From: Winogradskyella helgolandensis
GTDB lineage: Bacteria > Bacteroidota > Bacteroidia > Flavobacteriales > Flavobacteriaceae
Reading direction: 5' to 3'
DNA length: 64,000 nt
Assembly: GCF_013404085.1 (NCBI RefSeq)
Contig: NZ_JABFHO010000001.1
Location: forward strand, 4,291,501-4,355,500
Below, one piece after another: positions 1 through 64,000 of the stretch. The notes beneath the pieces were generated by a model that saw nothing but the letters and a program-made list of their open reading frames with translations, ran no database searches and was not told where the DNA came from. A program made the position numbers and the translations under genes. Numbering within the stretch: the first letter of the stretch is position 1; every line of letters starts with the position of its first letter.

Positions 1-114
1 TTTTTCAATAAGTCTGTTAAAAGTGAAATTCTCGCTCAAATATGTGGAAATTGTGGAAAAATTGAACTAAAAATTAATAATCCGAAAGAATTGTGGAATG
101 CTTATATAAAATAG
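1..114 (+). CDS. 3' end of an unidentified cassette gene with a CxxC motif
   Basis: The frame is open from base 1 to a TAG at 112-114 and encodes 37 residues containing CGNCGKIEL, a CxxC pair as in a half zinc ribbon. The 5' part lies outside the window. It belongs to the cassette whose attC-like site follows at 269. A roughly 150-bp AT-rich tail lies between the stop and that site and resembles the tails of the cassettes ending at 47626, 53186 and 53866. I do not recognise the family. Confidence 0.5.
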   Translation, partial: FFNKSVKSEILAQICGNCGKIELKINNPKELWNAYIK

Positions 115-268
115 GACAATAAAGAAAATACTAAAAGACATCAGTTTTGACGTAAATGCAGAATTAAAGAGCTGTTTGAATTCACTCAAACAAAAAAAAG
201 ATAAGAGTTTAAATAATTTACGGAATAAAACAAAAATTGAATTTAATAAAGCAGGAAAAACAACGAAA

Positions 269-402
269 TGGCAACACCGTATATAATTTATTGCTAGCTT
301 CTCGCCTACTTACGAAAGTCCTCGCGGACTTTCTTGGTTGGTAATTATTTACTAAATTAGTTGCTTGAAACACGCAACAAACCATATACAACAACGTTAG
401 CA
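269..402 (+). repeat. attC-like site 1 (subtype GTATATAATTTATTG)
   Basis: The 5' box TGGCAAC is followed by ACCGTATATAATTTATTGC. The 3' arm GCAACAAACCATATAC is followed by GTTAGC. The loop carries the hairpin GAAAGTCC-TCGC-GGACTTTC. It separates the truncated first cassette from the one starting at 396. Confidence 0.85.
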
Positions 403-427
403 CTAATTTGAACTAAATACAATCATT

Positions 428-955
428 ATGGATTCTAAATTCGATTACAGTCAATCATGTTGGGATAAAATAAGAAAGATTTTTGATGATAAATACAATG
501 TTCCTACCATCGAAAGTGTAAATGAAATGAAATATGCAAAATATTTGGATGAGTCGTCGAATGAGCACATTGTATCTCTTTTCAATTCTAATCAATTTAA
601 TAAATCCTTATATAATAGAGATTTGAACGAACTACATTCTGAATTAAATAAATTGAAAACAAAAAAAAACTCTCAAATTCATATAGTTTGTACGGGTTAC
701 ATTTGTTCTCATCAATATCGTGGTTATTATCATGCACAAGTGCAACTCGGAATCAAATACTACTATTTAGATAAGAAATTTGTTTTAGGTGAGGATATTC
801 CATGTATTACTGATATTACCAATCTTCTGAAAAATTACACCGACTATAGCAAATTGAGTAGAAAAAATTCATCAAATGATGATTACGACCCATACTCAGA
901 ATCTAACATTATGCGAGATTTAATGAACGGAGAAGGTGAAAAACACGGTTTTTAA
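428..955 (+). CDS. Hypothetical protein, first gene of a two-gene cassette
   Basis: The gene encodes 175 residues from an ATG 31 bp after the cassette start GTTAGCACTA. The protein is soluble, charged and rich in Asp, Asn, Lys and Tyr, with no signal peptide or membrane segment; a central stretch with CTGYICSHQY has a Cys/His pair. I do not recognise a family. It is followed after 24 bp by a second gene in the same cassette, so the two are probably cotranscribed. The gene is as AT-rich as other cassettes, and function is unknown. Confidence 0.6.
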   Translation: MDSKFDYSQSCWDKIRKIFDDKYNVPTIESVNEMKYAKYLDESSNEHIVSLFNSNQFNKSLYNRDLNELHSELNKLKTKKNSQIHIVCTGYICSHQYRGYYHAQVQLGIKYYYLDKKFVLGEDIPCITDITNLLKNYTDYSKLSRKNSSNDDYDPYSESNIMRDLMNGEGEKHGF

Positions 956-979
956 TTCATATTATTACAAGAAAAAACA

Positions 980-1240
980 ATGATTACAAATTCATTCAAC
1001 AGAAACAACAACTTAATCGGAATAAATATTGAAAAAACAAAAAGTAATACTTTCATAATATCTATTGCGTATAAAGAGAACGATTATTGGAAAGCCAAAA
1101 CGCTGGGTGGTTTTTCAGGGGATATCGATAATGATTCACTACTAAAAAAAGTTATTGAAAAAGGAAATTCTTTAGATTCCTCAACTGCAATATCAATATT
1201 TTCAAATTCTCTGACAGATTTTGGAGAATATAAAAAATAA
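980..1240 (+). CDS. Small hypothetical protein, second gene of the cassette
   Basis: The product has 86 residues and starts at an ATG preceded by AAGAAAAAACA. It is predicted to be soluble, with a short alternating hydrophobic pattern (NTFIISIAYKENDYWKAKTL) suggesting a small beta domain. The stop lies 5 bp before the cassette 3' box TAGTGCTAAC, which matches the cassette start at 396, so both genes travel as one unit. Pairing with the 428 gene could mean an effector and its partner, but nothing in the sequence proves this. Confidence 0.55.
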   Translation: MITNSFNRNNNLIGINIEKTKSNTFIISIAYKENDYWKAKTLGGFSGDIDNDSLLKKVIEKGNSLDSSTAISIFSNSLTDFGEYKK

Positions 1241-1245
1241 AAAAC

Positions 1246-1370
1246 TAGTGCTAACACCGTGTATAATTAATTGCTTGGTTCAAGCCTACTTGCGAATATT
1301 CCTGCGGAATATTCACGGGTTCGTAAAAGTTTGCTAACTTAGTTGCTTAACCACGCAACTAACCATACAC
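1246..1370 (+). repeat. attC-like site 2, interrupted by an IS110-family element
   Basis: The 5' box TAGTGCTAAC, left arm GTGTATAATTAATTGC, hairpin GAATATTCC-TGC-GGAATATTC and right arm GCAACTAACCATACAC are all present. The site is then split: the remaining AAACACGTTGTGATG is at 2595-2609, beyond the insertion. Closing the gap restores a normal attC-like site. Confidence 0.85.
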
Positions 1371-1408
1371 GTATTCCAAGATCAAATCCTAGTAATATTT
1401 AGTTTTTT

Positions 1409-2401
1409 TTAGGCTGCATATTGCTGAAGAACGACATAAGGTGTTCCTCTTTTTACTACGGCAAACGCTCTAGCTATCAACTTATTTCTAACATTATTTA
1501 TGGCCAGCATTTTATCCTTCCCCTCTGCTAATTTTCTATTGTAATATAATCGTAATTCACTATCATGTTGTATTGCTGAAACACTTGCCATACTTAGCAA
1601 ACTCTTCATTTTTCTATCACCTAAATAATGGCATTGCTTTCTTTTGTAAATACTAGTGCCTGAGCGATGTTCAAATGGTGCTGTACCACAATAACTAGAA
1701 AAGGCACGCCAACTAGCAAAACGTGTAAAGTTACCTGTGTGGTAGATAAGCTGACAGGCAACAACTAATCCAATACCTTTAAGACTTGTTAGCAATTCAT
1801 AATTCTTACTCATCAGTGCATCAGAAGATATAATCTCTTTTATACGTTCCTTTATCGATTTAACTTGCTTTTCTTGGTAATCAATACTACGTTTTAAGAC
1901 AATACAACCTGTGTCTGTTGTGGGACTAGATAAAAGTACTTTCATCTCTTTTAATGTCCCTTTTAAGCCTGCATTGTTTCTAACCAGTAGATCCCGTAAC
2001 GCTAGCAATCTACCTAATTCTAAATGAGACTTACTCTTAACTTGACTTGGTTTTAATTCTTCCCGGTAAAGCCAAGCGTAACGAGCTATTAATGCCGCAT
2101 CTAATTTGTCAGTCTTTTCTTTAACGATACCTGAACTACGCTTAATCTTTAATGGACTTTCTTCTACATAAATAATCTTTCGACTATCTAGATACAGCGC
2201 TAATTTTAACGAATAATAGCCTGTATTCTCAAAACAGTAAAAAACATCAACTCCTTTTGTAGTTTTTAAAACCCATTTTAATAAGCTTTTATATCCTACA
2301 ATATCGTTAACAAACTCCCTGTGTACTTGAGATTGGTAACAATAAGCATCTAGTGTTTTTTTTGAAACATCGATTCCAACGACTTCTTTGTAATTTTTCA
2401 T
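1409..2401 (-). CDS. IS110-family transposase (DEDD/serine recombinase), copy 1
   Basis: The 330-residue protein starts with the RuvC-like DEDD domain (GIDVSKKTLDAY with Asp11; CFENTGYYS; KTDKLDAALIARYAW). It ends with the Transposase_20 domain, LLTSLKGIGLVVACQL followed by SSYCGTAPFEHRSGTS, which holds the conserved serine and glycines. IS110 enzymes act with a structured non-coding bridge RNA that base-pairs with both target and donor DNA. The protein is full length and identical to that of the second copy, so the element is probably active or recently was. Confidence 0.95.
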   Translation of the reverse strand: MKNYKEVVGIDVSKKTLDAYCYQSQVHREFVNDIVGYKSLLKWVLKTTKGVDVFYCFENTGYYSLKLALYLDSRKIIYVEESPLKIKRSSGIVKEKTDKLDAALIARYAWLYREELKPSQVKSKSHLELGRLLALRDLLVRNNAGLKGTLKEMKVLLSSPTTDTGCIVLKRSIDYQEKQVKSIKERIKEIISSDALMSKNYELLTSLKGIGLVVACQLIYHTGNFTRFASWRAFSSYCGTAPFEHRSGTSIYKRKQCHYLGDRKMKSLLSMASVSAIQHDSELRLYYNRKLAEGKDKMLAINNVRNKLIARAFAVVKRGTPYVVLQQYAA

Positions 2402-2594
2402 ATTTTTACAATTAAAGTTTATAATTATGTTGCTTTAACTACTTCCTTTATCGGGAGTTAATACTCCTGGTATTCCAAATGGTTCTTGGCAACTTTATAG
2501 AAAGAGAGGACTCGTACGTGTAAGGGATCACTAATCTAAAACACGTTATAGTTCTCCTCTTTTTCTATATAAAGATATTTATTACAAACTAAAG
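2402..2594 (-). ncRNA. Candidate bridge (seek) RNA region of the IS110 element, copy 1
   Basis: This is the long non-coding end upstream of the transposase. It contains GGTATTCCAA at 2469-2478, matching the element end CGTATTCCAA at 1370-1379, and TAAAACACGTTATA at 2537-2550, resembling the target AAACACGTTG at 2595. Matches to both donor and target are what known IS110 bridge RNAs carry in their two loops. RNA ends and folding were not computed, so the call is an inference. Confidence 0.5.
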
Positions 2595-2632
2595 AAACAC
2601 GTTGTGATGCAGTTTGAGGCAAATTTTGCTAT

Positions 2633-2655
2633 TATACCAATTTTTGGTATATTTG
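2633..2655 (+). promoter_or_regulatory. Promoter with overlapping operator for the toxin-antitoxin cassette
   Basis: The inverted repeat TATACCAA-TTT-TTGGTATA (2633-2651) overlaps a Bacteroidota -7 box TATATTTG (2648-2655), 18 bp before the ParD start. ParD-type antitoxins commonly repress their own promoter through such palindromes. This cassette therefore carries its own regulated promoter. Confidence 0.65.
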
Positions 2656-2672
2656 AGCTAAATTAGTATCAA

Positions 2673-2924
2673 ATGAACAAAAACACATCAATATCACTCG
2701 GAAATTATTTCGACCAATTCGTGCAAAGCCGAATTAGTGAAGGAAGATTTAAAAACGTCAGTGAAGTAATTCGTGCTGGATTGAGACTTTTAGAGGAAGA
2801 AGAAAGTAAAGTAATTGCTTTGAAAACTGCAATACAAGAAGGAATTGACAGCGGAATAGCTCACGATTTTGACCCAAAAAAGCATCTTGAATCTCTAAAA
2901 GCGAAAAAGCACTCGAATGGCTGA
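2673..2924 (+). CDS. parD: ParD-type antitoxin
   Basis: The 83-residue protein is an antitoxin of the ParD/CopG ribbon-helix-helix family. The N-terminal part (NTSISLGNYFDQFVQSRISE) and SEVIRAGLRLLEEEE are typical of ParD, and the charged C-terminal tail normally wraps the toxin. The start follows a palindromic operator by about 20 bp, which fits autorepression. It overlaps the downstream toxin gene by 8 bp, so the pair is translationally coupled. The whole pair sits in one cassette running from GTTGTGATGCAG to CTGCACACAAC. Confidence 0.92.
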   Translation: MNKNTSISLGNYFDQFVQSRISEGRFKNVSEVIRAGLRLLEEEESKVIALKTAIQEGIDSGIAHDFDPKKHLESLKAKKHSNG

Positions 2925-3216
2925 ATATAAGTTGACGAACAAAGCTGTTGAGGATTTATCAAAGATTTGGGATTATACCTTTGAGGTTTGGTCGGAAAAA
3001 CAAGCTGACAAATATTACGATGGACTAATTTCTGATTGTCAAGAAATTGCAGAAAATCCTCATTTAGGAAAAAACTACGAAGGAATATCAAAACAACTTC
3101 TTGGAATTAAGGTAAATCGACATATAATTTTTTACAGAAATCTGAATGAAAATTATGTAGAGATAACAAGAATACTGCACGAAAGAATGGACTTAAAGAA
3201 AAGAATAGCGGAATAA
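2917..3216 (+). CDS. parE: ParE-type toxin (RelE/ParE superfamily)
   Basis: The 99-residue toxin has the ParE fold pattern: LTNKAVEDLSKIWDYT at the N-terminus, AENPHLGKNYEGI in the middle and the C-terminal strand HIIFYRNLNENYVEITRILHERMDL. Characterised ParE proteins poison DNA gyrase; the substrate here is not tested. It is translated as an 8-bp overlap with the antitoxin. Toxin-antitoxin cassettes are a known stabilising cargo of large integron arrays, and this one occupies the cassette directly after the IS110 insertion. Confidence 0.92.
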   Translation: MAEYKLTNKAVEDLSKIWDYTFEVWSEKQADKYYDGLISDCQEIAENPHLGKNYEGISKQLLGIKVNRHIIFYRNLNENYVEITRILHERMDLKKRIAE

Positions 3217-3220
3217 AAAA

Positions 3221-3358
3221 CTGCACACAACACAATGTATAATTAATTGCTTTGTTCTTCCCTACTTGCGAATATTCCTGAGGAATATTCACGGGTTCGT
3301 AAATGTTTGCTAACTTAGTTGCTTAACCACGCAACAAACCATATACAACAACGTTAGC
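3221..3358 (+). repeat. attC-like site 3
   Basis: The 5' box CTGCACACAAC pairs with the start of its own cassette (GTTGTGATGCAG, one extra base). The left arm has AATGTATAATTAATTGC and the loop hairpin GAATATTCC-TGA-GGAATATTC. The right arm GCAACAAACCATATAC is followed by GTTAGC. Confidence 0.85.
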
Positions 3359-3402
3359 TTTAATGCTGAACAAAAATTACGAATAAAATTAAAACAAAAA
3401 TT

Positions 3403-3630
3403 ATGAATTATTTTTTAGCGATTGGAACTTGGCAACTAATTCTGATATTAGCAGTCTTATTTCTTGGAATTCTACCAACAATAATTGCTCTTGTAGATAT
3501 TTTAAAAAGCGAGTTCAAAGGGAATAATAAAATTGTTTGGGTATTAGTTGTTTTATTTTTCAACTTTTTTGGTGCGATTTTATATTTATTAATTGGTAGA
3601 GAACAAAAAATAAAGATTGAGAAATCATAA
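3403..3630 (+). CDS. Small membrane protein of the PLDc_N type
   Basis: The 75-residue protein has two membrane helices (about residues 8-32 and 44-62) separated by a short basic loop, and ends in LLIGREQKIKIEKS. The layout WQLILILAVLFLGILPTIIA, then LVDILKS, then the second helix and GR matches the PLDc_N domain found alone or in front of phospholipase D proteins. Such stand-alone proteins have no established function. It is the only gene of a 607-bp cassette with a long untranslated tail. Confidence 0.7.
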   Translation: MNYFLAIGTWQLILILAVLFLGILPTIIALVDILKSEFKGNNKIVWVLVVLFFNFFGAILYLLIGREQKIKIEKS

Positions 3631-3960
3631 ATCCGATTTTGAGCAAGTTTGCTGAATTGATAAAGAACTAGTTTATTTTGATTTTTTTTTGAGTTTTAAG
3701 AAAGTAAAAACCGAAAATAATCGGTTGCGGAATTTTGAAAAACACGCTGAATTCTCACTCAAACTCTGAATTAAATTACGTTTGACTTTTTAGCTCGTTT
3801 GCGATATAGAAATCTGAATTAAAAACTCGGAATCTCACTCAAACGAAATTTAGCAAGTTGCGGAATTGTTTACTCGAAATCTGAATTAAAAATATTGCGG
3901 AATTGAAAAGCCGACTTAAAGCAAAATATCAACAAGAAAGCAAACGGAAATAAAAACACT
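3631..3960 (+). other. Untranslated tail of the PLDc_N cassette
   Basis: The 330 bp contain no convincing gene. The segment has repeated words (GCGGAATTG, CTGAATT, CACTCAAAC, AAATCTGAATTAAAAA) shared with the 3' tails of cassettes ending at 275, 47626, 53186 and 53866, including AGCAAGTTGCGGAATTG. Confidence 0.6.
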
Positions 3961-4097
3961 AAAAGCTAACACCGTATAAAAATAATTGCGGTTTACTGCT
4001 TAATCAAAGGTAGTTGGGTGTTTGCCTGCATCTGATTTTCCTTCGGAAAATCCTCGCATACAAATCCGCAACTATTCTTATACAACAACGTTGTACA
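3961..4097 (+). repeat. attC-like site 4 (subtype with TTC-loop hairpin)
   Basis: The 5' box AAAAGCTAAC, left arm GTATAAAAATAATTGCGG, hairpin GATTTTCC-TTC-GGAAAATC, right arm CCGCAACTATTCTTATAC and 3' box GTTGTAC are present. The arms differ from the main subtype but remain complementary. Confidence 0.85.
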
Positions 4098-4112
4098 ACA
4101 TTTGACCAAAAA

Positions 4113-4748
4113 ATGAAAATCCGAGTTTTAACGATATTATTTTTAGTTTTTTTAAGTTGCAAAAATACGACTGAAAAGGAAATTGAAAATGTCCAAATTG
4201 TTGTTGATTCGACTGGATTAAAAATAGAGAAAGCTGAAAAGCCGATTGAAAACTCAAAACTGATTGCCTTTCTTGAAAATCCTATTGACTTGCAAGATTT
4301 TAAGAAAAAGAAAGGAATGCGATTTACAACAAGTGTTACAAATGGAACTGAATACTATTCAAATCCTAAAATCAAAGACTCTATTTTCTATGTTTATTAC
4401 TATCCATCAGAAAATTTAGCTGACTCAAGAAAAATAGACAATATCGTAGTTTTCAAATACGGAGAAAATAAACATAGATACATAGACCAAACTGAAAACC
4501 TAATCGAATTAAGAGTTTTTAATAAAGATTCGGATTTAGGAAAAGCAAATCTCATCGGACTTTCAAAAATGGAAATGGAATCTGAATTCGGAAATGACTA
4601 TCTAACTTTGGACAATCGACTAATTTACTCGGAAAAAAATAAAATTTTGATACTTGAACTTGAAAACTCAAAAATTAAATCTTTTAATTATATAAAATTA
4701 AGTACTGAAAAAATCGATAGTGATTTAATCAGAAAAATAACGGAATGA
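4113..4748 (+). CDS. Putative lipoprotein, cassette-borne
   Basis: The ATG at 4113, 23 bp after the cassette crossover, is chosen because it gives a clean lipoprotein signal (MKIRVLTILFLVFLSC, cleavage before Cys16). An upstream in-frame start at 4014 would begin inside the attC-like site. The mature part (about 195 residues) is charged and mainly predicted beta/alpha with no known domain seen. It would be anchored in the cell envelope. The stop overlaps the next start (ATGA), so it is coupled to the membrane protein that follows. Confidence 0.7.
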   Translation: MKIRVLTILFLVFLSCKNTTEKEIENVQIVVDSTGLKIEKAEKPIENSKLIAFLENPIDLQDFKKKKGMRFTTSVTNGTEYYSNPKIKDSIFYVYYYPSENLADSRKIDNIVVFKYGENKHRYIDQTENLIELRVFNKDSDLGKANLIGLSKMEMESEFGNDYLTLDNRLIYSEKNKILILELENSKIKSFNYIKLSTEKIDSDLIRKITE

Positions 4749-5149
4749 ACAAAAAACTGAATCAAATAATTCAATGGTCAATGTCTTTTACGACTCTAAT
4801 GACTTATTTAGTTTTAAGATTAGTTGGTAGAGTATTTGCGGATATTATTAACTTGAATGATATTTCTGGTTGGCAAATGCAAATTAGAAACTCAGGAATT
4901 GACGGAATATTTGAAATATCTCTGATTATATTCCTTTTAGCATATTTAATACTTGACATAAAAAAACAGTATCGTAATATTCTGATTTCAAAATTACATT
5001 TAGTCAACATTTCAATATGTGCAATAATTGACAGTTTCGGAAATATTGATATCAACATATATTTGAGTTTTGTTGTATGTTCTATATTTTTATTTTTAAT
5101 TAATATTTATATAACTATAAAAAACGTTGCACAACAACGTTGTACGTAA
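4745..5149 (+). CDS. Hypothetical membrane protein, reading into a collapsed attC-like site
   Basis: The 134-residue product has about four hydrophobic segments (roughly residues 12-32, 52-72, 82-102 and 103-124). It starts within the stop of the preceding lipoprotein gene. The last residues (VAQQRCT) are encoded by the collapsed repeat at 5126-5146 and the stop lies in the next cassette, so the original C-terminus was altered when the attC stem was lost. No family recognised. Confidence 0.6.
   Translation: MNKKLNQIIQWSMSFTTLMTYLVLRLVGRVFADIINLNDISGWQMQIRNSGIDGIFEISLIIFLLAYLILDIKKQYRNILISKLHLVNISICAIIDSFGNIDINIYLSFVVCSIFLFLINIYITIKNVAQQRCT
5126..5146 (+). repeat. Collapsed attC-like site (boxes only)
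   Basis: GTTGCACAAC (5126-5135), the 3' box of the cassette starting GTTGTACAAC at 4090, is followed after three bases by GTTGTACG at 5139, the start of the next cassette. The stem and loop of about 115 bp normally between them are missing. Confidence 0.75.
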
Positions 5150-5183
5150 GCTGCCAAAGACACTTAGAAAAGGAAAATCTTGA

Positions 5184-5711
5184 ATGAATTACACTCAAAT
5201 TTATACAACACGAAAACTTGAAAAGACCATTCAGAAATCGATTGTTGAGAAAAACGAAATCGAAAATAAAATTTTAGGCGAATGGGTTGCGACCATTTTT
5301 TATATGGACAGAAAAAAATGTTGGTTGATTATAAATAAACTTACTACATATTTGCTAATTCTTCCTGACATAAAAACATCCGAATTGAAGTATATTACGA
5401 AACTATTTACCGAAACTCTTCATTCACAACTAAAAAACGACGGAATTGCAATTGATTACGGAACTTTAAGTGGAATAATTGGAGAAATAAAACTTTGCGA
5501 AACAAATAATGATAGAAGTGCCAACAGCTCTCTGAATAATTGTATGTATAGTATTGAAGATTGGAAAATTGACTATAGCAGTTTTGAAAATTTACCATTT
5601 CGAAAAATTAATAGTGGATTGAACAGCTCACCAAACCAAATGATGAATTGGAAATACCCTAAAGAAGTAATGAACGAAACAATAAAAGCCTACGTACAAC
5701 TCCGTGTATAA
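5184..5711 (+). CDS. DUF6933-like protein, cassette-borne
   Basis: The 175-residue soluble protein begins IYTTRKLEKTIQKSIVE and contains GEWVATIFYMDRKKCWLIIN, a pattern I associate with the uncharacterised DUF6933 family (tentative). There is no signal peptide. The last residues (YVQLRV) are encoded by the cassette 3' box and the left arm of the degenerate repeat at 5690, and the stop TAA comes from GTGTATAATT of that repeat. Function unknown. Confidence 0.6.
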   Translation: MNYTQIYTTRKLEKTIQKSIVEKNEIENKILGEWVATIFYMDRKKCWLIINKLTTYLLILPDIKTSELKYITKLFTETLHSQLKNDGIAIDYGTLSGIIGEIKLCETNNDRSANSSLNNCMYSIEDWKIDYSSFENLPFRKINSGLNSSPNQMMNWKYPKEVMNETIKAYVQLRV

Positions 5712-5787
5712 TTAATTACTTTGGCAAGTGCTTATTTGGAAATGTAAAAATAACTGAATGGAAAACGTGTTTATAACAACGTATCAA
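5690..5787 (+). repeat. Degenerate attC-like site 5
   Basis: The 5' box CTACGTACAAC matches its cassette start GTTGTACGTAAG at 5139. The left arm GTGTATAATTAATTA is intact, but the hairpin and right arm are largely lost and the presumed 3' box is GTATCAAAAC at 5781. The site is about 40 bp shorter than usual. Confidence 0.6.
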
Positions 5788-5849
5788 AACAATTGCTAAA
5801 TTAGTTCTTAATCATAGGGCGTTCCAGTTAGCAAGCATATGACCAACCA

Positions 5850-6575
5850 ATGAAACTCATCAAAACATTTATATTTTCATTACTAATAATAAGTTGCACA
5901 GACAAAAAACCTGACAACCAAACTTCTGAATTTGAAAAAATTTTGGGAATTGGAAATGTTGCTACGTTGGATTTTCTTGTTTCTGATTTTGAGAATGATT
6001 TCCTAAAAAGACAATATCCAAATTTAGATACTGAAAATGCCTATCGTCAGTTCTTAACCGAACTGCGTGATAAAAAGAAAGGAAACTGGAAACGCATATC
6101 CGAAAAGGCAAGAAACAAATTTAAAGCAAGTGACTTACGACTTGAAATATATAAATTTCCAGATTCTGTCTGGATTATAGAAAACAGTGATTTTGATAAA
6201 ATTGAGTCAGATTCTTTAGAGTATATTCAACTTCCTGCACCATATGTAAAATCGAGATATAAATTCACTAATCCAGACGGTACAACTGAATATTCCTTTA
6301 CGAGAGGAAATTCTTTTAAACTAACCTCAAATTCCAATTTTGATTCTATTATAAACCAAGAATTAAATTCACCTAATTTTAACTACATAGGTAAATATTT
6401 ACAAGCCTTAGAATCAATAAAAAACAAAAATAAGTTTTACGAAAAATTATTCGATGCAAAAAAGAGTTTTGGCTATATGTCACCAAAACTAACTGCTTTT
6501 GAAATGTTGGATTATGGAATTGATTTAAATGACGAGTTGAATAGACAAATAATAGTGCTTGAATTAGTTTATTGA
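5850..6575 (+). CDS. Putative lipoprotein, cassette-borne
   Basis: The 241-residue protein starts with MKLIKTFIFSLLIISC, a type II signal with lipidation at Cys16, so it should be envelope-anchored. The mature domain is mixed charged with no family I recognise. The cassette start GTATCAA at 5781 and end TTGATAAT at 6591 still partly pair, although both flanking sites are degenerate. It is preceded by about 60 bp of decayed repeat containing fragments of the right arm (CTAAATTAGTTCTTAA). Confidence 0.65.
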   Translation: MKLIKTFIFSLLIISCTDKKPDNQTSEFEKILGIGNVATLDFLVSDFENDFLKRQYPNLDTENAYRQFLTELRDKKKGNWKRISEKARNKFKASDLRLEIYKFPDSVWIIENSDFDKIESDSLEYIQLPAPYVKSRYKFTNPDGTTEYSFTRGNSFKLTSNSNFDSIINQELNSPNFNYIGKYLQALESIKNKNKFYEKLFDAKKSFGYMSPKLTAFEMLDYGIDLNDELNRQIIVLELVY

Positions 6576-6588
6576 AAATAAAAAAATA

Positions 6589-6686
6589 CGTTGATAATAC
6601 CGAGTATAATTAATTGCTTTAGCAAGTTTTTGTTTACTAACTTAGTTGCTTAACCACGCAACTAACCATACACAAAACCGTTACCC
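6589..6686 (+). repeat. Shortened attC-like site 6
   Basis: The left arm GAGTATAATTAATTGC and right arm GCAACTAACCATACAC are present, but the internal GAATATTCC hairpin is absent and the 5' box reads TTGATAAT rather than ending in AAC. The 3' box is GTTACCC. Confidence 0.75.
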
Positions 6687-6691
6687 ACAAT

Positions 6692-7285
6692 ATGAAAAAA
6701 CCAATGCTAACATACATTTTAATTGGAGTAGTTTCAATCATAGGCATTTTAATTCTAATAAGTTGTAATAACAAACCGAAAAAAGAAACAACCGATAAAA
6801 CACAACAAACGGGAAGAACTGCTGAACAGAATCCTTATGTGGATATGAGAAAAATGGCATTGACTGTATCACCCGAACAACTTGGATTTCTAATTCCAGA
6901 AGACTCAATAAAAGTTTACGGAATTATAACCGATTTAGATATGAATGGAGGAACTGCGACTGTAGTAACTTATCTTACTGGAGATGCGAGTATTTATTTA
7001 AGTTCAGGCGGAGGATTTATTGGAGCTGGACAACACGAAAGCGTAAAAAAGGTAACGAAAGAATTTGTTGATAACGGACATTTGATTTCTTTCAAAGGCA
7101 AGCAATATGAAAATACTGATTTGCCGACTAACGGAAATGCGAATTTCTACTTTTTGTCAAATTCGAAAAATACAAAAATTACAGAAAGTATTGTTAAAAT
7201 GGAAAGTGGAGAATCGGAATTTTCCAAACTGTTCGTTGATTTGAATAACGTAATGACTGAAATCCGACTGAAAAGCGGACAATAA
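6692..7285 (+). CDS. Putative lipoprotein, last cassette of the left array
   Basis: The 197-residue protein has an N-terminal hydrophobic segment ending LILISC, suggesting a lipoprotein with Cys25, followed by a Thr/Lys/Gln-rich linker. The mature domain (about residues 50-197) contains IYLSSGGGFIGAG and a C-terminal amphipathic helix. I do not recognise the family. The ATG lies 12 bp after the 3' box of site 6. The cassette ends with CTGTGGGCAAC, which pairs with its start GTTACCCACAA apart from one base. Confidence 0.65.
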   Translation: MKKPMLTYILIGVVSIIGILILISCNNKPKKETTDKTQQTGRTAEQNPYVDMRKMALTVSPEQLGFLIPEDSIKVYGIITDLDMNGGTATVVTYLTGDASIYLSSGGGFIGAGQHESVKKVTKEFVDNGHLISFKGKQYENTDLPTNGNANFYFLSNSKNTKITESIVKMESGESEFSKLFVDLNNVMTEIRLKSGQ

Positions 7286-7294
7286 AAAATAAAT

Positions 7295-7306
7295 ACTGTG
7301 GGCAAC
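7295..7306 (+). repeat. Terminal half attC-like site (end of left array)
   Basis: ACTGTGGGCAAC is the 3' box of the last cassette. The left arm ACCGTGTATAATT that should follow is absent and the sequence changes to AAAGTACTGTGG. This marks the distal end of the array. Confidence 0.7.
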
Positions 7307-7683
7307 AAAGTACTGTGGCAAAAAACAAGTAAAAAAGTATTAATTTTTCATTAATGTACTCTTGTAGATCCCATCAAAGAGCAAGACTAGTAAAATATAT
7401 TAACGGAAAAACCCTTAACTGTGATCATTTAGGCGATTCATATTACGAGAAAAAATAACCTAAAAAGAAAAAAAACGAGCGCTCTAATTTTAGTAATTCC
7501 TGTAAATCAAAAAATATAAACACTTTCAAAATCGCTTTAAAGCATTAATTTTAGTAGCAATCTAGACTAGTTACACTTCCAGAACAAACTAGCATATAAG
7601 TACATAAAAATCTATCAATAAGGTGATTATTCAATTTTTTTTGGGGTTCACAAAACTTTAGCTTTCGACATTCCGGAAAACTA
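7307..7683. other. Gene-poor boundary between array and chromosome
   Basis: The 377 bp hold no supportable gene; the longest reading is a 34-codon frame at 7354-7458 with no recognised similarity. The composition is AT-rich with stops in all frames. It may include decayed cassette or insertion-sequence remnants. Confidence 0.5.
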
Positions 7684-7684
7684 A

Positions 7685-7714
7685 AAAGTCCATTTCTAGA
7701 AAGAAATGGACTTT
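7685..7714 (-). terminator. Terminator after tRNA-Arg
   Basis: An inverted repeat with arms AAAGTCCATTTCT and AGAAATGGACTTT lies just downstream of the minus-strand tRNA and is followed by a T-rich stretch on that strand. Confidence 0.7.
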
Positions 7715-7724
7715 GTGCTCTTTG

Positions 7725-7798
7725 TGACCTCGACTGGATTCAAACCAGTAACCTCTTGAGCCGTAATCAAGTGCGCTATTCAGTTGCGCCACGAGGCC
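7725..7798 (-). tRNA. tRNA-Arg (anticodon ACG)
   Basis: The minus strand folds as a tRNA: acceptor GGCCTCG with CGAGGTC (one G-U), anticodon stem CTTGA/TCAAG with loop TTACGGC giving ACG, and T-arm ACTGG-TTTGAAT-CCAGT. Length is 74 nt with discriminator A and no encoded CCA. It lies about 420 bp from the end of the left array. Confidence 0.9.
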
Positions 7799-7871
7799 TT
7801 TTTAAGTGGGTGCAAATATAATACATTTATTAAAACACCACCAAATTATTTATTTCAAATTTTAAAATTAG

Positions 7872-7879
7872 TATTTTTG
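7872..7879 (+). promoter_or_regulatory. -7 promoter box of the Crp/Fnr regulator gene
   Basis: TATTTTTG fits the Bacteroidota TAnnTTTG box. It ends only 5 bp before the ATG at 7884, so the mRNA would be leaderless or nearly so. Confidence 0.5.
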
Positions 7880-7883
7880 AAGT

Positions 7884-8519
7884 ATGATTTCTAAAGAACT
7901 ACTCGAACCATTTCTCTATTTATTCGATTCCGAAATAATCGATAATATCGCTGATGTTGCGTTTCTTAAAACGTTTCAAAAATCTGATATTATTATTGAT
8001 ATCGGTCAAGATTTAAATTTTATTCCTTTATTAATTAAAGGAAACATCAAAGTTTTAAGAGAAGATAATCATGGTGACGAACTCTTATTGTATGTTTTAG
8101 AATCTGGAGATACCTGCGCGATGTCCTTAACGTGCTGTATGGTAAAATCTGTAAGTAAAATTCGTGCTATCGCAGACGAGGATGCCACAGTAATTATGAT
8201 TCCCATCGAAAACATGAAATTATGGTTTAATTCTAATGAAAGCTGGAGAAATTTCATATTACAGAGTTATCAAATTCGTTTTGACGAAATGTTAGAGACC
8301 ATTGACACGCTCGCTTTTATGAAAATGGATGAACGTTTATTTAAATACTTAACAGACCAAGTAAAACTATCTGCCTCTACAAGTTTAGAAGTCACACACC
8401 AAGAAATTGCCGAAGACTTAAATACATCTCGCGTTGTAATCTCGCGCTTATTAAAACAATTAGAACGCGATAAAAAAATTGAACTTGGAAGAAACAAGAT
8501 TGTTGTCTTAGATTTTTAG
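7884..8519 (+). CDS. Crp/Fnr-family transcriptional regulator
   Basis: The 211-residue protein has an N-terminal cyclic-nucleotide-binding-type beta roll (about 20-120) with DTCAMSLTCCM, and a C-terminal winged helix (about 145-211) with VTHQEIAEDLNTSRVVISRLLKQLE, the Crp recognition-helix pattern. It stands immediately upstream of sulfur-transport and persulfide genes on the same strand. Known relatives in Bacteroidota control such genes; the cysteines at CAMSLTCC could sense sulfur species, which is speculation. A perfect Crp-type palindrome at 10367 is a candidate target. Confidence 0.88.
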   Translation: MISKELLEPFLYLFDSEIIDNIADVAFLKTFQKSDIIIDIGQDLNFIPLLIKGNIKVLREDNHGDELLLYVLESGDTCAMSLTCCMVKSVSKIRAIADEDATVIMIPIENMKLWFNSNESWRNFILQSYQIRFDEMLETIDTLAFMKMDERLFKYLTDQVKLSASTSLEVTHQEIAEDLNTSRVVISRLLKQLERDKKIELGRNKIVVLDF

Positions 8520-8551
8520 GAAGCTTTAACATAGTCTTAATTACAGATCTC

Positions 8552-8559
8552 TATTTTTG
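8552..8559 (+). promoter_or_regulatory. -7 promoter box upstream of the YeeE/YedE pair
   Basis: TATTTTTG (TAnnTTTG) lies 15 bp before the ATG at 8575. It supports starting the gene at 8575 rather than at the in-frame TTG at 8557, which overlaps the box. Confidence 0.55.
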
Positions 8560-8574
8560 CATCAAATAATAATT

Positions 8575-9132
8575 ATGGAATATATTTTACAACCTTGGCC
8601 TTGGTATATTTCCGGTCCTTGTATTGCAATCGTCATGTTTCTACTACTCTATTTTGGTAGAACTTTCGGAATGTCTTCTAACCTTAGAACCATGTGTGCT
8701 ATTGGAGGAGCCGGAAAACGCGTTGCATTTTTTAATTACGACTGGAAAAGTCATAAATGGAACTTAGTTGTTGTGCTAGGTGCTATTGTTGGTGGTTTTA
8801 TAGCACACTATGTATTATCAAATCCCATAAATATGGATTTAAGCGAAGCTACTGTTAACGACTTAGCAGCACTTGGATTTAACGATGTTGGTCAAAATTT
8901 ATTACCACCAGAACTATTTAGTTGGGAGGCTATTCTTAGTGTCAAAGGCTTGTCTATTTTAATAATTGGCGGATTTCTTGTTGGTTTTGGAACACGTTAT
9001 GCAGGTGGCTGTACCTCTGGCCATGCCATAACAGGGTTAAGTAGCTTACAATTACCATCATTAGTTGCGGTTGTTGGTTTCTTCCTTGGAGGCTTAATTA
9101 TGATTCATCTTATTTTTCCAATACTCTTTTAA
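8575..9132 (+). CDS. YeeE/YedE-family sulfur transporter subunit
   Basis: The 185-residue membrane protein has about five hydrophobic segments and the family signature [20 protein letters not shown], in which the Cys is needed for thiosulfate or sulfur uptake in characterised YeeE (TsuA). Start 8575 is chosen over an upstream TTG because of the promoter box. It is half the size of full YeeE, and the second half is supplied by the next gene 2 bp downstream. It likely imports sulfur compounds feeding the persulfide enzyme at 10430. Confidence 0.88.
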
Positions 9133-9134
9133 TT

Positions 9135-9551
9135 ATGGGTAAGTATATAAAGTTTTTTATAGTTGGTATTTTCTTCGGAATTGTTTTAGTTAAATCTGAA
9201 GCTGTATCTTGGTATCGTATTTTTGAGATGTTTAAGTTTCAATCCTTTCACATGTATGGTATTATTGGAACTGCAGTCATCACAGGTATTCTATTACTAA
9301 GACTCTCTAAAACAAAAAACATCCAAACTACCGAAGGATCAGACCTAAGAGTCCCATTAAAAGAGCGTGGTTTTACTCGCTATATCCTTGGTGGAACTAT
9401 CTTTGGGTTGGGTTGGGCATTATCTGGTGCTTGTCCTGGACCTATGTATATTTTAATAGGCACAGGAGCTTTTTCTATTATTGTTGTAATTGTAGCAGCC
9501 TTATTAGGCACTTACGCGTACGGATTGTTAAAAGATAAATTACCACATTAA
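9135..9551 (+). CDS. YeeE/YedE-family second half (DUF6691 type)
   Basis: The 138-residue membrane protein has four predicted helices and the second sulfur-transport signature GWALSGACPGPMYILIG, with the conserved Cys. It is separated by 2 bp from the preceding subunit and 1 bp from the next gene, so the three are one transcription unit. Together the two proteins reproduce the two repeated halves of a full YeeE/YedE transporter. Confidence 0.88.
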   Translation: MGKYIKFFIVGIFFGIVLVKSEAVSWYRIFEMFKFQSFHMYGIIGTAVITGILLLRLSKTKNIQTTEGSDLRVPLKERGFTRYILGGTIFGLGWALSGACPGPMYILIGTGAFSIIVVIVAALLGTYAYGLLKDKLPH

Positions 9552-9552
9552 A

Positions 9553-10359
9553 ATGGAACTTTTAGAAATATTAGGTTATATAGGAGCATTAATCGTTGGC
9601 TTGGTTTTAGGACTAATTGGTGGAGGTGGCTCTATTTTAACAGTTCCTATTTTAGTTTATCTTTTAGGTTTTAGTCCAATAGCGGCTACTGGCTATTCAC
9701 TTTTTATAGTAGGAAGCACAGCTTTAGTTGGTACTTTTCGCAATATTAAAAAAAACACTATAGATTTTAAAACGGCCATCATATTTGCAATTCCTTCAAT
9801 ATTTACAGTTTTTATGGTGAGGCGAATAGTAGTCCCTAACTTACCAGAGGAATTGTTTTCAATTGGCGATTTCACACTTACCAATTCACTTTTCATCATG
9901 TTGTTATTTGCAATTATTATGCTTTTAGCAGGATGGTCAATGATTAAATCCAAAGTAATTAATAGTGAGACCACTATTAAAATATTTGATAACAGCCATT
10001 ATTTCGCCATTGGTACACAAGCCATAGGAATTGGTGCTTTAGCTGGCTTAGTAGGAGCTGGCGGAGGATTCCTCATCGTACCAGCTTTAGTTTTATTGGT
10101 AAAACTTCCTATCAAAAAAGCCATAAGCACTTCGTTATTTATTATTGCCATTCAATCCTTAATAGGATTTTTAGGCGACTTAAATGATACAACAACCATA
10201 GATTGGCAGTTTCTAATAACGTTTAGCCTTATTTCAATTGTTGGAATTTTTATAGGATTAGCACTATCTAAAAAAATAAGTGCCAAACGATTAAAAAGAG
10301 GGTTCGGCTATTTTACCATAATAATGGCTGTGTATATCATTTTCAAAGAGCTCTTTTAA
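9553..10359 (+). CDS. TauE/SafE-family (TSUP) anion exporter
   Basis: The 268-residue protein has about eight membrane helices in two repeats. Each repeat starts with a glycine-rich motif: GLVLGLIGGGGSILTVPIL near residue 18 and LAGLVGAGGGFLIVPALVLL near residue 160. TSUP proteins move sulfite, sulfoacetate or related anions across the inner membrane. Placed between a sulfur importer pair and a persulfide dioxygenase-rhodanese, sulfite export is the likely role, since sulfite is a product of persulfide oxidation. Confidence 0.88.
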   Translation: MELLEILGYIGALIVGLVLGLIGGGGSILTVPILVYLLGFSPIAATGYSLFIVGSTALVGTFRNIKKNTIDFKTAIIFAIPSIFTVFMVRRIVVPNLPEELFSIGDFTLTNSLFIMLLFAIIMLLAGWSMIKSKVINSETTIKIFDNSHYFAIGTQAIGIGALAGLVGAGGGFLIVPALVLLVKLPIKKAISTSLFIIAIQSLIGFLGDLNDTTTIDWQFLITFSLISIVGIFIGLALSKKISAKRLKRGFGYFTIIMAVYIIFKELF

Positions 10360-10366
10360 CACACTT

Positions 10367-10382
10367 TGTGATAATTATCACA
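10367..10382. promoter_or_regulatory. Crp/Fnr-type operator palindrome
   Basis: TGTGATAATTATCACA is a perfect 16-bp palindrome close to the classic TGTGA-N6-TCACA site. It lies 21 bp upstream of a -7 box TAAATTTG and about 2 kb from a Crp/Fnr gene, which is the natural candidate regulator. Confidence 0.7.
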
Positions 10383-10402
10383 TTTCAAAAAACGAAGTTT
10401 CG

Positions 10403-10410
10403 TAAATTTG
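10403..10410 (+). promoter_or_regulatory. -7 promoter box of the MBL-rhodanese gene
   Basis: TAAATTTG matches the Bacteroidota TAnnTTTG box, 20 bp before the ATG. The Crp-type palindrome ends 20 bp upstream of it. Confidence 0.65.
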
Positions 10411-10429
10411 CAACTCAAATAAATTAAGA

Positions 10430-11836
10430 ATGAAGATTGAACAATTATATACTGGCTGTTTAGCACAAGGTGCTTATTATATTGAATCTGAAGGAGAAGT
10501 TGCTATAATTGATCCGCTAAGAGAAATACAACAGTATATTGATAAAGCAAAAGCTAATAACGCCCAAATTAAATATATTTTAGAAACGCATTTTCATGCC
10601 GATTTCGTTTCTGGTCATGTAGATTTAGCCAAAGAAACTGGTGCAACTATCGTATTTGGACCAGGTGCGACTACAGAATATAACATTCATGCTGCTACTG
10701 ATGGTGAAGAATTAAAATTAGGAAAAGTAACTATTAAAGTGTTACATACTCCAGGGCATACTTTAGAATCTGCGACTTATTTATTAATAGACGAAAACGG
10801 AAAAGATCACGCTATTTTTTCTGGAGACACCTTGTTTTTAGGTGATGTTGGACGACCAGATCTAGCTATTAAATCTGATTTAACAAAAGAAGATTTAGCA
10901 GCTATGTTATTCGATTCACTTCGAAATAAAATTATGCCTTTAGCAGATGACGTTATTGTATATCCTGCTCATGGTGCTGGATCTGCCTGCGGAAAAAACC
11001 TAAGCAAGGAAACTGTTGGAGTTTTAGGCGAACAGAAAAAAACAAATTATGCCTTGCGCGCAGATATGACCAAAGCTGAATTTGTAAAAGAGGTTTTAGA
11101 CGGCATTGCTCCGCCACCGCAGTATTTCGCAAAAAATGCCATGATGAATAAAATGGGGTATGACACTTTTGAAACCGTTTTAAAAACAGGGGATGTAGCA
11201 CTGAAACCAGAAGAATTTGAAGCTTTAGCTAATCATGAACCTGCATTAGTTTTAGATGTGAGAACACAGTCTGATTTCATAAAAGGCCATATTCCGAATT
11301 CAATTTTTATTGGTTTGAATGGTGGATTTGCTCCTTGGGTTGGAGCTTTGATTAAAGACATTAAACAACCAATCGTTTTAGTTGTTCCTGAAGGTAAATC
11401 TACAGAAGCGGTTACAAGATTATCTCGTGTTGGCTATGATAATACCTTAGGCTATCTTGAAGGCGGATTAGAAGCTTGGAAAAATGCAGGAAAAGATGTT
11501 GAAACATTAGACTCGGTATCAGTTAAAGAATTTGCAGAGAGAGCAAAAGCAAATTCGATTAATATTTTAGATGTACGCAAAGATGGTGAGTACCTATCGT
11601 CTCATATTGTAGATGCGCAGCATTTATCGTTAGACTTTATCAACGAAAAAATGAACGAAGTAAGTAAAGACAAAACCTACTATGTGCATTGTGCAGGTGG
11701 TTATCGCTCTGTAATTGCGGCATCAATTTTAAAAGCAAGAGGGTTCACTAAACTCATAGATGTTGATGGTGGCTTTGAAGCAATTAAAGAAACAGATTTA
11801 AAGACAACCGATTTTGTTTGTCCTTCAACTTTATAA
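10430..11836 (+). CDS. Persulfide dioxygenase-like metallo-beta-lactamase with two rhodanese domains
   Basis: The 468-residue cytoplasmic protein begins with a metallo-beta-lactamase domain of the ETHE1 type (about 1-240): metal motif THFHADFVSGH, then HTPGHT, FSGDTLFLGDVGRPD and PAHGAGS. Two rhodanese domains follow (about 255-355 and 365-465). The second has the active loop HCAGGYRS with catalytic Cys; the first lacks a Cys at that position (VVPEGKST) and is probably structural. The family oxidises glutathione or protein persulfide to sulfite and moves sulfane sulfur. It has its own promoter with a Crp-type operator. Confidence 0.92.
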   Translation: MKIEQLYTGCLAQGAYYIESEGEVAIIDPLREIQQYIDKAKANNAQIKYILETHFHADFVSGHVDLAKETGATIVFGPGATTEYNIHAATDGEELKLGKVTIKVLHTPGHTLESATYLLIDENGKDHAIFSGDTLFLGDVGRPDLAIKSDLTKEDLAAMLFDSLRNKIMPLADDVIVYPAHGAGSACGKNLSKETVGVLGEQKKTNYALRADMTKAEFVKEVLDGIAPPPQYFAKNAMMNKMGYDTFETVLKTGDVALKPEEFEALANHEPALVLDVRTQSDFIKGHIPNSIFIGLNGGFAPWVGALIKDIKQPIVLVVPEGKSTEAVTRLSRVGYDNTLGYLEGGLEAWKNAGKDVETLDSVSVKEFAERAKANSINILDVRKDGEYLSSHIVDAQHLSLDFINEKMNEVSKDKTYYVHCAGGYRSVIAASILKARGFTKLIDVDGGFEAIKETDLKTTDFVCPSTL

Positions 11837-11919
11837 CTAAATAACTTAACCTTTCGGTATTTTTTGCTAGCTGAGCGAAGTCAAAATCAAAGCCTGAGAG
11901 GTCTCTAAAACACATACAA

Positions 11920-12189
11920 ATGGAAAACACACTAAAAATACAGAACCTAAAATGTGGTGGTTGTGCAAACACCATCATTACGCAATTATCTAAATTAGAT
12001 GGTATTTCTGAAGTGCAAGTTAATAATGATACCGACGAAGTCAGCTTTATAGCGTCTTCTGAGAACGACCTTGAAACTGTAAAAAATAAATTATCACAAT
12101 TAGGATACCCTATTGATGGAGATGCGAACTCATTACCAAAAAAGGCAAAATCTTTTGTAAGTTGTGCCGTAGGAAGAATGACGAAGTAA
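11920..12189 (+). CDS. Heavy-metal-associated (HMA) domain protein
   Basis: The 89-residue protein is a single HMA domain (about 1-70) with the metal motif KCGGCANTI, as in copper chaperones. A C-terminal tail has one extra Cys (FVSCAVGRM). It lies 83 bp after the sulfur gene. Because the CxxC could carry copper or react with persulfide, its placement suggests thiol or metal homeostasis linked to the sulfur module, but the metal is not evident from sequence. Confidence 0.8.
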   Translation: MENTLKIQNLKCGGCANTIITQLSKLDGISEVQVNNDTDEVSFIASSENDLETVKNKLSQLGYPIDGDANSLPKKAKSFVSCAVGRMTK

Positions 12190-12356
12190 GACCTATTGTC
12201 ATTCTAATGAGGCAGGATGAGGAATCTCTATTATTTATAAGATTTCTCGTCACTCGTTCCTCACGCTGTTGAAATAACAATATGATTATAAAGGGGTGTA
12301 GAAATTAAAAAAGCACAATGAAATTATTCTGTTTTTTGATGATAACCTAGACAAAT
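12190..12356. repeat. Degenerate palindromic intergenic repeat
   Basis: The spacer contains TCATTCTAATGAGGCAGGATG, a GGAATCTC segment and its imperfect partner GATTTCT, then CACTCGTTCCTCACGC. This layout recalls palindromic intergenic repeats frequent in flavobacterial genomes. Copy number cannot be judged from this window. Confidence 0.35.
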
Positions 12357-12388
12357 AAAAAATCCCACTTAGAGTGGGATTTTTTATT
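12357..12388. terminator. Bidirectional terminator before clpS
   Basis: The hairpin AATCCCACT-TAG-AGTGGGATT is flanked by A-rich and T-rich runs and sits directly at the clpS stop. It can end transcription from either side. Confidence 0.8.
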
Positions 12389-12660
12389 TAAACTATTTCA
12401 GCGCTAAGTCCTGCTTGTAAAAGCTTAGAACATCGTGGTTCCAAATCTTCATAAGCGCCTGTTTTAACTGTACATTTTCCTTTATAATGCACCAATAAAG
12501 CACATTGTTCTGCTTGCTCTGGCATATGATCACAAGCATAAATAAGTGTATTAATAACATGGTCAAACGTGTTGACTTCATCGTTAAATAATACGATTTC
12601 GTTTTGTGTTACTTCTTCTTCTTGTAAAAGTAGCTCTTCTGAATATTTTTCTTTAGTCAT
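12388..12660 (-). CDS. clpS: ATP-dependent Clp protease adaptor ClpS
   Basis: The 90-residue adaptor delivers N-end-rule substrates to ClpAP/ClpCP. The conserved core is LFNDEVNTFDHVINTL, followed by EQAEQCALLVHYKGKCTVKTG, with the substrate-pocket residues of ClpS. The start at 12660 (MTKEKYSEEL) gives the usual family length; a longer in-frame start at 12750 would overlap prmA. It lies downstream of prmA on the same strand and is probably cotranscribed. Confidence 0.93.
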   Translation of the reverse strand: MTKEKYSEELLLQEEEVTQNEIVLFNDEVNTFDHVINTLIYACDHMPEQAEQCALLVHYKGKCTVKTGAYEDLEPRCSKLLQAGLSAEIV

Positions 12661-12722
12661 AGTGGATATCTTTTTAAGCAATTCATAAACGCTTAGTCTG
12701 ACAGACTCTATTTTAATTACTA

Positions 12723-13556
12723 CTAATTTATAAATTTTAATGAAACCCACAGCCCTTTTTGGAGAGTTTCATCTAATTTTAACATCTGTTTATTACATTC
12801 TGCTTCAATTAAAGGAATATCTTCTTTATAAAATCCGCTTAAAAACAACGCGCCATTTTCATTCAAACATTTAGCATATTCTGAGATGTCTGCCAACAAT
12901 ATGTTTCTATTAATATTAGCAATAATACTGTCGTACTTTTTACCTTCCAACAATTTCACATCACCTTCGTAAACCGAAATATGTTTACAATCATTTCGTT
13001 CTACATTTTCTAAACTATTTAAATAACACCAGTTATCTATATCAATAGCATCGAGTTTAGTGGCACCTACTTTTTCAGCTAAAATGGCCAAAACACCTGT
13101 TCCACAACCCATATCTAAAACTGATTTACTAGTAAAATCGTTTTTTAATATATGCTGAATCATCATGTGAGTTGTTTCGTGATGCCCTGTACCAAAACTC
13201 ATTTTTGGCTCAATAATTAAATCGAATTTAGTATCTGGTTTCTCATGAAATGGAGCACGTACTGAAACCAAATCATCAACTACAATAGGATTAAAGTTTT
13301 TCTCCCATTCCTCATTCCAGTTGGTTTGTTCTATTTCTTCGAAAGTATAAGAAATCTCAAATTCATCTGAACTTAGAATATAAATAGCATCGAGAATATT
13401 TTCATTCCATTCTTCTTTTTGAATATACGCTATAACCCCTTCTTCATTTTCTACAAAACTCTCAAAACCTGCGTAACCTAATTCCGCAATTAAAATCTCA
13501 ACTGCTGGCTGTAAAGGATTTACCTTAAAAGTGTAACCAATATATATTTCAGACAT
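12723..13556 (-). CDS. prmA: Ribosomal protein L11 methyltransferase
   Basis: The 277-residue enzyme methylates ribosomal protein L11 using S-adenosylmethionine. The C-terminal Rossmann domain carries MSFGTGHHETTHMM, VLDMGCGTGVLAILAEKVGA (SAM motif I) and IIANINRNILL (motif IV). The N-terminal domain (about 1-100) recognises the substrate. It is 62 bp upstream of clpS on the same strand, a pairing common in Bacteroidota. Confidence 0.95.
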   Translation of the reverse strand: MSEIYIGYTFKVNPLQPAVEILIAELGYAGFESFVENEEGVIAYIQKEEWNENILDAIYILSSDEFEISYTFEEIEQTNWNEEWEKNFNPIVVDDLVSVRAPFHEKPDTKFDLIIEPKMSFGTGHHETTHMMIQHILKNDFTSKSVLDMGCGTGVLAILAEKVGATKLDAIDIDNWCYLNSLENVERNDCKHISVYEGDVKLLEGKKYDSIIANINRNILLADISEYAKCLNENGALFLSGFYKEDIPLIEAECNKQMLKLDETLQKGLWVSLKFIN

Positions 13557-13600
13557 TTATTTTTTTTGGCAAATTTACTAATCATTAATTTAGTTACTAT

Positions 13601-13608
13601 TACTTTTG
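13601..13608 (+). promoter_or_regulatory. -7 promoter box of the porin gene
   Basis: TACTTTTG (TAnnTTTG) lies 18 bp before the ATG at 13626, in the gap divergent from prmA. Confidence 0.55.
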
Positions 13609-13625
13609 CATTAAATTAAAATGAT

Positions 13626-14828
13626 ATGAATAAATATATTGTAGGCATTCTGTTTCTAGTTTTATCTCAAATATCTATTGGGCAAGAGAATAACGACATA
13701 AAACTCTCTGCATTACCTTATTACAGCTATGGTAAAGGTTTAGGTATTACCTCTCCAGACAGTATTTTTAAGCTGAATATTCGTTTTAGAATGCAGAACC
13801 GTTTAACCTATTTAAATAATGAGGATGAAGAAGACGGTTATGAAGCCATGATTAGACGTTTGCGTTTGCGTTTTGATGGTTATGTCGGTGACCCAAGCAT
13901 TATTTATGTGATTCAATTATCATTTTCACCAAATGATGTTGGTGCTATTGAGGATGGAGACAACCTTAATATCATCAGAGATGCAATAGTATTTTACAGA
14001 CCTAACGATCATTGGAATATTGGTTTTGGACAAACCAAATTACCTGGAAACAGACAGCGGATAAATTCCTCAGGTGCTTTACAGCTAACCGATCGTTCTA
14101 TTAACAATTCGCGATTCAACATTGATAGAGATTTTGGGTTACAAGTCTATTATCTAAATGAATTACAAGACAAATTCTCCTATAACGTAAAAACAGCTAT
14201 TAGTACTGGTGAGGGACGTAATTGGACAAAAGAACCTGATAATGGCTTAGCCTTTACAGGGAGATTAGAGCTCTTTCCTTTCGGAGCTTTTAAAAGTAAT
14301 GGAACATTGTTTGAAGGTGATATAAAACGAGAAGAAACCCCCAAATTAATGCTCTCTGGTGTGTATCATTTCAATAATAATGCGCGTAGAACTCGAGGTA
14401 CCATTGGTGATGAACTCTTTGAACAACGCGATATACAATCCGTATTATTAGATGCTATTGTGAAATATAATGGTTGGGCGTTTCAAACGGCTTATATGAA
14501 TAGAACTACGGATGATGCAATAACTATTAATCCAGAGGATGCTTTAGAATCGAGATATGTTTTTGCAGGAAGTGGTTTTGATGCTCAATTGAGTTATATT
14601 TTTTATAATAATTATGAGCTTGTCGGCCGTTATTCTTATCAAGAGCCTCATAAAGATATTGAAACACTAACTCCACAAACTAATCAATACAGTCTTGGTG
14701 TGACGAAATATATCTGGGAACATGCTTTAAAATTACAGGCTGAAATTACCAATAGCGAACTCAACTATTTTGATAACAGCACAGCCAATGATTGGTATGT
14801 ACGCTTTCAGGTAGAAATTGGTATCTAA
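13626..14828 (+). CDS. Porin of the O/P type (phosphate-selective porin family)
   Basis: The 400-residue outer-membrane protein starts with a signal peptide (MNKYIVGILFLVLSQISIGQ). Beta-strand repeats with alternating hydrophobic residues and aromatic girdles follow, for example NIRFRMQNRLTYL, RRLRLRFDGYVGD and DFGLQVYYLN, and it ends in a beta strand (WYVRFQVEIGI). This is the Porin_O_P (OprP/OprO) pattern. The transported ion is not certain. It is a single gene with its own promoter, ending before a strong hairpin at 14872. Confidence 0.88.
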   Translation: MNKYIVGILFLVLSQISIGQENNDIKLSALPYYSYGKGLGITSPDSIFKLNIRFRMQNRLTYLNNEDEEDGYEAMIRRLRLRFDGYVGDPSIIYVIQLSFSPNDVGAIEDGDNLNIIRDAIVFYRPNDHWNIGFGQTKLPGNRQRINSSGALQLTDRSINNSRFNIDRDFGLQVYYLNELQDKFSYNVKTAISTGEGRNWTKEPDNGLAFTGRLELFPFGAFKSNGTLFEGDIKREETPKLMLSGVYHFNNNARRTRGTIGDELFEQRDIQSVLLDAIVKYNGWAFQTAYMNRTTDDAITINPEDALESRYVFAGSGFDAQLSYIFYNNYELVGRYSYQEPHKDIETLTPQTNQYSLGVTKYIWEHALKLQAEITNSELNYFDNSTANDWYVRFQVEIGI

Positions 14829-14871
14829 TTCTAGATATAGATTAAGAGAGCATGCTCACCATTATAAACAC

Positions 14872-14923
14872 AAAAAAAAGTCCTTAAATGATTGATAGTA
14901 TTCAATTCATTTAAGGACTTTTA
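14872..14923. terminator. Bidirectional terminator between porin gene and tpiA
   Basis: Arms AAGTCCTTAAATGA and TCATTTAAGGACTT are separated by 15 nt and flanked by A and T runs. It serves two convergent genes. Confidence 0.8.
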
Positions 14924-14942
14924 AATTATAGCAATAAGCTAT

Positions 14943-15692
14943 TTAAAATGCATTAACAATCGCATAAAAATCTTCTGCGTTAAGTGCTGCACCACCAATT
15001 AATCCACCATCAACATCTGGCTTACCAAAAATTTCTTTTGCATTATTTGGTTTTACACTTCCTCCATAAAGGATAGAAACAGAATCAGCAACATTATTTC
15101 CGTACTTATCCGCCAAAGTTTTTCTAATGAATGCATGCATATCTTGTGCTTGCTCAGGGCTAGCAGTTTCACCTGTACCAATGGCCCAAACAGGTTCATA
15201 AGCTAAAACGATATTTTTAAAAGCATCAGCTTCTAAATGAAATAGTGCATTTTTAATCTGACCTTCAACAATCGCTTCATGGTTTCCAGATTTTCTATCT
15301 TGTAATTCTTCTCCAAAACAAAAAATTGAACGCATATCATTTGCTAAAGCAGCATCTACTTTTTTAGCCAAAGACTCATCTGTTTCATTGTAATAAGCAC
15401 GACGCTCACTATGACCAAGAATAACGGTTTTAATCCCAATACTTTTTAGCATGCTTGCACTAATTTCACCTGTATAAGCTCCATTTTCTGCAAAGTGCAT
15501 GTTCTGAGCAATAACCTCTATAGACTCTTGTCTTAAAGATTCAAACGCTTGCCATAAATTTGTAAACGTTGGCGCAATCATAACCTCAGCATCTGATGTT
15601 TGATTTTGCTTTAATAAGTCGGTTAATAAAAGTTCCGTCTGAGGTAAATCGTTATTCATTTTCCAGTTTCCGGCTACGATATGTTTTCTCAT
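14943..15692 (-). CDS. tpiA: Triosephosphate isomerase
   Basis: The 249-residue enzyme interconverts dihydroxyacetone phosphate and glyceraldehyde 3-phosphate in glycolysis. Visible signatures are AGNWKMN with the substrate Lys, LGHSERR with catalytic His, AYEPVWAIGTG with catalytic Glu and the phosphate-binding YGGSVKPNN. The start at 15692 (MRKHIVAGNWKMN) matches the family; a longer frame start at 15728 adds 12 unlikely residues. Confidence 0.97.
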   Translation of the reverse strand: MRKHIVAGNWKMNNDLPQTELLLTDLLKQNQTSDAEVMIAPTFTNLWQAFESLRQESIEVIAQNMHFAENGAYTGEISASMLKSIGIKTVILGHSERRAYYNETDESLAKKVDAALANDMRSIFCFGEELQDRKSGNHEAIVEGQIKNALFHLEADAFKNIVLAYEPVWAIGTGETASPEQAQDMHAFIRKTLADKYGNNVADSVSILYGGSVKPNNAKEIFGKPDVDGGLIGGAALNAEDFYAIVNAF

Positions 15693-15776
15693 AATATAAG
15701 TATATTGAATTTTTAATTTTAGACACAAAAATAATACAATAAAGATAATAGTAAATTGACAATTATCAGTATTTCA

Positions 15777-16850
15777 TTACGATAACTTCACTCTAGGATC
15801 TAACCAAGCATAAATAACATCTACAAAAATATTAATCGTAATAAAGATGATAGCGATAACTAAAACGGCTCCCATTATTACGGGTAAATCTAAAGTATTT
15901 AATGCATTTACAATTTCCTTCCCTAAACCATTCCAACCAAAAATATATTCTACAAAAACAGCTCCTGCCAACATCGATGCAAACCAACCTGAAATTGCTG
16001 TCACTACAGGATTTAATGCATTTTTTACAGCATGATTTTTAATCACCTGAAATTCGCTCAACCCTTTGGCTCTAGCGGTTCTTATATAATCTTGATTTAA
16101 AACTTCTAATAGTGAATTCCGCATTAATTGAATAACAACGGCTAATGGTCGAATACCTAATACGATTGCTGGTAAAATTAGGTTTTTCCATTGAATGTTC
16201 ATTTTTTCACCAAAATCATCGAGCTCATATAAACTGCCTGTCATTTCTAAATTAGTGTACTTATGCAATACAAAACCAAACAGCCAAGCGAACAGAATAG
16301 CACTAAAAAATGAGGGTACACTCATTCCAAATGTGCTTAATATTTGAATGGTTTTATCTATCCAAGTATCTTTATACAATGCTGAAATAATACCGAAAAC
16401 AACTCCCAAAATAATAGCGATTACAATAGCTGAAATCGCTAAAACAAACGTATTAGGAATAGTCTCTCCAATAATTTGAGTCACCTTTTTCCCTTGTTTA
16501 GCAAACGATTCTCGTAAATAAGGTGCTTTAATAACCGTCGTGGTATTTCCAAAACTGAATAACTTAGTTGCTGTATATTTATTAGGTCCTAAATAGGTGT
16601 AATCTTTTGGCGTGTTAGAATGAAATGATATTGGAGATAAATCATTCAAATAATATAAAAATTGTGTTCCAATGGGTTTATCAAATCCGTATTTCTTCTT
16701 TACTGCAATAACCTGTTCTTCTGATTGGTTTTGCCCTAGCATCATTTTTGCAGGATCACCAAGTTTATTGAATAAAAAGAAAATGACGGTTATTACACCT
16801 AACAAGGTGATAAAGGCATAAAAGATTTTATTGATTAAATATCTTATCAA
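15777..16850 (-). CDS. ABC transporter permease of the DppB/OppB type
   Basis: The 357-residue inner-membrane protein has an N-terminal helix (ITLLGVITVIFFLFN), a periplasmic insertion of about 100 residues and five further helices. The permease signature is RTARAKGLSEFQVIKNHAVKNAL. Such proteins form one half of a dipeptide/oligopeptide/nickel channel. No partner permease, ATPase or binding protein is adjacent, so it is an orphan or works with subunits encoded elsewhere, common for Bacteroidota. Confidence 0.9.
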   Translation of the reverse strand: MIRYLINKIFYAFITLLGVITVIFFLFNKLGDPAKMMLGQNQSEEQVIAVKKKYGFDKPIGTQFLYYLNDLSPISFHSNTPKDYTYLGPNKYTATKLFSFGNTTTVIKAPYLRESFAKQGKKVTQIIGETIPNTFVLAISAIVIAIILGVVFGIISALYKDTWIDKTIQILSTFGMSVPSFFSAILFAWLFGFVLHKYTNLEMTGSLYELDDFGEKMNIQWKNLILPAIVLGIRPLAVVIQLMRNSLLEVLNQDYIRTARAKGLSEFQVIKNHAVKNALNPVVTAISGWFASMLAGAVFVEYIFGWNGLGKEIVNALNTLDLPVIMGAVLVIAIIFITINIFVDVIYAWLDPRVKLS

Positions 16851-16924
16851 AAAAATGGGGTGTTATAAAACTCAGTTAAAACATCGTTTAATTAGAAACT
16901 GACACTAAAATATTGCGCCATAAA

Positions 16925-18019
16925 TTACAACTCAATATCTTCAATATCATTCCAATGTGCTTTATTTACGACAGTTCCTTTGTTTAATATGATAATTCCA
17001 GGATTTGCACGCACTATCGTTTTTACGACTTTCTCATCACATAGGTAAATATCAAAATCTAGATTATAATCTGCTTTTACCTGTGCTTTGTCTGCAGGTC
17101 CAGAAGACGATAAACCAATTACAGTATATTCCTTTTTCATGGCGTCATCAGCAAAAGATTTTAACTTTGCCATACCTTCACTTTCTCCTTTATTGACATT
17201 ATACATCGCAATCATCACTAATTTGTCTTTCTCTAAGAAATAACTCGTTAAGTCTTCTTCATCAGATTCTATAGAAAAATCTTGAATAGCAGGAATATAT
17301 CCTTCATCAATAGTTTTAGTTTCTACACCAACATACTCACCATCGACACTTGGATAACTTCCATTGGTTACAAATTCTTGTTCTTCACCATTGACATTAA
17401 ACGTCCATGTGTACTCTAAAATTGGTTTCTGAGCATCATCTGGAATTGCCATCTCCTCAGGTAAATTATTCCCAATGGCATAGGCTCTAAAATCTATAGA
17501 AGGTAAATGCATTAACACATGGTATCCAAACCAAAGCGATACAATAAAACTCAATAACGCAATTACGGTTGTAGGTAATTTTGAAAAAATTGGTTTGATA
17601 TGTTTTACTCCAACAAACAATATTAAAATTAACACTAGCAACACCACATCTTTTGAGAAGCTTTCCCAAGGTGTCATTGCTAAGGCATCACCAAAGCAAC
17701 CACAATCTTTTACTTTATCGAAATACGCCGAATAAAATGTTAGGAACGTAAAGAATACAATCATTAACAGCAAGCTCCAAACCGTAAATTTTGGTTTGTA
17801 GCCAATTAACAAGAAAACTCCTAACACCACTTCAAACACTACAACAAGCACTGAAATACCAAGTGCATATGGGATTAGAAATTCGATATTTAAGACATCT
17901 GAACTAAAATATTCTTCAAGTTTATACGAAAACCCTAAAGGATCATTTAGCTTTATAAATCCTGAAATGATAAATAATATTCCTGTGAAAATTCTGCTAA
18001 GTTGTACTATGTATTTCAT
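16925..18019 (-). CDS. DoxX/MauE-like membrane protein with a C-terminal thioredoxin-like domain
   Basis: The 364-residue protein has four membrane helices near the N-terminus (IFTGILFIISGFIKLNDPLG through about 150), a fifth helix near 155, and a C-terminal domain (about 200-364) with a thioredoxin-like pattern (LVMIAMYNVNKGESEG and NPGIIILNKGTVVNK) but without a CxxC. A conserved DCGCFGD lies between helices. It corresponds to the BT_3928 family of Bacteroidota. Its exact role is unknown; quinone- or thiol-linked redox is plausible. Confidence 0.8.
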   Translation of the reverse strand: MKYIVQLSRIFTGILFIISGFIKLNDPLGFSYKLEEYFSSDVLNIEFLIPYALGISVLVVVFEVVLGVFLLIGYKPKFTVWSLLLMIVFFTFLTFYSAYFDKVKDCGCFGDALAMTPWESFSKDVVLLVLILILFVGVKHIKPIFSKLPTTVIALLSFIVSLWFGYHVLMHLPSIDFRAYAIGNNLPEEMAIPDDAQKPILEYTWTFNVNGEEQEFVTNGSYPSVDGEYVGVETKTIDEGYIPAIQDFSIESDEEDLTSYFLEKDKLVMIAMYNVNKGESEGMAKLKSFADDAMKKEYTVIGLSSSGPADKAQVKADYNLDFDIYLCDEKVVKTIVRANPGIIILNKGTVVNKAHWNDIEDIEL

Positions 18020-18030
18020 AAATTCTTGTA

Positions 18031-18050
18031 ATTCCTGCGAAAGCAGGAAT
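18031..18050. repeat. Short perfect hairpin
   Basis: ATTCCTGC-GAAA-GCAGGAAT is an 8-bp stem with a GAAA loop in the gap upstream of the DoxX-like gene. It resembles short palindromes scattered in flavobacterial intergenic regions; there is no T-run to make it a convincing terminator. Confidence 0.45.
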
Positions 18051-18124
18051 CTATTTTTAGGGTTATTCTCTTATCTATTCAAATATCACTTCGACTACAT
18101 TCAGCGACCAATACTTATAACAAA

Positions 18125-18667
18125 TTAATTAGCTTCGTTTAGGTGAATTAAAGCAAAAATCGCATAATTAATCATATCCTGATAATTAGCATCAATACCC
18201 TCACTAACAAGCGTTTTTCCTGCGTTATCTTCAATCTGCTTAACACGCAATAATTTCTGTAAGATTAAATCCGTTAACGAACTTACACGCATATCTCTCC
18301 AGGCTTCACCATAATCATGATTCTTATCGAGCATTAATTGTTTGGTGAGTGCAATTTTTTCATCGTAGAGTTTAGCTGCTTCTTCAGTGTTTAAATCGGG
18401 TTGTTCTACCACTCCTTTTTCTAATTGAATTAACGCCATTAAACAATAATTAATAATGCCAATAAACTCACTTACTTCACCTTCATCTACTTTTCTTACC
18501 GCATTTTGCTGTAATCCCCTAATGCGTTGTGCTTTTATAAAAATCTGATCGGTTAGTGAAGGTAATCTTAAAATGCGCCATGCACTACCGTAATCACTCA
18601 TTTTATTTACAAAAAGCGCTCTACATTTAGCGATAACAGCATCGTATTGTTTTGAAGTATCTTGCAT
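18125..18667 (-). CDS. DUF1599-domain protein
   Basis: The 180-residue soluble protein consists of two repeats: residues about 15-75 (FVNKMSDYGSAWRILRLPSL) and about 105-175 (MLDKNHDYGEAWRDMRVSSL). Both have a xDYGxAWRxxR motif and end in INYCLMALIQL / INYAIFALIHL. This is the DUF1599 layout. The repeat resembles nucleotide-pyrophosphohydrolase-type helical folds, but activity is not established. It is divergent from folP, a conserved neighbour in Bacteroidota. Confidence 0.88.
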   Translation of the reverse strand: MQDTSKQYDAVIAKCRALFVNKMSDYGSAWRILRLPSLTDQIFIKAQRIRGLQQNAVRKVDEGEVSEFIGIINYCLMALIQLEKGVVEQPDLNTEEAAKLYDEKIALTKQLMLDKNHDYGEAWRDMRVSSLTDLILQKLLRVKQIEDNAGKTLVSEGIDANYQDMINYAIFALIHLNEAN

Positions 18668-18843
18668 TTATTACGTATAAATTTCCGTAAATTTCGGACA
18701 AATAAATTAGAAGTTCAAGGTTTCAGGGTTTAAAGTTGTTTTGTTTCGCGCTACGGCGTAAAGTCGCAAATAAAATAAGAGATAAACACGACAATTCTCT
18801 CCTAAAAACCTTTTTGGATTTTGAATTTAAAAAACTAAAATTT

Positions 18844-19668
18844 TTGAATATTAACTGTAAAGGCAAACTTATCGATTTATCCACACCAAAAGTGATGGGA
18901 ATTCTGAATGTGACTCCCGATTCGTTTTTTGATGGTGGTAAATACAAGAATGAATCTGAAATTTTGGTTCAAGTTGAAACGATGCTGAACCATGGAGCTA
19001 CTTTTATTGATATTGGTGGCTATAGTTCTCGACCAAATGCTGATGATGTAAGTGAGGAAGAAGAATTGAATCGTGTTATACCAGTAATTAAATTAATCTT
19101 GAAACATTTTCCTGACACTTTAATTTCTATTGACACCTTTAGAAGTGAGGTTGCTAAACAAAGTATTGAAGCAGGAGCTGCACTAGTTAATGACATTTCA
19201 GGAGGAAAGCTAGATAAAAACATGCTCTCTACCGTTGGAAAATTAGCTGTGCCTTATATTATGATGCATATGAAAGGGAATCCTAAAACTATGCAACAGC
19301 AAACGCAATATGATGATTTAACTAAAGAGGTGATTGCTTATTTTGCAGAACGTATTGCAGCGGCTCACCAAGAAAAAATTAATGATATTATTATTGATCC
19401 TGGATTTGGGTTTTCAAAGACCGTTGAACAAAACTTTGAATTATTGAATCAACTAGAATTGCTTCAATTGACTGACAAACCTATTTTAGCTGGTGTTTCA
19501 AGGAAATCTATGATTTACAAAACGCTAAATTCAACTTCTGAAGATGCTTTAAACGGCACAACTGCTTTAAACATGGTTGCTTTACAAAAAGGAGCTAAAA
19601 TTTTACGGGTTCACGACGTCAAGGAAGCTATAGAATGTGTGACGCTTTACAATCAGCTACAGAGTTAG
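18844..19668 (+). CDS. folP: Dihydropteroate synthase
   Basis: The enzyme joins p-aminobenzoate to dihydropterin pyrophosphate in folate synthesis. Signatures are KVMGILNVTPDSFFDGGK, IDIGGYSSRP, VNDISGG, PYIMMHMKG, IIDPGFGFSKT and ILAGVSRKSM. The TTG at 18844 gives 274 residues, the usual size; the frame stays open to another TTG at 18736, which adds 36 residues of poor similarity, and no ATG is available at the right place. It is divergent from the DUF1599 gene. Confidence 0.94.
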   Translation: MNINCKGKLIDLSTPKVMGILNVTPDSFFDGGKYKNESEILVQVETMLNHGATFIDIGGYSSRPNADDVSEEEELNRVIPVIKLILKHFPDTLISIDTFRSEVAKQSIEAGAALVNDISGGKLDKNMLSTVGKLAVPYIMMHMKGNPKTMQQQTQYDDLTKEVIAYFAERIAAAHQEKINDIIIDPGFGFSKTVEQNFELLNQLELLQLTDKPILAGVSRKSMIYKTLNSTSEDALNGTTALNMVALQKGAKILRVHDVKEAIECVTLYNQLQS

Positions 19669-19731
19669 TCTAAGACCTAGCAGGTCTATCCTATAAAATA
19701 AAAAACACAGAATATTAAATTATAACACAGA

Positions 19732-20433
19732 ATGCGCTACATCTATTTACTAATTATTCTATCCCTATTTAGTTGCAACAACGAACGTACCTTACTTCTT
19801 CCTGAAATTGAAAACGCAGAAATCACAGAAGTCTTAGACGTATCACCAGCTTATATTTTTTATGATGAAACCCAACCCGACTCCACCTTATTAAATCGGA
19901 AAAATTTAATCATTACCACGAATTGGTTAGTTAATGTGGACAAACGCTTAACGTTAAAACAAGCGATTCCTCATATTAAATTCTTACAAGATAAAAAGCG
20001 GAATGCAGAAATGCATAAAAATGAAGATGCTAAAAATTATTTTACTTGTAATGATACGAGTATTGGGAATTTGGGGTTTTTAGAGTTTACGGATGTGGTA
20101 TTCAAAGAAAAAATCAAAATTGATACAGTATATCATAAATACAATATGCCTACCGAAGAAAACTTAAAAAGAATTGCAGGATTTCACGCTAGTTCTACAA
20201 TTCCATTAATCTTCAAAGATAGTAATCACTTTGAAATTGGTGAACAAAAGTTAAATATGGATGAGCTAAAAAATGAGCTTGATAAGTTGACGGAAATTAA
20301 TTTTATTGGAATTCATTTACAGATATACTTAAGTAATAATTTATCATTTCAAGATTACATAACGATTAAAAGAAGAGTTAATTCTTTGTCATCAGATTTA
20401 ATTTCGGTGGATTTGAACGAATTCATTTATTAA
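19732..20433 (+). CDS. Putative lipoprotein
   Basis: The 233-residue protein begins MRYIYLLIILSLFSC, a type II signal with lipidated Cys15. The mature part has no domain I recognise; it contains SDLISVDLNEFIY at its C-terminus and a biopolymer-transport-like segment (LTEINFIGIHLQIYLS). It lies between folP and cdaA on the same strand with 63 bp and 208 bp gaps. Confidence 0.65.
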   Translation: MRYIYLLIILSLFSCNNERTLLLPEIENAEITEVLDVSPAYIFYDETQPDSTLLNRKNLIITTNWLVNVDKRLTLKQAIPHIKFLQDKKRNAEMHKNEDAKNYFTCNDTSIGNLGFLEFTDVVFKEKIKIDTVYHKYNMPTEENLKRIAGFHASSTIPLIFKDSNHFEIGEQKLNMDELKNELDKLTEINFIGIHLQIYLSNNLSFQDYITIKRRVNSLSSDLISVDLNEFIY

Positions 20434-20464
20434 ATAAAAAAAAGATTTTATACGTTTTGAAAAA

Positions 20465-20545
20465 ACACCCCTAAAGTCCCCTCAAGGGGACAACGGACAA
20501 ATTAAACTTTCTTGGATTGTCTTCTTGAGGGGACTTTAGGGGTGT
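20465..20545. repeat. Palindromic element with 22-bp perfect arms
   Basis: The left arm at 20465-20486 (ACACCCCTAAAGTCCCCTC...) is exactly complementary to the right arm at 20524-20545, separated by 37 bp. An A-run precedes it and a T-run follows, so it could also act as a terminator. The arm sequence looks like a mobile palindromic repeat of flavobacteria; copy number is not visible here. Confidence 0.7.
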
Positions 20546-20641
20546 AATTTTTTTTATACCGAAAAAGTAAATAAGGTAACAATTATGATTTTTTCTTACG
20601 TACTAAACATAAATTCTTAAATTAGCAGAAACACCAACCTT

Positions 20642-21424
20642 TTGGAAAACTTACAACTTTGGGATTTTAGATTTATAGACTTTGTGGATGTCTTCCTTGT
20701 GGCTATCCTACTCTATTACATCTACAAACTTGTAAAAGGTACGGTTGCCATCAATATTTTTATTGGTATTCTCATCATTTATTTTGCTTGGCGATTAACG
20801 GACTACCTCAATATGCATATGCTCTACAGCATTTTTGATGGTTTTATGAAAGTTGGAATTATAGCGCTTATCGTTGTCTTCCAACCCGAAATTAGAAAGT
20901 TTCTTTTAATGGTTGGCTCCACTAATATTGGAGGCAAACGGAATCTTTTTAAAAACTTTAAGTTTCTTAAAAATGACGATCAAACCACAACAGATGTCGA
21001 TGCAATAATCAATGCTTGTAATAAAATGGGAGCTTCAAACACGGGAGCCTTAATCGTTATTGAACGCAATAACAACTTAGATTTTCTCACCAATACAGGA
21101 GACGAAATGAATATTTTAGTGTCTCAGCCTATTATAGAGAGTATCTTTTTCAAAAATAGCCCACTACACGATGGTGCTATTATTATTGATAACAATGTAG
21201 TAAAAGCTACACGTGTTATTCTTCCTGTGAATAACGAAAAAAACATTCCAGAGCGTTTTGGCTTACGTCATAGAGCTGCTATTGGAATTACTGAAAAAAC
21301 AGATGCTTTAGCCCTTTGTGTGAGTGAAGAAACCGGACAGATTTCTTATATCAAAAATGGTGAATTCGAAATGTTTAAAAATACGGACGAACTTAGAGAT
21401 AAAATTAAACACGATTTAGGCTAG
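20642..21424 (+). CDS. cdaA: Diadenylate cyclase CdaA
   Basis: The 260-residue enzyme makes cyclic di-AMP from two ATP. Three N-terminal membrane helices (about 12-85) precede the DAC domain, with the catalytic motif SPLHDGAIII and the RHRAAIGITE motif. The start is a TTG at 20642. In Bacteroidota cdaA commonly follows folP. The stop overlaps the GTG of the next gene, so the DUF3667 genes are cotranscribed. Confidence 0.94.
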   Translation: MENLQLWDFRFIDFVDVFLVAILLYYIYKLVKGTVAINIFIGILIIYFAWRLTDYLNMHMLYSIFDGFMKVGIIALIVVFQPEIRKFLLMVGSTNIGGKRNLFKNFKFLKNDDQTTTDVDAIINACNKMGASNTGALIVIERNNNLDFLTNTGDEMNILVSQPIIESIFFKNSPLHDGAIIIDNNVVKATRVILPVNNEKNIPERFGLRHRAAIGITEKTDALALCVSEETGQISYIKNGEFEMFKNTDELRDKIKHDLG

Positions 21425-22212
21425 TGAATTGTAAAAATTGCAATAACACGCTTAAAGAATCACAGAAGTTTTGTGATGAATGTGGCGCGAAAATCATTCA
21501 AAATCGACTAAAGCCAAAAGTATTGGCTCAGCAAGTGAATGCACAGTTTATTTCCATTGACAACAAATTTCTTCGCACATTTATTGACCTTTTCAAACAA
21601 CCTGAAACTGTAATTATAGGTTACATTGATGGTACACGAAAAAAGTATATTGATGTCCTTCAATATTTTGCAATTTCATTGACATTAGCTGGTATTCAAG
21701 TATTTTTAATCACTACATTTTTTAAAGAAGCATTAGAATTTTCTCCTGAGTTTATTACAACTATTGAAAACATGCCAGAACAAGACATCAATCCTATGGC
21801 AAGTTTTAATCCAGATATCTTCACAAAATATCAAGGTTTAATATATATTTTAGGTGTTCCAGTATCCGCTTTGGCGACTTGGCTTGTGTATTATCTTTTT
21901 GGAAACAAACGCTTTAATTTCACTGAACACCTCGTCTTAAATCTATATTATTCAGCTCAAATTATCATAATAACAGCTGTATTTAGCATATTATTCTTAG
22001 TTACTGGAATGAATTACCTCATCGTATCTAGTCTCCTTGGGTTACCAACATTCATCTATTTAGGATATGTATTAAAAAAAATATTTAAAGAAGATTTCTG
22101 GAATACCATTGCTAAATTTTTAATTGTGATGGCCTTTTATGTCGTTATCTATTTTATCATAATTCTAATAGCGGCTATAGTTTTATTTTTCAGTGGTTAT
22201 TTTAAAATTTAA
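21424..22212 (+). CDS. DUF3667 zinc-ribbon membrane protein, paralog 1
   Basis: The 262-residue protein starts at a GTG overlapping the cdaA stop. The N-terminus is a zinc ribbon (CKNCNNTLKESQKFCDECG). A conserved segment FLRTFIDLFKQPETVIIGYI and YIDVLQYFAISLTL is followed by four or more membrane helices. This is the DUF3667 family, of unknown function. Its coupling with cdaA suggests an envelope role under c-di-AMP-linked control, an inference. Confidence 0.85.
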   Translation: MNCKNCNNTLKESQKFCDECGAKIIQNRLKPKVLAQQVNAQFISIDNKFLRTFIDLFKQPETVIIGYIDGTRKKYIDVLQYFAISLTLAGIQVFLITTFFKEALEFSPEFITTIENMPEQDINPMASFNPDIFTKYQGLIYILGVPVSALATWLVYYLFGNKRFNFTEHLVLNLYYSAQIIIITAVFSILFLVTGMNYLIVSSLLGLPTFIYLGYVLKKIFKEDFWNTIAKFLIVMAFYVVIYFIIILIAAIVLFFSGYFKI

Positions 22213-22215
22213 ATT

Positions 22216-22989
22216 ATGAATTGTAAAAACTGCCACACAGAGCTATCAACAAAAGACGACTATTGCAAAAGCTGTGGTGGTAAAGTGATTAGAAATCGTT
22301 TGACTTTTAGAAATCTTTTTGAGCATCTGAGTGAAACCTTTTTTAATTATGATAACAAACTACTCAGAACCTTCATAAGACTATTTACTAGACCTGAAGA
22401 CGTCGTTGGAGACTACATTGAAGGTGTACGTAAAAAATATGTAAATCCCATTAGCTACTTAGGGATTGCCTTAACACTTACTGGTATCATTATTTATTTA
22501 ATGAAAAAAAATCAACTTGAGGTAAACTACGATGTATTTAATCAAGGTATGAACCAGAATTACATGACGAAAATACAGTCGTTAACAACTGAATATGCAT
22601 CATTAATTTTCATTTCCTATATTCCGTTATTGGTTGCTGCGAGCTGGTTAATTTTAAAAAAACGAAACTATAATATTACAGAAAGAACCGTTGCCTTCAC
22701 CTATTTAATGGCTCAATATAGCATCACAAGCATTATCCCATCCATCTTTATTCTAATTATAGTGCCACAAGCCTATATGACTTATTCTATATTTGCACTT
22801 ACATTTTTAATATTGTATTTGCTATGGAGTTTATTCAGAATAAGTAAAATTCATGGCTTAGAATTTATAGGTCAGATTATGGTGTTCTTATCTTTTTTTG
22901 GCGTTCTGTACATTTTTTATATTCTAGGACTCATGATTATTGCCTTATTAACAGGACTGATTAATTTTGAAGATTTTAGACCAAATTAA
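22216..22989 (+). CDS. DUF3667 zinc-ribbon membrane protein, paralog 2
   Basis: The 257-residue protein lies 3 bp after its paralog and shares its layout: zinc ribbon CKNCHTELSTKDDYCKSCG, LLRTFIRLFTRPEDVVGDYI, YVNPISYLGIALTLTG and several membrane helices. The two arose by tandem duplication but have diverged strongly in their membrane parts. It is probably the last gene of the cdaA unit, ending convergent with the ABC exporter. Confidence 0.85.
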   Translation: MNCKNCHTELSTKDDYCKSCGGKVIRNRLTFRNLFEHLSETFFNYDNKLLRTFIRLFTRPEDVVGDYIEGVRKKYVNPISYLGIALTLTGIIIYLMKKNQLEVNYDVFNQGMNQNYMTKIQSLTTEYASLIFISYIPLLVAASWLILKKRNYNITERTVAFTYLMAQYSITSIIPSIFILIIVPQAYMTYSIFALTFLILYLLWSLFRISKIHGLEFIGQIMVFLSFFGVLYIFYILGLMIIALLTGLINFEDFRPN

Positions 22990-22995
22990 ATAAGA

Positions 22996-24765
22996 TTAAA
23001 CCACTTCAACCTTTAAAAACTGAACTTCATAAAGATTTTTGTAGTACCCTCCTTCTTGTTTTAAAAGTGATTGATGCGTTCCTATTTCTACAATTTGACC
23101 ATTATCCATTATAATAATTTTATCAGCTTGTTGTATGGTTGCTAAACGGTGTGCTATAACAATTGAGGTTCTTCCTTTTGTTATTTTATCGGTTGCATCT
23201 TGTATAAGTTGTTCGGAATGTGAATCTACAGAAGAGGTTGCTTCATCTAAAATTAAAATACTTGGGTTGGTGACATACGCTCTCAAAAACGAAATTAATT
23301 GGCGCTGACCAGAAGACAACATGACTCCGCGTTCTTTCACATTATAATGATAACCATTGGGAAGACTAGAAATAAAATCGTGAATTCCAATAGCCTTAGC
23401 TGCGTTTACCACATCCTCCTCTGTGATGTTTTCATTATTTAACGTAATGTTATTCAATATGGTATCTGCAAATAAAAACACATCTTGAAGTACAACAGCT
23501 ATCTGACTTCTAAGCGAACTCAAAGTCATATCCTTAATATCTATATCATCAACTTTTATCGTTCCTGAATTGATATCATAAAAACGATTTAATAAATTAA
23601 TGATGGTAGATTTCCCAGCCCCTGTTGCACCAACAATGGCAACAGTCTCTCCTGCGTTAACATTGAAAGAGATTCCTTTGAGAACTTCTTCATCTTTAAT
23701 ATAAGAGAAGCGTACGTCTTCAAATGAAATATGTCCTTTAAAATGATTGGCTTCAATAGTACCAGAATCATCAATATTAGCGGTTGTATCTAATACTTTA
23801 AAAACACGATCTGCAGCGACCATTCCCATTTGAAGCGTGTTAAATTTATTCGCAATTTGATTTAAGGGCCTAAATAGCATTGGAATAAACATCGTAAATG
23901 AAATTAACTCCCCTAACGTAGTTGTACCATTTTCTAAAACAGCATCAAAACCACCAACTAAGATAACCATGGCCAATGTTAATGACGCCAAAAATTCTGC
24001 AATTGGAAAGAAAATAGAATTATACCAAACAGTTTTTAACCAACCTTTTTTATGGCGTTCATTAATGGCTTTAAACTTTTTAAACTCTGTATCTTCACGC
24101 GTAAACAATTGTAAAATCTTCATGCCAGTAACGCGTTCTTGTACAAATGAATTGAGATTAGAAACCTCAGTACGCACGTCTTCAAAAGCACGTTTCATAT
24201 ATTTTTGAAAAATTTTAGTGGCAAATAACACTATTGGCATTGTTACAAAAACAATAAGACTCAGTTTTAAATTTATTAACGACATAAAACCAGCAACTAC
24301 CAACATTTTTAAGACATCACTAAAAATCATAAATAAGCCTTCCCCAAAAATATCAGCAATACGCTCCATATCTGTTACTGCTCTTGTAATTAGGATACCA
24401 ACCGAAGATTTATCGAAATACGTCATTTTAAATTTAAGCATATGCTTAAACAATTTCACTCGTATATCTCTGACCACGGATTGTCCTAACCAACTCGCAT
24501 AATAAATGAAGAGCAATTGTGAAATAACTTCCAAAATCAATAACGCAAGCATTATAACCATATAGATTACAAAGCCATTATATTCCTTATTAGCAATTTT
24601 AACGTCAATAGCTTCTTTTAAAACATAAGGTCTAAAAGCACCGAATAATGCCAAACCAATAACGCACAATAATGAAATTACAAAAACCGTACGATACGGT
24701 TGTATGTACTGTAATAATCGCGTGAATAACGAAACATCAAATATTTTTTTTCCTTTTTCTGCCAT
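22996..24765 (-). CDS. ABC exporter, fused permease and ATPase
   Basis: The 589-residue half-transporter has six membrane helices (about 20-320) and a C-terminal ATPase with Walker A GATGAGKSTIINLL, signature LSSGQRQLISFLRA, Walker B ILILDEATSSVDS and H-loop IVIAHRLAT. It belongs to the MsbA/multidrug exporter type. It would dimerise and export lipids or drugs; the substrate cannot be told from sequence. It is convergent with the DUF3667 genes and just downstream of truA on the same strand. Confidence 0.92.
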   Translation of the reverse strand: MAEKGKKIFDVSLFTRLLQYIQPYRTVFVISLLCVIGLALFGAFRPYVLKEAIDVKIANKEYNGFVIYMVIMLALLILEVISQLLFIYYASWLGQSVVRDIRVKLFKHMLKFKMTYFDKSSVGILITRAVTDMERIADIFGEGLFMIFSDVLKMLVVAGFMSLINLKLSLIVFVTMPIVLFATKIFQKYMKRAFEDVRTEVSNLNSFVQERVTGMKILQLFTREDTEFKKFKAINERHKKGWLKTVWYNSIFFPIAEFLASLTLAMVILVGGFDAVLENGTTTLGELISFTMFIPMLFRPLNQIANKFNTLQMGMVAADRVFKVLDTTANIDDSGTIEANHFKGHISFEDVRFSYIKDEEVLKGISFNVNAGETVAIVGATGAGKSTIINLLNRFYDINSGTIKVDDIDIKDMTLSSLRSQIAVVLQDVFLFADTILNNITLNNENITEEDVVNAAKAIGIHDFISSLPNGYHYNVKERGVMLSSGQRQLISFLRAYVTNPSILILDEATSSVDSHSEQLIQDATDKITKGRTSIVIAHRLATIQQADKIIIMDNGQIVEIGTHQSLLKQEGGYYKNLYEVQFLKVEVV

Positions 24766-24816
24766 CTTGTGCCGAACTAGACTCGGTATCTACTTTCCGC
24801 AAAAACGGAAATCTAA

Positions 24817-25563
24817 TTAATTATTTTTTATACTTTCAGGATATACTATTTTCACTAAATATAATCCATGTGCAGGCACTGAAAACCCAGCCTCACTCCT
24901 ACTTTTTGATGCAATAACTGCATGCAATTCTTCAACCTTCATTTTTCCTAAACCAATATTTATCATCGTACCAACAATAGCTCTTACCATATTTCTCAAA
25001 AAACGATCTGCTGTAATTGTAAAAACGAGTTGGTCATTATTTTTTGTCCAATACGCTTCCTTTATATCGCAATTGTAGGTTTTTACGTCTGTATTAGTCT
25101 TAGAAAAACATTGAAAATCTTTATACTCAAATAATATTTTACATGCGTCATTCATCTTTTCTACATCCAAAGGCATTTGTATCTGGTATGCAAAATCATA
25201 ATCAAATACATTTTTAGACGTCGAAACTTTATAATTATAGGTTCTACTTGTAGCGTAAAATCTAGCATGTATTTCTGGCTTAACTTCAAAAACAGAAGTA
25301 ACTGCAATATCCTTTGGTAAAAAAGAATTCAGTTTATAAACGATATCCATCGATTTAAAATCTCCTTCAAAATCAAAATGTGCAAACATTTGCGACGCAT
25401 GCACACCTGTATCTGTTCTGCCTGCTCCCATTATAGATATTTTGGTTTTTAATATAGTAGAAAGCGCATTTTCTAATACTTCTTGTACAGAAATAGCGTT
25501 TGGTTGATTTTGCCAACCGTGATATGCTTTACCATTATATGATAACTCTAAAAAATATCTCAA
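24817..25563 (-). CDS. truA: tRNA pseudouridine(38-40) synthase
   Basis: The 248-residue enzyme converts uridines 38-40 of the tRNA anticodon arm to pseudouridine. The catalytic motif GAGRTDTGVHA (with the Asp nucleophile), the N-terminal LSYNGKAYHGWQNQP and the C-terminal FLRNMVRAIVGTMINIG are all present. It ends 51 bp before the ABC exporter on the same strand, and the two are likely one unit. Confidence 0.96.
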   Translation of the reverse strand: MRYFLELSYNGKAYHGWQNQPNAISVQEVLENALSTILKTKISIMGAGRTDTGVHASQMFAHFDFEGDFKSMDIVYKLNSFLPKDIAVTSVFEVKPEIHARFYATSRTYNYKVSTSKNVFDYDFAYQIQMPLDVEKMNDACKILFEYKDFQCFSKTNTDVKTYNCDIKEAYWTKNNDQLVFTITADRFLRNMVRAIVGTMINIGLGKMKVEELHAVIASKSRSEAGFSVPAHGLYLVKIVYPESIKNN

Positions 25564-25690
25564 AAGATTACATTATTTTTGCTTCAGAAGCTACAAAGAT
25601 AGCGGTTTTAATTCCTAAAAAAATCCTAAAATATAAAGTTATAGTTTTCTTGTTTCCAAGAAAGAAATTTTAAAACTAGTTCAGCATAAA

Positions 25691-26185
25691 ATGAAAAAAA
25701 TACTCCTTTTATCAGACACTCATAGTTACATCGATGATGCTATTCTCAAACACGTAAAGCAAGCTGATGAAGTTTGGCATGCAGGTGACATTGGTGATTT
25801 GGAAGTCACTGACCAAATCAAAAAGCTAAAACCTTTAAGAGCTGTATACGGTAATATTGATGATGCTAAAGCACGCACTGAATTCCCATTGCACAACCGG
25901 TTTATGTGTGAAGATGTAGATGTATGGATCACTCATATTGGTGGGTATCCGCCAAAATACAATAGTAATGTTCGCGATGCGTTAGTTGCTAATCCTCCCA
26001 AATTATTTATCACAGGACATTCACATATTCTAAAAGTAATGCCAGATAAAAAATTAAATCTATTACATATGAATCCAGGGGCAGCCGGCAAACATGGTTT
26101 TCATAAAGTGCGGACGATGTTACGGTTTAAGATTAATGGCGCTAACATTACAGATTTAGAGGTTATTGAATTTGAAAAACGATGA
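25691..26185 (+). CDS. YfcE/MJ0936-type metallophosphoesterase
   Basis: The 164-residue protein has the calcineurin-like phosphoesterase motifs: LLSDTHSYID, HAGDIGDLE, VYGNIDD, ITHIGGYPP and ITGHSHI, coordinating two metals. Family members cleave phosphodiesters in vitro; the natural substrate is unknown. It is divergent from truA and followed by a strong terminator. Confidence 0.92.
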   Translation: MKKILLLSDTHSYIDDAILKHVKQADEVWHAGDIGDLEVTDQIKKLKPLRAVYGNIDDAKARTEFPLHNRFMCEDVDVWITHIGGYPPKYNSNVRDALVANPPKLFITGHSHILKVMPDKKLNLLHMNPGAAGKHGFHKVRTMLRFKINGANITDLEVIEFEKR

Positions 26186-26221
26186 ACAAAAAAAACCCAA
26201 ACGGCAGCGTTTGGGTTTTTC
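26186..26221. terminator. Bidirectional terminator
   Basis: AACCCAAACG-GCAG-CGTTTGGGTT is flanked by an A-run and a T-run, between two convergent genes. Confidence 0.88.
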
Positions 26222-26247
26222 ACACTAATACTACTAAGATTTTAGGT

Positions 26248-26658
26248 CTATCGTAATCGATCTACAGATTTTACGAGATCTTCATCCTTTTTTATAGCCT
26301 TGTTAGCCAAGACTAAACACACAATAGAAAAAACAGGAAGAAAAATCCCAATACCTTTCTCAGAAACGTTAATTTCTCCAGATAAGTTTAGCGATTGATA
26401 TACAAAGATTCCTAGTAAAACAAAGTTTAATACTATATTGAGTCGTCCCAAAACAAATTGAGATTTCCTATCTTTAAATCTAAATATTGATGCCAAAGAT
26501 AATAAAGCTGAGCCTAAAAACATACCTAAATACAAATAATCATTTAGTGCATATATCTTTACTCCTTCACTGTCTGTCCACAAATGAAACACAAATATTA
26601 AACCTGCTGAAATTACAGCGGCTAAAAATAAATATAGGGTTTGAATGCGTTGAATCAT
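26248..26658 (-). CDS. DUF4293 membrane protein
   Basis: The 136-residue protein begins MIQRIQTLYLFLAAVIS and has four membrane helices, with a conserved RFKDRKSQFVLGRLNIVLN between helices two and three. This is the DUF4293 family of Bacteroidota, typically next to rho as here. Function unknown. It is divergent from rho. Confidence 0.88.
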   Translation of the reverse strand: MIQRIQTLYLFLAAVISAGLIFVFHLWTDSEGVKIYALNDYLYLGMFLGSALLSLASIFRFKDRKSQFVLGRLNIVLNFVLLGIFVYQSLNLSGEINVSEKGIGIFLPVFSIVCLVLANKAIKKDEDLVKSVDRLR

Positions 26659-26873
26659 ATCTTTTACTCTAAAACGAATGCAAAATTAGGAGTTTATTTT
26701 TTAAAAAGATAGAAATTATTTTAAAATAAAATTGTATTATTGCAATAGAAAGAAGTAACCTTCTGAGTTGCATCTTTCTAATCTTCCAAATTAATCTCAC
26801 TTTTTTTCTTTTTATTTCATCTAGAAAACATTGAATTAATAATATCAAATTATAATACATATACAACATACGA

Positions 26874-28580
26874 ATGTTTGAAATTTCTCAGTTAAAAGCT
26901 AAAAAACTTCCTGAATTACAGGAGATAGCGAAACAACTAAACGTACCTAAATACCGTACACAAAAAAAATTAGACTTGGTTTATCAAATTTTAGATTACC
27001 AAGCAGCAAATCCTAGTGCCGTTAAAGCTACTGTCGCAACTGAAACAACAACAGCAACAACTAAAACTTCAGAAGCACCAAAGAAACAGGAAAGCAAACC
27101 ACAACCAAAACGAGCTAGAGTCCCACAAAAACCGAAAGAAACTAAAGACCAAAAATCTTTAGACTTAGTGGACAAGCCAGAAGAAGCAAAAGCAAAACCT
27201 CAAGCACCAAATAAACCTAATCCTCGTAAACCTGTAGAGCGCAAGCCACAAGAAAAAAAATCTAACGAGGACAAAACAAACACAGACAAGCCTAGCAATA
27301 AACCTCAAGAACAAAAGAAGCCTAATCCTCGAAAAGATGACAACAGACGTCCTCAAAACAAGGATAACAGACAACCACGTTCTAAAGATGGTAACACGCA
27401 TGGTAATTCAAAAAACAATGGAAATAGAGATAGCAGAAATCGCTACCGTGAGCCAGATTTTGAATTTGATGCCATTATTGAAAGTGAAGGTGTTTTAGAT
27501 GTTATGCAAGATGGTTATGGCTTTTTAAGATCTTCGGATTATAATTATCTATCCTCTCCTGATGACATTTACGTATCGCAATCTCAAATTCGTTTATTTG
27601 GATTAAAAGTTGGTGATACAGTTTTAGGAAATGTACGCCCTCCAAAAGAAGGTGAAAAATATTTCCCATTAATAAAAGTAAGTAAGATTAACGGTCAATT
27701 ACCAAATGTAGTAAGAGACAGAGTTGCTTTTGAGCATTTAACTCCATTATTTCCACAAGAGAAATTTAATATTGCCGAAAAGCAAGCCACAATTTCTACA
27801 CGTATTATGGATTTATTTGCGCCAATTGGTAAAGGACAACGTGGTATGATCGTATCGCAACCAAAAACGGGTAAAACCATGTTACTTAAGGATGTTGCCA
27901 ATGCTATTGCAGCCAACCATCCTGAAGTTTATCAAATGATTTTATTAATTGATGAACGTCCTGAAGAAGTTACAGATATGCAACGTAATGTACGTGGTGA
28001 AGTGATTGCTTCTACTTTTGATAAAGAAGCACACGAGCATGTGAAAATTGCCAATATTGTTTTAGAAAAAGCAAAACGTTTGGTAGAATGTGGCCATGAT
28101 GTAGTGATTCTTTTAGATTCAATTACACGTTTGGCAAGAGCTTATAACTCGGTACAACCAGCATCTGGAAAGATTCTTTCTGGTGGTGTTGATGCTAATG
28201 CTTTACACAAACCAAAACGTTTCTTCGGTGCTGCTCGTAATATTGAAAATGGTGGTTCTTTAACTATTATTGCTACGGCATTAACTGAAACCGGTTCTAA
28301 AATGGACGAAGTAATCTTCGAAGAATTTAAAGGAACTGGTAATATGGAATTACAATTAGATCGTAAGATTTCTAACCGTCGTATTTTCCCAGCTATCGAT
28401 TTAACATCATCAAGTACAAGACGTGATGATATTTTATTAGACGCCACTACAATTCAAAGAATGTGGGTAATGCGTAAGTATCTAGCTGATATGAATCCGG
28501 TTGAAGCTATGGAATTCATTAATGATCGTTTTAAGCAAACAAGAAACAATGAAGAGTTTTTGATTTCTATGAATGGATAA
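26874..28580 (+). CDS. rho: Transcription termination factor Rho
   Basis: The 568-residue helicase ends transcription at Rho-dependent sites. Order of domains: Rho N-terminal helical domain (about 1-45), a disordered Lys/Pro/Asn/Gln-rich insertion (about 55-190) typical of Bacteroidota, an RNA-binding fold ([15 protein letters not shown]), and the RecA-like ATPase with Walker A SQPKTGKT and [11 protein letters not shown]. It is about 150 residues longer than E. coli Rho because of the insertion. Confidence 0.97.
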
Positions 28581-28671
28581 AACAGAACTAAGATCGCTTC
28601 ACTGTTAGAACATAGAATAAAGACTCGATTGTGACTAACTGATAAAAGCGACTATAGAAACTAAATTTTAT

Positions 28672-28708
28672 AAAAAAAACCTTGAATTTAATTATTCAAG
28701 GTTTTTTT
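28672..28708. terminator. Bidirectional terminator after rho
   Basis: The arms AACCTTGAAT and ATTCAAGGTT are flanked by an A-run and a T-run, between convergent rho and the RNA methyltransferase gene. Confidence 0.82.
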
Positions 28709-28732
28709 ATGCGTTGATGTTTCAATTAGAAT

Positions 28733-29191
28733 CTAAACTCTTGGCTTAGCAATACCTCTATCATACATCACAATACTACCTGCTACGGAAACATTAAGAC
28801 TTAATTGAGAATTGAATTTTATTAAAAAATGGCTCTTTTCGATGGCTTGCTTAGACAATCCATGATCTTCTGCTCCCAATAAATAAACACAACGCCTAGG
28901 ATGATTAAAGGTTTCCAAAGGAAGTGCTTCATCTGTTAATTCTACACCAACAAGTCGAGCTCCTTTTGGTATATTTTTAAAGAAGTCTTCAAAAGTTTCA
29001 TAATGAAAATAAGGCATTGACTTAACTGCATTGTGCGTGTCACAAGCCTGTTTAGCATAACGATTACCAATGGTAAAAATAAAACTCGCACCAAGATTTT
29101 GAGCTGATCGCCACAGTACACCGAGATTTTCAGGTGTTTTTCCATTCTGAATTCCAATTCCGAAGAATTCGTTTATGAGATTATCATTCAT
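28733..29191 (-). CDS. SpoU/TrmH-family RNA 2'-O-methyltransferase
   Basis: The 152-residue protein is a stand-alone SpoU (SPOUT) methyltransferase domain. Motifs seen are GKTPENLGVLWRSAQNLGA (motif 1), RCVYLLGAEDHGLSKQ (motif 2) and LNVSVAGSIVMYDR (motif 3), which build the knotted SAM site. It lacks the N-terminal substrate domain of larger TrmH proteins. The target RNA position is not predictable from this sequence. Confidence 0.92.
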   Translation of the reverse strand: MNDNLINEFFGIGIQNGKTPENLGVLWRSAQNLGASFIFTIGNRYAKQACDTHNAVKSMPYFHYETFEDFFKNIPKGARLVGVELTDEALPLETFNHPRRCVYLLGAEDHGLSKQAIEKSHFLIKFNSQLSLNVSVAGSIVMYDRGIAKPRV

Positions 29192-29243
29192 GAATCAAAA
29201 ATATAAATTTGCATTAATCTTTGATTAAGAAATTTAAAAAAAA

Positions 29244-29283
29244 GAGGTTGTATAAATATTGATTAAAATACTTATACAACCTC
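29244..29283. terminator. Hairpin in the gap between methyltransferase and AraC genes
   Basis: The 12-bp arms GAGGTTGTATAA and TTATACAACCTC are separated by 16 nt, preceded by an A-run. It may be a terminator for a gene now lost or for the downstream unit. Confidence 0.55.
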
Positions 29284-29291
29284 CTATTGAT

Positions 29292-29318
29292 ATATAATAT
29301 GCTGTTACAGCTAACTTA
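29292..29318 (-). pseudogene. Possible remnant of a second AraC gene 3' end
   Basis: ATGCTGTTACAGCTAACTTAA at 29300-29320 nearly repeats ATGCTGTTGCAGCTAACTTAA at 29464-29484, which is the end of the intact AraC gene. A further hairpin lies between. This suggests a tandem paralog reduced to its last codons, or a duplicated 3' end. Confidence 0.35.
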
Positions 29319-29371
29319 AATCTATTTTTAAAAACTATACTTCACAATTGACGTATAATTTTAATTATAAT

Positions 29372-29417
29372 CAATTTGAGTGCAATCGCCATTAATATTG
29401 AGACTGCACTCAAATTG
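29372..29417 (-). terminator. Hairpin downstream of the AraC-type gene
   Basis: The arms CAATTTGAGTGCA and TGCACTCAAATTG are perfectly complementary over 13 bp with a 20-nt loop, 46 bp past the stop of the minus-strand AraC gene. Confidence 0.6.
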
Positions 29418-29462
29418 ACATTTAACTATTCTTCTTTTTCAAGTCACTTTTTTACTTATATA

Positions 29463-30479
29463 TTATGCTGTTGCAGCTAACTTAATGTTTTGTTTATACT
29501 CTATCGGAGAACATTTATATTGCTCTTTAAAGATTTTAGAAAAATAACTTCTACTAGAAAAACCAAGCGTATATACAATCTCTGAAATATTTAAATCTGT
29601 ACTTTTTATAAGCTCTTCAGACTTTTTAACTCTAACAAATCGTATGTAATTGTTTAAAGTCTTTCCATGCATCATCTTAAATCCTTCTTGTACTTTTGCT
29701 GGACTTATTGAAATCTTAGCTGCAAGCTCAATTACACTTAGGTTCGTTTCAGGAAAATTATTTATATAATCTGATAATTCTTTTACTTGTTTCAACTCAA
29801 ACCCGGTAAGTGAACCTGTAGGATTTTGAGAACTGGTAATATCAAACGAGTGTTGTTCTATCTCCATAGCAAGTATAACATTTACCATACCTTGAATTAA
29901 TAGTGTTCTTACGACACCACTTTGTTTAATGGCCTTTAATTGCTTAATACTGTCTGCAATTTTTAAATTATAAGACCCAATGTAACTATAATCTTCTGTA
30001 TTGTTTTTTATAAAAATTTCAGACACCATTTTATTTATTGGGTGCTCTTCGGAGCTCTTATTTGATGTATTTACTGAAATTATTGTAGCATTAACATACA
30101 CATCCTTATAAAAACAAATATGGTTTTCGTTAGTTGTTATATTCGCTGAGATTCCGGTTTGAAATGTTTCAACCGTTTTAATTTTATTTGTATTAGCAAA
30201 AGAGTGTGACAATTTACCTTCAGTGCAGTATAGGAAATTAGCAACAGCACGTTGTGGACTTTTAATACAAAACTTTACATCTTCTTTAAATTTTATATCA
30301 AATTCTACAAAGATTGTATCACGCCCTAATTCAATTCCTCTAATGAATCCTTTTCCTAATCCATTATCAATATATAATTCTGCTTCATTGAGCTGCGTTG
30401 AATATGATCCTCCTATGGTGTTCTTTAATGCATTAAACATTTTTTGAAGATTATTTGCTTTGATATCTATAGTTTTCAT
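29463..30479 (-). CDS. AraC-family transcriptional regulator
   Basis: The 338-residue protein has a large N-terminal domain (about 1-230) without a recognised ligand fold and a C-terminal double helix-turn-helix (about 240-330). The second helix pair is NISEIVYTLGFSSRSYFSKIFKEQYKCSPIEY (given in part), the AraC signature. It is a likely autonomous activator. A small basic protein gene lies upstream at 30551, and the regulated genes are unknown. Confidence 0.88.
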   Translation of the reverse strand: MKTIDIKANNLQKMFNALKNTIGGSYSTQLNEAELYIDNGLGKGFIRGIELGRDTIFVEFDIKFKEDVKFCIKSPQRAVANFLYCTEGKLSHSFANTNKIKTVETFQTGISANITTNENHICFYKDVYVNATIISVNTSNKSSEEHPINKMVSEIFIKNNTEDYSYIGSYNLKIADSIKQLKAIKQSGVVRTLLIQGMVNVILAMEIEQHSFDITSSQNPTGSLTGFELKQVKELSDYINNFPETNLSVIELAAKISISPAKVQEGFKMMHGKTLNNYIRFVRVKKSEELIKSTDLNISEIVYTLGFSSRSYFSKIFKEQYKCSPIEYKQNIKLAATA

Positions 30480-30550
30480 GATAATTGGTTTTTAGTTAGA
30501 CTGTGTTCTTTTTGGTTAGATCCTGATGTAGACTGGTACGTCTTATAAGC

Positions 30551-30691
30551 TTAAACGGCTTTTTTGGAACCTTCTACAGCATTCAGTTTTGAATACCCTA
30601 ATTCTGAATAAGCCATTTCAAATTTGCGCTTTGGAAAAATTCTTCCCACTCTTGCAAATTGCTTTTGTAAATGTTTAGTTGATATTTTCAT
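30551..30691 (-). CDS. Small basic hypothetical protein
   Basis: The 46-residue frame MKISTKHLQKQFARVGRIF... is rich in Lys and Arg. The start at 30691 is preferred over an upstream in-frame start at 30760 because it follows a purine-poor AT-rich leader typical of this genome. No family recognised; it could be a real small protein linked to the AraC gene downstream. Confidence 0.4.
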   Translation of the reverse strand: MKISTKHLQKQFARVGRIFPKRKFEMAYSELGYSKLNAVEGSKKAV

Positions 30692-30976
30692 GATGTAATT
30701 AATTAGGTTAATTTTCTTATGACAAAGTAACGGCCTCTTTAGGCTTTCTATGTTATACAATTCCTTCGTTTTGTTATATCATTCTATATTAGTGTTAAAC
30801 AAAACATAAAAAAGCACCGTTTAGAGGTGTTAGAGGTTAATGGGAAACATTTCCTAACTAAAGGTTATACTTATATCAAATAAGCAAACTATAGACACAG
30901 AGAATTAAAAACGAATGTTTAGAGAATAGTTTTGAAGCGAAGCAACTTTATACAAAACTTATATTAAGTCTTAATA

Positions 30977-31117
30977 TTATTTTTTGTTGGCTACTATAAG
31001 TAAAATGATAGCCAATACTAATAATAAGTGAATTATTGCAGATATAGCATAAACAAAAAATCCTATGGCCCAAAGGATAACTAATAGTACTAATGAAACA
31101 TATAGAAGAGTCTTCAT
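30977..31117 (-). CDS. lmo0937-family small membrane protein
   Basis: The 46-residue protein (MKTLLYVSLVLLVILWAIGF...) has two short membrane helices and ends VANKK. The pattern LL-V-LVILWAIGF followed by IIHLLLVLAIILLIV matches the lmo0937/DUF5670 family of tiny membrane proteins, often stress-induced. It is a single gene upstream of the two-component group. Confidence 0.75.
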   Translation of the reverse strand: MKTLLYVSLVLLVILWAIGFFVYAISAIIHLLLVLAIILLIVANKK

Positions 31118-31304
31118 TGAAGAAAAGTGATTTTATTTAGGGCTTAAACTCTATAAATAAATTTTCTATAAACAGTTAAAAACAATAAAAGCATTTATAA
31201 AAATATGGAGCAAAACTTTAAACAAATATGCTTATTTACTAATAGAGCATGTTATACAATTTCAGAAAATGTTTATATTATTATAAATAATGAGCTAAGA
31301 AATA

Positions 31305-33086
31305 CTACTTTAAAAACGGCAAGTAAATTATAAATGTGGCACCAAAATTAGGTTTACCCTGTGCTAGAATAACTCCTCTGTGGTTTTCTACAATCTTTTT
31401 ACAAATTGCTAAGCCAATACCTGTACCAGAATATTCAGACTTACCGTGCAACCTGTTAAAGAGAAGAAATATCTTATCGGCGTAGGCTTGTTCAAACCCA
31501 ATTCCGTTATCTATAAAGGTGATTTTATGATGAAACTTATACAAGGAGTCCTTTATTGCATCTACTTCTCTAGAAAGCACCTCATGATGCGTAATTTTAA
31601 TGATTGGAGGAACTCCTTCTTTACTATATTTTAATGAATTACTTATTAAGTTAATAAACAATTGCTGAATTTGAAATGAAATCACATCCATTGTTGGTAG
31701 ATCATCACAAATAATTTTAGCCTGCTTCTCTTCAATACTATCTATAAGCTCTGTTTTAGCATGTTCCAATAGCATATTCATATTTGTTTTTAAATATTCC
31801 TTTTCTGAAGTGTTAGTTCGAGAATATTGCAACAAATCTTCAATAAGCATACGCATTCTGGCAGATGCAGATTTCATTCTTTGAATGTAAACTTGTCCAC
31901 TTTCAGAAATATGATCCTTTTCTTTTGTTTCTAATCGCGACATAAATGTCTGGATTTTTCTTAAAGGCTCTTGTAAATCATGACTCGCCACATAGTTAAA
32001 TGCAGACAGTTCTTTATTTGTACGTTCTAATTCTTGATTACGCTGTTCAATAATCCTATAATTTTCAACTTCATTAGTCGCATCAATGGTGACCCCTAAC
32101 ATTTTTTTATCACCTTCAGTATCATCCATAAGTTTAGAATAGGCCTTTAGGTGTCTAATTGCCCCATCCTTACGCACGACTCTAAAACTTGTAAAAGGCA
32201 AGTCTTCTTCTTGCATCATCGTACTCACTTGCTGCCCTAAATTACTAATATCTTCTTCGTGAACGTATTTATAAAAATTTTCCAATGTCGGTTCAAAACT
32301 TTGTGGTTCTTCACCCACTAAACGGTATAGGTTGTCCGAGAATTCAAATTCATTTTCTTCAATATACCAAACCCAAGTACTGGTATTACTAACAATCTCA
32401 GATTGCTTCGTTAATTTTTCAAAAATTTCTAATTCCGTATTACTCTCTTTGAGAGCTTTTAAATCCTTAGTCATTTTAAAGTAAGCTAGCAGAAGAATAA
32501 CTAATGTAACGATTAATAAACCATAAAAAAATAAAGGAGTGAGACCTATTTTCTCTTCATTAATTTCCTGATTATGGGATAACAAACGTTCTTCTATATC
32601 TAACATTGCGGTGATATCAGCACGGATTCTGTCCATCCTAATTTCACCTTCATGTAGCAAGAATAATAAGTCTTGTGTTAGTATCGTATCATCATCATTA
32701 GCCAGGCTAAACGATTTATCAAAATTCTTAAATCGTTTCTCTATATCACTTTCTAAATCCTTAAGTTTTTCTACCTGCTCACTATTAGGAACAATTAAAG
32801 TATCTAACCTAGAAAGGTTAACGGTAACTTTTTGTAAACTTTCTTTGTAGGGATTAAGAAATAAAGAATCGTGTGTTAGCAAATAACCTCTATGCCCAAT
32901 TTCTGCGTCTTTGAGGTTAGAAATAATATGCTCTAACTCACTTCTTAAAGAGTAATTGTCTTTAACAACTTTTGATGTTTGTGACAGTTCGCTAATATGT
33001 TTATATGTAAAACCACCAATACATAAAATAACGAAAAGACCAACAATAAAAGCGGTTCTAAGATATCTGCTAGAAGGTGAAGGCAT
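31305..33086 (-). CDS. Sensor histidine kinase with CHASE3 and PAS domains
   Basis: The 593-residue kinase has a membrane helix (about 10-28), a CHASE3 extracytoplasmic domain (about 35-175, with DAEIGHRGYLLT), a second helix (about 185-205), a PAS domain (about 235-335), the HisKA phospho-acceptor FNYVASHDLQEPLRKIQTF and the ATPase (NLISNSLKYSKEG, DNGIGFE, GTGIGLAICKKI). The signal is unknown. It lies 4 bp after a receiver-only response regulator gene and is probably its partner. Confidence 0.93.
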   Translation of the reverse strand: MPSPSSRYLRTAFIVGLFVILCIGGFTYKHISELSQTSKVVKDNYSLRSELEHIISNLKDAEIGHRGYLLTHDSLFLNPYKESLQKVTVNLSRLDTLIVPNSEQVEKLKDLESDIEKRFKNFDKSFSLANDDDTILTQDLLFLLHEGEIRMDRIRADITAMLDIEERLLSHNQEINEEKIGLTPLFFYGLLIVTLVILLLAYFKMTKDLKALKESNTELEIFEKLTKQSEIVSNTSTWVWYIEENEFEFSDNLYRLVGEEPQSFEPTLENFYKYVHEEDISNLGQQVSTMMQEEDLPFTSFRVVRKDGAIRHLKAYSKLMDDTEGDKKMLGVTIDATNEVENYRIIEQRNQELERTNKELSAFNYVASHDLQEPLRKIQTFMSRLETKEKDHISESGQVYIQRMKSASARMRMLIEDLLQYSRTNTSEKEYLKTNMNMLLEHAKTELIDSIEEKQAKIICDDLPTMDVISFQIQQLFINLISNSLKYSKEGVPPIIKITHHEVLSREVDAIKDSLYKFHHKITFIDNGIGFEQAYADKIFLLFNRLHGKSEYSGTGIGLAICKKIVENHRGVILAQGKPNFGATFIIYLPFLK

Positions 33087-33090
33087 AGTT

Positions 33091-33537
33091 TTATAATCTT
33101 AATAAAAAATTGTCTTTATTTAAACCATTGGTCTGATATTGCCAATTGGTTGTTACGACTTCTGAAAGCACTTTTTTAAGTTTTTCAAAGTCATTAGGTT
33201 TCTTAATGTATACATTAGCTCCTTTAACAAAGGTGTTTTCAATATCTTCTTCCGAAGCTGAGGTTGAGTATATGGCAATTACCATATCACTTAACCGTGC
33301 GGTTGCCTTGATATCTTTTAAACATTCTAATCCTGATTTTTTTGGCATATTTAAATCCAGAAACAATAAGTTAGGAAGTACATTTATGGAATCATTTAAA
33401 TACTCCATCAATTCAATACCATCCTTAAAAAGTAACACTTTACTTTTAATTTTTAACTCTTCAAAAGCCTCTGTAAAAAACAACCTATCGTCTTCATCAT
33501 CATCGGCCAAAGCTATATTAATATAATCGCTATTCAT
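33091..33537 (-). CDS. Single-domain response regulator
   Basis: The 148-residue protein is a lone receiver domain with LADDDEDD, LLFLDLNMPKKSG (phospho-acceptor Asp), IYSTSAS and the Lys of YIKKP. It has no output domain, as in Rcp1-type regulators paired with phytochrome-like kinases. It is immediately upstream of the CHASE3 kinase gene and downstream of an AraC-type gene, so the three likely form one signalling unit. Confidence 0.93.
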   Translation of the reverse strand: MNSDYINIALADDDEDDRLFFTEAFEELKIKSKVLLFKDGIELMEYLNDSINVLPNLLFLDLNMPKKSGLECLKDIKATARLSDMVIAIYSTSASEEDIENTFVKGANVYIKKPNDFEKLKKVLSEVVTTNWQYQTNGLNKDNFLLRL

Positions 33538-33558
33538 ATTTACAAAGTTACGGTTAAA

Positions 33559-34107
33559 TTAATTTATTTGTTTTCTTTTAGCAATAATACGCTGAAAAGC
33601 TGACGGTGTAATACCGGTTGTATTTTTAAATTGTTTGCTTAAATGTGCCACACTAGAGTAGTTAAGTTTAAACGCTATTTCGGTGAGTGAAAGCTCTTCA
33701 TTTGTTAATAAAATCTTAGTATACTCTATTTTCTGTAATATAATGAAATTTTCGATGGACGTATAGGTCACTTCTGAAAATAGGTTAGATAGATAGTTAT
33801 AATTCTCTTGGAGTTGTTCTGCTAGATATACAGAAGTCTTTACATTGACATCCTTTTCATTAAACACCATATCGATAATAGTATCTTTAATTTTTTGAAT
33901 CACAATTTTTTTAGGATCTTCGACAACCTCTATTCCATAACCATTAATATCTTTATGAAACATCATTAATTGTTCTTCTGATATTTTAGATAACAATTCT
34001 ATTTCACCAAATGCTGTCTGATGATAATTGAATTGGTGTGCTTCCAACTTCTCCTTTAAGAGCGTGTTGCAGACCTTCGTAAAATCGAATTTTAGCAATA
34101 TTTTCAT
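33559..34107 (-). CDS. AraC-type helix-turn-helix regulator
   Basis: The 182-residue protein has a C-terminal AraC DNA-binding domain (about 85-180), with LSLTEIAFKLNYSSVAHLSKQFK and TGITPSAFQ. The short N-terminal part (about 1-75) resembles small sensor-less leaders found in such Bacteroidota regulators. It lies 21 bp upstream of the receiver gene, suggesting that it and the two-component proteins act together. Confidence 0.86.
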   Translation of the reverse strand: MKILLKFDFTKVCNTLLKEKLEAHQFNYHQTAFGEIELLSKISEEQLMMFHKDINGYGIEVVEDPKKIVIQKIKDTIIDMVFNEKDVNVKTSVYLAEQLQENYNYLSNLFSEVTYTSIENFIILQKIEYTKILLTNEELSLTEIAFKLNYSSVAHLSKQFKNTTGITPSAFQRIIAKRKQIN

Positions 34108-34239
34108 TGTGTCTTTTTGTTCTTTAGATTGAACGATTTAATCACTATTCAAATTTAATATTAAAATTCGCATATTTCACCATGTTATTTTACTGAATTA
34201 TTAAAATTACTACATCTGAAATCTAATTTTTTGTTAATA

Positions 34240-34270
34240 CAAAAAGCCGATTAAAAGAATCGGCTTTTTC
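34240..34270. terminator. Terminator after the SYLF gene
   Basis: AAAGCCGATT-AAAAG-AATCGGCTTT is flanked by A and T runs, 25 bp past the SYLF stop on the minus strand. Confidence 0.85.
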
Positions 34271-34294
34271 TATGATAAGAATTTAAATAATCAT

Positions 34295-34825
34295 CTAAAA
34301 TTCTGAATACTTAAATTTTTGACCACCAATTGAGGCATCAGCCATTGCACCAGCTTTTGATTTTGCAAAAGTGACAACACCTTCATTATAATTGGCATTT
34401 TTACTTGCTCCTTTATCTACAATCACGGCTTTTGCTTCAGCAGAAAACTCAAAATTTCCTTGCTTAAATTCATTTAATGCATCTTCTGTTTCAAAGAAAA
34501 TAACTTGCATATAAGCTTCTCCACCTGCTTGTAATCCGATGTCTAGCTTTTTCATGCTTGCCATACCAATGGCTTTACCGTCATTATAAACAACTCCGTT
34601 TCCAGAAGCTGCTCCTATAATTAGTGCTCCTTCTCCTACATTTGGAAAAACGACATAACCAGAGGCATTAGTAAAAAATTTTTCTAATCCTTTATCCGAA
34701 CTTTTAAAAGTTGAGATTGCTTTTTCGGCATCCTTCATTACACGCATATCATCTCTATTTTGAGCAAACGAAAATGCAGTTACTAAGCTCAATGCCATTG
34801 TTACTATTAAATTTCTAATTTTCAT
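34295..34825 (-). CDS. SYLF-domain lipid-binding protein
   Basis: The 176-residue protein has a signal peptide (MKIRNLIVTMALSLVTAFSFAQ) and a SYLF (DUF500/YSC84) domain, with YVVFPNVGEGALIIGAASGNGVVY, LDIGLQAGGEAYMQVIFFE and KSKAGAMADASIGGQ. Eukaryotic relatives bind phosphoinositides; bacterial secreted ones have no firm role. It is a single gene with its own terminator. Confidence 0.9.
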   Translation of the reverse strand: MKIRNLIVTMALSLVTAFSFAQNRDDMRVMKDAEKAISTFKSSDKGLEKFFTNASGYVVFPNVGEGALIIGAASGNGVVYNDGKAIGMASMKKLDIGLQAGGEAYMQVIFFETEDALNEFKQGNFEFSAEAKAVIVDKGASKNANYNEGVVTFAKSKAGAMADASIGGQKFKYSEF

Positions 34826-34994
34826 AATTTTTAGATTTATTGATTAAACATTTTAATTAAAGAAAGTATTGAAAACAAACAGCTATAACTGCCTTTCACT
34901 TTCTTACCGTAAAATTATGAGTATTCATTATTCTTAATTGATGCAATAGAATTAATTCTTAATGCTATTGGTGAAATTAAAAAAGGAATAGACA

Positions 34995-35030
34995 AAAAAA
35001 ACCCATCAACTATATCTAGTGATGGGTTTT
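34995..35030 (-). terminator. Terminator beyond the tRNA-Met fragment
   Basis: The arms AAAACCCATCA and TGATGGGTTTT have an 11-nt loop and lie just past the 3' end of the tRNA-Met fragment. It is probably the original tRNA terminator. Confidence 0.7.
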
Positions 35031-35036
35031 ATTTAG

Positions 35037-35082
35037 TAGCGGGAACTGGACTCGAACCAGTGACCTTCGGGTTATGAGCCTG
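35037..35082 (-). pseudogene. 3' fragment of a tRNA-Met (CAT), likely old attachment-site duplicate
   Basis: The minus strand reads CTCATAA-CCCGAAGGTC then a T-arm ACTGG-TTCGAGT-CCAGT and acceptor TCCCGCT-A, the 3' part of a CAT tRNA. The matching 5' acceptor AGCGGGA and a D-arm are missing; upstream sequence is unrelated. Such 3' tRNA pieces are left by elements that integrate into tRNA genes with tyrosine recombinases. Confidence 0.7.
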
Positions 35083-35189
35083 ACCTAGACCGCTTTTACA
35101 ACACAAATACTGGGTGTTTGAGCTATTACTTTCATGTAATCGTGTTCCAAATCGTGTTCCTGATTTTGTCCACATGATTAAAAAATATA

Positions 35190-35573
35190 TTAACCCAAAG
35201 GTATTTTTTTTTGCATATAATCTTGCCATTTTATTAGAATATATTTCTCCTCTTTTTTAAGAAAACCATATTCATAAACAAATAGATAAATATCATTTTT
35301 ACTATTCTTCCAATAATGTGTAAAGAAATTAGAATTGAACCCTTCTTCAATGAGCATATTTGCCCTAACTATCACCTTCCCTCCTTTATTATATTCTTTT
35401 AATATTTTTCGATTTAGTTTCAACTGATTATCAACTCTATTATAAAATCGTTCAGGTATTTCCTTTGATTTCTTGTATTGATAGGCACTCTTGCACTGAG
35501 GGTCACAAAACTTCTTATCCGTTCTACCCACTAATTTTTTTTCACAAAACACACAATTCTTAAAAAACCTCAT
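35190..35573 (-). CDS. Zinc-ribbon protein next to the recombinase
   Basis: The 127-residue protein has an N-terminal four-Cys zinc ribbon (CVFCEKKLVGRTDKKFCDPQCKSAY, given in part). Helical segments NQLKLNRKILKEYN and a C-terminal half with WKNSKNDIYLFVYEYG follow. The family is a common small zinc protein of flavobacterial genomes. It is divergent from the recombinase, with a 91-bp shared promoter gap, and could regulate it, though nothing proves that. Confidence 0.7.
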   Translation of the reverse strand: MRFFKNCVFCEKKLVGRTDKKFCDPQCKSAYQYKKSKEIPERFYNRVDNQLKLNRKILKEYNKGGKVIVRANMLIEEGFNSNFFTHYWKNSKNDIYLFVYEYGFLKKEEKYILIKWQDYMQKKIPLG

Positions 35574-35664
35574 CGCTCTTAAATTAAACGTATATTATAC
35601 GAATCCTATCCGAATAAGATACTGCTAATTAAATTATAGTCAGTACTTTGACGATAAAAAAATT

Positions 35665-36792
35665 ATGCAATTACAAACGAGTATAACATTGAAACACCTA
35701 ATTATTGATCAAAAAAAATGTGTTGGACTTCAATTTAATTCAAGTAAAGTCATACAATCCCTTATTATGACGCTACCTAATATAACTTGGAGTCAAGATT
35801 TATTACTGTATTACTTACCTAATACTAAGAGTAACTTGGATTTGATTTTTAAAACATTTTATGGTGTTGCTTGGGTTAATGGCAATTATTTTTTTTCTGA
35901 TAAAATAATAAATGAAGATAATCCTCAACTAAATTTAGAACGTTATAGAAATAGAAAACCTAAGGATGGTTTTAAACCTTGTCCAGAAAACTATTTATTA
36001 AAACTTGAACTTAAGAGATATTCAGATAATACTGTTCGTAATTATGTGTCTAGTTTTGAGTCTTTTATTAACTATTATTATAATGAAGATCCTATAACGT
36101 TAAATGAAATAGATGTTCGAAAATATTTGCAAAAACTAATACAAGAAGGCAAATCAAACTCTTATGTGAATTTGACCATAAATAGCATTAAGTTCTTTTA
36201 CGAAGTTGTACACGAAATGCCAAATAGATTCTATTCTATTGAACGACCACGAAAAGAAAAGCAACTCCCTGAGGTATTATCTAAAGAAGAAATTATAAAA
36301 ATCATAAATAACACTAACAACGTTAAACATAAGTGCATTGTCGGATTACTCTACTCTTCTGGGCTTCGACGAGCAGAATTGTTAAACCTTAAAATTAACG
36401 ATATAGATAGTAAAAGGATGGTCGTAAAAGTTAATAATGCTAAAGGAAATAAAGACCGTATATCTATATTAAGTCCTAGTATTCTAACGAATTTACGGCA
36501 ATACTATAAGGATTATAGACCAGAACATTACCTTTTTGAAGGTCAAAAAGGAGGACCTTATAGTGCTACAAGTGTTGTGAAAATAATTTCAACAGCTGCA
36601 AAAAAAGCAGGTATTTTAAAAAAAGTTACGCCTCACATGCTTAGACATAGCTTCGCTACACATTTATTGGAAAATGGAACAGACCTTAGACATATCCAAC
36701 TTCTTTTGGGACATAATTCTACTAAAACAACAGAAATATATACACATGTAGCAAATAGATCATTTATGGAAATAAAAGATTTACTATCTTAG
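35665..36792 (+). CDS. Tyrosine recombinase of the integron-like cassette system (non-IntI)
   Basis: The 375-residue protein has an unusual N-terminal extension (about 1-100), a core-binding domain (about 105-190, YSDNTVRNYVSSFESFINYY) and a catalytic domain with R235 (GLRRAE), K263 (GNKDR), H324 and R327 (HMLRH), H350 (LLGH) and Y359 (IYTHV), so it should be active. K to HxxR is 61 residues, against about 106 in IntI1, so the IntI-specific insertion is missing. Its stop is 40 bp before the first cassette and it reads in the cassette direction. Cassette insertion and excision is inferred from position. Confidence 0.88.
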   Translation: MQLQTSITLKHLIIDQKKCVGLQFNSSKVIQSLIMTLPNITWSQDLLLYYLPNTKSNLDLIFKTFYGVAWVNGNYFFSDKIINEDNPQLNLERYRNRKPKDGFKPCPENYLLKLELKRYSDNTVRNYVSSFESFINYYYNEDPITLNEIDVRKYLQKLIQEGKSNSYVNLTINSIKFFYEVVHEMPNRFYSIERPRKEKQLPEVLSKEEIIKIINNTNNVKHKCIVGLLYSSGLRRAELLNLKINDIDSKRMVVKVNNAKGNKDRISILSPSILTNLRQYYKDYRPEHYLFEGQKGGPYSATSVVKIISTAAKKAGILKKVTPHMLRHSFATHLLENGTDLRHIQLLLGHNSTKTTEIYTHVANRSFMEIKDLLS

Positions 36793-36802
36793 TCCTATAA
36801 TG

Positions 36803-36838
36803 TGGATATAAACAATAGTCTATATCCAATTGTTGTAA
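36803..36838 (+). promoter_or_regulatory. Candidate attI-type recombination site
   Basis: It lies 11 bp after the recombinase stop. An inverted repeat TGGATATA/TATATCCA (36803-36810 and 36821-36828) is followed by ATTGTTGTAAG, whose GTTGTAAG at 36832 is the start of the first cassette. It lacks the long attC stem, as attI sites do. Confidence 0.6.
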
Positions 36839-36863
36839 GTAATGCGAAAAACCCAGAAACCGA

Positions 36864-37658
36864 GTGAATAAAACAATATTTGAAATTACCAAAATGGATT
36901 GTCCTTCAGAGGAAAATCTAATCCGAATGAAATTGGACGGAAATTCGAGCATTGCGAATTTGGAGTTTGATATTCCAAATCGAAAATTGACAGTTTTTCA
37001 TAGCGGAGAAATTGACCAAATCGAAAAGTCAGTTATCGAACTGAATTTAGGCGGAAAAAAAATATCGACTGAACAAACCGACCAAACTGAATTTAAAGAA
37101 AACGCAAACCAAAAAAAACTACTTTGGTCTGTTCTTGTCATAAATTTTGCGTTTTTCATAATCGAAATGACAACAGGGATTATCTCAAAATCTATGGGAC
37201 TTGTTGCCGATAGTTTAGATATGCTTGCGGACAGTTTTGTGTACGGAATTAGTTTGTTTGCGGTCGGTGGAACAATAATAAAGAAAAAAAGAATTGCAAA
37301 ACTTGCGGGATATTTTCAAATAGCACTTGCGATTATTGGATTTATAGAAGTTTTAAGAAGATTTTTTGGAGACGAGAAACTTCCCGATTTTTCGACAATG
37401 ATTATCGTTTCGATTTTTGCACTTATAGCAAACGGAATTTGTCTTTACATTTTGCAAAAGTCAAAAAGCAAAGAAGAGGCACATATGAAAGCAAGTATGA
37501 TTTTCACCTCGAATGAAGTAATTATCAATTTGGGAGTAATAATTGCTGGAATTATGGTAAACTGGTTGAGTTCAAGTAAACCAGATTTGATTATTGGAAC
37601 AGTCGTTTTTGTGCTAGTCATTCAAGGAGCTTTACGGATTTTGAAATTAAGTAAGTAG
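36864..37658 (+). CDS. Cation diffusion facilitator (CDF) transporter, first cassette
   Basis: The 264-residue protein starts at a GTG. An N-terminal soluble domain (about 1-75) of the HMA-like fold has TKMDCPSEENLIRM, with a Cys in the metal loop. Five to six membrane helices follow, with the CDF signatures GLVADSLDMLADSFVYG and EAHMKASMIFTSNEV. CDF proteins export Zn, Co or Fe in exchange for protons. Being nearest to the recombinase, it is by integron logic the latest inserted cassette. It starts with GTTGTAAGTA and ends with TACTTACAAC. Confidence 0.85.
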   Translation: MNKTIFEITKMDCPSEENLIRMKLDGNSSIANLEFDIPNRKLTVFHSGEIDQIEKSVIELNLGGKKISTEQTDQTEFKENANQKKLLWSVLVINFAFFIIEMTTGIISKSMGLVADSLDMLADSFVYGISLFAVGGTIIKKKRIAKLAGYFQIALAIIGFIEVLRRFFGDEKLPDFSTMIIVSIFALIANGICLYILQKSKSKEEAHMKASMIFTSNEVIINLGVIIAGIMVNWLSSSKPDLIIGTVVFVLVIQGALRILKLSK

Positions 37659-37669
37659 ATGAAAAAAGC

Positions 37670-37868
37670 ACTACTTACAACAATGTATAAAAAACATAGC
37701 TAGTTCGTGCTAAACCAAAAGTTTGTGCGTGCTTACCAAGACCGCCAAATCTGCGATTTGGCATTAATGAAAAACAAAATGTAAATGCCAAATCGCAGAT
37801 TTGGCTAAGGAATAAACCGAAACTTATCGTATTTTTATACGCTACGTTTCTTATACTAAACGTTGTAG
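37670..37868 (+). repeat. attC-like site B1 (long variant)
   Basis: At about 199 bp this is the longest site. The 5' box CACTACTTACAAC is followed by a TGTATAAAAAACATAGC arm and the 3' box is GTTGTAG. The loop holds GCCAAATCTGCGATTTGGC (37752-37770) and its near mirror GCCAAATCGCAGATTTGGC (37786-37804), which can pair with each other or fold separately. Confidence 0.75.
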
Positions 37869-37890
37869 CACATTTAAGAAAAAAAAACTT

Positions 37891-38421
37891 ATGGAGGACA
37901 TTTATAAAAAATTTACAGTATCTGTACTTCCCCAAAAAAAAATTGAAGAAAGATATTTTGGTAAAATTCCTAAACAACTTGAAATTAATTATGGTGAATG
38001 GGAAATATACTGGGCTAATTATGACGAAGAATTGGATAATGAACCAGAATTTGAAGATGCTATTTCAACCAAATGGTGGAAAGAATATTACATTGATATT
38101 GAGGAATTAAAAATTGAACTTGATAAAATTACTTTAGACATAAATTTTGATAATAAAAATGTGCACAATGTCAAATTAAAATATAGTAAACAAGAAAATT
38201 TTATAGAAAACTTTCAGTTTAGTATTGATTTAATAGATACAGATTTTAATTTTTTAAATTCACTGTTGGAACTTTGCAATCAATACGAATGTCTTTTAAT
38301 GGACAAAAACAATGGAAATCTATGTAATCCTAATATTCGTGAATTAGCAAAATTAATTGAGAAATCTAATAGGAAAAAGTTTTTAAAAAATCCGATAGAA
38401 TTACTTGAGAATATGAAATAA
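37891..38421 (+). CDS. Hypothetical protein, cassette-borne
   Basis: The 176-residue acidic soluble protein (ATG 29 bp after the cassette start GTTGTAGCAC) has no signal peptide or membrane segment. Features are a Trp-rich patch (GEWEIYWANYDEELD and TKWWKEYYIDIEEL) and a C-terminal helix pair. I do not recognise a family; small acidic proteins of this kind are common immunity or antitoxin-like cargo, but that is only analogy. Confidence 0.6.
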   Translation: MEDIYKKFTVSVLPQKKIEERYFGKIPKQLEINYGEWEIYWANYDEELDNEPEFEDAISTKWWKEYYIDIEELKIELDKITLDINFDNKNVHNVKLKYSKQENFIENFQFSIDLIDTDFNFLNSLLELCNQYECLLMDKNNGNLCNPNIRELAKLIEKSNRKKFLKNPIELLENMK

Positions 38422-38425
38422 AAAC

Positions 38426-38560
38426 GTGCTACAACACCGTGTATAATTAATTGCTTTTTCGAGCTTACTTACGAAAATCCCTTCGGATTTTTTATGTCGT
38501 GAGTATTTGTTAACTTAGTCGCTTAACCACGCAACTAACCATACACAATCACGTTAGCGC
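38426..38560 (+). repeat. attC-like site B2
   Basis: The 5' box GTGCTACAAC is the exact complement of its cassette start. Left arm GTGTATAATTAATTGC, hairpin GAAAATCC-CTT-CGGATTTTT (imperfect), right arm GCAACTAACCATACAC and 3' box GTTAGCG are present. Confidence 0.88.
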
Positions 38561-38878
38561 ACATTGCTCACTCAGCTCAAAAAAATAATAAACCTTCTCA
38601 AAGTATTTTAAAAATAATTCCTAAAACTTACTCAATTGATTTTTGACAAATCAAAACGCAACTGTTACCTAAGTCTTATTTTACTCTCGAAAACTAAAAT
38701 TAAATAAAAAATTAAACCGACTTCTGACAAAATAATACGCAAAGTTTACGCGCAAATGACTTAACTCTTGCGTTTAAAAAATTCTGACTCTTGCGAAACA
38801 ATACGCAACTGTTGCTTCGGACTTTTCTTTGTTCCTTAAAAAGCATATTGAAATACTCTTGTGAGAAAAACATAACAA
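38554..38878 (+). other. Cassette without an evident gene
   Basis: This complete unit starts GTTAGCGCAC and ends GTGCGCTAAC at 38880. The 325 bp between hold no credible open frame on either strand. Short words recur (ATACGCAA, ACGCAACTGTTGC/ACGCAACTGTTAC). It may encode a small RNA or only spacer DNA. Confidence 0.7.
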
Positions 38879-39017
38879 CGTGCGCTAACATTGTATAAAA
38901 ATAATGCGTAATTTAGTGCCTAATCAAGAGTAAATGCGCGTTTGCATGCATCTGATTTTCCTTCGGAAAATCCTCGCACTCAAACTACGCACTATTCTTA
39001 TACGTAAACGTTGGCAA
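38879..39017 (+). repeat. attC-like site B3 (TTC-loop subtype)
   Basis: The 5' box CGTGCGCTAAC, left arm TTGTATAAAAATAATGCG, hairpin GATTTTCC-TTC-GGAAAATC, right arm CGCACTATTCTTATAC and 3' box GTTGGCA are present. Confidence 0.88.
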
Positions 39018-39021
39018 CAAT

Positions 39022-39750
39022 ATGAACGAAGAACTATTTTCAAAAATTGAATCTTTTCAGAATTTACTGATTGACTTTGCAACTGGTGGAGATTGGGATG
39101 AAGAGAACTACTCTAAAACAAGAAAAGAATTACTTGACAATGAAATAATTTCAAATGAAATTCCAGACTTCATAAAAACGACAAGAACAGCGGAACAATT
39201 TTGGCATTTCATAAAACAAGTTAGCTCGAACTATGCTGGCAGAAGAATGTTTTTATGGGATTCTTTTTCTAAACTTCTTGATATTGCAGAAAAGAACAAA
39301 TCAACACCTGGAGAAAATTCTATTTCTGAAAAATTAAAAAGCATAAATGAAATTTATATTAAACAAGAGTGGGATAAAGCTTTAAAAAGAAAAACGATAG
39401 ACCCTGAAGGAGCAATTACGACAAGTAGAACTTTAATCGAAACAGTTTGTAAGCACATTTTGGAAGATAAAAAGATTGAATATTCAGACAGTTTAGATTT
39501 ACCAAAATTATATAAATTAACAGCTAAACAACTAAATTTAGCACCAGACCAACATACTGAAAAAATTTTTAAACAAATATTAAACGGTTGCCAATCTGTA
39601 GTGGAAGGATTAGGAGGAATTAGGAATAAATTAAGTGATTCTCACGGAAAAGGAATAGCAAAGACTAAACCGAGTGAAAGACACGCTGAATTAGCTGTTA
39701 ATTTAGCTGGAGCAATGACACTTTTTTTATTTGAGAGTTCAAAAAAATAA
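39022..39750 (+). CDS. Abortive-infection (Abi_C/HEPN-like) protein, cassette-borne
   Basis: The 242-residue soluble protein ends in an Abi_C-type domain (about 125-240): GAITTSRTLIETVCKHILED, LNLAPDQHTEKIFKQILNG and GGIRNKLSDSHGKG. The last contains an RN-x5-H pattern (R201, H208) resembling the catalytic motif of HEPN nucleases. Related C-terminal domains occur in phage abortive-infection proteins, so antiviral defence is likely. The ATG lies 12 bp after GTTGGCAACA. The N-terminal 110 residues are not recognised. Confidence 0.78.
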   Translation: MNEELFSKIESFQNLLIDFATGGDWDEENYSKTRKELLDNEIISNEIPDFIKTTRTAEQFWHFIKQVSSNYAGRRMFLWDSFSKLLDIAEKNKSTPGENSISEKLKSINEIYIKQEWDKALKRKTIDPEGAITTSRTLIETVCKHILEDKKIEYSDSLDLPKLYKLTAKQLNLAPDQHTEKIFKQILNGCQSVVEGLGGIRNKLSDSHGKGIAKTKPSERHAELAVNLAGAMTLFLFESSKK

Positions 39751-39753
39751 ATA

Positions 39754-39894
39754 CTGTTGCCAACACCGTGTATAATTAATTGCTAGGTTCTAGCCTACTT
39801 GCGAATATTCCTGCGGAATATTCACGGGTTCGTAAAAGTTTGCTAAATTAGTTGCTGAACCACGCAACTAACCATACACAAGACCGTTGTATGC
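39754..39894 (+). repeat. attC-like site B4
   Basis: The 5' box CTGTTGCCAAC pairs with its cassette start GTTGGCAACA. Left arm GTGTATAATTAATTGC, hairpin GAATATTCC-TGC-GGAATATTC, right arm GCAACTAACCATACAC and 3' box GTTGTATG are present. Confidence 0.9.
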
Positions 39895-39907
39895 AATTTG
39901 ACAACCA

Positions 39908-40309
39908 ATGAACAAAGGATTAAAATATGGGCTTCTAATTTTCGGAATTGTAATAATTACAGTTGTCGGATTTATTGGATTTGGACTTTACTCATTGGAA
40001 ATTGAAGACCATTATGGCGACCTGAAAGAGCTATATTATGATTCAAAAAGTGGAGATATAATACTGAATAAATCTACTTCTGAATTTGGAATAATCGAAA
40101 AAAACTGGAAACGCATAAATATCAGAACTCAAAAAAAAGATTCTACGGATTTATATAATTGGGTTTATCAAAACGGAATTGAAACCAAAGCGGAAATTTA
40201 CAGACCGATAATTGAAACAGAAAACATAAATAACTTAGGTTATTCAGAGGTTGTTGACAAAATAAATGCTTCTGAAATGACTTTTATAAACGGAAATAAA
40301 AAAGAATAA
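39908..40309 (+). CDS. Hypothetical membrane-anchored protein, cassette-borne
   Basis: The 133-residue protein has one N-terminal membrane helix (about 8-30, GLLIFGIVIITVVGFIGFGL) and a charged domain of about 100 residues outside or inside the membrane. No family recognised. The cassette runs from GTTGTATGCAA to TGCATACAAC. Confidence 0.55.
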   Translation: MNKGLKYGLLIFGIVIITVVGFIGFGLYSLEIEDHYGDLKELYYDSKSGDIILNKSTSEFGIIEKNWKRINIRTQKKDSTDLYNWVYQNGIETKAEIYRPIIETENINNLGYSEVVDKINASEMTFINGNKKE

Positions 40310-40311
40310 AA

Positions 40312-40452
40312 ACTGCATACAACACCGTGTATAATTAATTGCTTCATTGAGCTTACTTGCGAAAATTCCTGCGGAATTTTCACGGGTTCGTAAAAGTTTG
40401 CTAACTTAGTTGCTAAACCACGCAACTAACCATACACAAACACGTTGTAAAC
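40312..40452 (+). repeat. attC-like site B5
   Basis: The 5' box ACTGCATACAAC, standard left arm, hairpin GAAAATTCC-TGC-GGAATTTTC (a stem change matched on both sides), standard right arm and 3' box GTTGTAAAC are present. Confidence 0.9.
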
Positions 40453-40586
40453 AATTGCTCACGAATCTCAAAAAAGGAAAAAAAATTAAGTTATAAAGTA
40501 TTTGAAAAGCAAGAAAATTCTGGCTGTTTAGTTTTAATTATTATAACAATTTCTTTATTTTCGATTTTCAAAAATTATAATTTAAA

Positions 40587-41315
40587 ATGGCAAAATTTTT
40601 AAACACAAGAAAAGCTGTATCTGAAATAGAAGACTTAATCCGGAATGCAGAAGCAAGATTAATTTTGATTTCACCTTACCTTAAATTATCAAAAGATTTT
40701 AAAGAATTACTTACATATAGAAATAGTAAGGATAAAATAACAACAGTAATTTTTGGAAAGCAAGAACTGAATCCGCACGAAATGAAATTTCTTCAAGGAT
40801 TAAGATTTGTGATTTTAAAATATAATCAGGACTTACACGCTAAATGTTATTTGAATGATGACAAAATGATTATTACATCTCTCAATCTATATGAATTCTC
40901 AATGAATAACAATAAGGAAATGGGAGTTTTAGTGGACTTGAATGACGAATCGGATAAGGAATTATTTGAAGATGCTTATAAAGAAATAGATTTTATAGAC
41001 GAAACCAGCGAAAGGTTTGAATTTACGTCAATTCCGGAAGTTACAAAAAGAGAAAAAAAAGAAACAGAAACGCAACCGAAAATTGCGAATTCTTCAAACT
41101 CAAAACTTCTAACAACGAAAGAATTATCACAACTAACTGGCTTGAGTAGTCGAAAAGTCAATAGTTGGCTAACAGATAACAAATTGATGTATAAAAAAGA
41201 AGATGATTGGACTACAACGAAACGTGGAAAAGAAGTTGGCGGAATTGAAAAAAGAGGTCAATATGGACAATTTGTAATTTGGCCAGAAGAAATAGCAAAA
41301 CAGATAACGAAATAA
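40587..41315 (+). CDS. Phospholipase D-family nuclease with C-terminal DNA-binding-like domain
   Basis: The 242-residue protein has a PLD fold (about 1-135) with one HKD-type motif LHAKCYLNDDKMIITSLN (H84, K86, N100), so it would act as a dimer. A charged linker follows, then a small C-terminal domain (about 172-242) with LLTTKELSQLTGLSSRKVNSWL, a helix-turn-helix pattern. Single-HKD nucleases occur in restriction and phage-defence proteins, so a DNA-cleaving defence role is plausible. A 135-bp leader precedes the ATG. Confidence 0.8.
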   Translation: MAKFLNTRKAVSEIEDLIRNAEARLILISPYLKLSKDFKELLTYRNSKDKITTVIFGKQELNPHEMKFLQGLRFVILKYNQDLHAKCYLNDDKMIITSLNLYEFSMNNNKEMGVLVDLNDESDKELFEDAYKEIDFIDETSERFEFTSIPEVTKREKKETETQPKIANSSNSKLLTTKELSQLTGLSSRKVNSWLTDNKLMYKKEDDWTTTKRGKEVGGIEKRGQYGQFVIWPEEIAKQITK

Positions 41316-41317
41316 AA

Positions 41318-41460
41318 ACTGTTTACAACACCGTGTATAATTAATTGCTTGGTTCTTCCCTACTTGCGAATATTCCTTCGGAATATTCACGGGTTCGTAA
41401 AAGTTTGCTAATTTAGTTGCTTAACCACGCAACTAACCATACACAAAACCGTTGGCAGCA
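41318..41460 (+). repeat. attC-like site B6
   Basis: The 5' box ACTGTTTACAAC, standard arms, hairpin GAATATTCC-TTC-GGAATATTC (TTC loop on the main stem) and 3' box GTTGGCAG are present. Confidence 0.9.
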
Positions 41461-41862
41461 ATGCGTGTGCGGCAAAGTCCAACTCTAAATTGGAACTTAT
41501 ACAAATCTAAATTTTGAGAATAAAATAAAATTGGAATTTCAAAACGTTGGAATGAAAATCACAACGCAGGAATTAAGCAGAACGGAAAATTACGGTTGAA
41601 AAAATAGCTACATCGCAATAAAAAAGCCTAGTTACTTTTTCGCTATTTTTTTTTTTGACTATTAAGTAAGTAAAATCAGAAAAAATGGAGTCGGAAATTT
41701 TAATTTCTTGCGGAACTAAATTGGAATAATTATCTAATTCATTAAACACGAGAACTGAAATTTGATAAGTTTCCTAGATATTAAAAATATAGCGCAGGAT
41801 ATACAAGCTGTGTGGAAAATGCGTGTCTGATTAGCAACAACGCAGGATTAAAAAAATAAGCA
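41452..41862 (+). other. Cassette without an evident gene
   Basis: The unit starts GTTGGCAGCA and ends GGCTGCCAAC at 41864. About 410 bp with stops in all frames contain words such as AACGCAGGA twice and GGAATTTCAAAACGTTGGAATG. No gene can be supported; a non-coding RNA or decayed gene is possible. Confidence 0.65.
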
Positions 41863-42004
41863 CGGCTGCCAACACCGTGTATAATTAATTGCTTTGTTCT
41901 TCACTACTTGCGAATATTCCTGCGGAATATTCACAGGTTCGTAAAAGTTTGCTAACTTAATTGCTAAACCACGCAACTAACCATACACAACAACGTTACC
42001 TGTA
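41863..42004 (+). repeat. attC-like site B7
   Basis: The 5' box CGGCTGCCAAC, standard left arm, hairpin GAATATTCC-TGC-GGAATATTC, right arm and 3' box GTTACCTG are present. Confidence 0.9.
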
Positions 42005-42056
42005 AGCTAAAAAATCATTAGTTATATTTTAATAATTATTGAATAAAATTGAATCT

Positions 42057-42662
42057 ATGAATATTTATGATTTGCATAAAGAATTCCTAAACAAAAAACT
42101 GAATTACAGTCAGGCTGAACAAATTCTTCACTCTTTTAAAAGAGAAAAAAGATTTGAAGTTTTTATCGCTTTATATAATGCAACTTTAAAAAAGGAACCT
42201 AAACTTTCATTTAAAGTTTTTAGGGAAGCTTATTGTGCATCTGATAATATCTATGAAAAAATTAAAAATAGTTCTTTCTCATTTAATCTTAAAGATTTTC
42301 TTGAAAACACTCTAAATAATTGTGTCAATTTTAGAGAATTGAGTAACTCTTATGAGAAGGAATTTTATGAAAAACTCGAAAATAATTTTATAATTTATCG
42401 AGGCGTAAATCAGAATGAATATGAAAGTGAAAATTTTGGAATAAGTTGGAGTTTATCTATAGAAGAAGCAAAAAAGTATATTTGCTTCGGTCCGAATAAA
42501 ATTGAAAATGGAAAAGGAGGAATATTAAGTAAAGAAATCGAAAAAAATGATATAATTACAAATTTTTCTGTTTTTGAAAATATACATTCAGAGCCAAAAA
42601 ATGAGATAATTTATATCAATAACGGTTTAAAGCCAAAATATGAAAAAGTAAGTAAATGTTGA
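42057..42662 (+). CDS. ADP-ribosyltransferase-like protein, cassette-borne
   Basis: The 201-residue protein has a C-terminal half (about 105-195) with IIYRGV (R115), a spaced GISWSLS (about 128-134) and NEIIYIN (E183), the R-S-E order of ADP-ribosyltransferase toxins. The N-terminal half is helical. The ATG at 42057 is preferred over a TTG at 42039. If correct, it would modify a host or phage target with NAD+, but the motifs are weak and no antitoxin gene is seen in the cassette. Confidence 0.55.
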   Translation: MNIYDLHKEFLNKKLNYSQAEQILHSFKREKRFEVFIALYNATLKKEPKLSFKVFREAYCASDNIYEKIKNSSFSFNLKDFLENTLNNCVNFRELSNSYEKEFYEKLENNFIIYRGVNQNEYESENFGISWSLSIEEAKKYICFGPNKIENGKGGILSKEIEKNDIITNFSVFENIHSEPKNEIIYINNGLKPKYEKVSKC

Positions 42663-42718
42663 ATTTTAAAAAAAATGAAACTTAAATACTTTAATATTTG
42701 AATTGTAACTTGAATAAA

Positions 42719-42860
42719 GCCTACAGGTAACACCGTATATAATTTATTGCTAACTTTTTGCTTACTTGCGAAAGTCCTCGCAGACTTTCTTGGTCGGTAA
42801 TTATTTACTAAATTAGTTGCTTTAAACACGCAACAAACCATATACAACAACGTTAGCAAC
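42719..42860 (+). repeat. attC-like site B8 (GTATATAATTTATTG subtype)
   Basis: The 5' box CCTACAGGTAAC matches the cassette start GTTACCTGTA. The loop hairpin is GAAAGTCC-TCGC-AGACTTTC with one mismatch. The right arm GCAACAAACCATATAC and 3' box GTTAGCAA are present. Confidence 0.88.
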
Positions 42861-42866
42861 AATTAA

Positions 42867-43388
42867 ATGAAAACGAAATACTTAACATTATTAATTATTT
42901 GCTTACTGAATTTTTCGTGTTCAAAGAATTGTATTTTGAATTATGAAATTGTAGAAACAAAATATGAAATTCCTTTTTATAGTTCTCAAAACGAAATTCT
43001 AAAACAGTCTGAAAATACAGATTATAAAAGATACGAATTGATAAATGTTTATGAATCTGAAATTCCTTACATAATGGAAATTCTGAATTCTCAAATATCT
43101 GAAACTCGAAATGCGACTAATAACATTGTAGAAAACTTATGTGATTATAGTGTTCAAATTGCTGGAATTTATGACAGAAAGGAAAAGGTTAAGAAAATTT
43201 ACCTGAATTTCGAATGTGGATTTATTGATTTTAAAGAAATTAATGAAAGTGAGGAATATATGATTGGTTTTGACGGAAAAGAAACGAAATTTAGTCACGT
43301 ATTAGATGGAGGAGATTGTTATTTTCAAGCGGAAATAAATACTAAAACGAATAAATTTAGAATTATAATTGTAAATGGAGAAGCATAA
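42867..43388 (+). CDS. Putative lipoprotein, cassette-borne
   Basis: The 173-residue protein starts MKTKYLTLLIICLLNFSC, a lipoprotein signal with Cys18. The mature part has several further Cys (CILN, NLCDYS, NFECGF, GGDCYF), unusual for this array. No family recognised. The ATG is 14 bp after the 3' box GTTAGCAA. Confidence 0.62.
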   Translation: MKTKYLTLLIICLLNFSCSKNCILNYEIVETKYEIPFYSSQNEILKQSENTDYKRYELINVYESEIPYIMEILNSQISETRNATNNIVENLCDYSVQIAGIYDRKEKVKKIYLNFECGFIDFKEINESEEYMIGFDGKETKFSHVLDGGDCYFQAEINTKTNKFRIIIVNGEA

Positions 43389-43390
43389 AA

Positions 43391-43530
43391 ACTGTTGCTA
43401 ACACCGTGTATATTTTATTGCTTTCTTTTAGCCAATTTACGAAAATCCTCGCGGATTTTCTATTCAGTATTTATTTGCTAAATTTACGCTAAACCAACGC
43501 AACAAAGCATACACAAACACGTTAGCATTA
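43391..43530 (+). repeat. attC-like site B9
   Basis: The 5' box CTGTTGCTAAC, left arm GTGTATATTTTATTGC, hairpin GAAAATCC-TCGC-GGATTTTC, right arm GCAACAAAGCATACAC and 3' box GTTAGCAT are present. Arm changes (TATTTTATTG and CAACAAAGCATA) are partly compensated. Confidence 0.88.
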
Positions 43531-43552
43531 ATACACAACGCAACCAAGCTAA

Positions 43553-44626
43553 ATGAAAATAACAGACTTTTTGAATAACGATTTTTTTAATCTACCAAGG
43601 GTTCAAGGTCCAAAAGAAGATTATAAATTATTTGTAAATCGGATTTTTAAAGAATTTTTAGAAAAACTAGAAAGTATTGAATATTTTGAAGACGTATCAT
43701 TTGATATAAACACAATAAAGGAACGTCAAAATCATTTAGTAGAACAATTAAAATCTGCTATTTCAAATTATTATGCAGGAAAACCAGCGTCAGCACTTTC
43801 TGAATTAGAAAAAGGATTAAATAGCAATCTAAAAAACTTTGAGGAAATACTAAACATAAGAGAATTTCATTCAAATACAGATTTTTATAGAATTAGAATT
43901 CATAAACTAAATTTCCCTCTCAAACCTGAAAACTTTTTTCACATACCTTTTGACTTAAGAGGTAAAATAAAAACTCAAAGATTTAGTATTCCAGGATTTC
44001 CATCACTTTACCTTGGAAACTCATCGTATGTGTGTTGGGAGGAATTAAATAGACCAAATTTAAATGACTTTCAAATCGTCAGACTTAAGAATACTGAACT
44101 TTTAAAAGTAATAGATTTATCACCACCAAAAGGTGGCAATAAATCGCCATATGAATATTATAAATATTTAATGATATGGCCACTTGTCTTTGCGTGCTCT
44201 GTTCGTGTAAGGAATTATGAGGACTATTTTAAACCTGAATATATAATACCACAATTACTATTACAATGGGTTAGAAAAGATAATAGAATAGATGGAATTT
44301 CATATCAAACAACTCATATCAATTTTAAAGATTCTTTATCAAAAGGAGAATTTCTAAATATTGTTTTACCTGTAAAAGAAAACAAGACAAGAGGTTTATG
44401 TTCTGAATTAGAAAACAAATTTTTGATGACAGAATCAACATCTGTACAGTTAAATCAATGTTCTACTAGTGGATTAATTGATGGAGGTGGTGTTTTAAGA
44501 TATAGCAATAGAAATGTTCGAGAAATTGAATTGATAAAAGGAGTCCCAACCAATTATGACATTTCAATATTTGGAGAGTTAGAGGAAGTTCTTTCGAAAA
44601 TGGAATCTAAAAAAATTATAAAATAA
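43553..44626 (+). CDS. RES-domain protein, cassette-borne
   Basis: The 357-residue protein has a helical N-terminal region (about 1-105) and a RES-like domain (about 108-330): FYRIRIH (R113), RFSIPGFPSLYLGNSS (R143) and CWEEL (E163/164). RES toxins of toxin-antitoxin pairs degrade NAD+; longer RES proteins with N-terminal extensions occur without an antitoxin. Here no partner gene is in the cassette. Activity is inferred from the Arg and Glu pattern only. Confidence 0.7.
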   Translation: MKITDFLNNDFFNLPRVQGPKEDYKLFVNRIFKEFLEKLESIEYFEDVSFDINTIKERQNHLVEQLKSAISNYYAGKPASALSELEKGLNSNLKNFEEILNIREFHSNTDFYRIRIHKLNFPLKPENFFHIPFDLRGKIKTQRFSIPGFPSLYLGNSSYVCWEELNRPNLNDFQIVRLKNTELLKVIDLSPPKGGNKSPYEYYKYLMIWPLVFACSVRVRNYEDYFKPEYIIPQLLLQWVRKDNRIDGISYQTTHINFKDSLSKGEFLNIVLPVKENKTRGLCSELENKFLMTESTSVQLNQCSTSGLIDGGGVLRYSNRNVREIELIKGVPTNYDISIFGELEEVLSKMESKKIIK

Positions 44627-44634
44627 AAAAGTAC

Positions 44635-44774
44635 TAATGCTAACAACGTGTATAATTAATTGCTTTGGTCGTTGCCTACTTGGAAAATTCCTTCGGAATT
44701 TTCTCGCGTTCGTTTTTGTTTACTAAATTAGTTGCTTAAACACGCAACTAACCATACACAAAACCGTTAGCCAT
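44635..44774 (+). repeat. attC-like site B10
   Basis: The 5' box TAATGCTAAC, left arm AACGTGTATAATTAATTGC, hairpin AAAATTCC-TTC-GGAATTTT, right arm GCAACTAACCATACAC and 3' box GTTAGCCA are present. Confidence 0.9.
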
Positions 44775-44795
44775 AATGTGAAACCAACGCCATAG

Positions 44796-45440
44796 ATGAT
44801 TTTAATTTTTCTTTTTTTAACCTTAATTATTGTGCTTTTCTATCCTATTGTCGGATTTAAAATGTTCAAGTCTCTTAAGAAAAAGAATAAGCCGAAATTT
44901 TATCGACTTTCTATCATATTATTAATTCTGATTTTGATTCCTTGCTTTTTCTGGAAATTACTACCTGGCTCTGACTTTTTTTGGCAACCTATAGAAAACG
45001 CTCAAGAAAAAAACTATAATCTTGAATTAACCGGATTTGAATATAATGATGGAGATTTGATATACGAATACGAAACTGAACGAGCTTTTAATGGAGATGG
45101 ATATTCGATTTGGATTTATAAAATCGACGAAAAAACTGCCGAATATTTCAAAAACCCAAATGAAGAGTTTTTTACCAAATATCCAAAAACCGATTTCAGA
45201 AATGATTGGGAATCTGAATTTTGGAAACGTACACCTTTTGACCAAAAAGAACAGAAATTTTTAGACTTTGCACATAGCACTCTTGATGAACTGGATTTTG
45301 AATTAGAGGATTTACTCAACGAAAATGGAAATTATTATGCTTATGAATACTATATGCACAGTTTTGGAATTGGAAATATTGATTTTTACATAATCTGTCC
45401 GAATCGAAAGTTGATAGTTAAGATAAATAGCAATACGTAA
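44796..45440 (+). CDS. Hypothetical membrane-anchored protein, cassette-borne
   Basis: The 214-residue protein has two N-terminal membrane helices (about 2-24 and 34-54) and a large hydrophilic domain rich in aromatic and acidic residues (YDYEYETERAFNGDGYSIW region). No family recognised. The cassette runs from GTTAGCCATA to TATGGCTAAC. Confidence 0.55.
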   Translation: MILIFLFLTLIIVLFYPIVGFKMFKSLKKKNKPKFYRLSIILLILILIPCFFWKLLPGSDFFWQPIENAQEKNYNLELTGFEYNDGDLIYEYETERAFNGDGYSIWIYKIDEKTAEYFKNPNEEFFTKYPKTDFRNDWESEFWKRTPFDQKEQKFLDFAHSTLDELDFELEDLLNENGNYYAYEYYMHSFGIGNIDFYIICPNRKLIVKINSNT

Positions 45441-45448
45441 ATAAACAC

Positions 45449-45587
45449 TATGGCTAACACCGTGTATAATTAATTGCTTCGTTTCTGATCATCTGGAATA
45501 TTCCTGCGGAATATTCTCAGGTTCGTGGGTTTTTGTTAACTTAGTTGCTCAACCACGCAACTAACCATACACATCAACGTTGTAACA
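45449..45587 (+). repeat. attC-like site B11
   Basis: The 5' box TATGGCTAAC, standard left arm, hairpin GAATATTCC-TGC-GGAATATTC, right arm GCAACTAACCATACAC and 3' box GTTGTAAC are present. Confidence 0.9.
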
Positions 45588-45609
45588 CATTTGACCAAAC
45601 CAACGAAAT

Positions 45610-45942
45610 TTGAAATTAACTAAAAAACATTTGGGTATTTATAATATCTACGAAGGAAAAAAATCCACGTTAGAAAATGTTGGAACTCAAAAGGAAAAGG
45701 AATTATTTCAAAACGGAGAATTTGAGAAAATAACAGAACTAATACAAACTGAATACAAAATAAAAAAGAAAGAACTTTCAGAATCAGAAATACTAAATCA
45801 CAAATCTGAACTGAATGTAATACTGGATAGTAATTGGAATAAAAAGTTATTGAAATACTTATCGAAAAAGTATTGTGAACCTGAAAAAGAACAAAGCACT
45901 TTTGACTCAATTATGTCAATACTTTGGGCAATTTTTAGCTAA
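45610..45942 (+). CDS. Hypothetical protein, first gene of a two-gene cassette
   Basis: The 110-residue protein starts at a TTG (no ATG is available). It is strongly charged and helical (KEKELFQNGEFEKITELIQTEY and KKELSESEILNHKSELN in parts), ending in a hydrophobic tail DSIMSILWAIFS. The family is not recognised. A membrane-protein gene follows after 9 bp in the same cassette. Confidence 0.5.
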   Translation: MKLTKKHLGIYNIYEGKKSTLENVGTQKEKELFQNGEFEKITELIQTEYKIKKKELSESEILNHKSELNVILDSNWNKKLLKYLSKKYCEPEKEQSTFDSIMSILWAIFS

Positions 45943-45951
45943 ATCGATTTT

Positions 45952-46266
45952 ATGAATAGAAAAATAAAATGGACAAAAGGTATGTCTCTAATCAGTTTTT
46001 TACTTGTCCTTTTGATTTTCATAGTTGATAATATCAAAGAGCCTTTATTTGGATTAAAAGACGGTTATGCACCACATAACTTTGGATTGAATTTATTCAT
46101 AATTGGACCTTCAATGTTATTATCACTTATTTTAAGCATAATAGTCATAATCAGAATTTTTAAAAACTGGAAAGTATGGTCAAATTCAATGAACAAGTAT
46201 TTATTTATTGGACTCGCTCTACCTGCAATAATAATTTACATTGACTTATTAATTAGATTATTTTAA
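45952..46266 (+). CDS. Hypothetical membrane protein, second gene of the cassette
   Basis: The 104-residue protein has three membrane helices (about 9-27, 42-67 and 82-103) with the first preceded by KIKWTKG. It is cotranscribed with the 45610 gene. The cassette runs from GTTGTAACAC to GTGTTACAAC, a perfect complement. No family recognised. Confidence 0.55.
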   Translation: MNRKIKWTKGMSLISFLLVLLIFIVDNIKEPLFGLKDGYAPHNFGLNLFIIGPSMLLSLILSIIVIIRIFKNWKVWSNSMNKYLFIGLALPAIIIYIDLLIRLF

Positions 46267-46276
46267 AATTAAAAAC

Positions 46277-46416
46277 GTGTTACAACACCGTGTATAATTA
46301 ATTGCTTGGTTCTAGCCTACTTGCGAATATTCCTGCGGAATATTCACGGGTTCGTAAATGTTTATTAACTTAGTTGCTTAACCACGCAACTAACCATACA
46401 CAAAACCGTTGGGCAA
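46277..46416 (+). repeat. attC-like site B12
   Basis: The 5' box GTGTTACAAC, standard arms, hairpin GAATATTCC-TGC-GGAATATTC and 3' box GTTGGGCA are present. Confidence 0.9.
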
Positions 46417-46425
46417 CATTTGAGA

Positions 46426-46947
46426 ATGACCGAAATAAAATTTTACAAATCAAAAAAAAGAGCAATTAGTATGATGCTATTATGCTCAATTTTTGTGCTA
46501 CTAGGAATTTGGCTACTTCCGAAAGAACCGCTTATTGGATGGAGTTGTATCGGATTTTTTGGACTTGCATATCCACTCGGAATTTATAATCTGATTGATA
46601 AAAAACCAATGATTATTATAAATGAGGTCGGAATATATGACCGTAGCGCGAATCGTGACTTTATAAATTGGGAATTAATACACGATGCTTATCCGATTAA
46701 CATTAGTGGACAAAAATTCATTTGTTTGATAATTGATGAAAAATTTAAACCTTCTAGAAAAAAAGGAGTGATTTATAAAAGTGCTGTAAAACTGAACGAA
46801 GCAATTGGAGCGCAAGAATTGAATATACATTTAGGTCAAATTAAAAAAATTGATGAAATCAAGCTGACTGAATTTATACTTGAAATGTCAAAAGCTGATA
46901 AAAACACTAAAACGGAATTAATAAAAACGTTGCCCAACACCGTATAA
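46426..46947 (+). CDS. STM3941-family-like membrane protein, cassette-borne
   Basis: The 173-residue protein begins MTEIKFYKSKKRAISMMLLC, with two membrane helices (about 13-32 and 38-56). A domain follows with IIINEVGIYDRSANRDFINWELI, resembling the STM3941/YcxB-like group of PH-fold membrane proteins. The ATG at 46426 is preferred over a TTG at 46420. Its last residues (TLPNTV) are encoded by the cassette 3' box and the repeat, whose GTATAA supplies the stop. Confidence 0.65.
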   Translation: MTEIKFYKSKKRAISMMLLCSIFVLLGIWLLPKEPLIGWSCIGFFGLAYPLGIYNLIDKKPMIIINEVGIYDRSANRDFINWELIHDAYPINISGQKFICLIIDEKFKPSRKKGVIYKSAVKLNEAIGAQELNIHLGQIKKIDEIKLTEFILEMSKADKNTKTELIKTLPNTV

Positions 46948-47067
46948 AAATAATTGCGGTTTAGTGCTTAATCAAAGGTCGTTGCGTGTTTGTAACGTCT
47001 GATTTTCCTTCGGAAAATCCTCGCATACAAACCCGCAACTATTCTTATACATAAACGTTGGCATTCA
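46929..47067 (+). repeat. attC-like site B13 (TTC-loop subtype)
   Basis: The 5' box GTTGCCCAAC, left arm GTATAAAAATAATTGCGG, hairpin GATTTTCC-TTC-GGAAAATC, right arm CCGCAACTATTCTTATAC and 3' box GTTGGCAT are present. It is nearly identical to site B32 at 63030. Confidence 0.9.
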
Positions 47068-47107
47068 TTGACAAAAAAACTCAAAATAAACGAATTAGGA
47101 AAAAATA

Positions 47108-47410
47108 ATGAAAAGATTAATAATTTTACTCATACTTTCTATTTCAATTTGTGCTGGAGAAATATTATTATTGATTGACTTATTTCCTCAAACAGGTTTA
47201 GCAAGAATGCTTTATGTTCCATTCTATATAATTCTAATGATTTCATTAACAATTATACTTTTTAGGAAAATAAAAAACAAAGGAAAAAATGAGCAAATAA
47301 TATATTGGATAATTTTTCATTTTTTAATTTTTAACTTTATTATTTGGTCTTGGCCACAAGATGGAAGAAGAGTTAACGTAATTGGAGAATTTTATAGTAA
47401 ATTTTCATAA
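47108..47410 (+). CDS. Small membrane protein of the duplicated cassette, copy 1
   Basis: The 100-residue protein has three membrane helices (about 3-22, 32-52 and 64-83) and a C-terminal WPQDGRRVNVIGEFYSKFS. It differs from the copy at 52668 by one residue (Met34 here, Ile there). The ATG is preceded by GGAAAAAATA. No family recognised. About 200 bp of untranslated tail follow before the repeat. Confidence 0.6.
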   Translation: MKRLIILLILSISICAGEILLLIDLFPQTGLARMLYVPFYIILMISLTIILFRKIKNKGKNEQIIYWIIFHFLIFNFIIWSWPQDGRRVNVIGEFYSKFS

Positions 47411-47617
47411 ATAAAACGTTTGAATTTAAGCAAACTATGAAATCTACAACAAAGGAATTATTATTCAAAATTTGAATTTAACAAGTTGTGGAATTGCTCA
47501 CTCAACCGGAATTGAAAAAGTTTGCGGAATAAATCGCTGAATGAATTCACTCAAATGCTGAAAAAACAAAAAAAGAATTAACCAGAATAAGAATAAGTCG
47601 GAATAAAAAAACAACGA

Positions 47618-47755
47618 AATGCCAACACCATATATAATTTATTGCTGGCTTTTTGCCTACTTACGAAAGTCCTCTCGGACTTTCTTGGTTGGTAATTATT
47701 TACTAAATTAGGTGCTTAAACCACGCAACAAATCATATATAAACACGTTACCCAA
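47618..47755 (+). repeat. attC-like site B14 (duplicated cassette, copy 1)
   Basis: The 5' box AATGCCAAC, left arm ATATATAATTTATTGC, hairpin GAAAGTCC-TCTC-GGACTTTC, right arm GCAACAAATCATATAT and 3' box GTTACCCA are present. The sequence up to the crossover is the same as at site B21. Confidence 0.9.
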
Positions 47756-47770
47756 CATTTGCCAAAAACT

Positions 47771-48493
47771 ATGATAAACTTAAATAGTGATGAATTTAAA
47801 ATTAATCATTGGGGAATATTATACTATTATGATGATGACCTTGACAATCTGCTAATAGCGGAAAGGAAACTTATAGAAAATTCCGAAAAATATAGTAAAA
47901 CATTAATTAAAGAGTTTCAAGCTAAAGTTGAAAATGATGCTGAATTACAAGCTAAACCAAAAAATTATGAAGAAGGCTCAATGCAAGCTCAATACTATGG
48001 ACATTACTATGGTGATACTGAAAAGATAAATAATCAAATATTACAGAATTATAGAAAAGCGTCATTGCTTTCTATTTTTTCTATTTTGGAAGGACAATTA
48101 AAGCTTATTTCAAAATTAGTTGAAGATGAATTTGACTTCAGCGTAAAAACAAAACATATTACTGGAGGTGATTATATTCATAAATATTGGTTATATCTGA
48201 CAAAGGTTTTTGAATTAAATCCAGCGAATGTTCAAGACGAATATAATCTGATAAGACAACATAAATACGTTCGGAATAAAATTGCTCACAGCAATTCCGA
48301 AATTGATGAAAATAAACTGCAATTTGTTGAACAGACAAATGGACTATCAGTAAGAAAATTCGGAAATGACAATATTCTTGAAATAAGTAATGATGAGTAT
48401 GTGACTGAAATTTTGAATTTAATTAAAACTTTTTTTAATAAATTAATTAAAGATGTTGATAGAAGATATGGTGAAATAAAAAACGTTGGGTAA
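47771..48493 (+). CDS. HEPN-motif protein, cassette-borne
   Basis: The 240-residue helical soluble protein has YVRNKIAHSNSEIDE (R168 to H173), the RN-x3-H motif of HEPN ribonucleases, set at the end of a helix-rich region (about 90-180). HEPN proteins are frequent RNA-cleaving toxins and defence effectors. No antitoxin gene is present in the cassette. The ATG at 47771 is preferred over a TTG at 47759. The stop TAA lies inside the cassette 3' box GTTGGGTAAC. Confidence 0.68.
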   Translation: MINLNSDEFKINHWGILYYYDDDLDNLLIAERKLIENSEKYSKTLIKEFQAKVENDAELQAKPKNYEEGSMQAQYYGHYYGDTEKINNQILQNYRKASLLSIFSILEGQLKLISKLVEDEFDFSVKTKHITGGDYIHKYWLYLTKVFELNPANVQDEYNLIRQHKYVRNKIAHSNSEIDENKLQFVEQTNGLSVRKFGNDNILEISNDEYVTEILNLIKTFFNKLIKDVDRRYGEIKNVG

Positions 48494-48624
48494 CACCGTG
48501 TATAATTAATTGCTAGGTTCTTGCCTACTTGCGAAAATTCCTGCGGAATCTTCACAGGTTCGTAAAAGTTTACTAATTTAGTTGCTTAACCACGCAACTA
48601 ACCATACACAAAACCGTTGCCCAC
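48485..48624 (+). repeat. attC-like site B15
   Basis: The 5' box GTTGGGTAAC contains the stop codon of the preceding gene. Standard arms, an imperfect hairpin (AAAATTCC-TGC-GGAATCTT) and 3' box GTTGCCCA are present. Confidence 0.88.
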
Positions 48625-48627
48625 AAT

Positions 48628-49470
48628 TTGAAAAAACATCATCGAAACATATTAACCTTTATTTTATTTATGGGATTTTTAAGTAAAATCTTCGGACAAT
48701 CTGAACCGAAAAATGATTATCAACCTGATTGGACATTTTACTTTTCGAATGTAAATGACAAATTAAGTTCAATTGCAACCGATTTGAATTTAATGAATGT
48801 TGCACCAATAAAAGGACAAGAAAATGTAGTTTATGTTTCAATCAAAATGCCTAATCCAAAAGATAATGGATTGTCGAGTAACGAAGATGCGGATGAATTA
48901 TGGAAAATTGAAGACGTAATAATAAGCGGATTTGATAAAATAAATCTGAATTACACTTTTGCAGGTCGACTGACTTCTAACGGATTTCGAGATTTGTACT
49001 TTTTTGGAGAAAACACGATTTTAATGGAAAAAGAAGTCTCATCTGCAATGACCCAGTTTCCGAATCACAAATTTGACTTTGGACATAATGAAGATAAAGA
49101 ATGGAACGGATATTTTGACTTTCTATATCCTTTGCCAAGACAAATGCAAATAATCCAAAACAGAAGAGTTCTCGAACAATTAGAAAAAGGTGGAGACAAA
49201 CTAACGAAAGAAAGAGAGGTTTTTCATTGGGTTTATTTTAAAACTCAAAATGAAATTGACCAATTTGAGAAATTTACAAATGATTTAGGTTTTAAGACAA
49301 AAAATAAAGGAAAAACAGAACAACCGAACGAATATAAATTTGTTATTCAAATATCACGAATTGACAAAGTTGGTTATGACGAAATAGATGAATATACATT
49401 GGAATTATGGCAAAAAGCATCTGAATTAAATGGAGATTATGATGGTTGGGAAACATCAATCGAGGAATAA
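48628..49470 (+). CDS. Secreted DUF695/RraB-like two-domain protein, cassette-borne
   Basis: The 280-residue protein starts at a TTG and has a signal peptide (about 1-24, ending KIFGQ). A DUF695-like domain (about 28-170, with WTFYFSNVNDKLSSI) is followed by an RraB-like domain (about 190-280, with VFHWVYFKTQNEIDQFEKF and GDYDGWETSIEE). This pair occurs in Bacteroidota proteins that are often neighbours of toxins and may act as immunity factors; RraB itself inhibits RNase E. The signal peptide argues for an envelope location. Confidence 0.75.
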   Translation: MKKHHRNILTFILFMGFLSKIFGQSEPKNDYQPDWTFYFSNVNDKLSSIATDLNLMNVAPIKGQENVVYVSIKMPNPKDNGLSSNEDADELWKIEDVIISGFDKINLNYTFAGRLTSNGFRDLYFFGENTILMEKEVSSAMTQFPNHKFDFGHNEDKEWNGYFDFLYPLPRQMQIIQNRRVLEQLEKGGDKLTKEREVFHWVYFKTQNEIDQFEKFTNDLGFKTKNKGKTEQPNEYKFVIQISRIDKVGYDEIDEYTLELWQKASELNGDYDGWETSIEE

Positions 49471-49473
49471 AAA

Positions 49474-49614
49474 CTGTGGGCAACACCGTGTATAATTAAT
49501 TGCTTTGTTCTTCCCTACTTGCGAAAATTCCTGCGGAATTTTCACGGGTTCGTGAAAGTTTGCTAACTTAGTTGCTTAACCACGCAACTAACCATACACA
49601 AAACCGTTGTGCGT
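49474..49614 (+). repeat. attC-like site B16
   Basis: The 5' box CTGTGGGCAAC, standard arms, hairpin GAAAATTCC-TGC-GGAATTTTC and 3' box GTTGTGCG are present. Confidence 0.9.
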
Positions 49615-49640
49615 CATTAAAACAAACCCTTGAAATCAGA

Positions 49641-50297
49641 ATGAAATTATTAAATACAATCGAAATTGAACCTTGGGATTATGCGAAAAACGAATATGAA
49701 TCACCTTCTGTTTCGAAAGCTGAAAACCCAAAAGGCTGGAGCGATTTCTGGTACAAATGTATTTCTGATAGTAATTTACAAGACTTACAACCGATTGAAC
49801 TTGGCTCATACTTGGTTGACATAAATAAAATCGGAGAACCTGAATTAAAAACCATTATTGAAAAAGAACTTAAGGACGTTGATTTGTCAGATTATCAAGA
49901 ATACGTTGGACAAATAATTGGCGGAATTGTAGTTTTAGAAAATGAAATGATAATACTTGAACCAACTTGTTGCGGAGATTTATCTGATATTCAAAACTGG
50001 GAAGAAGTTGGAAATACGGAATTAAATAAATGGACTCAATTATGGATTGGACATCCTTGGGTTTTCTACAAAAGAACTGACAATTACATTGCAATATCCG
50101 ATTACACTGATTACAATTTAGAAGACTTTAAAAATATATCGGAAAAACATAAGCTTTCAGAACAAGAGCTTTTGTCTGAAATTAAAACAAGTCGGAAAAG
50201 CCAAATCGAATTTAAAAACCGAATAAGTAAAATTTTAAAAGAAATGGAAATTAATAATGCTAATGAAATTGCTAAATTGATGACCGGTAATAAATAA
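49641..50297 (+). CDS. Hypothetical protein, cassette-borne
   Basis: The 218-residue acidic soluble protein starts at the ATG 49641; an earlier in-frame start at 49572 lies inside the repeat and is rejected. The middle part (LGSYLVDINKIGEPELKTII and ENEMIILEPTCCGDLSDIQNW, in part) resembles small bacterial immunity-like proteins, but no family is certain. The cassette runs from GTTGTGCGT to ACGCACAAC. Confidence 0.58.
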   Translation: MKLLNTIEIEPWDYAKNEYESPSVSKAENPKGWSDFWYKCISDSNLQDLQPIELGSYLVDINKIGEPELKTIIEKELKDVDLSDYQEYVGQIIGGIVVLENEMIILEPTCCGDLSDIQNWEEVGNTELNKWTQLWIGHPWVFYKRTDNYIAISDYTDYNLEDFKNISEKHKLSEQELLSEIKTSRKSQIEFKNRISKILKEMEINNANEIAKLMTGNK

Positions 50298-50300
50298 CGA

Positions 50301-50437
50301 ACGCACAACACCGTATATAAAAAATTGCTGGTGTTATACTAAAACAAAGGTCGTTGCACGTTTGCTACATCTGATTTTCCTTCGGAAAATCCTCGAACGC
50401 AAACACGCAACTTTCCATATACAAACACGTTGTGCGT
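50301..50437 (+). repeat. attC-like site B17 (TTC-loop subtype)
   Basis: The 5' box ACGCACAAC, left arm GTATATAAAAAATTGC, hairpin GATTTTCC-TTC-GGAAAATC, right arm GCAACTTTCCATATAC and 3' box GTTGTGCG are present. It combines TTC-loop features with a GTATAT arm. Confidence 0.87.
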
Positions 50438-50461
50438 AAGCTAAAAAAACCACGAATTCGA

Positions 50462-50863
50462 ATGAAAAACATTGAATTTAAAGTTGGAATTGTTCCAAAG
50501 ACATCTGAAATAATTGAGGTTTATGATAGTTCAGGAATAAATAGGCCAACAAAAGATAGCGAACGAATTACGAAAATGTATGCAAATTCAAATCTGATTA
50601 TAACTGCGTGGTTGAATAATGAACTTATTGGAATCTCACGTTCAATAACTGATTTCTGTTATGCATGCTATTTGTCGGATTTAGCTGTGAAAAGTGAATA
50701 CCAAAAAGAAGGAATTGGAAAACGACTAATTGAATTGACTGAAAGGGAAATCGGAATAGAAACTGCGCTGATTTTACTTTCGGCACAAATTGCGATGGAA
50801 TACTATCCGAAAATTGGATTTGATAAAATTGACAATGGATTTATAATTCGTCGGACAAAATAA
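50462..50863 (+). CDS. GNAT-family acetyltransferase, cassette-borne
   Basis: The 133-residue enzyme has the GNAT acetyl-CoA motif: CYLSDLAVKSEYQKEGIGKRLIELTE (in part, with Q-x3-GIGK), then ALILLSAQIAMEYYPKIGFDKI. The start ATG at 50462 gives the usual compact size. Substrate unknown; acetyltransferases are common integron cargo, including antibiotic-modifying ones, but nothing here shows a drug target. Confidence 0.88.
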   Translation: MKNIEFKVGIVPKTSEIIEVYDSSGINRPTKDSERITKMYANSNLIITAWLNNELIGISRSITDFCYACYLSDLAVKSEYQKEGIGKRLIELTEREIGIETALILLSAQIAMEYYPKIGFDKIDNGFIIRRTK

Positions 50864-50899
50864 AAATTAAACGGTATTGAATAATAAAACGCATAAAGC

Positions 50900-51038
50900 C
50901 TACGCACAACACCGTATAAAAATAATTGCGGTTTAGTGCTTAAACAAAGGCAATTGCGTGTTTGCCTGCATCTGATTTTCCTTCGGAAAATCCTCGCATA
51001 CAAACCCGCAACTATTCTTATACATCAACGTTGGCAAA
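50900..51038 (+). repeat. attC-like site B18 (TTC-loop subtype)
   Basis: The 5' box CTACGCACAAC matches the cassette start GTTGTGCGTA. Left arm GTATAAAAATAATTGCGG, hairpin GATTTTCC-TTC-GGAAAATC and 3' box GTTGGCAA are present. Confidence 0.9.
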
Positions 51039-51076
51039 CATATAAAAAACCGACTAATCGAAATTTTAAAACATAA

Positions 51077-51544
51077 ATGAATCAAATATTAATACAATCA
51101 ATTGTTCCGATACTCTTATTAATTCTTGGAGGAATTGGATGGTTGTATAAGCACGAAAAAGAAAAACGATTAGAAGTTGAAAAACAATTGTCGGAAAGAA
51201 AATATGATGTTTATATCAGACTATTAACTGTTTTCTTTGACATTCTTAAACAAGTTAAAAAAGGACAAAAAACCAGCTCTCAAAAGCTAATAGATAAAAT
51301 GATTGACATCAAGAAAGAACTTATCATATTTGGGAGTGACGGAGTTCTTAAATCATTTTTTCACTGGGAAAAAGTCGCAGATGGAAAAGAAAATTTATTA
51401 GCATTAGCAACTTTGGTAATAGAAGTTAGGAAAGATATGGGAAATGCAAAAACTGAAATTAAAACCATTGATTTTCTCAAATCTTTGGTGCAGACGGAAA
51501 GTGACTTTGAAGAATTAAAAGAACAAGGATATAGACTTGAATAA
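51077..51544 (+). CDS. Hypothetical membrane-anchored protein, cassette-borne
   Basis: The 155-residue protein has one N-terminal membrane helix (about 5-24) and a long helical, probably coiled domain (HEKEKRLEVEKQLSERKYD onward). It is probably cytoplasmic and membrane-tethered. No family recognised. The cassette runs from GTTGGCAAA to TTTGCCAAC. Confidence 0.57.
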   Translation: MNQILIQSIVPILLLILGGIGWLYKHEKEKRLEVEKQLSERKYDVYIRLLTVFFDILKQVKKGQKTSSQKLIDKMIDIKKELIIFGSDGVLKSFFHWEKVADGKENLLALATLVIEVRKDMGNAKTEIKTIDFLKSLVQTESDFEELKEQGYRLE

Positions 51545-51548
51545 ATAC

Positions 51549-51688
51549 GATTTGCCAACACCGTGTATAATTAATTGCTTCATTGAGCTTACTTGCGAAT
51601 ATTCCTGCGGAATATTCACGGGTTCGTAAAAGTTTGCTAACTTAGTTGCTTAACCACGCAACTAACCATACACAAACACGTTGGCAAT
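51549..51688 (+). repeat. attC-like site B19
   Basis: The 5' box GATTTGCCAAC, standard arms, hairpin GAATATTCC-TGC-GGAATATTC and 3' box GTTGGCAA are present. Confidence 0.9.
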
Positions 51689-51692
51689 AATA

Positions 51693-52475
51693 ATGAGACA
51701 AACTTTTAGCATATTAATAATCGTTGTGATTTCAATCAATGGATTTGCTCAATGCGATGATATTGAAAAATTGGAATTAGGCGGAACTTATTCTTCTAGA
51801 ACTCGAAACTATATTCCTTTTGAAATAAAGCATAAAGATAAAATAGAAAAAGAAGACACTTTTTATCCATACGACATAAAGCATATTGAAAAATATTCTG
51901 ATTTTATTCTGCTTAAAGCCAAAGAGTATATTGTTGAACGCTCTAATATTGACTTTTATAATAAATTAGAAATGGGACAATTTCAGGTAAATTACCCAAA
52001 ATCTGTAAAAGCAAAATATGGCAAAGAAAAATTATACAAATTATCGAATTACAAAGTAACCTATTGGATTCTTCATACTTATCGGAATAACGGTTTTGAA
52101 TATGCATTTGGATTGGAATTCGACAAAGATGGAAAAATGATTTCTGAAAACGAATTCCCTGATTTCTCACTCAATCCTGAATTTGAAAAACTGAACGAAC
52201 CTTGCCTTGCGCTAAACAAAGTCAAATCTGATGAGAGATTTAAGGACAAGAAAATCGAATTTATTGAATTGGCGTATCTTGACGAGATTAATTCATTTTG
52301 TTGGTTAATTAAAGAAAAGACAGACCAACCAAAGGAATTAGGCTTAAATCATTACGAAATTGAATTATTTTATGTCAATGCCAACACAAATAAAATAGAG
52401 CTAATTAAAGAACAAAATGGAACCATAATAGCTTGTGGATTTGAAAAACCGAAATTTGTAAAAAATAAAGATTGA
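51693..52475 (+). CDS. Hypothetical secreted protein, cassette-borne
   Basis: The 260-residue protein has a signal peptide (MRQTFSILIIVVISINGFAQ) and a mature domain of about 240 residues, rich in Lys and Glu, without a recognised family. The ATG at 51693 lies 13 bp after the crossover. The cassette runs from GTTGGCAATA to TATTGCCAAC. Confidence 0.6.
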   Translation: MRQTFSILIIVVISINGFAQCDDIEKLELGGTYSSRTRNYIPFEIKHKDKIEKEDTFYPYDIKHIEKYSDFILLKAKEYIVERSNIDFYNKLEMGQFQVNYPKSVKAKYGKEKLYKLSNYKVTYWILHTYRNNGFEYAFGLEFDKDGKMISENEFPDFSLNPEFEKLNEPCLALNKVKSDERFKDKKIEFIELAYLDEINSFCWLIKEKTDQPKELGLNHYEIELFYVNANTNKIELIKEQNGTIIACGFEKPKFVKNKD

Positions 52476-52485
52476 ACAAAATTAC

Positions 52486-52626
52486 TATTGCCAACACCGT
52501 GTATAATTAATTGCTTGGTTCTAGCCTACTTGCGAATATTCCTGCGGAATATTCACGGGTTCGTTAAAGTTTGCTAACTTAGTTGCTTAACCACGCAACT
52601 AACCATACACAATCACGTTGGCATTC
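52486..52626 (+). repeat. attC-like site B20
   Basis: The 5' box TATTGCCAAC, standard arms, hairpin GAATATTCC-TGC-GGAATATTC and 3' box GTTGGCAT are present. The following cassette repeats the one at 47057. Confidence 0.9.
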
Positions 52627-52667
52627 ATTGACAAAAAAACTCAAAATAAACGAATTAGGAAAAAATA

Positions 52668-52970
52668 ATGAAAAGATTAATAATTTTACTCATACTTTCT
52701 ATTTCAATTTGTGCTGGAGAAATATTATTATTGATTGACTTATTTCCTCAAACAGGTTTAGCAAGAATACTTTATGTTCCATTCTATATAATTCTAATGA
52801 TTTCATTAACAATTATACTTTTTAGGAAAATAAAAAACAAAGGAAAAAATGAGCAAATAATATATTGGATAATTTTTCATTTTTTAATTTTTAACTTTAT
52901 TATTTGGTCTTGGCCACAAGATGGAAGAAGAGTTAACGTAATTGGAGAATTTTATAGTAAATTTTCATAA
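52668..52970 (+). CDS. Small membrane protein of the duplicated cassette, copy 2
   Basis: The 100-residue protein is identical to that at 47108 except Ile34 for Met34. The cassette (52617-53307) matches the first copy from crossover to crossover, including tail and repeat, with three base differences seen (52768, and two in the tail near 52981 and 53009). Whole-unit duplication without flanking sequence fits excision and reinsertion by site-specific recombination. Confidence 0.62.
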   Translation: MKRLIILLILSISICAGEILLLIDLFPQTGLARILYVPFYIILMISLTIILFRKIKNKGKNEQIIYWIIFHFLIFNFIIWSWPQDGRRVNVIGEFYSKFS

Positions 52971-53177
52971 ATAAAACGTTTTAATTTAAGCAAACTATGA
53001 AATCTATAACAAAGGAATTATTATTCAAAATTTGAATTTAACAAGTTGTGGAATTGCTCACTCAACCGGAATTGAAAAAGTTTGCGGAATAAATCGCTGA
53101 ATGAATTCACTCAAATGCTGAAAAAACAAAAAAAGAATTAACCAGAATAAGAATAAGTCGGAATAAAAAAACAACGA

Positions 53178-53316
53178 AATGCCAACACCATATATAATTT
53201 ATTGCTGGCTTTTTGCCTACTTACGAAAGTCCTCTCGGACTTTCTTGGTTGGTAATTATTTACTAAATTAGGTGCTTAAACCACGCAACAAATCATATAT
53301 AAACACGTTGGCATTC
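53178..53316 (+). repeat. attC-like site B21 (duplicated cassette, copy 2)
   Basis: It is the same as site B14 up to the crossover (right arm GCAACAAATCATATAT). The 3' box is GTTGGCAT, belonging to the next cassette. Confidence 0.9.
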
Positions 53317-53363
53317 ATTGCGGAACGCACTCTGAATCGAAAAATCTGAATTCAAAAAAAATA

Positions 53364-53699
53364 ATGAAAACAAAAAAAGAAAATTATCCTATTTACTCAA
53401 TAGTTCTTTTAGTTTTCGGGTGGTTATATTTTTTCATCATTAGTTACTTAAATGAAATCGATTTTCAAGAGCAATTTATAGACGGAATCTTAATTCCTTT
53501 TGCAAGGTTAGGAAAATATGACACAATTTGGTTTAAATTAATTGCTGTCGGATTTGGAATGATTAGTTTATACTTTAGTTTTAAAAGTAAACCGTTGATT
53601 CAAAAAAAGTTAAGAATATTTTTGATTTTATTGTCAGTACTATTAATAATTATGAGCATTGTTGCTTTTCCGAATTTAATATTCCTTTATTGGATTTAG
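53364..53699 (+). CDS. Hypothetical membrane protein, cassette-borne
   Basis: The 111-residue protein has three membrane helices (about 10-28, 55-75 and 83-108), with GRLGKYDTIW-like sequence in the periplasmic or cytoplasmic loop (ARLGKYDTIWFKL). No family recognised. Its 3' tail (53700-53857) shares stretches with the tail of the preceding duplicated cassette although the coding parts are unrelated. Confidence 0.57.
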   Translation: MKTKKENYPIYSIVLLVFGWLYFFIISYLNEIDFQEQFIDGILIPFARLGKYDTIWFKLIAVGFGMISLYFSFKSKPLIQKKLRIFLILLSVLLIIMSIVAFPNLIFLYWI

Positions 53700-53857
53700 A
53701 AACTGAACTGTATGTGGAATTTAGCAAGTTGTGGAATTGCTCACTCAATTGGAATTGAAAAAGTTTGCGGAATAAAACGCTGACTGAATTCACTCAAACG
53801 CTGAAAATTGGAAAACGGAATTTAGTCGAATAATTAAAAACCTGAAAAAAACAACGA

Positions 53858-53981
53858 AATGCCAACAACGTGTATAATTAATTGCTTTATTCTTCTCTAC
53901 TTGCGAATATTCCTGCGGAATATTCACGGGTTCGTAAAAGTTTGCTAACTTAGTTGCTGAACCACGCAACTAACCATACAC
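53858..53981 (+). repeat. attC-like site B22, interrupted by IS110 copy 2
   Basis: The 5' box AATGCCAAC, standard left arm, hairpin GAATATTCC-TGC-GGAATATTC and right arm GCAACTAACCATACAC are followed directly by the IS. The remainder AAACACGTTGTAAGC lies at 55206-55220. The insertion point equals that in site 2. Confidence 0.88.
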
Positions 53982-54019
53982 GTATTCCAAGATCAAATCC
54001 TAGTAATATTTAGTTTTTT

Positions 54020-55012
54020 TTAGGCTGCATATTGCTGAAGAACGACATAAGGTGTTCCTCTTTTTACTACGGCAAACGCTCTAGCTATCAACTTATTTCT
54101 AACATTATTTATGGCCAGCATTTTATCCTTCCCCTCTGCTAATTTTCTATTGTAATATAATCGTAATTCACTATCATGTTGTATTGCTGAAACACTTGCC
54201 ATACTTAGCAAACTCTTCATTTTTCTATCACCTAAATAATGGCATTGCTTTCTTTTGTAAATACTAGTGCCTGAGCGATGTTCAAATGGTGCTGTACCAC
54301 AATAACTAGAAAAGGCACGCCAACTAGCAAAACGTGTAAAGTTACCTGTGTGGTAGATAAGCTGACAGGCAACAACTAATCCAATACCTTTAAGACTTGT
54401 TAGCAATTCATAATTCTTACTCATCAGTGCATCAGAAGATATAATCTCTTTTATACGTTCCTTTATCGATTTAACTTGCTTTTCTTGGTAATCAATACTA
54501 CGTTTTAAGACAATACAACCTGTGTCTGTTGTGGGACTAGATAAAAGTACTTTCATCTCTTTTAATGTCCCTTTTAAGCCTGCATTGTTTCTAACCAGTA
54601 GATCCCGTAACGCTAGCAATCTACCTAATTCTAAATGAGACTTACTCTTAACTTGACTTGGTTTTAATTCTTCCCGGTAAAGCCAAGCGTAACGAGCTAT
54701 TAATGCCGCATCTAATTTGTCAGTCTTTTCTTTAACGATACCTGAACTACGCTTAATCTTTAATGGACTTTCTTCTACATAAATAATCTTTCGACTATCT
54801 AGATACAGCGCTAATTTTAACGAATAATAGCCTGTATTCTCAAAACAGTAAAAAACATCAACTCCTTTTGTAGTTTTTAAAACCCATTTTAATAAGCTTT
54901 TATATCCTACAATATCGTTAACAAACTCCCTGTGTACTTGAGATTGGTAACAATAAGCATCTAGTGTTTTTTTTGAAACATCGATTCCAACGACTTCTTT
55001 GTAATTTTTCAT
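54020..55012 (-). CDS. IS110-family transposase, copy 2
   Basis: The 330-residue protein is identical to the transposase at 1409-2401: DEDD domain with GIDVSKKTLDAY and a C-terminal Transposase_20 domain with SSYCGTAPFEHRSGTS. It is intact. Identity over the whole length implies a recent transposition or ongoing gene conversion between the two arrays. Confidence 0.95.
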   Translation of the reverse strand: MKNYKEVVGIDVSKKTLDAYCYQSQVHREFVNDIVGYKSLLKWVLKTTKGVDVFYCFENTGYYSLKLALYLDSRKIIYVEESPLKIKRSSGIVKEKTDKLDAALIARYAWLYREELKPSQVKSKSHLELGRLLALRDLLVRNNAGLKGTLKEMKVLLSSPTTDTGCIVLKRSIDYQEKQVKSIKERIKEIISSDALMSKNYELLTSLKGIGLVVACQLIYHTGNFTRFASWRAFSSYCGTAPFEHRSGTSIYKRKQCHYLGDRKMKSLLSMASVSAIQHDSELRLYYNRKLAEGKDKMLAINNVRNKLIARAFAVVKRGTPYVVLQQYAA

Positions 55013-55205
55013 ATTTTTACAATTAAAGTTTATAATTATGTTGCTTTAACTACTTCCTTTATCGGGAGTTAATACTCCTGGTATTCCAAATGGTTCTTGG
55101 CAACTTTATAGAAAGAGAGGACTCGTACGTGTAAGGGATCACTAATCTAAAACACGTTATAGTTCTCCTCTTTTTCTATATAAAGATATTTATTACAAAC
55201 TAAAG
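55013..55205 (-). ncRNA. Candidate bridge (seek) RNA region of the IS110 element, copy 2
   Basis: The same 193-bp non-coding end as in copy 1. GGTATTCCAA at 55080-55089 resembles the element end, and TAAAACACGTTAT at 55148-55160 resembles the target AAACACGTTG at 55206. Inference only. Confidence 0.5.
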
Positions 55206-55248
55206 AAACACGTTGTAAGCAATTAACCAAAAGCACCTCACAAGCTGA

Positions 55249-56244
55249 ATGAAACATTATCTACCAGAAGAACTTGACATTAAAAATGGGTCTGAAAGTG
55301 AACAAATAAGAACAAGAAAAATATTTGACGACCTTAAAGAGAGAGCTCTCAATGGAAAATTTCTCTTGGAACGAGAAAAAGAGTTCTTATGTATGGGACT
55401 GAATCTTACAATACACGAAAGCGATGGTAGGCCTGAAAATTTCGATTTTTGTAATGATTATATTTTCCGAGAATTATACTTAACATATTTCCATAATAAT
55501 CTTGCTGGACCATTTCATAAAGCGAAAAAAGGTAAAATAGTAGAAGTCTCACAAAGAGAACAAATAAAAGACTTTAAAAGACTTCAGTCTATTTCAAATC
55601 AATGGTATAAACAAATTGAAATTACAAATCATAAAGACCAAGTATTACAAGAATTAGCTATTGAGACAAGAAAAGACTTAAAAGAACTCGATAAAAAATA
55701 TCCGAGATTAATTAGAAGATTTCGAGCAAAGCAAGATAAATATAGGTTGCAAAAAGACAAGATAATTTTACAATCTAAATTTCTTTACCATATGATTAAG
55801 TCAATGAAACAAGACTATGACCAATCAGAATTTGAAATACCTTTCTCTGGTCAAGTAGTCGAATTAACTGATTATTCATTGGTTCACATTACAAGTAGGC
55901 ATTATGCAGAACCTATAAAGGATAAACCCGAAAAGTCATTTCACTACCAAAATTTTTACCCTAAAGAGTTACACATTGATTTAAGAAACATTCTGACTGA
56001 AATCGACAAACTTGGGCTAATTGACTTAAATCTAACTGACAACGTGGTTTTTGAATTTGATGGAGTCGTTTACCAATTATGGATTCAAAAAAGAACTAAA
56101 CAAGTCAAAGGGCAAGGAAATGTTGAATTTAACCGAATTCAATCATTTTATCCAATTTATGACCAAGAGAAACTGTCGGAAATCAATACGAACTATGATA
56201 AAACAAAAATTAACGATAAATTAGAACTTTACGTAAAAAAATAA
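55249..56244 (+). CDS. Hypothetical protein, cassette-borne
   Basis: The 331-residue soluble protein is among the larger products in the array. It has a basic helical middle (about 120-185, KELDKKYPRLIRRFRAKQDK) and a C-terminal half with SLVHITSRHYAEP and NVVFEFDGVVYQLWIQKRTK. The motif ITSRHYA with a nearby Phe-rich segment recalls small barrel nuclease-like folds (pattern of toxins with an R-H pair), but no family is certain. The cassette runs from GTTGTAAGCA to TGCTTACAAC. Confidence 0.55.
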   Translation: MKHYLPEELDIKNGSESEQIRTRKIFDDLKERALNGKFLLEREKEFLCMGLNLTIHESDGRPENFDFCNDYIFRELYLTYFHNNLAGPFHKAKKGKIVEVSQREQIKDFKRLQSISNQWYKQIEITNHKDQVLQELAIETRKDLKELDKKYPRLIRRFRAKQDKYRLQKDKIILQSKFLYHMIKSMKQDYDQSEFEIPFSGQVVELTDYSLVHITSRHYAEPIKDKPEKSFHYQNFYPKELHIDLRNILTEIDKLGLIDLNLTDNVVFEFDGVVYQLWIQKRTKQVKGQGNVEFNRIQSFYPIYDQEKLSEINTNYDKTKINDKLELYVKK

Positions 56245-56386
56245 CTGCTTACAACACCGTGTATAATTAATTGCTAGGTTTTTGCCTACTTGCGAATATT
56301 CCTGCGGAATATTCACAGGTTCGTAAAAGTTTGCTAATTTAGTTGCTTAACCACGCAACTAACCATACACAATCACGTTGGCAGTA
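56245..56386 (+). repeat. attC-like site B23
   Basis: The 5' box CTGCTTACAAC, standard arms, hairpin GAATATTCC-TGC-GGAATATTC and 3' box GTTGGCAG are present. Confidence 0.9.
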
Positions 56387-56402
56387 AGTTGAACAGACAT
56401 CT

Positions 56403-57038
56403 ATGAAAAAAATTACATTTCTACTATTATTAGTAATTACATATTCTTGTAAACAAGAGAATGAACCATATTCGATGTATGGATTGTTAAATGAGGAATT
56501 TGTTTATTCAAGTGAAATGCTTAAAGTTCAAATTGCGAAAAATCTAACAAATGACAATCTGATTAATAATGAATCTGCAAAAACTTATGACAGTTTGACA
56601 AGCGAATACTTAAAGTATTTGGACAACACCTACTCTGAATTAATTAATCATCCGAAAATAGAAAAAGATAGAAGTTACGATGGAGAATTTTCTAAAAAAG
56701 AATATATAAACGATTTATTTTTTACTGGAGACGAATACAATGAAAAAGGAACTGAATTCATTTCTAAATTGGAAAAATATCGAACTGAAATTTTAAAGTT
56801 GATTAAAGATAAAAATTTAGCTAAACGAGTAAATGTAACATTAAACACAATGTACATTCAAAATCGTGAAGGAACGAAAATTAAATATCTGAATTACATA
56901 TACCAAGATATGCCCTTAATTAGCGTGTTGACACATATGAAAAATAAAGAAAAGTCGATTCTGGAATTTGAAAATGACTTTCTGAAAAACATACAACTGA
57001 AAAAACAAAAACCTACTGCCAACACCGTGTATAATTAA
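56403..57038 (+). CDS. Putative lipoprotein, cassette-borne
   Basis: The 211-residue protein starts MKKITFLLLLVITYSC, a lipoprotein signal with Cys16. The mature part is helical and charged with no recognised domain. Its C-terminus (PTANTVYN) is encoded by the 3' box TACTGCCAAC and the left arm, whose AATTAA supplies the stop. Confidence 0.62.
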   Translation: MKKITFLLLLVITYSCKQENEPYSMYGLLNEEFVYSSEMLKVQIAKNLTNDNLINNESAKTYDSLTSEYLKYLDNTYSELINHPKIEKDRSYDGEFSKKEYINDLFFTGDEYNEKGTEFISKLEKYRTEILKLIKDKNLAKRVNVTLNTMYIQNREGTKIKYLNYIYQDMPLISVLTHMKNKEKSILEFENDFLKNIQLKKQKPTANTVYN

Positions 57039-57154
57039 TTGCTATGGCAAGTGCTTATTTGGAAAATTCCTTCGGAATTTTCTCTGGCAAGTTTTTGTTT
57101 ACTAAATTAGTTGCTTAACCACGCAACTAACCATACACAACAACGTTGGCAACA
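57014..57154 (+). repeat. attC-like site B24
   Basis: The 5' box TACTGCCAAC lies inside the preceding gene. Standard left arm, hairpin AAAATTCC-TTC-GGAATTTT, right arm GCAACTAACCATACAC and 3' box GTTGGCAA are present. Confidence 0.9.
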
Positions 57155-57170
57155 AGCTGAAAACGAACTT

Positions 57171-57872
57171 ATGGCTGAATACAAAAATCCGTTCTCGGAC
57201 AGAAAACATTACCACGAACACGCTGAATGGATTGATGACCATTTAAGCAAATTCTTTGATGATAAGTTAGTTTCAGTTTTTCACGAAATCCCGACTTTGG
57301 ATTTACATCTTGATGTTTATTTAATAAAACCTGAAAACTCGTCATTCAACATACTTTTGACTTCTGGAATGAGTACGTTAAAAATGAATGTTGACGAACA
57401 AGCAGAAAACCAAAAAGATTTGGAATTTGCCGAATTAATGATGCTTATTCCAAAAACTATTGAATTCGGACAAGTTTACTCTGGAGAAAATAAAAATGAT
57501 TGGATTATTTCGATTCTTAAAAGAACTGCGAAATTCCCACACTTTTATGACACTTGGATTGGAATTGGACACACAATACAAGCAGAAGAAGATTTAACGC
57601 CTTACGCAACTGATACTGACTTTGTCGGAGCTTTAATTCTACCTTCTGTAACTTTCGATAAGGATTTTACCGAAATAAATAAAAACGGACGGAAAATAAA
57701 TATATACAATGTGCTTCCACTCTATAAAAACGAGATGAAATTTAAAATAGAAAATGGATATAGTAAATTATTGGATTTATTAATTAAAGCGAATGGAAAG
57801 GAAGTTCTGGATTTGAATAGAGAAAATCTGATTTCAAAAAAGTCCGTTTGGAATAGAATATTTAAGAACTAA
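57171..57872 (+). CDS. Suppressor-of-fused (SUFU) domain protein, cassette-borne
   Basis: The 233-residue protein matches the bacterial SUFU domain: VFHEIPTLDLHLDVYLIKPE, FNILLTSGMSTLKMNV, FAELMMLIP and YDTWIGIGHTI. Bacterial SUFU proteins are widely found as immunity proteins next to polymorphic toxins. Here it is alone in a cassette, so it could be an orphan immunity gene. The ATG at 57171 is chosen; an in-frame start at 57111 lies in the repeat. Confidence 0.87.
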   Translation: MAEYKNPFSDRKHYHEHAEWIDDHLSKFFDDKLVSVFHEIPTLDLHLDVYLIKPENSSFNILLTSGMSTLKMNVDEQAENQKDLEFAELMMLIPKTIEFGQVYSGENKNDWIISILKRTAKFPHFYDTWIGIGHTIQAEEDLTPYATDTDFVGALILPSVTFDKDFTEINKNGRKINIYNVLPLYKNEMKFKIENGYSKLLDLLIKANGKEVLDLNRENLISKKSVWNRIFKN

Positions 57873-57885
57873 AAAAAGAAAAGCC

Positions 57886-58022
57886 AGTTGCCAACACCGT
57901 ATATAATTTATTGCTAGTTCTAGCCTACTTACGAAAATCCTCGCGGATTTTCTATTCGGTTTTTATTTGCTAAATTACGTGCTAAACCACGCAACAAACC
58001 ATATACAAACACGTTAACTACA
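57886..58022 (+). repeat. attC-like site B25 (GTATATAATTTATTG subtype)
   Basis: The 5' box AGTTGCCAAC, hairpin GAAAATCC-TCGC-GGATTTTC, right arm GCAACAAACCATATAC and 3' box GTTAACTA are present. Confidence 0.88.
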
Positions 58023-58444
58023 AGCTGTCTCGCCAACTAACATTTTTCTTAAATTGAAACATCGTAAGCCCTAATTTGATTAATTACTCAGATGGATAAT
58101 TAAATCTGAAAAGCATTACGCATTGCTTACGGTTTGACTTCATAAACCAAGAAAAATAGAATTTTAAAAGATAATTTAAAGAAACCAATTTTGAGCTTAC
58201 TCTACTCTATTTGAAATTAAAACAACTAAGATAATTTTAGATTAAAAAGATCAATAAAGTAAATCAAGATTGAAAAGCTTGTGTTTATCGTTACGGTTGA
58301 ACTGTACGCAGGAAAACCAATCTGAGCTAAACTGGATTCGCTAAACGGAGTAATACGCTTAAACCATTGCTAAAATTAGAATTCCTAAATTATATTTATT
58401 GGAAAATTTAAAAATCTGAAATCTGTATAAATAGAAAAAAAGCC
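58014..58444 (+). other. Cassette without an evident gene
   Basis: The unit starts GTTAACTAC and ends GTAGTTAAC at 58446. The 430 bp carry no supportable open frame. Two similar segments (GAAAAGCATTACGCATTGCTTACGG near 58109 and GAAAAGCTTGTGTTTATCGTTACGG near 58272, quoted in part) may be a repeated motif or RNA element. Confidence 0.6.
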
Positions 58445-58583
58445 GGTAGTTAACACCGTGTATATTTAATTGCTTGGTTTCTGCTTATCTGGAATATTCC
58501 TTCGGAATATTCTCAGGTTCGTAAAAGTTTACTAATTTAGTTGCCTAGCCACGCAACTAAGCATACACAAACACGTTAGCAGT
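58445..58583 (+). repeat. attC-like site B26
   Basis: The 5' box GGTAGTTAAC, left arm GTGTATATTTAATTGC, hairpin GAATATTCC-TTC-GGAATATTC, right arm GCAACTAAGCATACAC and 3' box GTTAGCAG are present. Confidence 0.88.
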
Positions 58584-58618
58584 TATATAAAAAAAACTCA
58601 GAGAATTCAAGAATAGAT

Positions 58619-59164
58619 ATGGATAAATTCAATATTAAAATTTTATCTCACGAATGGATATCGAATGAAAATACTGAAACCGATTTATGCTCTCACGGAA
58701 AACTTGAATTAACAATTGGAGAAGAAATAATATTAAATGAATCTGATGGAGATTGGACAATCAGTACATCTGTATTACAATTATTGAGATGTATTGAGCC
58801 AAATCCTGATACTGAAACTGATTTTAATCCAATTATGTGTTGTGGAATGTTATTAATGTTAGGTTGTCCAATTGGACTGTATTTTGATTTAAAACATAAA
58901 AACGGAAAAATAGTAATTAGAAATATCAAAAAACAGTATGGAACAAATGATAATGAACACGTTTTGTATCCTAAAATCGTTGCGGAAATTAATACGTCTG
59001 ACTTTGCAATAAATATTTTGAATTTAGCAAAAGAAGTTAAATCATTTTTCAATAACGAGCCGAAAAAAAATCTTGATGATGATATGGATAAAGAACTTTG
59101 GGTTGAATTTTGGAATGAATTTAATGAGTTATATAAAAACGGAATTGAAAAATACAACTGCTAA
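58619..59164 (+). CDS. Hypothetical protein, cassette-borne
   Basis: The 181-residue acidic soluble protein has a central hydrophobic Cys-rich patch (NPIMCCGMLLMLGCPIGLYFDL) and an amphipathic C-terminus (ELWVEFWNEFNELYKNGIE). It resembles small immunity-like proteins in composition but no family is recognised. The stop TAA lies within its 3' box AACTGCTAAC. Confidence 0.58.
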   Translation: MDKFNIKILSHEWISNENTETDLCSHGKLELTIGEEIILNESDGDWTISTSVLQLLRCIEPNPDTETDFNPIMCCGMLLMLGCPIGLYFDLKHKNGKIVIRNIKKQYGTNDNEHVLYPKIVAEINTSDFAINILNLAKEVKSFFNNEPKKNLDDDMDKELWVEFWNEFNELYKNGIEKYNC

Positions 59165-59294
59165 CACCGTGTATAATTAATTGCTTCATTGAGCTTACTT
59201 GCGAATATTCCTGCGGAATATTCACGGGTTCGTAAATGTTTATTAACTTAGTTGCTTAACCACGCAACTAACCATACACAACAACGTTGTAAGC
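59156..59294 (+). repeat. attC-like site B27
   Basis: The 5' box AACTGCTAAC, standard arms, hairpin GAATATTCC-TGC-GGAATATTC and 3' box GTTGTAAG are present. Confidence 0.9.
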
Positions 59295-59312
59295 AATTTA
59301 AAACAAGCACAT

Positions 59313-59834
59313 TTGAAATTCGAAATACCCTTTAAATCTGACATTTATTTAAATCAAACTGAATTAATAATTCCATTGATTTATAAGCCATATCTGAACG
59401 ACGCAAGGGAATCTTTAATTGTTGGTTTAATATCAACATTAATCGGAATTTCAATCATAATCGGAAAATCGTATCTCGGAATTGTTTTTATCATATTAGG
59501 AGTTTTTTACGTTGCTAAAGCATATCCGAAATTTCAATTATATAATAAACTCAAAAGCACATATTTTGAGAAAATAAAAGAAAAAATTGCGGAAGTGGAA
59601 TCTGATTTTGGTAACGGAATATTTGAATTTAAAGACGAGTCTATAAAATACGTTGACAAAAATATAACGCGTGACATAAAATGGACTGAATTCAAAGGAT
59701 TTAAGATAATGGACTCGAATTTAATTATGCCTTTGGAACCAGAAAAAGGAGATATAATGATAATTGGAGAAAATGAAGTTGGTAATGAGGATTTTAAAAA
59801 GATTGTCGAATTTGTAAAAACTAAACTTAAATAA
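59313..59834 (+). CDS. YcxB-like membrane protein, cassette-borne
   Basis: The 173-residue protein starts at a TTG. Two membrane helices (about 35-52 and 55-72) interrupt a domain whose C-terminal part (GIFEFKDESIKYVDKNITRD then IKWTEFKGFKIMDSNLIMPL) matches the YcxB-like pattern. Function unknown. It lies in a composite cassette with the lipoprotein gene at 59881. Confidence 0.62.
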   Translation: MKFEIPFKSDIYLNQTELIIPLIYKPYLNDARESLIVGLISTLIGISIIIGKSYLGIVFIILGVFYVAKAYPKFQLYNKLKSTYFEKIKEKIAEVESDFGNGIFEFKDESIKYVDKNITRDIKWTEFKGFKIMDSNLIMPLEPEKGDIMIIGENEVGNEDFKKIVEFVKTKLK

Positions 59835-59837
59835 AAA

Positions 59838-59867
59838 CTGCTTACAACACGTTGTATAATTAATTGA
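59838..59867 (+). repeat. Broken attC-like site B28
   Basis: The 5' box CTGCTTACAAC is followed by ACGTTGTATAATTAATTG, a damaged left arm, and the sequence then changes to GAGACTGAATTTCC directly before the next gene. Hairpin, right arm and 3' box are missing. Confidence 0.7.
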
Positions 59868-59880
59868 GACTGAATTTCCT

Positions 59881-60240
59881 ATGAGAAGAATATTTTTAAT
59901 GACATTAATATTGAGTTTTACCTCATGTAATTTTGAAAAGAAACACGAAGCTTTAACTGAAAAAAAATGGATTTATATTGAAATTGGTCAAGATACTGAC
60001 GCCAAATATGGTGAAATATCACTTGAACATTTAGACTTAATTAATAATAATGATAATAGTGAAAAAATAATAAAGATTTCCAATGCAAGGTACATTGACG
60101 AGCTTGACAGCATAGTTAAAAGAGTTTCAGAATACGATGAAAATAAAAGCGGTACATTTTTTTATAAAATAAAAACTATTGAATATTTAGAAGTTTTAAA
60201 AAAAGACCCTTTTGGAAACAAAGTCGAATTAGAAGAATAA
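59881..60240 (+). CDS. Putative lipoprotein after a broken repeat
   Basis: The 119-residue protein starts MRRIFLMTLILSFTSC, a lipoprotein signal with Cys16. No family recognised. Its upstream cassette boundary is gone, so with the 59313 gene it forms one composite unit bounded by GTTGTAAGC (59286) and GCTTACAAC (60249), which still pair. Confidence 0.58.
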   Translation: MRRIFLMTLILSFTSCNFEKKHEALTEKKWIYIEIGQDTDAKYGEISLEHLDLINNNDNSEKIIKISNARYIDELDSIVKRVSEYDENKSGTFFYKIKTIEYLEVLKKDPFGNKVELEE

Positions 60241-60246
60241 AAAAAA

Positions 60247-60384
60247 CAGCTTACAACAACGTGTATATTTTATTGCTAGTTCTAGACTGCTTACGAAAAT
60301 CCTCGCGGATTTTCTATTCGATTTTTATTTGCTAACTTAGTTGCTCAAACACGCAACAAAGCATACACAAAACCGTTGTACAAC
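60247..60384 (+). repeat. attC-like site B29
   Basis: The 5' box CAGCTTACAAC, left arm GTGTATATTTTATTGC, hairpin GAAAATCC-TCGC-GGATTTTC, right arm GCAACAAAGCATACAC and 3' box GTTGTACA are present. It is similar to B9. Confidence 0.88.
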
Positions 60385-60387
60385 ATT

Positions 60388-60885
60388 TTGAAAAAAACTT
60401 TCGTAATCATATTGACCCTAATTGGAATTCTTGTTTTTGGACAAGAAAACAAAATGGCTGAAATTGATAATCAATCAAAATTAATCGATTCTGACACTGA
60501 ATTAATCGAGTCAAATTTTGACTTGACTAATGAATCTAAATTAAGAGTTTGGCATAAGGAAAAACGAATTTTCAAAATAGTCCAAGAAATGAATGTTGAT
60601 TATGGAGAAATAAAATCGGAAATCTTTTTAGTCGGAAATAAGCCAATTAAAATAATTGAATCTGAAAGCACGAATTTCTTTCTTACTGACTCTATTGCAA
60701 AAATTAAAGGTTACAGTATAGATATCGAAGAAAATTTCCGAGTTGTTTCATACATAACTAACTGGAATAAAAAACAAAGAGAACTAATCGTTTCTGGAGA
60801 ACCAACTGAGAAAAAAAATATCTCTTACGAACTGAATAAATATGCTGGAATTATCAGAAAAGCCGAAAAATTAATTAATGAATAA
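60388..60885 (+). CDS. Hypothetical secreted protein, cassette-borne
   Basis: The 165-residue protein starts at a TTG (MKKTFVIILTLIGILVFGQ), which gives a clean signal peptide; an earlier TTG at 60376 lies in the crossover box. The mature domain has beta-rich segments (LTNESKLRVWHKEKRIFKIV) and no recognised family. The cassette runs from GTTGTACAAC to GTTGTACAAC, a self-complementary box. Confidence 0.58.
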   Translation: MKKTFVIILTLIGILVFGQENKMAEIDNQSKLIDSDTELIESNFDLTNESKLRVWHKEKRIFKIVQEMNVDYGEIKSEIFLVGNKPIKIIESESTNFFLTDSIAKIKGYSIDIEENFRVVSYITNWNKKQRELIVSGEPTEKKNISYELNKYAGIIRKAEKLINE

Positions 60886-60892
60886 AAAAAAC

Positions 60893-61032
60893 GTTGTACA
60901 ACACCGTGTATAATTAATTGCTTTTTTAGGCTTACTTACGAAAATTCCTGCGGAATTTTCTCTGGCAAGTAAAAGTTTGCTAACTTAGTTGCTAAACCAC
61001 GCAACTAACCATACACAAACACGTTGTGCATA
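60893..61032 (+). repeat. attC-like site B30
   Basis: The 5' box GTTGTACAAC (palindromic), standard arms, hairpin GAAAATTCC-TGC-GGAATTTTC and 3' box GTTGTGCA are present. Confidence 0.9.
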
Positions 61033-61041
61033 ATTAAAAAA

Positions 61042-61737
61042 ATGAATAGAACTTTAATAATATTCTTCTTAATTTCAATTTCTGCTATATCACAAAACAA
61101 TCCAACAGATTTGAAAGAGTATGGTTTTTTTGGTAAAATCAAGAAAATGACGACTACAAAGTTTTCCGCTATGTTCAAAGACGGAGAATGGAAAATCGAT
61201 TCAAATCAAATCCAATCAAAAATCATATTTGAATTTAACAAAGTTGGTAATATTGAACGAACTGTTGAATTCACTTATGATGAAAATAATCATATCACAA
61301 AAAACGTGTTTGATTTCAACTTTAAAAATGATAGAAAAGAACACTATATAAAATCTGATAGTACTGGAATTTTGGAAAGAGGAAAATATGATTGGTTATC
61401 ACCTTATAAATATGAACTGATTTCTGTCGACAATAATGGAATAAAAAATGAAAGCTATTCTTACTTAAATAATGATTTTCGAGATATTAGCGGTGGAACT
61501 AAAAGATTTGAAAATGACTCACTTACTTTTGAATTCAAATACGTGAATACATTGGATAAAAATGGAGAAATTTTATTCTTGAATATGGATTATATTACAA
61601 GCGGATTTAATGATAAAATAGCCATTTCGGATAAAGAGTTTGACGAGCAAAATAATATGACCAAATTCTCATTGAAAAGTGTAGAATCTAATCAAGTTTA
61701 TAGTTTTAATGTTCGAGAAATTGAGTATTACGAGTAA
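61042..61737 (+). CDS. Hypothetical secreted protein, cassette-borne
   Basis: The 231-residue protein has a signal peptide (MNRTLIIFFLISISAISQ) and repeated strand-turn units of the type seen in YD-repeat-like secreted proteins (FEFNKVGNIERTVEFTYDEN and YEQNNMTKFSLK-like segments). No firm family. The ATG 61042 is preferred over a TTG at 61024. Confidence 0.6.
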   Translation: MNRTLIIFFLISISAISQNNPTDLKEYGFFGKIKKMTTTKFSAMFKDGEWKIDSNQIQSKIIFEFNKVGNIERTVEFTYDENNHITKNVFDFNFKNDRKEHYIKSDSTGILERGKYDWLSPYKYELISVDNNGIKNESYSYLNNDFRDISGGTKRFENDSLTFEFKYVNTLDKNGEILFLNMDYITSGFNDKIAISDKEFDEQNNMTKFSLKSVESNQVYSFNVREIEYYE

Positions 61738-61742
61738 ATAAC

Positions 61743-61883
61743 TATGCACAACACCGTGTATAATTAATTGCTTTGGCAAGTGCTTATTTGGAAAATTCCT
61801 TCGGAATTTTCTCTGGTTCGTTTTTGTTTACTAATTTAGTTGCTTAACCACGCAACTAACCATACACAACAACGTTAGGTGTA
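61743..61883 (+). repeat. attC-like site B31
   Basis: The 5' box TATGCACAAC, standard left arm, hairpin AAAATTCC-TTC-GGAATTTT, right arm GCAACTAACCATACAC and 3' box GTTAGGTG are present. Confidence 0.9.
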
Positions 61884-61902
61884 ATTTGAACAAACAACAG
61901 AA

Positions 61903-63024
61903 ATGAAAGGAAAACTAATCCAATTTTTAAGAACGAAAGATTTTAAATTTATCGAAGAAATTGGACAAGGTGGGACTGGAAGAACAGTTTTACTTGAAGA
62001 CGAAATTATTAACGAACGTTTTGTTTGCAAGAAATACTCACCTTTTTATGATGAACACAAAAAATTATTCTTTACTAATTTTAAAGATGAAATAAAACTT
62101 CTTCATCTTTTATATCATCAAAATATCGTTAGAGTATTCAATTACTATTTATACCCTGAAGAATATACGGGTTACATCTTAATGGAATTTGTAAAAGGAC
62201 AAAATATTGCTTCTTTCTTAAAAGATAATCCTGACAAAATAAATGATATATTTAAACAGACTGTAGATGGCTTTATACATTTAGAGTCTGCTAAAATTTT
62301 ACATCGTGACATCAGACCTGATAATATTTTAGTTTCAGAAACAGGAATAGTTAAGATTATAGATTTTGGATTTAGTAAAAAAATAGATTTTGAATCGGAC
62401 TTTGATAAAAGTATATCATTAAATTGGCGATATACACCACCGAATGACTTTAATGAAAAGATTTATGATTTTAGAACTGAGCTATATTTTGTAGGTAAAC
62501 TTTTCGAAGAGATTATAATCGAAAATGACTTTCAAAATTTTGCATACAAGGAACTTCTAAAAAATATGGTAGATATTGATTATAATAGTCGTGTATCATC
62601 ATTTTTTGATTTGAATAGAAGAATAATAACAGAATTAACACCGGAAATTATATTTAGTAAAGAGGAGAAAAAAATCTATCAACTCTTCGCTGATGATTTA
62701 CAGAGTATCTATTCTAATATTGACCTTGATTCTGAATATGTATCTGATGTTCAAAAAATAATAAAAGGAATTCAGGAAGTTCATAAAAATTCGATTTTAG
62801 AAGAGAATCTACAAAGCCAAAGTGCGCTTGCAAGATGTTTTATAAAGGGAAATTTTAGATATTATCCGCATAGAGAAATTAAAGTAGATACTGTATATGA
62901 TTTCTCGAAGTTTATTAGTTCTGCTTCGAAAGAAAGACAAAAAGTTATTTTAAACAATTTATGGCAAAGATTAGATAATATTGATCGATTTGACCCAAAT
63001 GAACAAGATGATTTACCATTTTAA
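61903..63024 (+). CDS. Ser/Thr protein kinase, cassette-borne
   Basis: The 373-residue protein is a eukaryote-like kinase: glycine loop GQGGTGRTVLL (21-31), ATP-site Lys in VCKKY (43/44), catalytic HRDIRPDN (134-141, with Arg in place of the usual Lys) and DFG at 154-156. The C-terminal part (about 235-373) is an unrecognised helical region. It has no membrane segment. Kinases of this kind in defence islands phosphorylate host proteins during phage infection, which is one possible role; no partner is in the cassette. Confidence 0.85.
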   Translation: MKGKLIQFLRTKDFKFIEEIGQGGTGRTVLLEDEIINERFVCKKYSPFYDEHKKLFFTNFKDEIKLLHLLYHQNIVRVFNYYLYPEEYTGYILMEFVKGQNIASFLKDNPDKINDIFKQTVDGFIHLESAKILHRDIRPDNILVSETGIVKIIDFGFSKKIDFESDFDKSISLNWRYTPPNDFNEKIYDFRTELYFVGKLFEEIIIENDFQNFAYKELLKNMVDIDYNSRVSSFFDLNRRIITELTPEIIFSKEEKKIYQLFADDLQSIYSNIDLDSEYVSDVQKIIKGIQEVHKNSILEENLQSQSALARCFIKGNFRYYPHREIKVDTVYDFSKFISSASKERQKVILNNLWQRLDNIDRFDPNEQDDLPF

Positions 63025-63029
63025 AAAAC

Positions 63030-63167
63030 TACACCTAACACCGTATAAAAATAATTGCGGTTTAGTGCTTAATCAAAGGTCGTTGCGTGTTTGTAACGTC
63101 TGATTTTCCTTCGGAAAATCCTCGCATACAAACCCGCAACTATTCTTATACATAAACGTTAGAGCAA
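63030..63167 (+). repeat. attC-like site B32 (TTC-loop subtype)
   Basis: The 5' box TACACCTAAC, left arm GTATAAAAATAATTGCGG, hairpin GATTTTCC-TTC-GGAAAATC, right arm CCGCAACTATTCTTATAC and 3' box GTTAGAGC are present. Confidence 0.9.
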
Positions 63168-63175
63168 ATTTGAGA

Positions 63176-63703
63176 ATGAAACCAGCTTATAGAAAAACAT
63201 TAGTAATTATTCCAATAATTTTAATACTTGGTTATATAGTTTTTGACTGGAATAAGGTTGGTGGTAAAAGTTTCGAAGAAGCTGGAACGGATTTCACAAA
63301 ATCATTTAACGCTGAAAGGAAAAAAATGAACCTACCAATAATTCCTGACAATTGGAAGAATTTAAGTCCATTGGAATATAAAGTACAGACTTGGGAAAAT
63401 CCTGATTTATCTTTGCCTTCTCATTCCGAAAAAACAGTTATTGCGACCTATGAAACTGCGGAATTTCAAAGTGAAGTCGATAGATATAATTTAAAGAAAA
63501 TAGGAGGAAAATATTATCAGGTAGTTATTGAGTTTTCGAAAGCTGAAAACCAATGGTACTGTACTCTGAGAGAAACTAGTCCTCACCCAATTGATGTAAA
63601 TCGAAAATTACTAAGAGATGCTGGGAATCTGATTTCGGAATTGACGCTTGAACAGGCAACAGATACTCTAAGAAAGTATGGAATCGAAAGATTAAATTAT
63701 TAA
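63176..63703 (+). CDS. Hypothetical membrane-anchored protein, cassette-borne
   Basis: The 175-residue protein has one N-terminal membrane helix (about 7-24, LVIIPIILILGYIVF) and a domain of about 140 residues outside the membrane, ending in a helical LEQATDTLRKYGIERLNY. No family recognised. The ATG 63176 is preferred over a TTG at 63170. The cassette runs from GTTAGAGCAA to TTGCTCTAAC. Confidence 0.58.
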   Translation: MKPAYRKTLVIIPIILILGYIVFDWNKVGGKSFEEAGTDFTKSFNAERKKMNLPIIPDNWKNLSPLEYKVQTWENPDLSLPSHSEKTVIATYETAEFQSEVDRYNLKKIGGKYYQVVIEFSKAENQWYCTLRETSPHPIDVNRKLLRDAGNLISELTLEQATDTLRKYGIERLNY

Positions 63704-63708
63704 AAAAC

Positions 63709-63848
63709 TTGCTCTAACACCGTGTATAATTAATTGCTTTGGTCACTGCCGACTTACGAACATTCCTGCGGAATATTCTATCTGTGATTTATTTGCTAAA
63801 TTAGGTGCTTAAACACGCAACTAACCATACACAATCACGTTGGCAGCA
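63709..63848 (+). repeat. attC-like site B33
   Basis: The 5' box TTGCTCTAAC, standard left arm, an imperfect hairpin (GAACATTCC-TGC-GGAATATTC), right arm GCAACTAACCATACAC and 3' box GTTGGCAG are present. The next cassette is entered at once by an insertion sequence. Confidence 0.88.
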
Positions 63849-63852
63849 ATGC

Positions 63853-64000
63853 TGACCCGTCCTGAATAAAGGCTACATAATTTTAAACATTATGTACAAA
63901 AATGACAAAGTAATTAGACGGTATTCAGAACCATTTAAACTGAAAATTTTAGCGGAACTTACAACCGGAAAACACACAAAGAGCGAACTTTGTAAACTAT
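63853..64000 (+). mobile_element. Left end of an IS3-family element (truncated by window)
   Basis: TGACCCGTCCTGAATAAAGG beginning at 63853 has the TG start and GC-rich look of an IS3-family terminal repeat and lies 14 bp after the cassette start GTTGGCAG. The right end is outside the window. Confidence 0.7.
63892..64000 (+). CDS. IS3-family transposase OrfA, 5' part
   Basis: The first 36 residues (MYKNDKVIRRYSEPFKLKIL...) match the helix-turn-helix OrfA start of IS3-family elements, where RRYSEPFKLKILAELTTGK precedes the DNA-binding helices. The gene continues beyond the window. Confidence 0.8.
   Translation, partial: MYKNDKVIRRYSEPFKLKILAELTTGKHTKSELCKL

What the first reader, a model, noticed from the sequence alone, without database searches (positions are those of the whole stretch)
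35665..63848. Integron-like cassette system run by a non-IntI tyrosine recombinase
Seen: a tyrosine recombinase gene, a candidate attI 11 bp behind it, then about 33 consecutive cassettes, each a short + strand cargo plus an attC-like imperfect inverted repeat. Known: integrons have this organisation, but with IntI, which carries an extra insertion needed to bind folded attC. That insertion is missing here. Inference: an independent or strongly diverged cassette-capture system in Flavobacteriaceae.
Basis: partly seen in the sequence, partly recalled or inferred. Interest (0 to 1): 0.95.

Follow-up and report, generated by a model that had tools for sequence, protein, structure and literature searches.

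The report
Integron-like gene capture without IntI
Marine flavobacteria and many of their relatives carry long chains of swappable gene cassettes beside a recombinase that lacks the part thought essential for such gene capture; this enzyme likely captures the cassettes, so a gene-sharing system has probably been overlooked across much of a bacterial phylum.

Summary
The array is real. Behind a 375-aa tyrosine recombinase (35665-36792) lie a palindromic attI (36804-36834) and 32 attC sites on the + strand; at least 149 attC lie in the genome. The first 10 nt of a cassette (GTT+N7) are the reverse complement of the last 10 nt of the same cassette, not of its neighbour: 472 of 490 variable positions match in 70 cassettes outside the window, against 185 when permuted. 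That is the mark of circular cassettes joined at GTT. Relatives alike up to attI part within 6 nt of that GTT, and one cassette sits at attI here but behind an attC in Gelidibacter. The genome has no IntI over cut-off; the recombinase has 23 residues where IntI has 65. Instead it bears a conserved N-terminal domain whose predicted fold weakly resembles XPB/HARP DNA-junction domains. Relatives with arrays occur across Bacteroidota; 158 of 199 genomes of the window's family have this attC. Ten literature searches showed no description. Verdict: it works like an integron, but is not an IntI integron. Activity, and the role of the N-terminal domain, are untested.

The parts
35665..36792 (+). tyrosine recombinase, 375 aa, the proposed cassette integrase (no I2 insertion)
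   Evidence: H324, R327, H350 and Y359 invariant, as are R235 and K260, in 26 aligned rows (catalytic roles recalled)
35665..35958 (+). N-terminal domain (about residues 1-98), predicted beta-beta-alpha-beta-beta-alpha-beta, shared by array-bearing Bacteroidota recombinases
36804..36834 (+). attI: palindrome GGATATA..TATATCC then AATT|GTT, conserved behind the recombinase in relatives
36832..37681 (+). cassette 1 body, cation-efflux (CDF) gene; same cassette mid-array in Gelidibacter and Xanthomarina
37679..37864 (+). attC (long variant)
   Evidence: 47.1 bits
38433..38555 (+). attC
38887..39012 (+). attC
39762..39888 (+). attC
40321..40446 (+). attC
41327..41453 (+). attC
41451..41873 (+). 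cassette without + strand ORF of 60 aa, 97% identical in W. psychrotolerans
41871..41997 (+). attC
42729..42854 (+). attC
43400..43523 (+). attC
44642..44768 (+). attC
45456..45581 (+). attC
46284..46410 (+). attC
46936..47059 (+). attC (second subtype)
47057..47749 (+). duplicated cassette, copy 1 (with its attC 47624-47749)
   Evidence: body 99.5% identical to copy 2
47624..47749 (+). attC
48492..48618 (+). attC
49482..49608 (+). attC
50307..50431 (+). attC
50908..51032 (+). attC
51557..51682 (+). attC
52493..52619 (+). attC
52617..53309 (+). duplicated cassette, copy 2, behind a different attC subtype
53184..53309 (+). attC
53864..53986 (+). attC, left part, split by an IS110-family element (about 53980-55206)
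56253..56379 (+). attC
57021..57147 (+). attC
57893..58015 (+). attC
58013..58454 (+). cassette body, 98.9% identical to a cassette behind a solo attI in another array of the genome
58452..58577 (+). attC
59163..59288 (+). attC
60255..60377 (+). attC
60900..61025 (+). attC
61750..61876 (+). attC
63037..63160 (+). attC (second subtype)
63716..63841 (+). attC, last in window; array goes on towards the contig end
273..398 (+). attC of a second array (window 1-7300) without recombinase
1253..1375 (+). attC of the second array, split by a second, identical IS110-family copy
3229..3355 (+). attC of the second array
3968..4092 (+). attC of the second array
6596..6682 (+). shortened attC of the second array

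Best explanation
This is an integron-type cassette array next to a tyrosine recombinase that lacks IntI's I2 insertion, and this recombinase likely captures, excises and shuffles the cassettes. Inferred cycle: a circular cassette has its single attC folded on the bottom strand into one hairpin. Its base is a private 10-bp stem (GTT+N7 pairing with N7+AAC), then a 3-nt bulge, the conserved L stem and a terminal hairpin. Recombinase protomers bind it and the palindromic attI behind their own gene, strands are exchanged at GTT, and the cassette enters at attI, so new cassettes stand first. Shown by sequence: attI, attC, private complementarity, GTT junctions, cassette movement between species and between attI and attC, absence of I2, and no IntI over cut-off in the genome. 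Inferred: that this recombinase is the catalyst, that the substrate is folded single strand, and that the N-terminal domain takes over the role that I2 has in IntI by gripping the bulged hairpin.
For: Private complementarity of cassette ends: 472/490 against 185 permuted in 70 cassettes outside the window, 205/256 against 92 in 32 rows of the window. A conserved stretch behind the gene, then a different first cassette, in 34 loci compared; 32 read GTT at the joint, one GTN, one TTT. Homology between relatives ends within 6 nt of that GTT in 5 of 8 pairs compared. One cassette at attI here and behind attC elsewhere. 102 of 108 attC matches in 38 near loci lie downstream of the recombinase on its strand. 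In 24 distant loci with at least 7 kb on both sides, cassette chains occur downstream in 9 and upstream in 0. The bottom strand folds better in 34 of 34 linear and 29 of 29 circularised sites. Recombinase and attC occur together in 114 of 199 genomes of the family, Fisher p 1.7e-7. No IntI over cut-off in the genome, one near-full-length recombinase of this kind.
Confidence: 0.85

Rival explanations
1. The recombinase acts on attC as double-stranded sites, in the manner of Xer or Cre, and the hairpins only matter for something else.
For: I2, which confers single-strand recombination in IntI according to PMC7790495 (passages), is absent; attI is a palindrome of dimer-site kind.
Against: Complementarity between the two ends of a cassette with private letters is needed for a hairpin, not for a double-stranded core site; the bottom strand is the more stable one in every site folded, also in 22 of 22 sites of nine distant loci.
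Confidence: 0.12
2. Another recombinase (XerC/XerD or a phage enzyme) moves the cassettes in trans and the neighbouring recombinase is a passenger.
For: Other arrays of this genome have no recombinase beside them, some headed by or holding a solo attI; 44 of 199 genomes have attC without this recombinase at the threshold used.
Against: The attI stretch directly follows this gene in the window and 28 further aligned loci; arrays lie downstream, not upstream. Trans action by the one integrase would explain the solo arrays, as for CALINs of known integrons.
Confidence: 0.07
3. It is an ordinary IntI that has lost I2 secondarily.
For: In the smaller tree the Bacteroidota set is sister to IntI (SH-aLRT 91).
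Against: With phage and alphaproteobacterial relatives added, IntI and four viral rows form their own clade (99) and the I2-less rows lie outside it. All 69 Bacteroidota rows have 23-28 residues where nine IntI rows have 65. Deep support is weak.
Confidence: 0.15
4. The repeats are dispersed non-coding repeats (miniature elements) that happen to lie between genes.
For: The attC bodies recur in many genomic places.
Against: The private GTT+N7 complementarity, conserved attI and junctions at GTT have no explanation under this view.
Confidence: 0.02

Closest known systems
Chromosomal (sedentary) integrons with IntI, e.g. the Vibrio superintegron
   Same: attI beside the integrase gene, one-way cassette arrays, attC folded on the bottom strand, exchange at GTT, cassette ends complementary within one cassette, satellite arrays without integrase (the IntI side recalled and from PMC9668308 passages)
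   Different: integrase lacks the I2 insertion and scores under the IntI cut-off (193.4 against 265), has an extra N-terminal domain; its gene points the same way as the cassettes with attI at its 3' end; the private stem is 10 bp and not confined to GTTRRRY
XerA / Xer-type tyrosine recombinases (NF040815; PDB 5hxy, 4a8e)
   Different: Xer enzymes resolve dimers at one double-stranded dif site (recalled); here dozens of attC, an attI and cassettes
Phage and alphaproteobacterial XerA-like recombinases (viral contigs; Bradyrhizobium, Blastomonas)
   Same: up to 49% identity in the catalytic part, mostly no I2
   Different: mostly no N-terminal domain and no arrays: of 35 such loci scanned (33 of the 80 viral ones fetched, plus 2), 33 lack the domain, of which 28 no array, 3 weak, 1 short, 1 chain of two
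XPB damage-recognition and SMARCAL1 HARP domains
   Different: weak scores, no detectable sequence kinship; a lead only

Membership tests
Integron (IntI type) | integrase with the IntI-specific additional domain (I2) near patch III | tested here: not met
   23 residues where IntI has 65; K-to-H distance 64 against 106 in IntI1; IntI profile match broken at 182-241
Integron (IntI type) | integrase over the curated IntI cut-off (TIGR02249) | tested here: not met
   193.4 bits against 265
Integron (IntI type) | attI beside the integrase gene as insertion point | tested here: met
   (comparative)
Integron (IntI type) | array of cassettes each with an attC | tested here: met
   32 in the main array of the window
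Integron (IntI type) | attC folds as a bottom-strand hairpin | tested here: met
   (prediction only)
Integron (IntI type) | junctions at GTT, cassette ends complementary within one cassette | tested here: met
Integron (IntI type) | promoter Pc that expresses first cassettes | not tested
   no promoter work was done
Integron (IntI type) | measured excision and integration | not testable with these tools
   needs experiment
XerA recombinase family (NF040815) | score over curated cut-off | tested here: met
   239.5 against 220 bits; the family's description reads 'site-specific tyrosine recombinase/integron integrase'
XerA recombinase family (NF040815) | acts at a chromosomal dif site | not tested
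   the genome holds other tyrosine recombinases, two of them 36-37% identical to this one
XPB/HARP junction-binding domain (N-terminal domain) | structural match well above background | tested here: inconclusive

The most novel reading that the evidence does not exclude
Bacteroidota own a second, phylum-wide class of integrons whose integrases recombine folded single-stranded attC without I2, using instead an N-terminal junction-binding domain of XPB/HARP kind: a separate solution to hairpin recombination, or a form of integron older than I2.
Probability: 0.45. Interest if true: 0.96.

Novelty: new variant of a known kind. Interest (0 to 1): 0.91.

Why it matters
[quoted passage not shown] Natural enzymes without I2 beside folded-attC arrays make that claim directly testable. 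Integrons with IntI are known from the phylum (PMC8618304 and PMC2426708, passages), but IntegronFinder 2.0 named only Salinibacter ruber M1 as a new complete one in Bacteroidetes (PMC9024848, passages), and a Tenacibaculum genome was declared free of integrons after a search with that tool (PMC10013915, passages). Here 158 of 199 genomes of the window's family carry this attC. A large shared gene pool, with some anti-phage-like cargo, may have been missed.

Tried and rejected
HARP family by sequence: Pfam at E up to 10 on 26 members did not list it; a profile search of the PDB with the N-terminal alignment gave only chance matches. The Rfam gathering scan showed only a tRNA. The first AU test of groups A+B was ill-posed, since nested rows were left out (p 0.0003); the repeat with 62 rows was not rejected (p 0.155). 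The A+B+IntI test did not finish. In one search two of 32 rows were mis-parsed (one spans the gap between arrays, one is off by one base); they were kept in the count. Of the 8 pairs, L012/L014 part inside attI, where L012 has extra bases, and L095/L099 and L120/L121 were not read for their ends. A K-to-H distance of 101 in one relative (G130) is a motif mis-assignment: the alignment gives 23-28 residues for all 69 Bacteroidota rows. The IntI_Vch_2a3v row there shows 2, because my pasted stretch lacks the middle. The R1 covariance model keeps only 13 base pairs, probably because attC subtypes were mixed. R1 counts are lower bounds: at most 150 candidates scored in the own genome, 17 per genome in the family survey, 23 in the phylum run. 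As a check of R1 I ran it over 148 genomes of the phylum: 22 match, 9 of the 15 of the own family and 13 of the other 133, so it is not a model that rings everywhere, and it misses the attC of some array-bearing relatives (for example G142, G057); no other phylum was searched with it. L038 was dropped from the protein alignments (its recombinase frame holds stops). Viral hit L184, flagged as array, is a chain of two, not followed. The handles and the coordinates were typed from the listings.
Full report
OBSERVATION. The window holds a 375-aa tyrosine recombinase at 35665-36792 and behind it a long head-to-tail array. A covariance model made from 32 sites finds 32 attC from 37679 to 63841, all on the + strand, 5 more in a second array at 273-6682, and 47 on the first 60 kb of the second contig; in the whole genome at least 149 (150 candidates scored). 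The core motif occurs 157 times with up to 3 mismatches against 0 for the reversed pattern. Contig C1 ends about 1 kb behind the last attC of the window's array and C2 starts inside an attC, so the main array is probably longer.

CASSETTE LOGIC. Cassettes start GTT+N7 and end N7+AAC, and the two are reverse complements within one cassette. In the window 205 of 256 compared positions match against 92 (sd 8, best of 20000 permutations 134), two mis-parsed rows included. Outside the window 70 of 71 cassettes between consecutive sites have GTT and AAC ends, and 472 of 490 positions match against 185 (sd 13, best of 10000: 232); pairing with the next cassette, the linear attC, gives 180 of 483. A linear repeat has no reason to keep this; a circular cassette whose joined ends form the base of a hairpin does. 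Beyond the stem lie, on the side away from GTT, a position that is A against C on the top strand but a T-G wobble on the bottom one, and on the attC side a 3-nt bulge, the L stem and a terminal hairpin. The bottom strand is the more stable in 34 of 34 linear and 29 of 29 circularised sites, and in 22 of 22 sites of nine distant loci. Linear z-scores against dinucleotide shuffles are -0.6 to -4.2, median -2.4, in the 12 of 34 sites tested.

attI. Directly behind the recombinase lies a palindrome, then GTT, then the first cassette. All 34 loci have a related stretch there (L034 the least clear); 32 read GTT at the joint, one GTN (L033), one TTT (L040), and no two first cassettes are the same. 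In 29 aligned attI regions 27 have an inverted repeat whose right arm ends 1-7 nt before GTT; in the other two (L016, L036) the best repeat lies elsewhere, and in five or so the repeat alone is not beyond what shuffles reach. There are 22 different left arms among the 29, so the arms change together. Three further copies, with no recombinase in the stretches searched, each with GTT and other cassettes, lie in other arrays of this genome.

MOVEMENT. Tenacibaculum finnmarkense TNO010 and TNO006 are 96.4% identical over 8.5 kb up to within 6 nt of the attI GTT, with no match of 150 nt behind it; L029/L030, L022/L023, L022/L039 and L011/L019 part at the same place, some with non-collinear matches further on (5 of 8 pairs). 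The first cassette here (cation efflux) sits mid-array behind an attC in Gelidibacter (91%) and Xanthomarina (91%); cassette 41451-41873 is 97% identical in W. psychrotolerans; cassette 58013-58454 stands behind a solo attI in another array of this genome (98.9%). One cassette is present twice in the window (47057 and 52617, bodies 99.5%) behind different attC subtypes, identity beginning and ending at ACGTT. Against a simple picture, near-identical bodies carry different attC bodies in two cross-species cases.

RANGE. 34 relatives were found in one genome collection, mostly Flavobacteriaceae or Flavobacteriales by record title; six of the contigs stop within 200 bp behind the gene, as repeats would cause. 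Of 395 Bacteroidota genomes 111 have a match at 1e-60 or better; five, the own included, score over 580 bits, the rest 374 or less. Of 58 loci read from that list, 26 have a cassette chain of two or more behind the gene. In the 24 with at least 7 kb on both sides chains of 2 or more occur downstream in 9 and upstream in 0, of 3 or more in 6 and 0. In 38 near loci there are 108 attC matches, 102 downstream on the same strand; 24 of 28 loci with at least 1.1 kb behind the gene have one. The same model over 148 genomes of the phylum rings in 22: 9 of 15 of the family, 13 of 133 others. Among 71 Bacteroidota loci with a clear N-terminal domain 32 have arrays, 12 weak signs, 22 none and 5 too little sequence; of 9 without a clear one 4 have arrays; of 33 viral or alphaproteobacterial ones without it 28 none, 3 weak, 1 short, 1 chain of two (35 of 82 such loci were given). 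A Persicobacter plasmid bears a 44% relative, without a detected array.

TREE. With few outgroups the Bacteroidota set is sister to IntI (91). With 29 viral and 2 alphaproteobacterial rows added, IntI and four viral rows form a clade (99), and the Bacteroidota rows lie outside it, mixed with phage rows; one clade for 62 of them is not rejected (p 0.155). So I2 belongs to the IntI branch, and whether I2-less integrons are older or separate is open.

CARGO. Of 29 cassette ORFs scanned (the twice-present one was left out), 19 had no Pfam match at 0.01 and 8 had one over cut-off: Cation_efflux, Abi_C, PLDc_2, DUF695/RraB, GNAT, GldM_1st, SUFU, Pkinase. Ten proteins were scanned against PADLOC: Abi_C matches AbiJ, the kinase matches mad6 and PD-T4-6, the PLD protein PDC-S69 and DrmC more weakly.

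LITERATURE. Ten searches (listings with abstract starts, open-licence PMC papers, no preprints) gave no description of this system. Passages seen: PMC9024848, PMC8618304, PMC9668308, PMC8138268, PMC2426708, PMC7370490, PMC10013915, PMC7790495; no paper was read whole. PMC9668308 treats the additional domain as a defining mark of IntI.

VERDICT. It works like an integron and fails the one protein feature that defines the IntI family. I file it as a new variant: integrons of Bacteroidota with an I2-less integrase.

Noticed in passing
window 1370-2590 and 53980-55206: Two copies of one IS110-family element (1244 nt compared, 100% identical) inserted at the same place of two attC sites; it looks like an IS that targets attC, as IS1111-attC elements do (recalled).
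   Followed up: partly
window 1-7300: A second array without a recombinase; ORFs near 2674-3216 look by eye like a ParD/ParE pair, not searched.
   Followed up: no
L045:614, L048(-):1202, L050(-):2213: Solo attI copies without a recombinase in the stretches searched, followed by GTT and other cassettes.
   Followed up: partly
G000 contig C1: Listed attC from 3.59 to 4.36 Mb are on +, those from 0.37 to 2.79 Mb on -, with one exception at 4.133 Mb; dnaA is at 3.517 Mb. Orientation seems tied to replication, though 0.37-1.05 Mb may not fit.
   Followed up: partly
window 35037-35090: Stretch that reads by eye like part of a tRNA-Met gene upstream of the recombinase; ARAGORN called no tRNA there. 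It may mark an old integration site.
   Followed up: no
L228, L229: Alphaproteobacterial XerA-like recombinases directly followed by an IS91-family transposase gene, twice.
   Followed up: no
window 41451-41873: Cassette without a + strand ORF of 60 aa is 97% identical in another species: selected non-coding cargo or recent transfer.
   Followed up: no
L008:2861-7501, L009:905-2717, L013:9-132: Six attC matches lie upstream of the recombinase, in other arrays nearby.
   Followed up: no
phylum run: Genus g2 of the own family (for example G142, G057) has recombinase-led arrays but no R1 match: another attC type within the same family.
   Followed up: no
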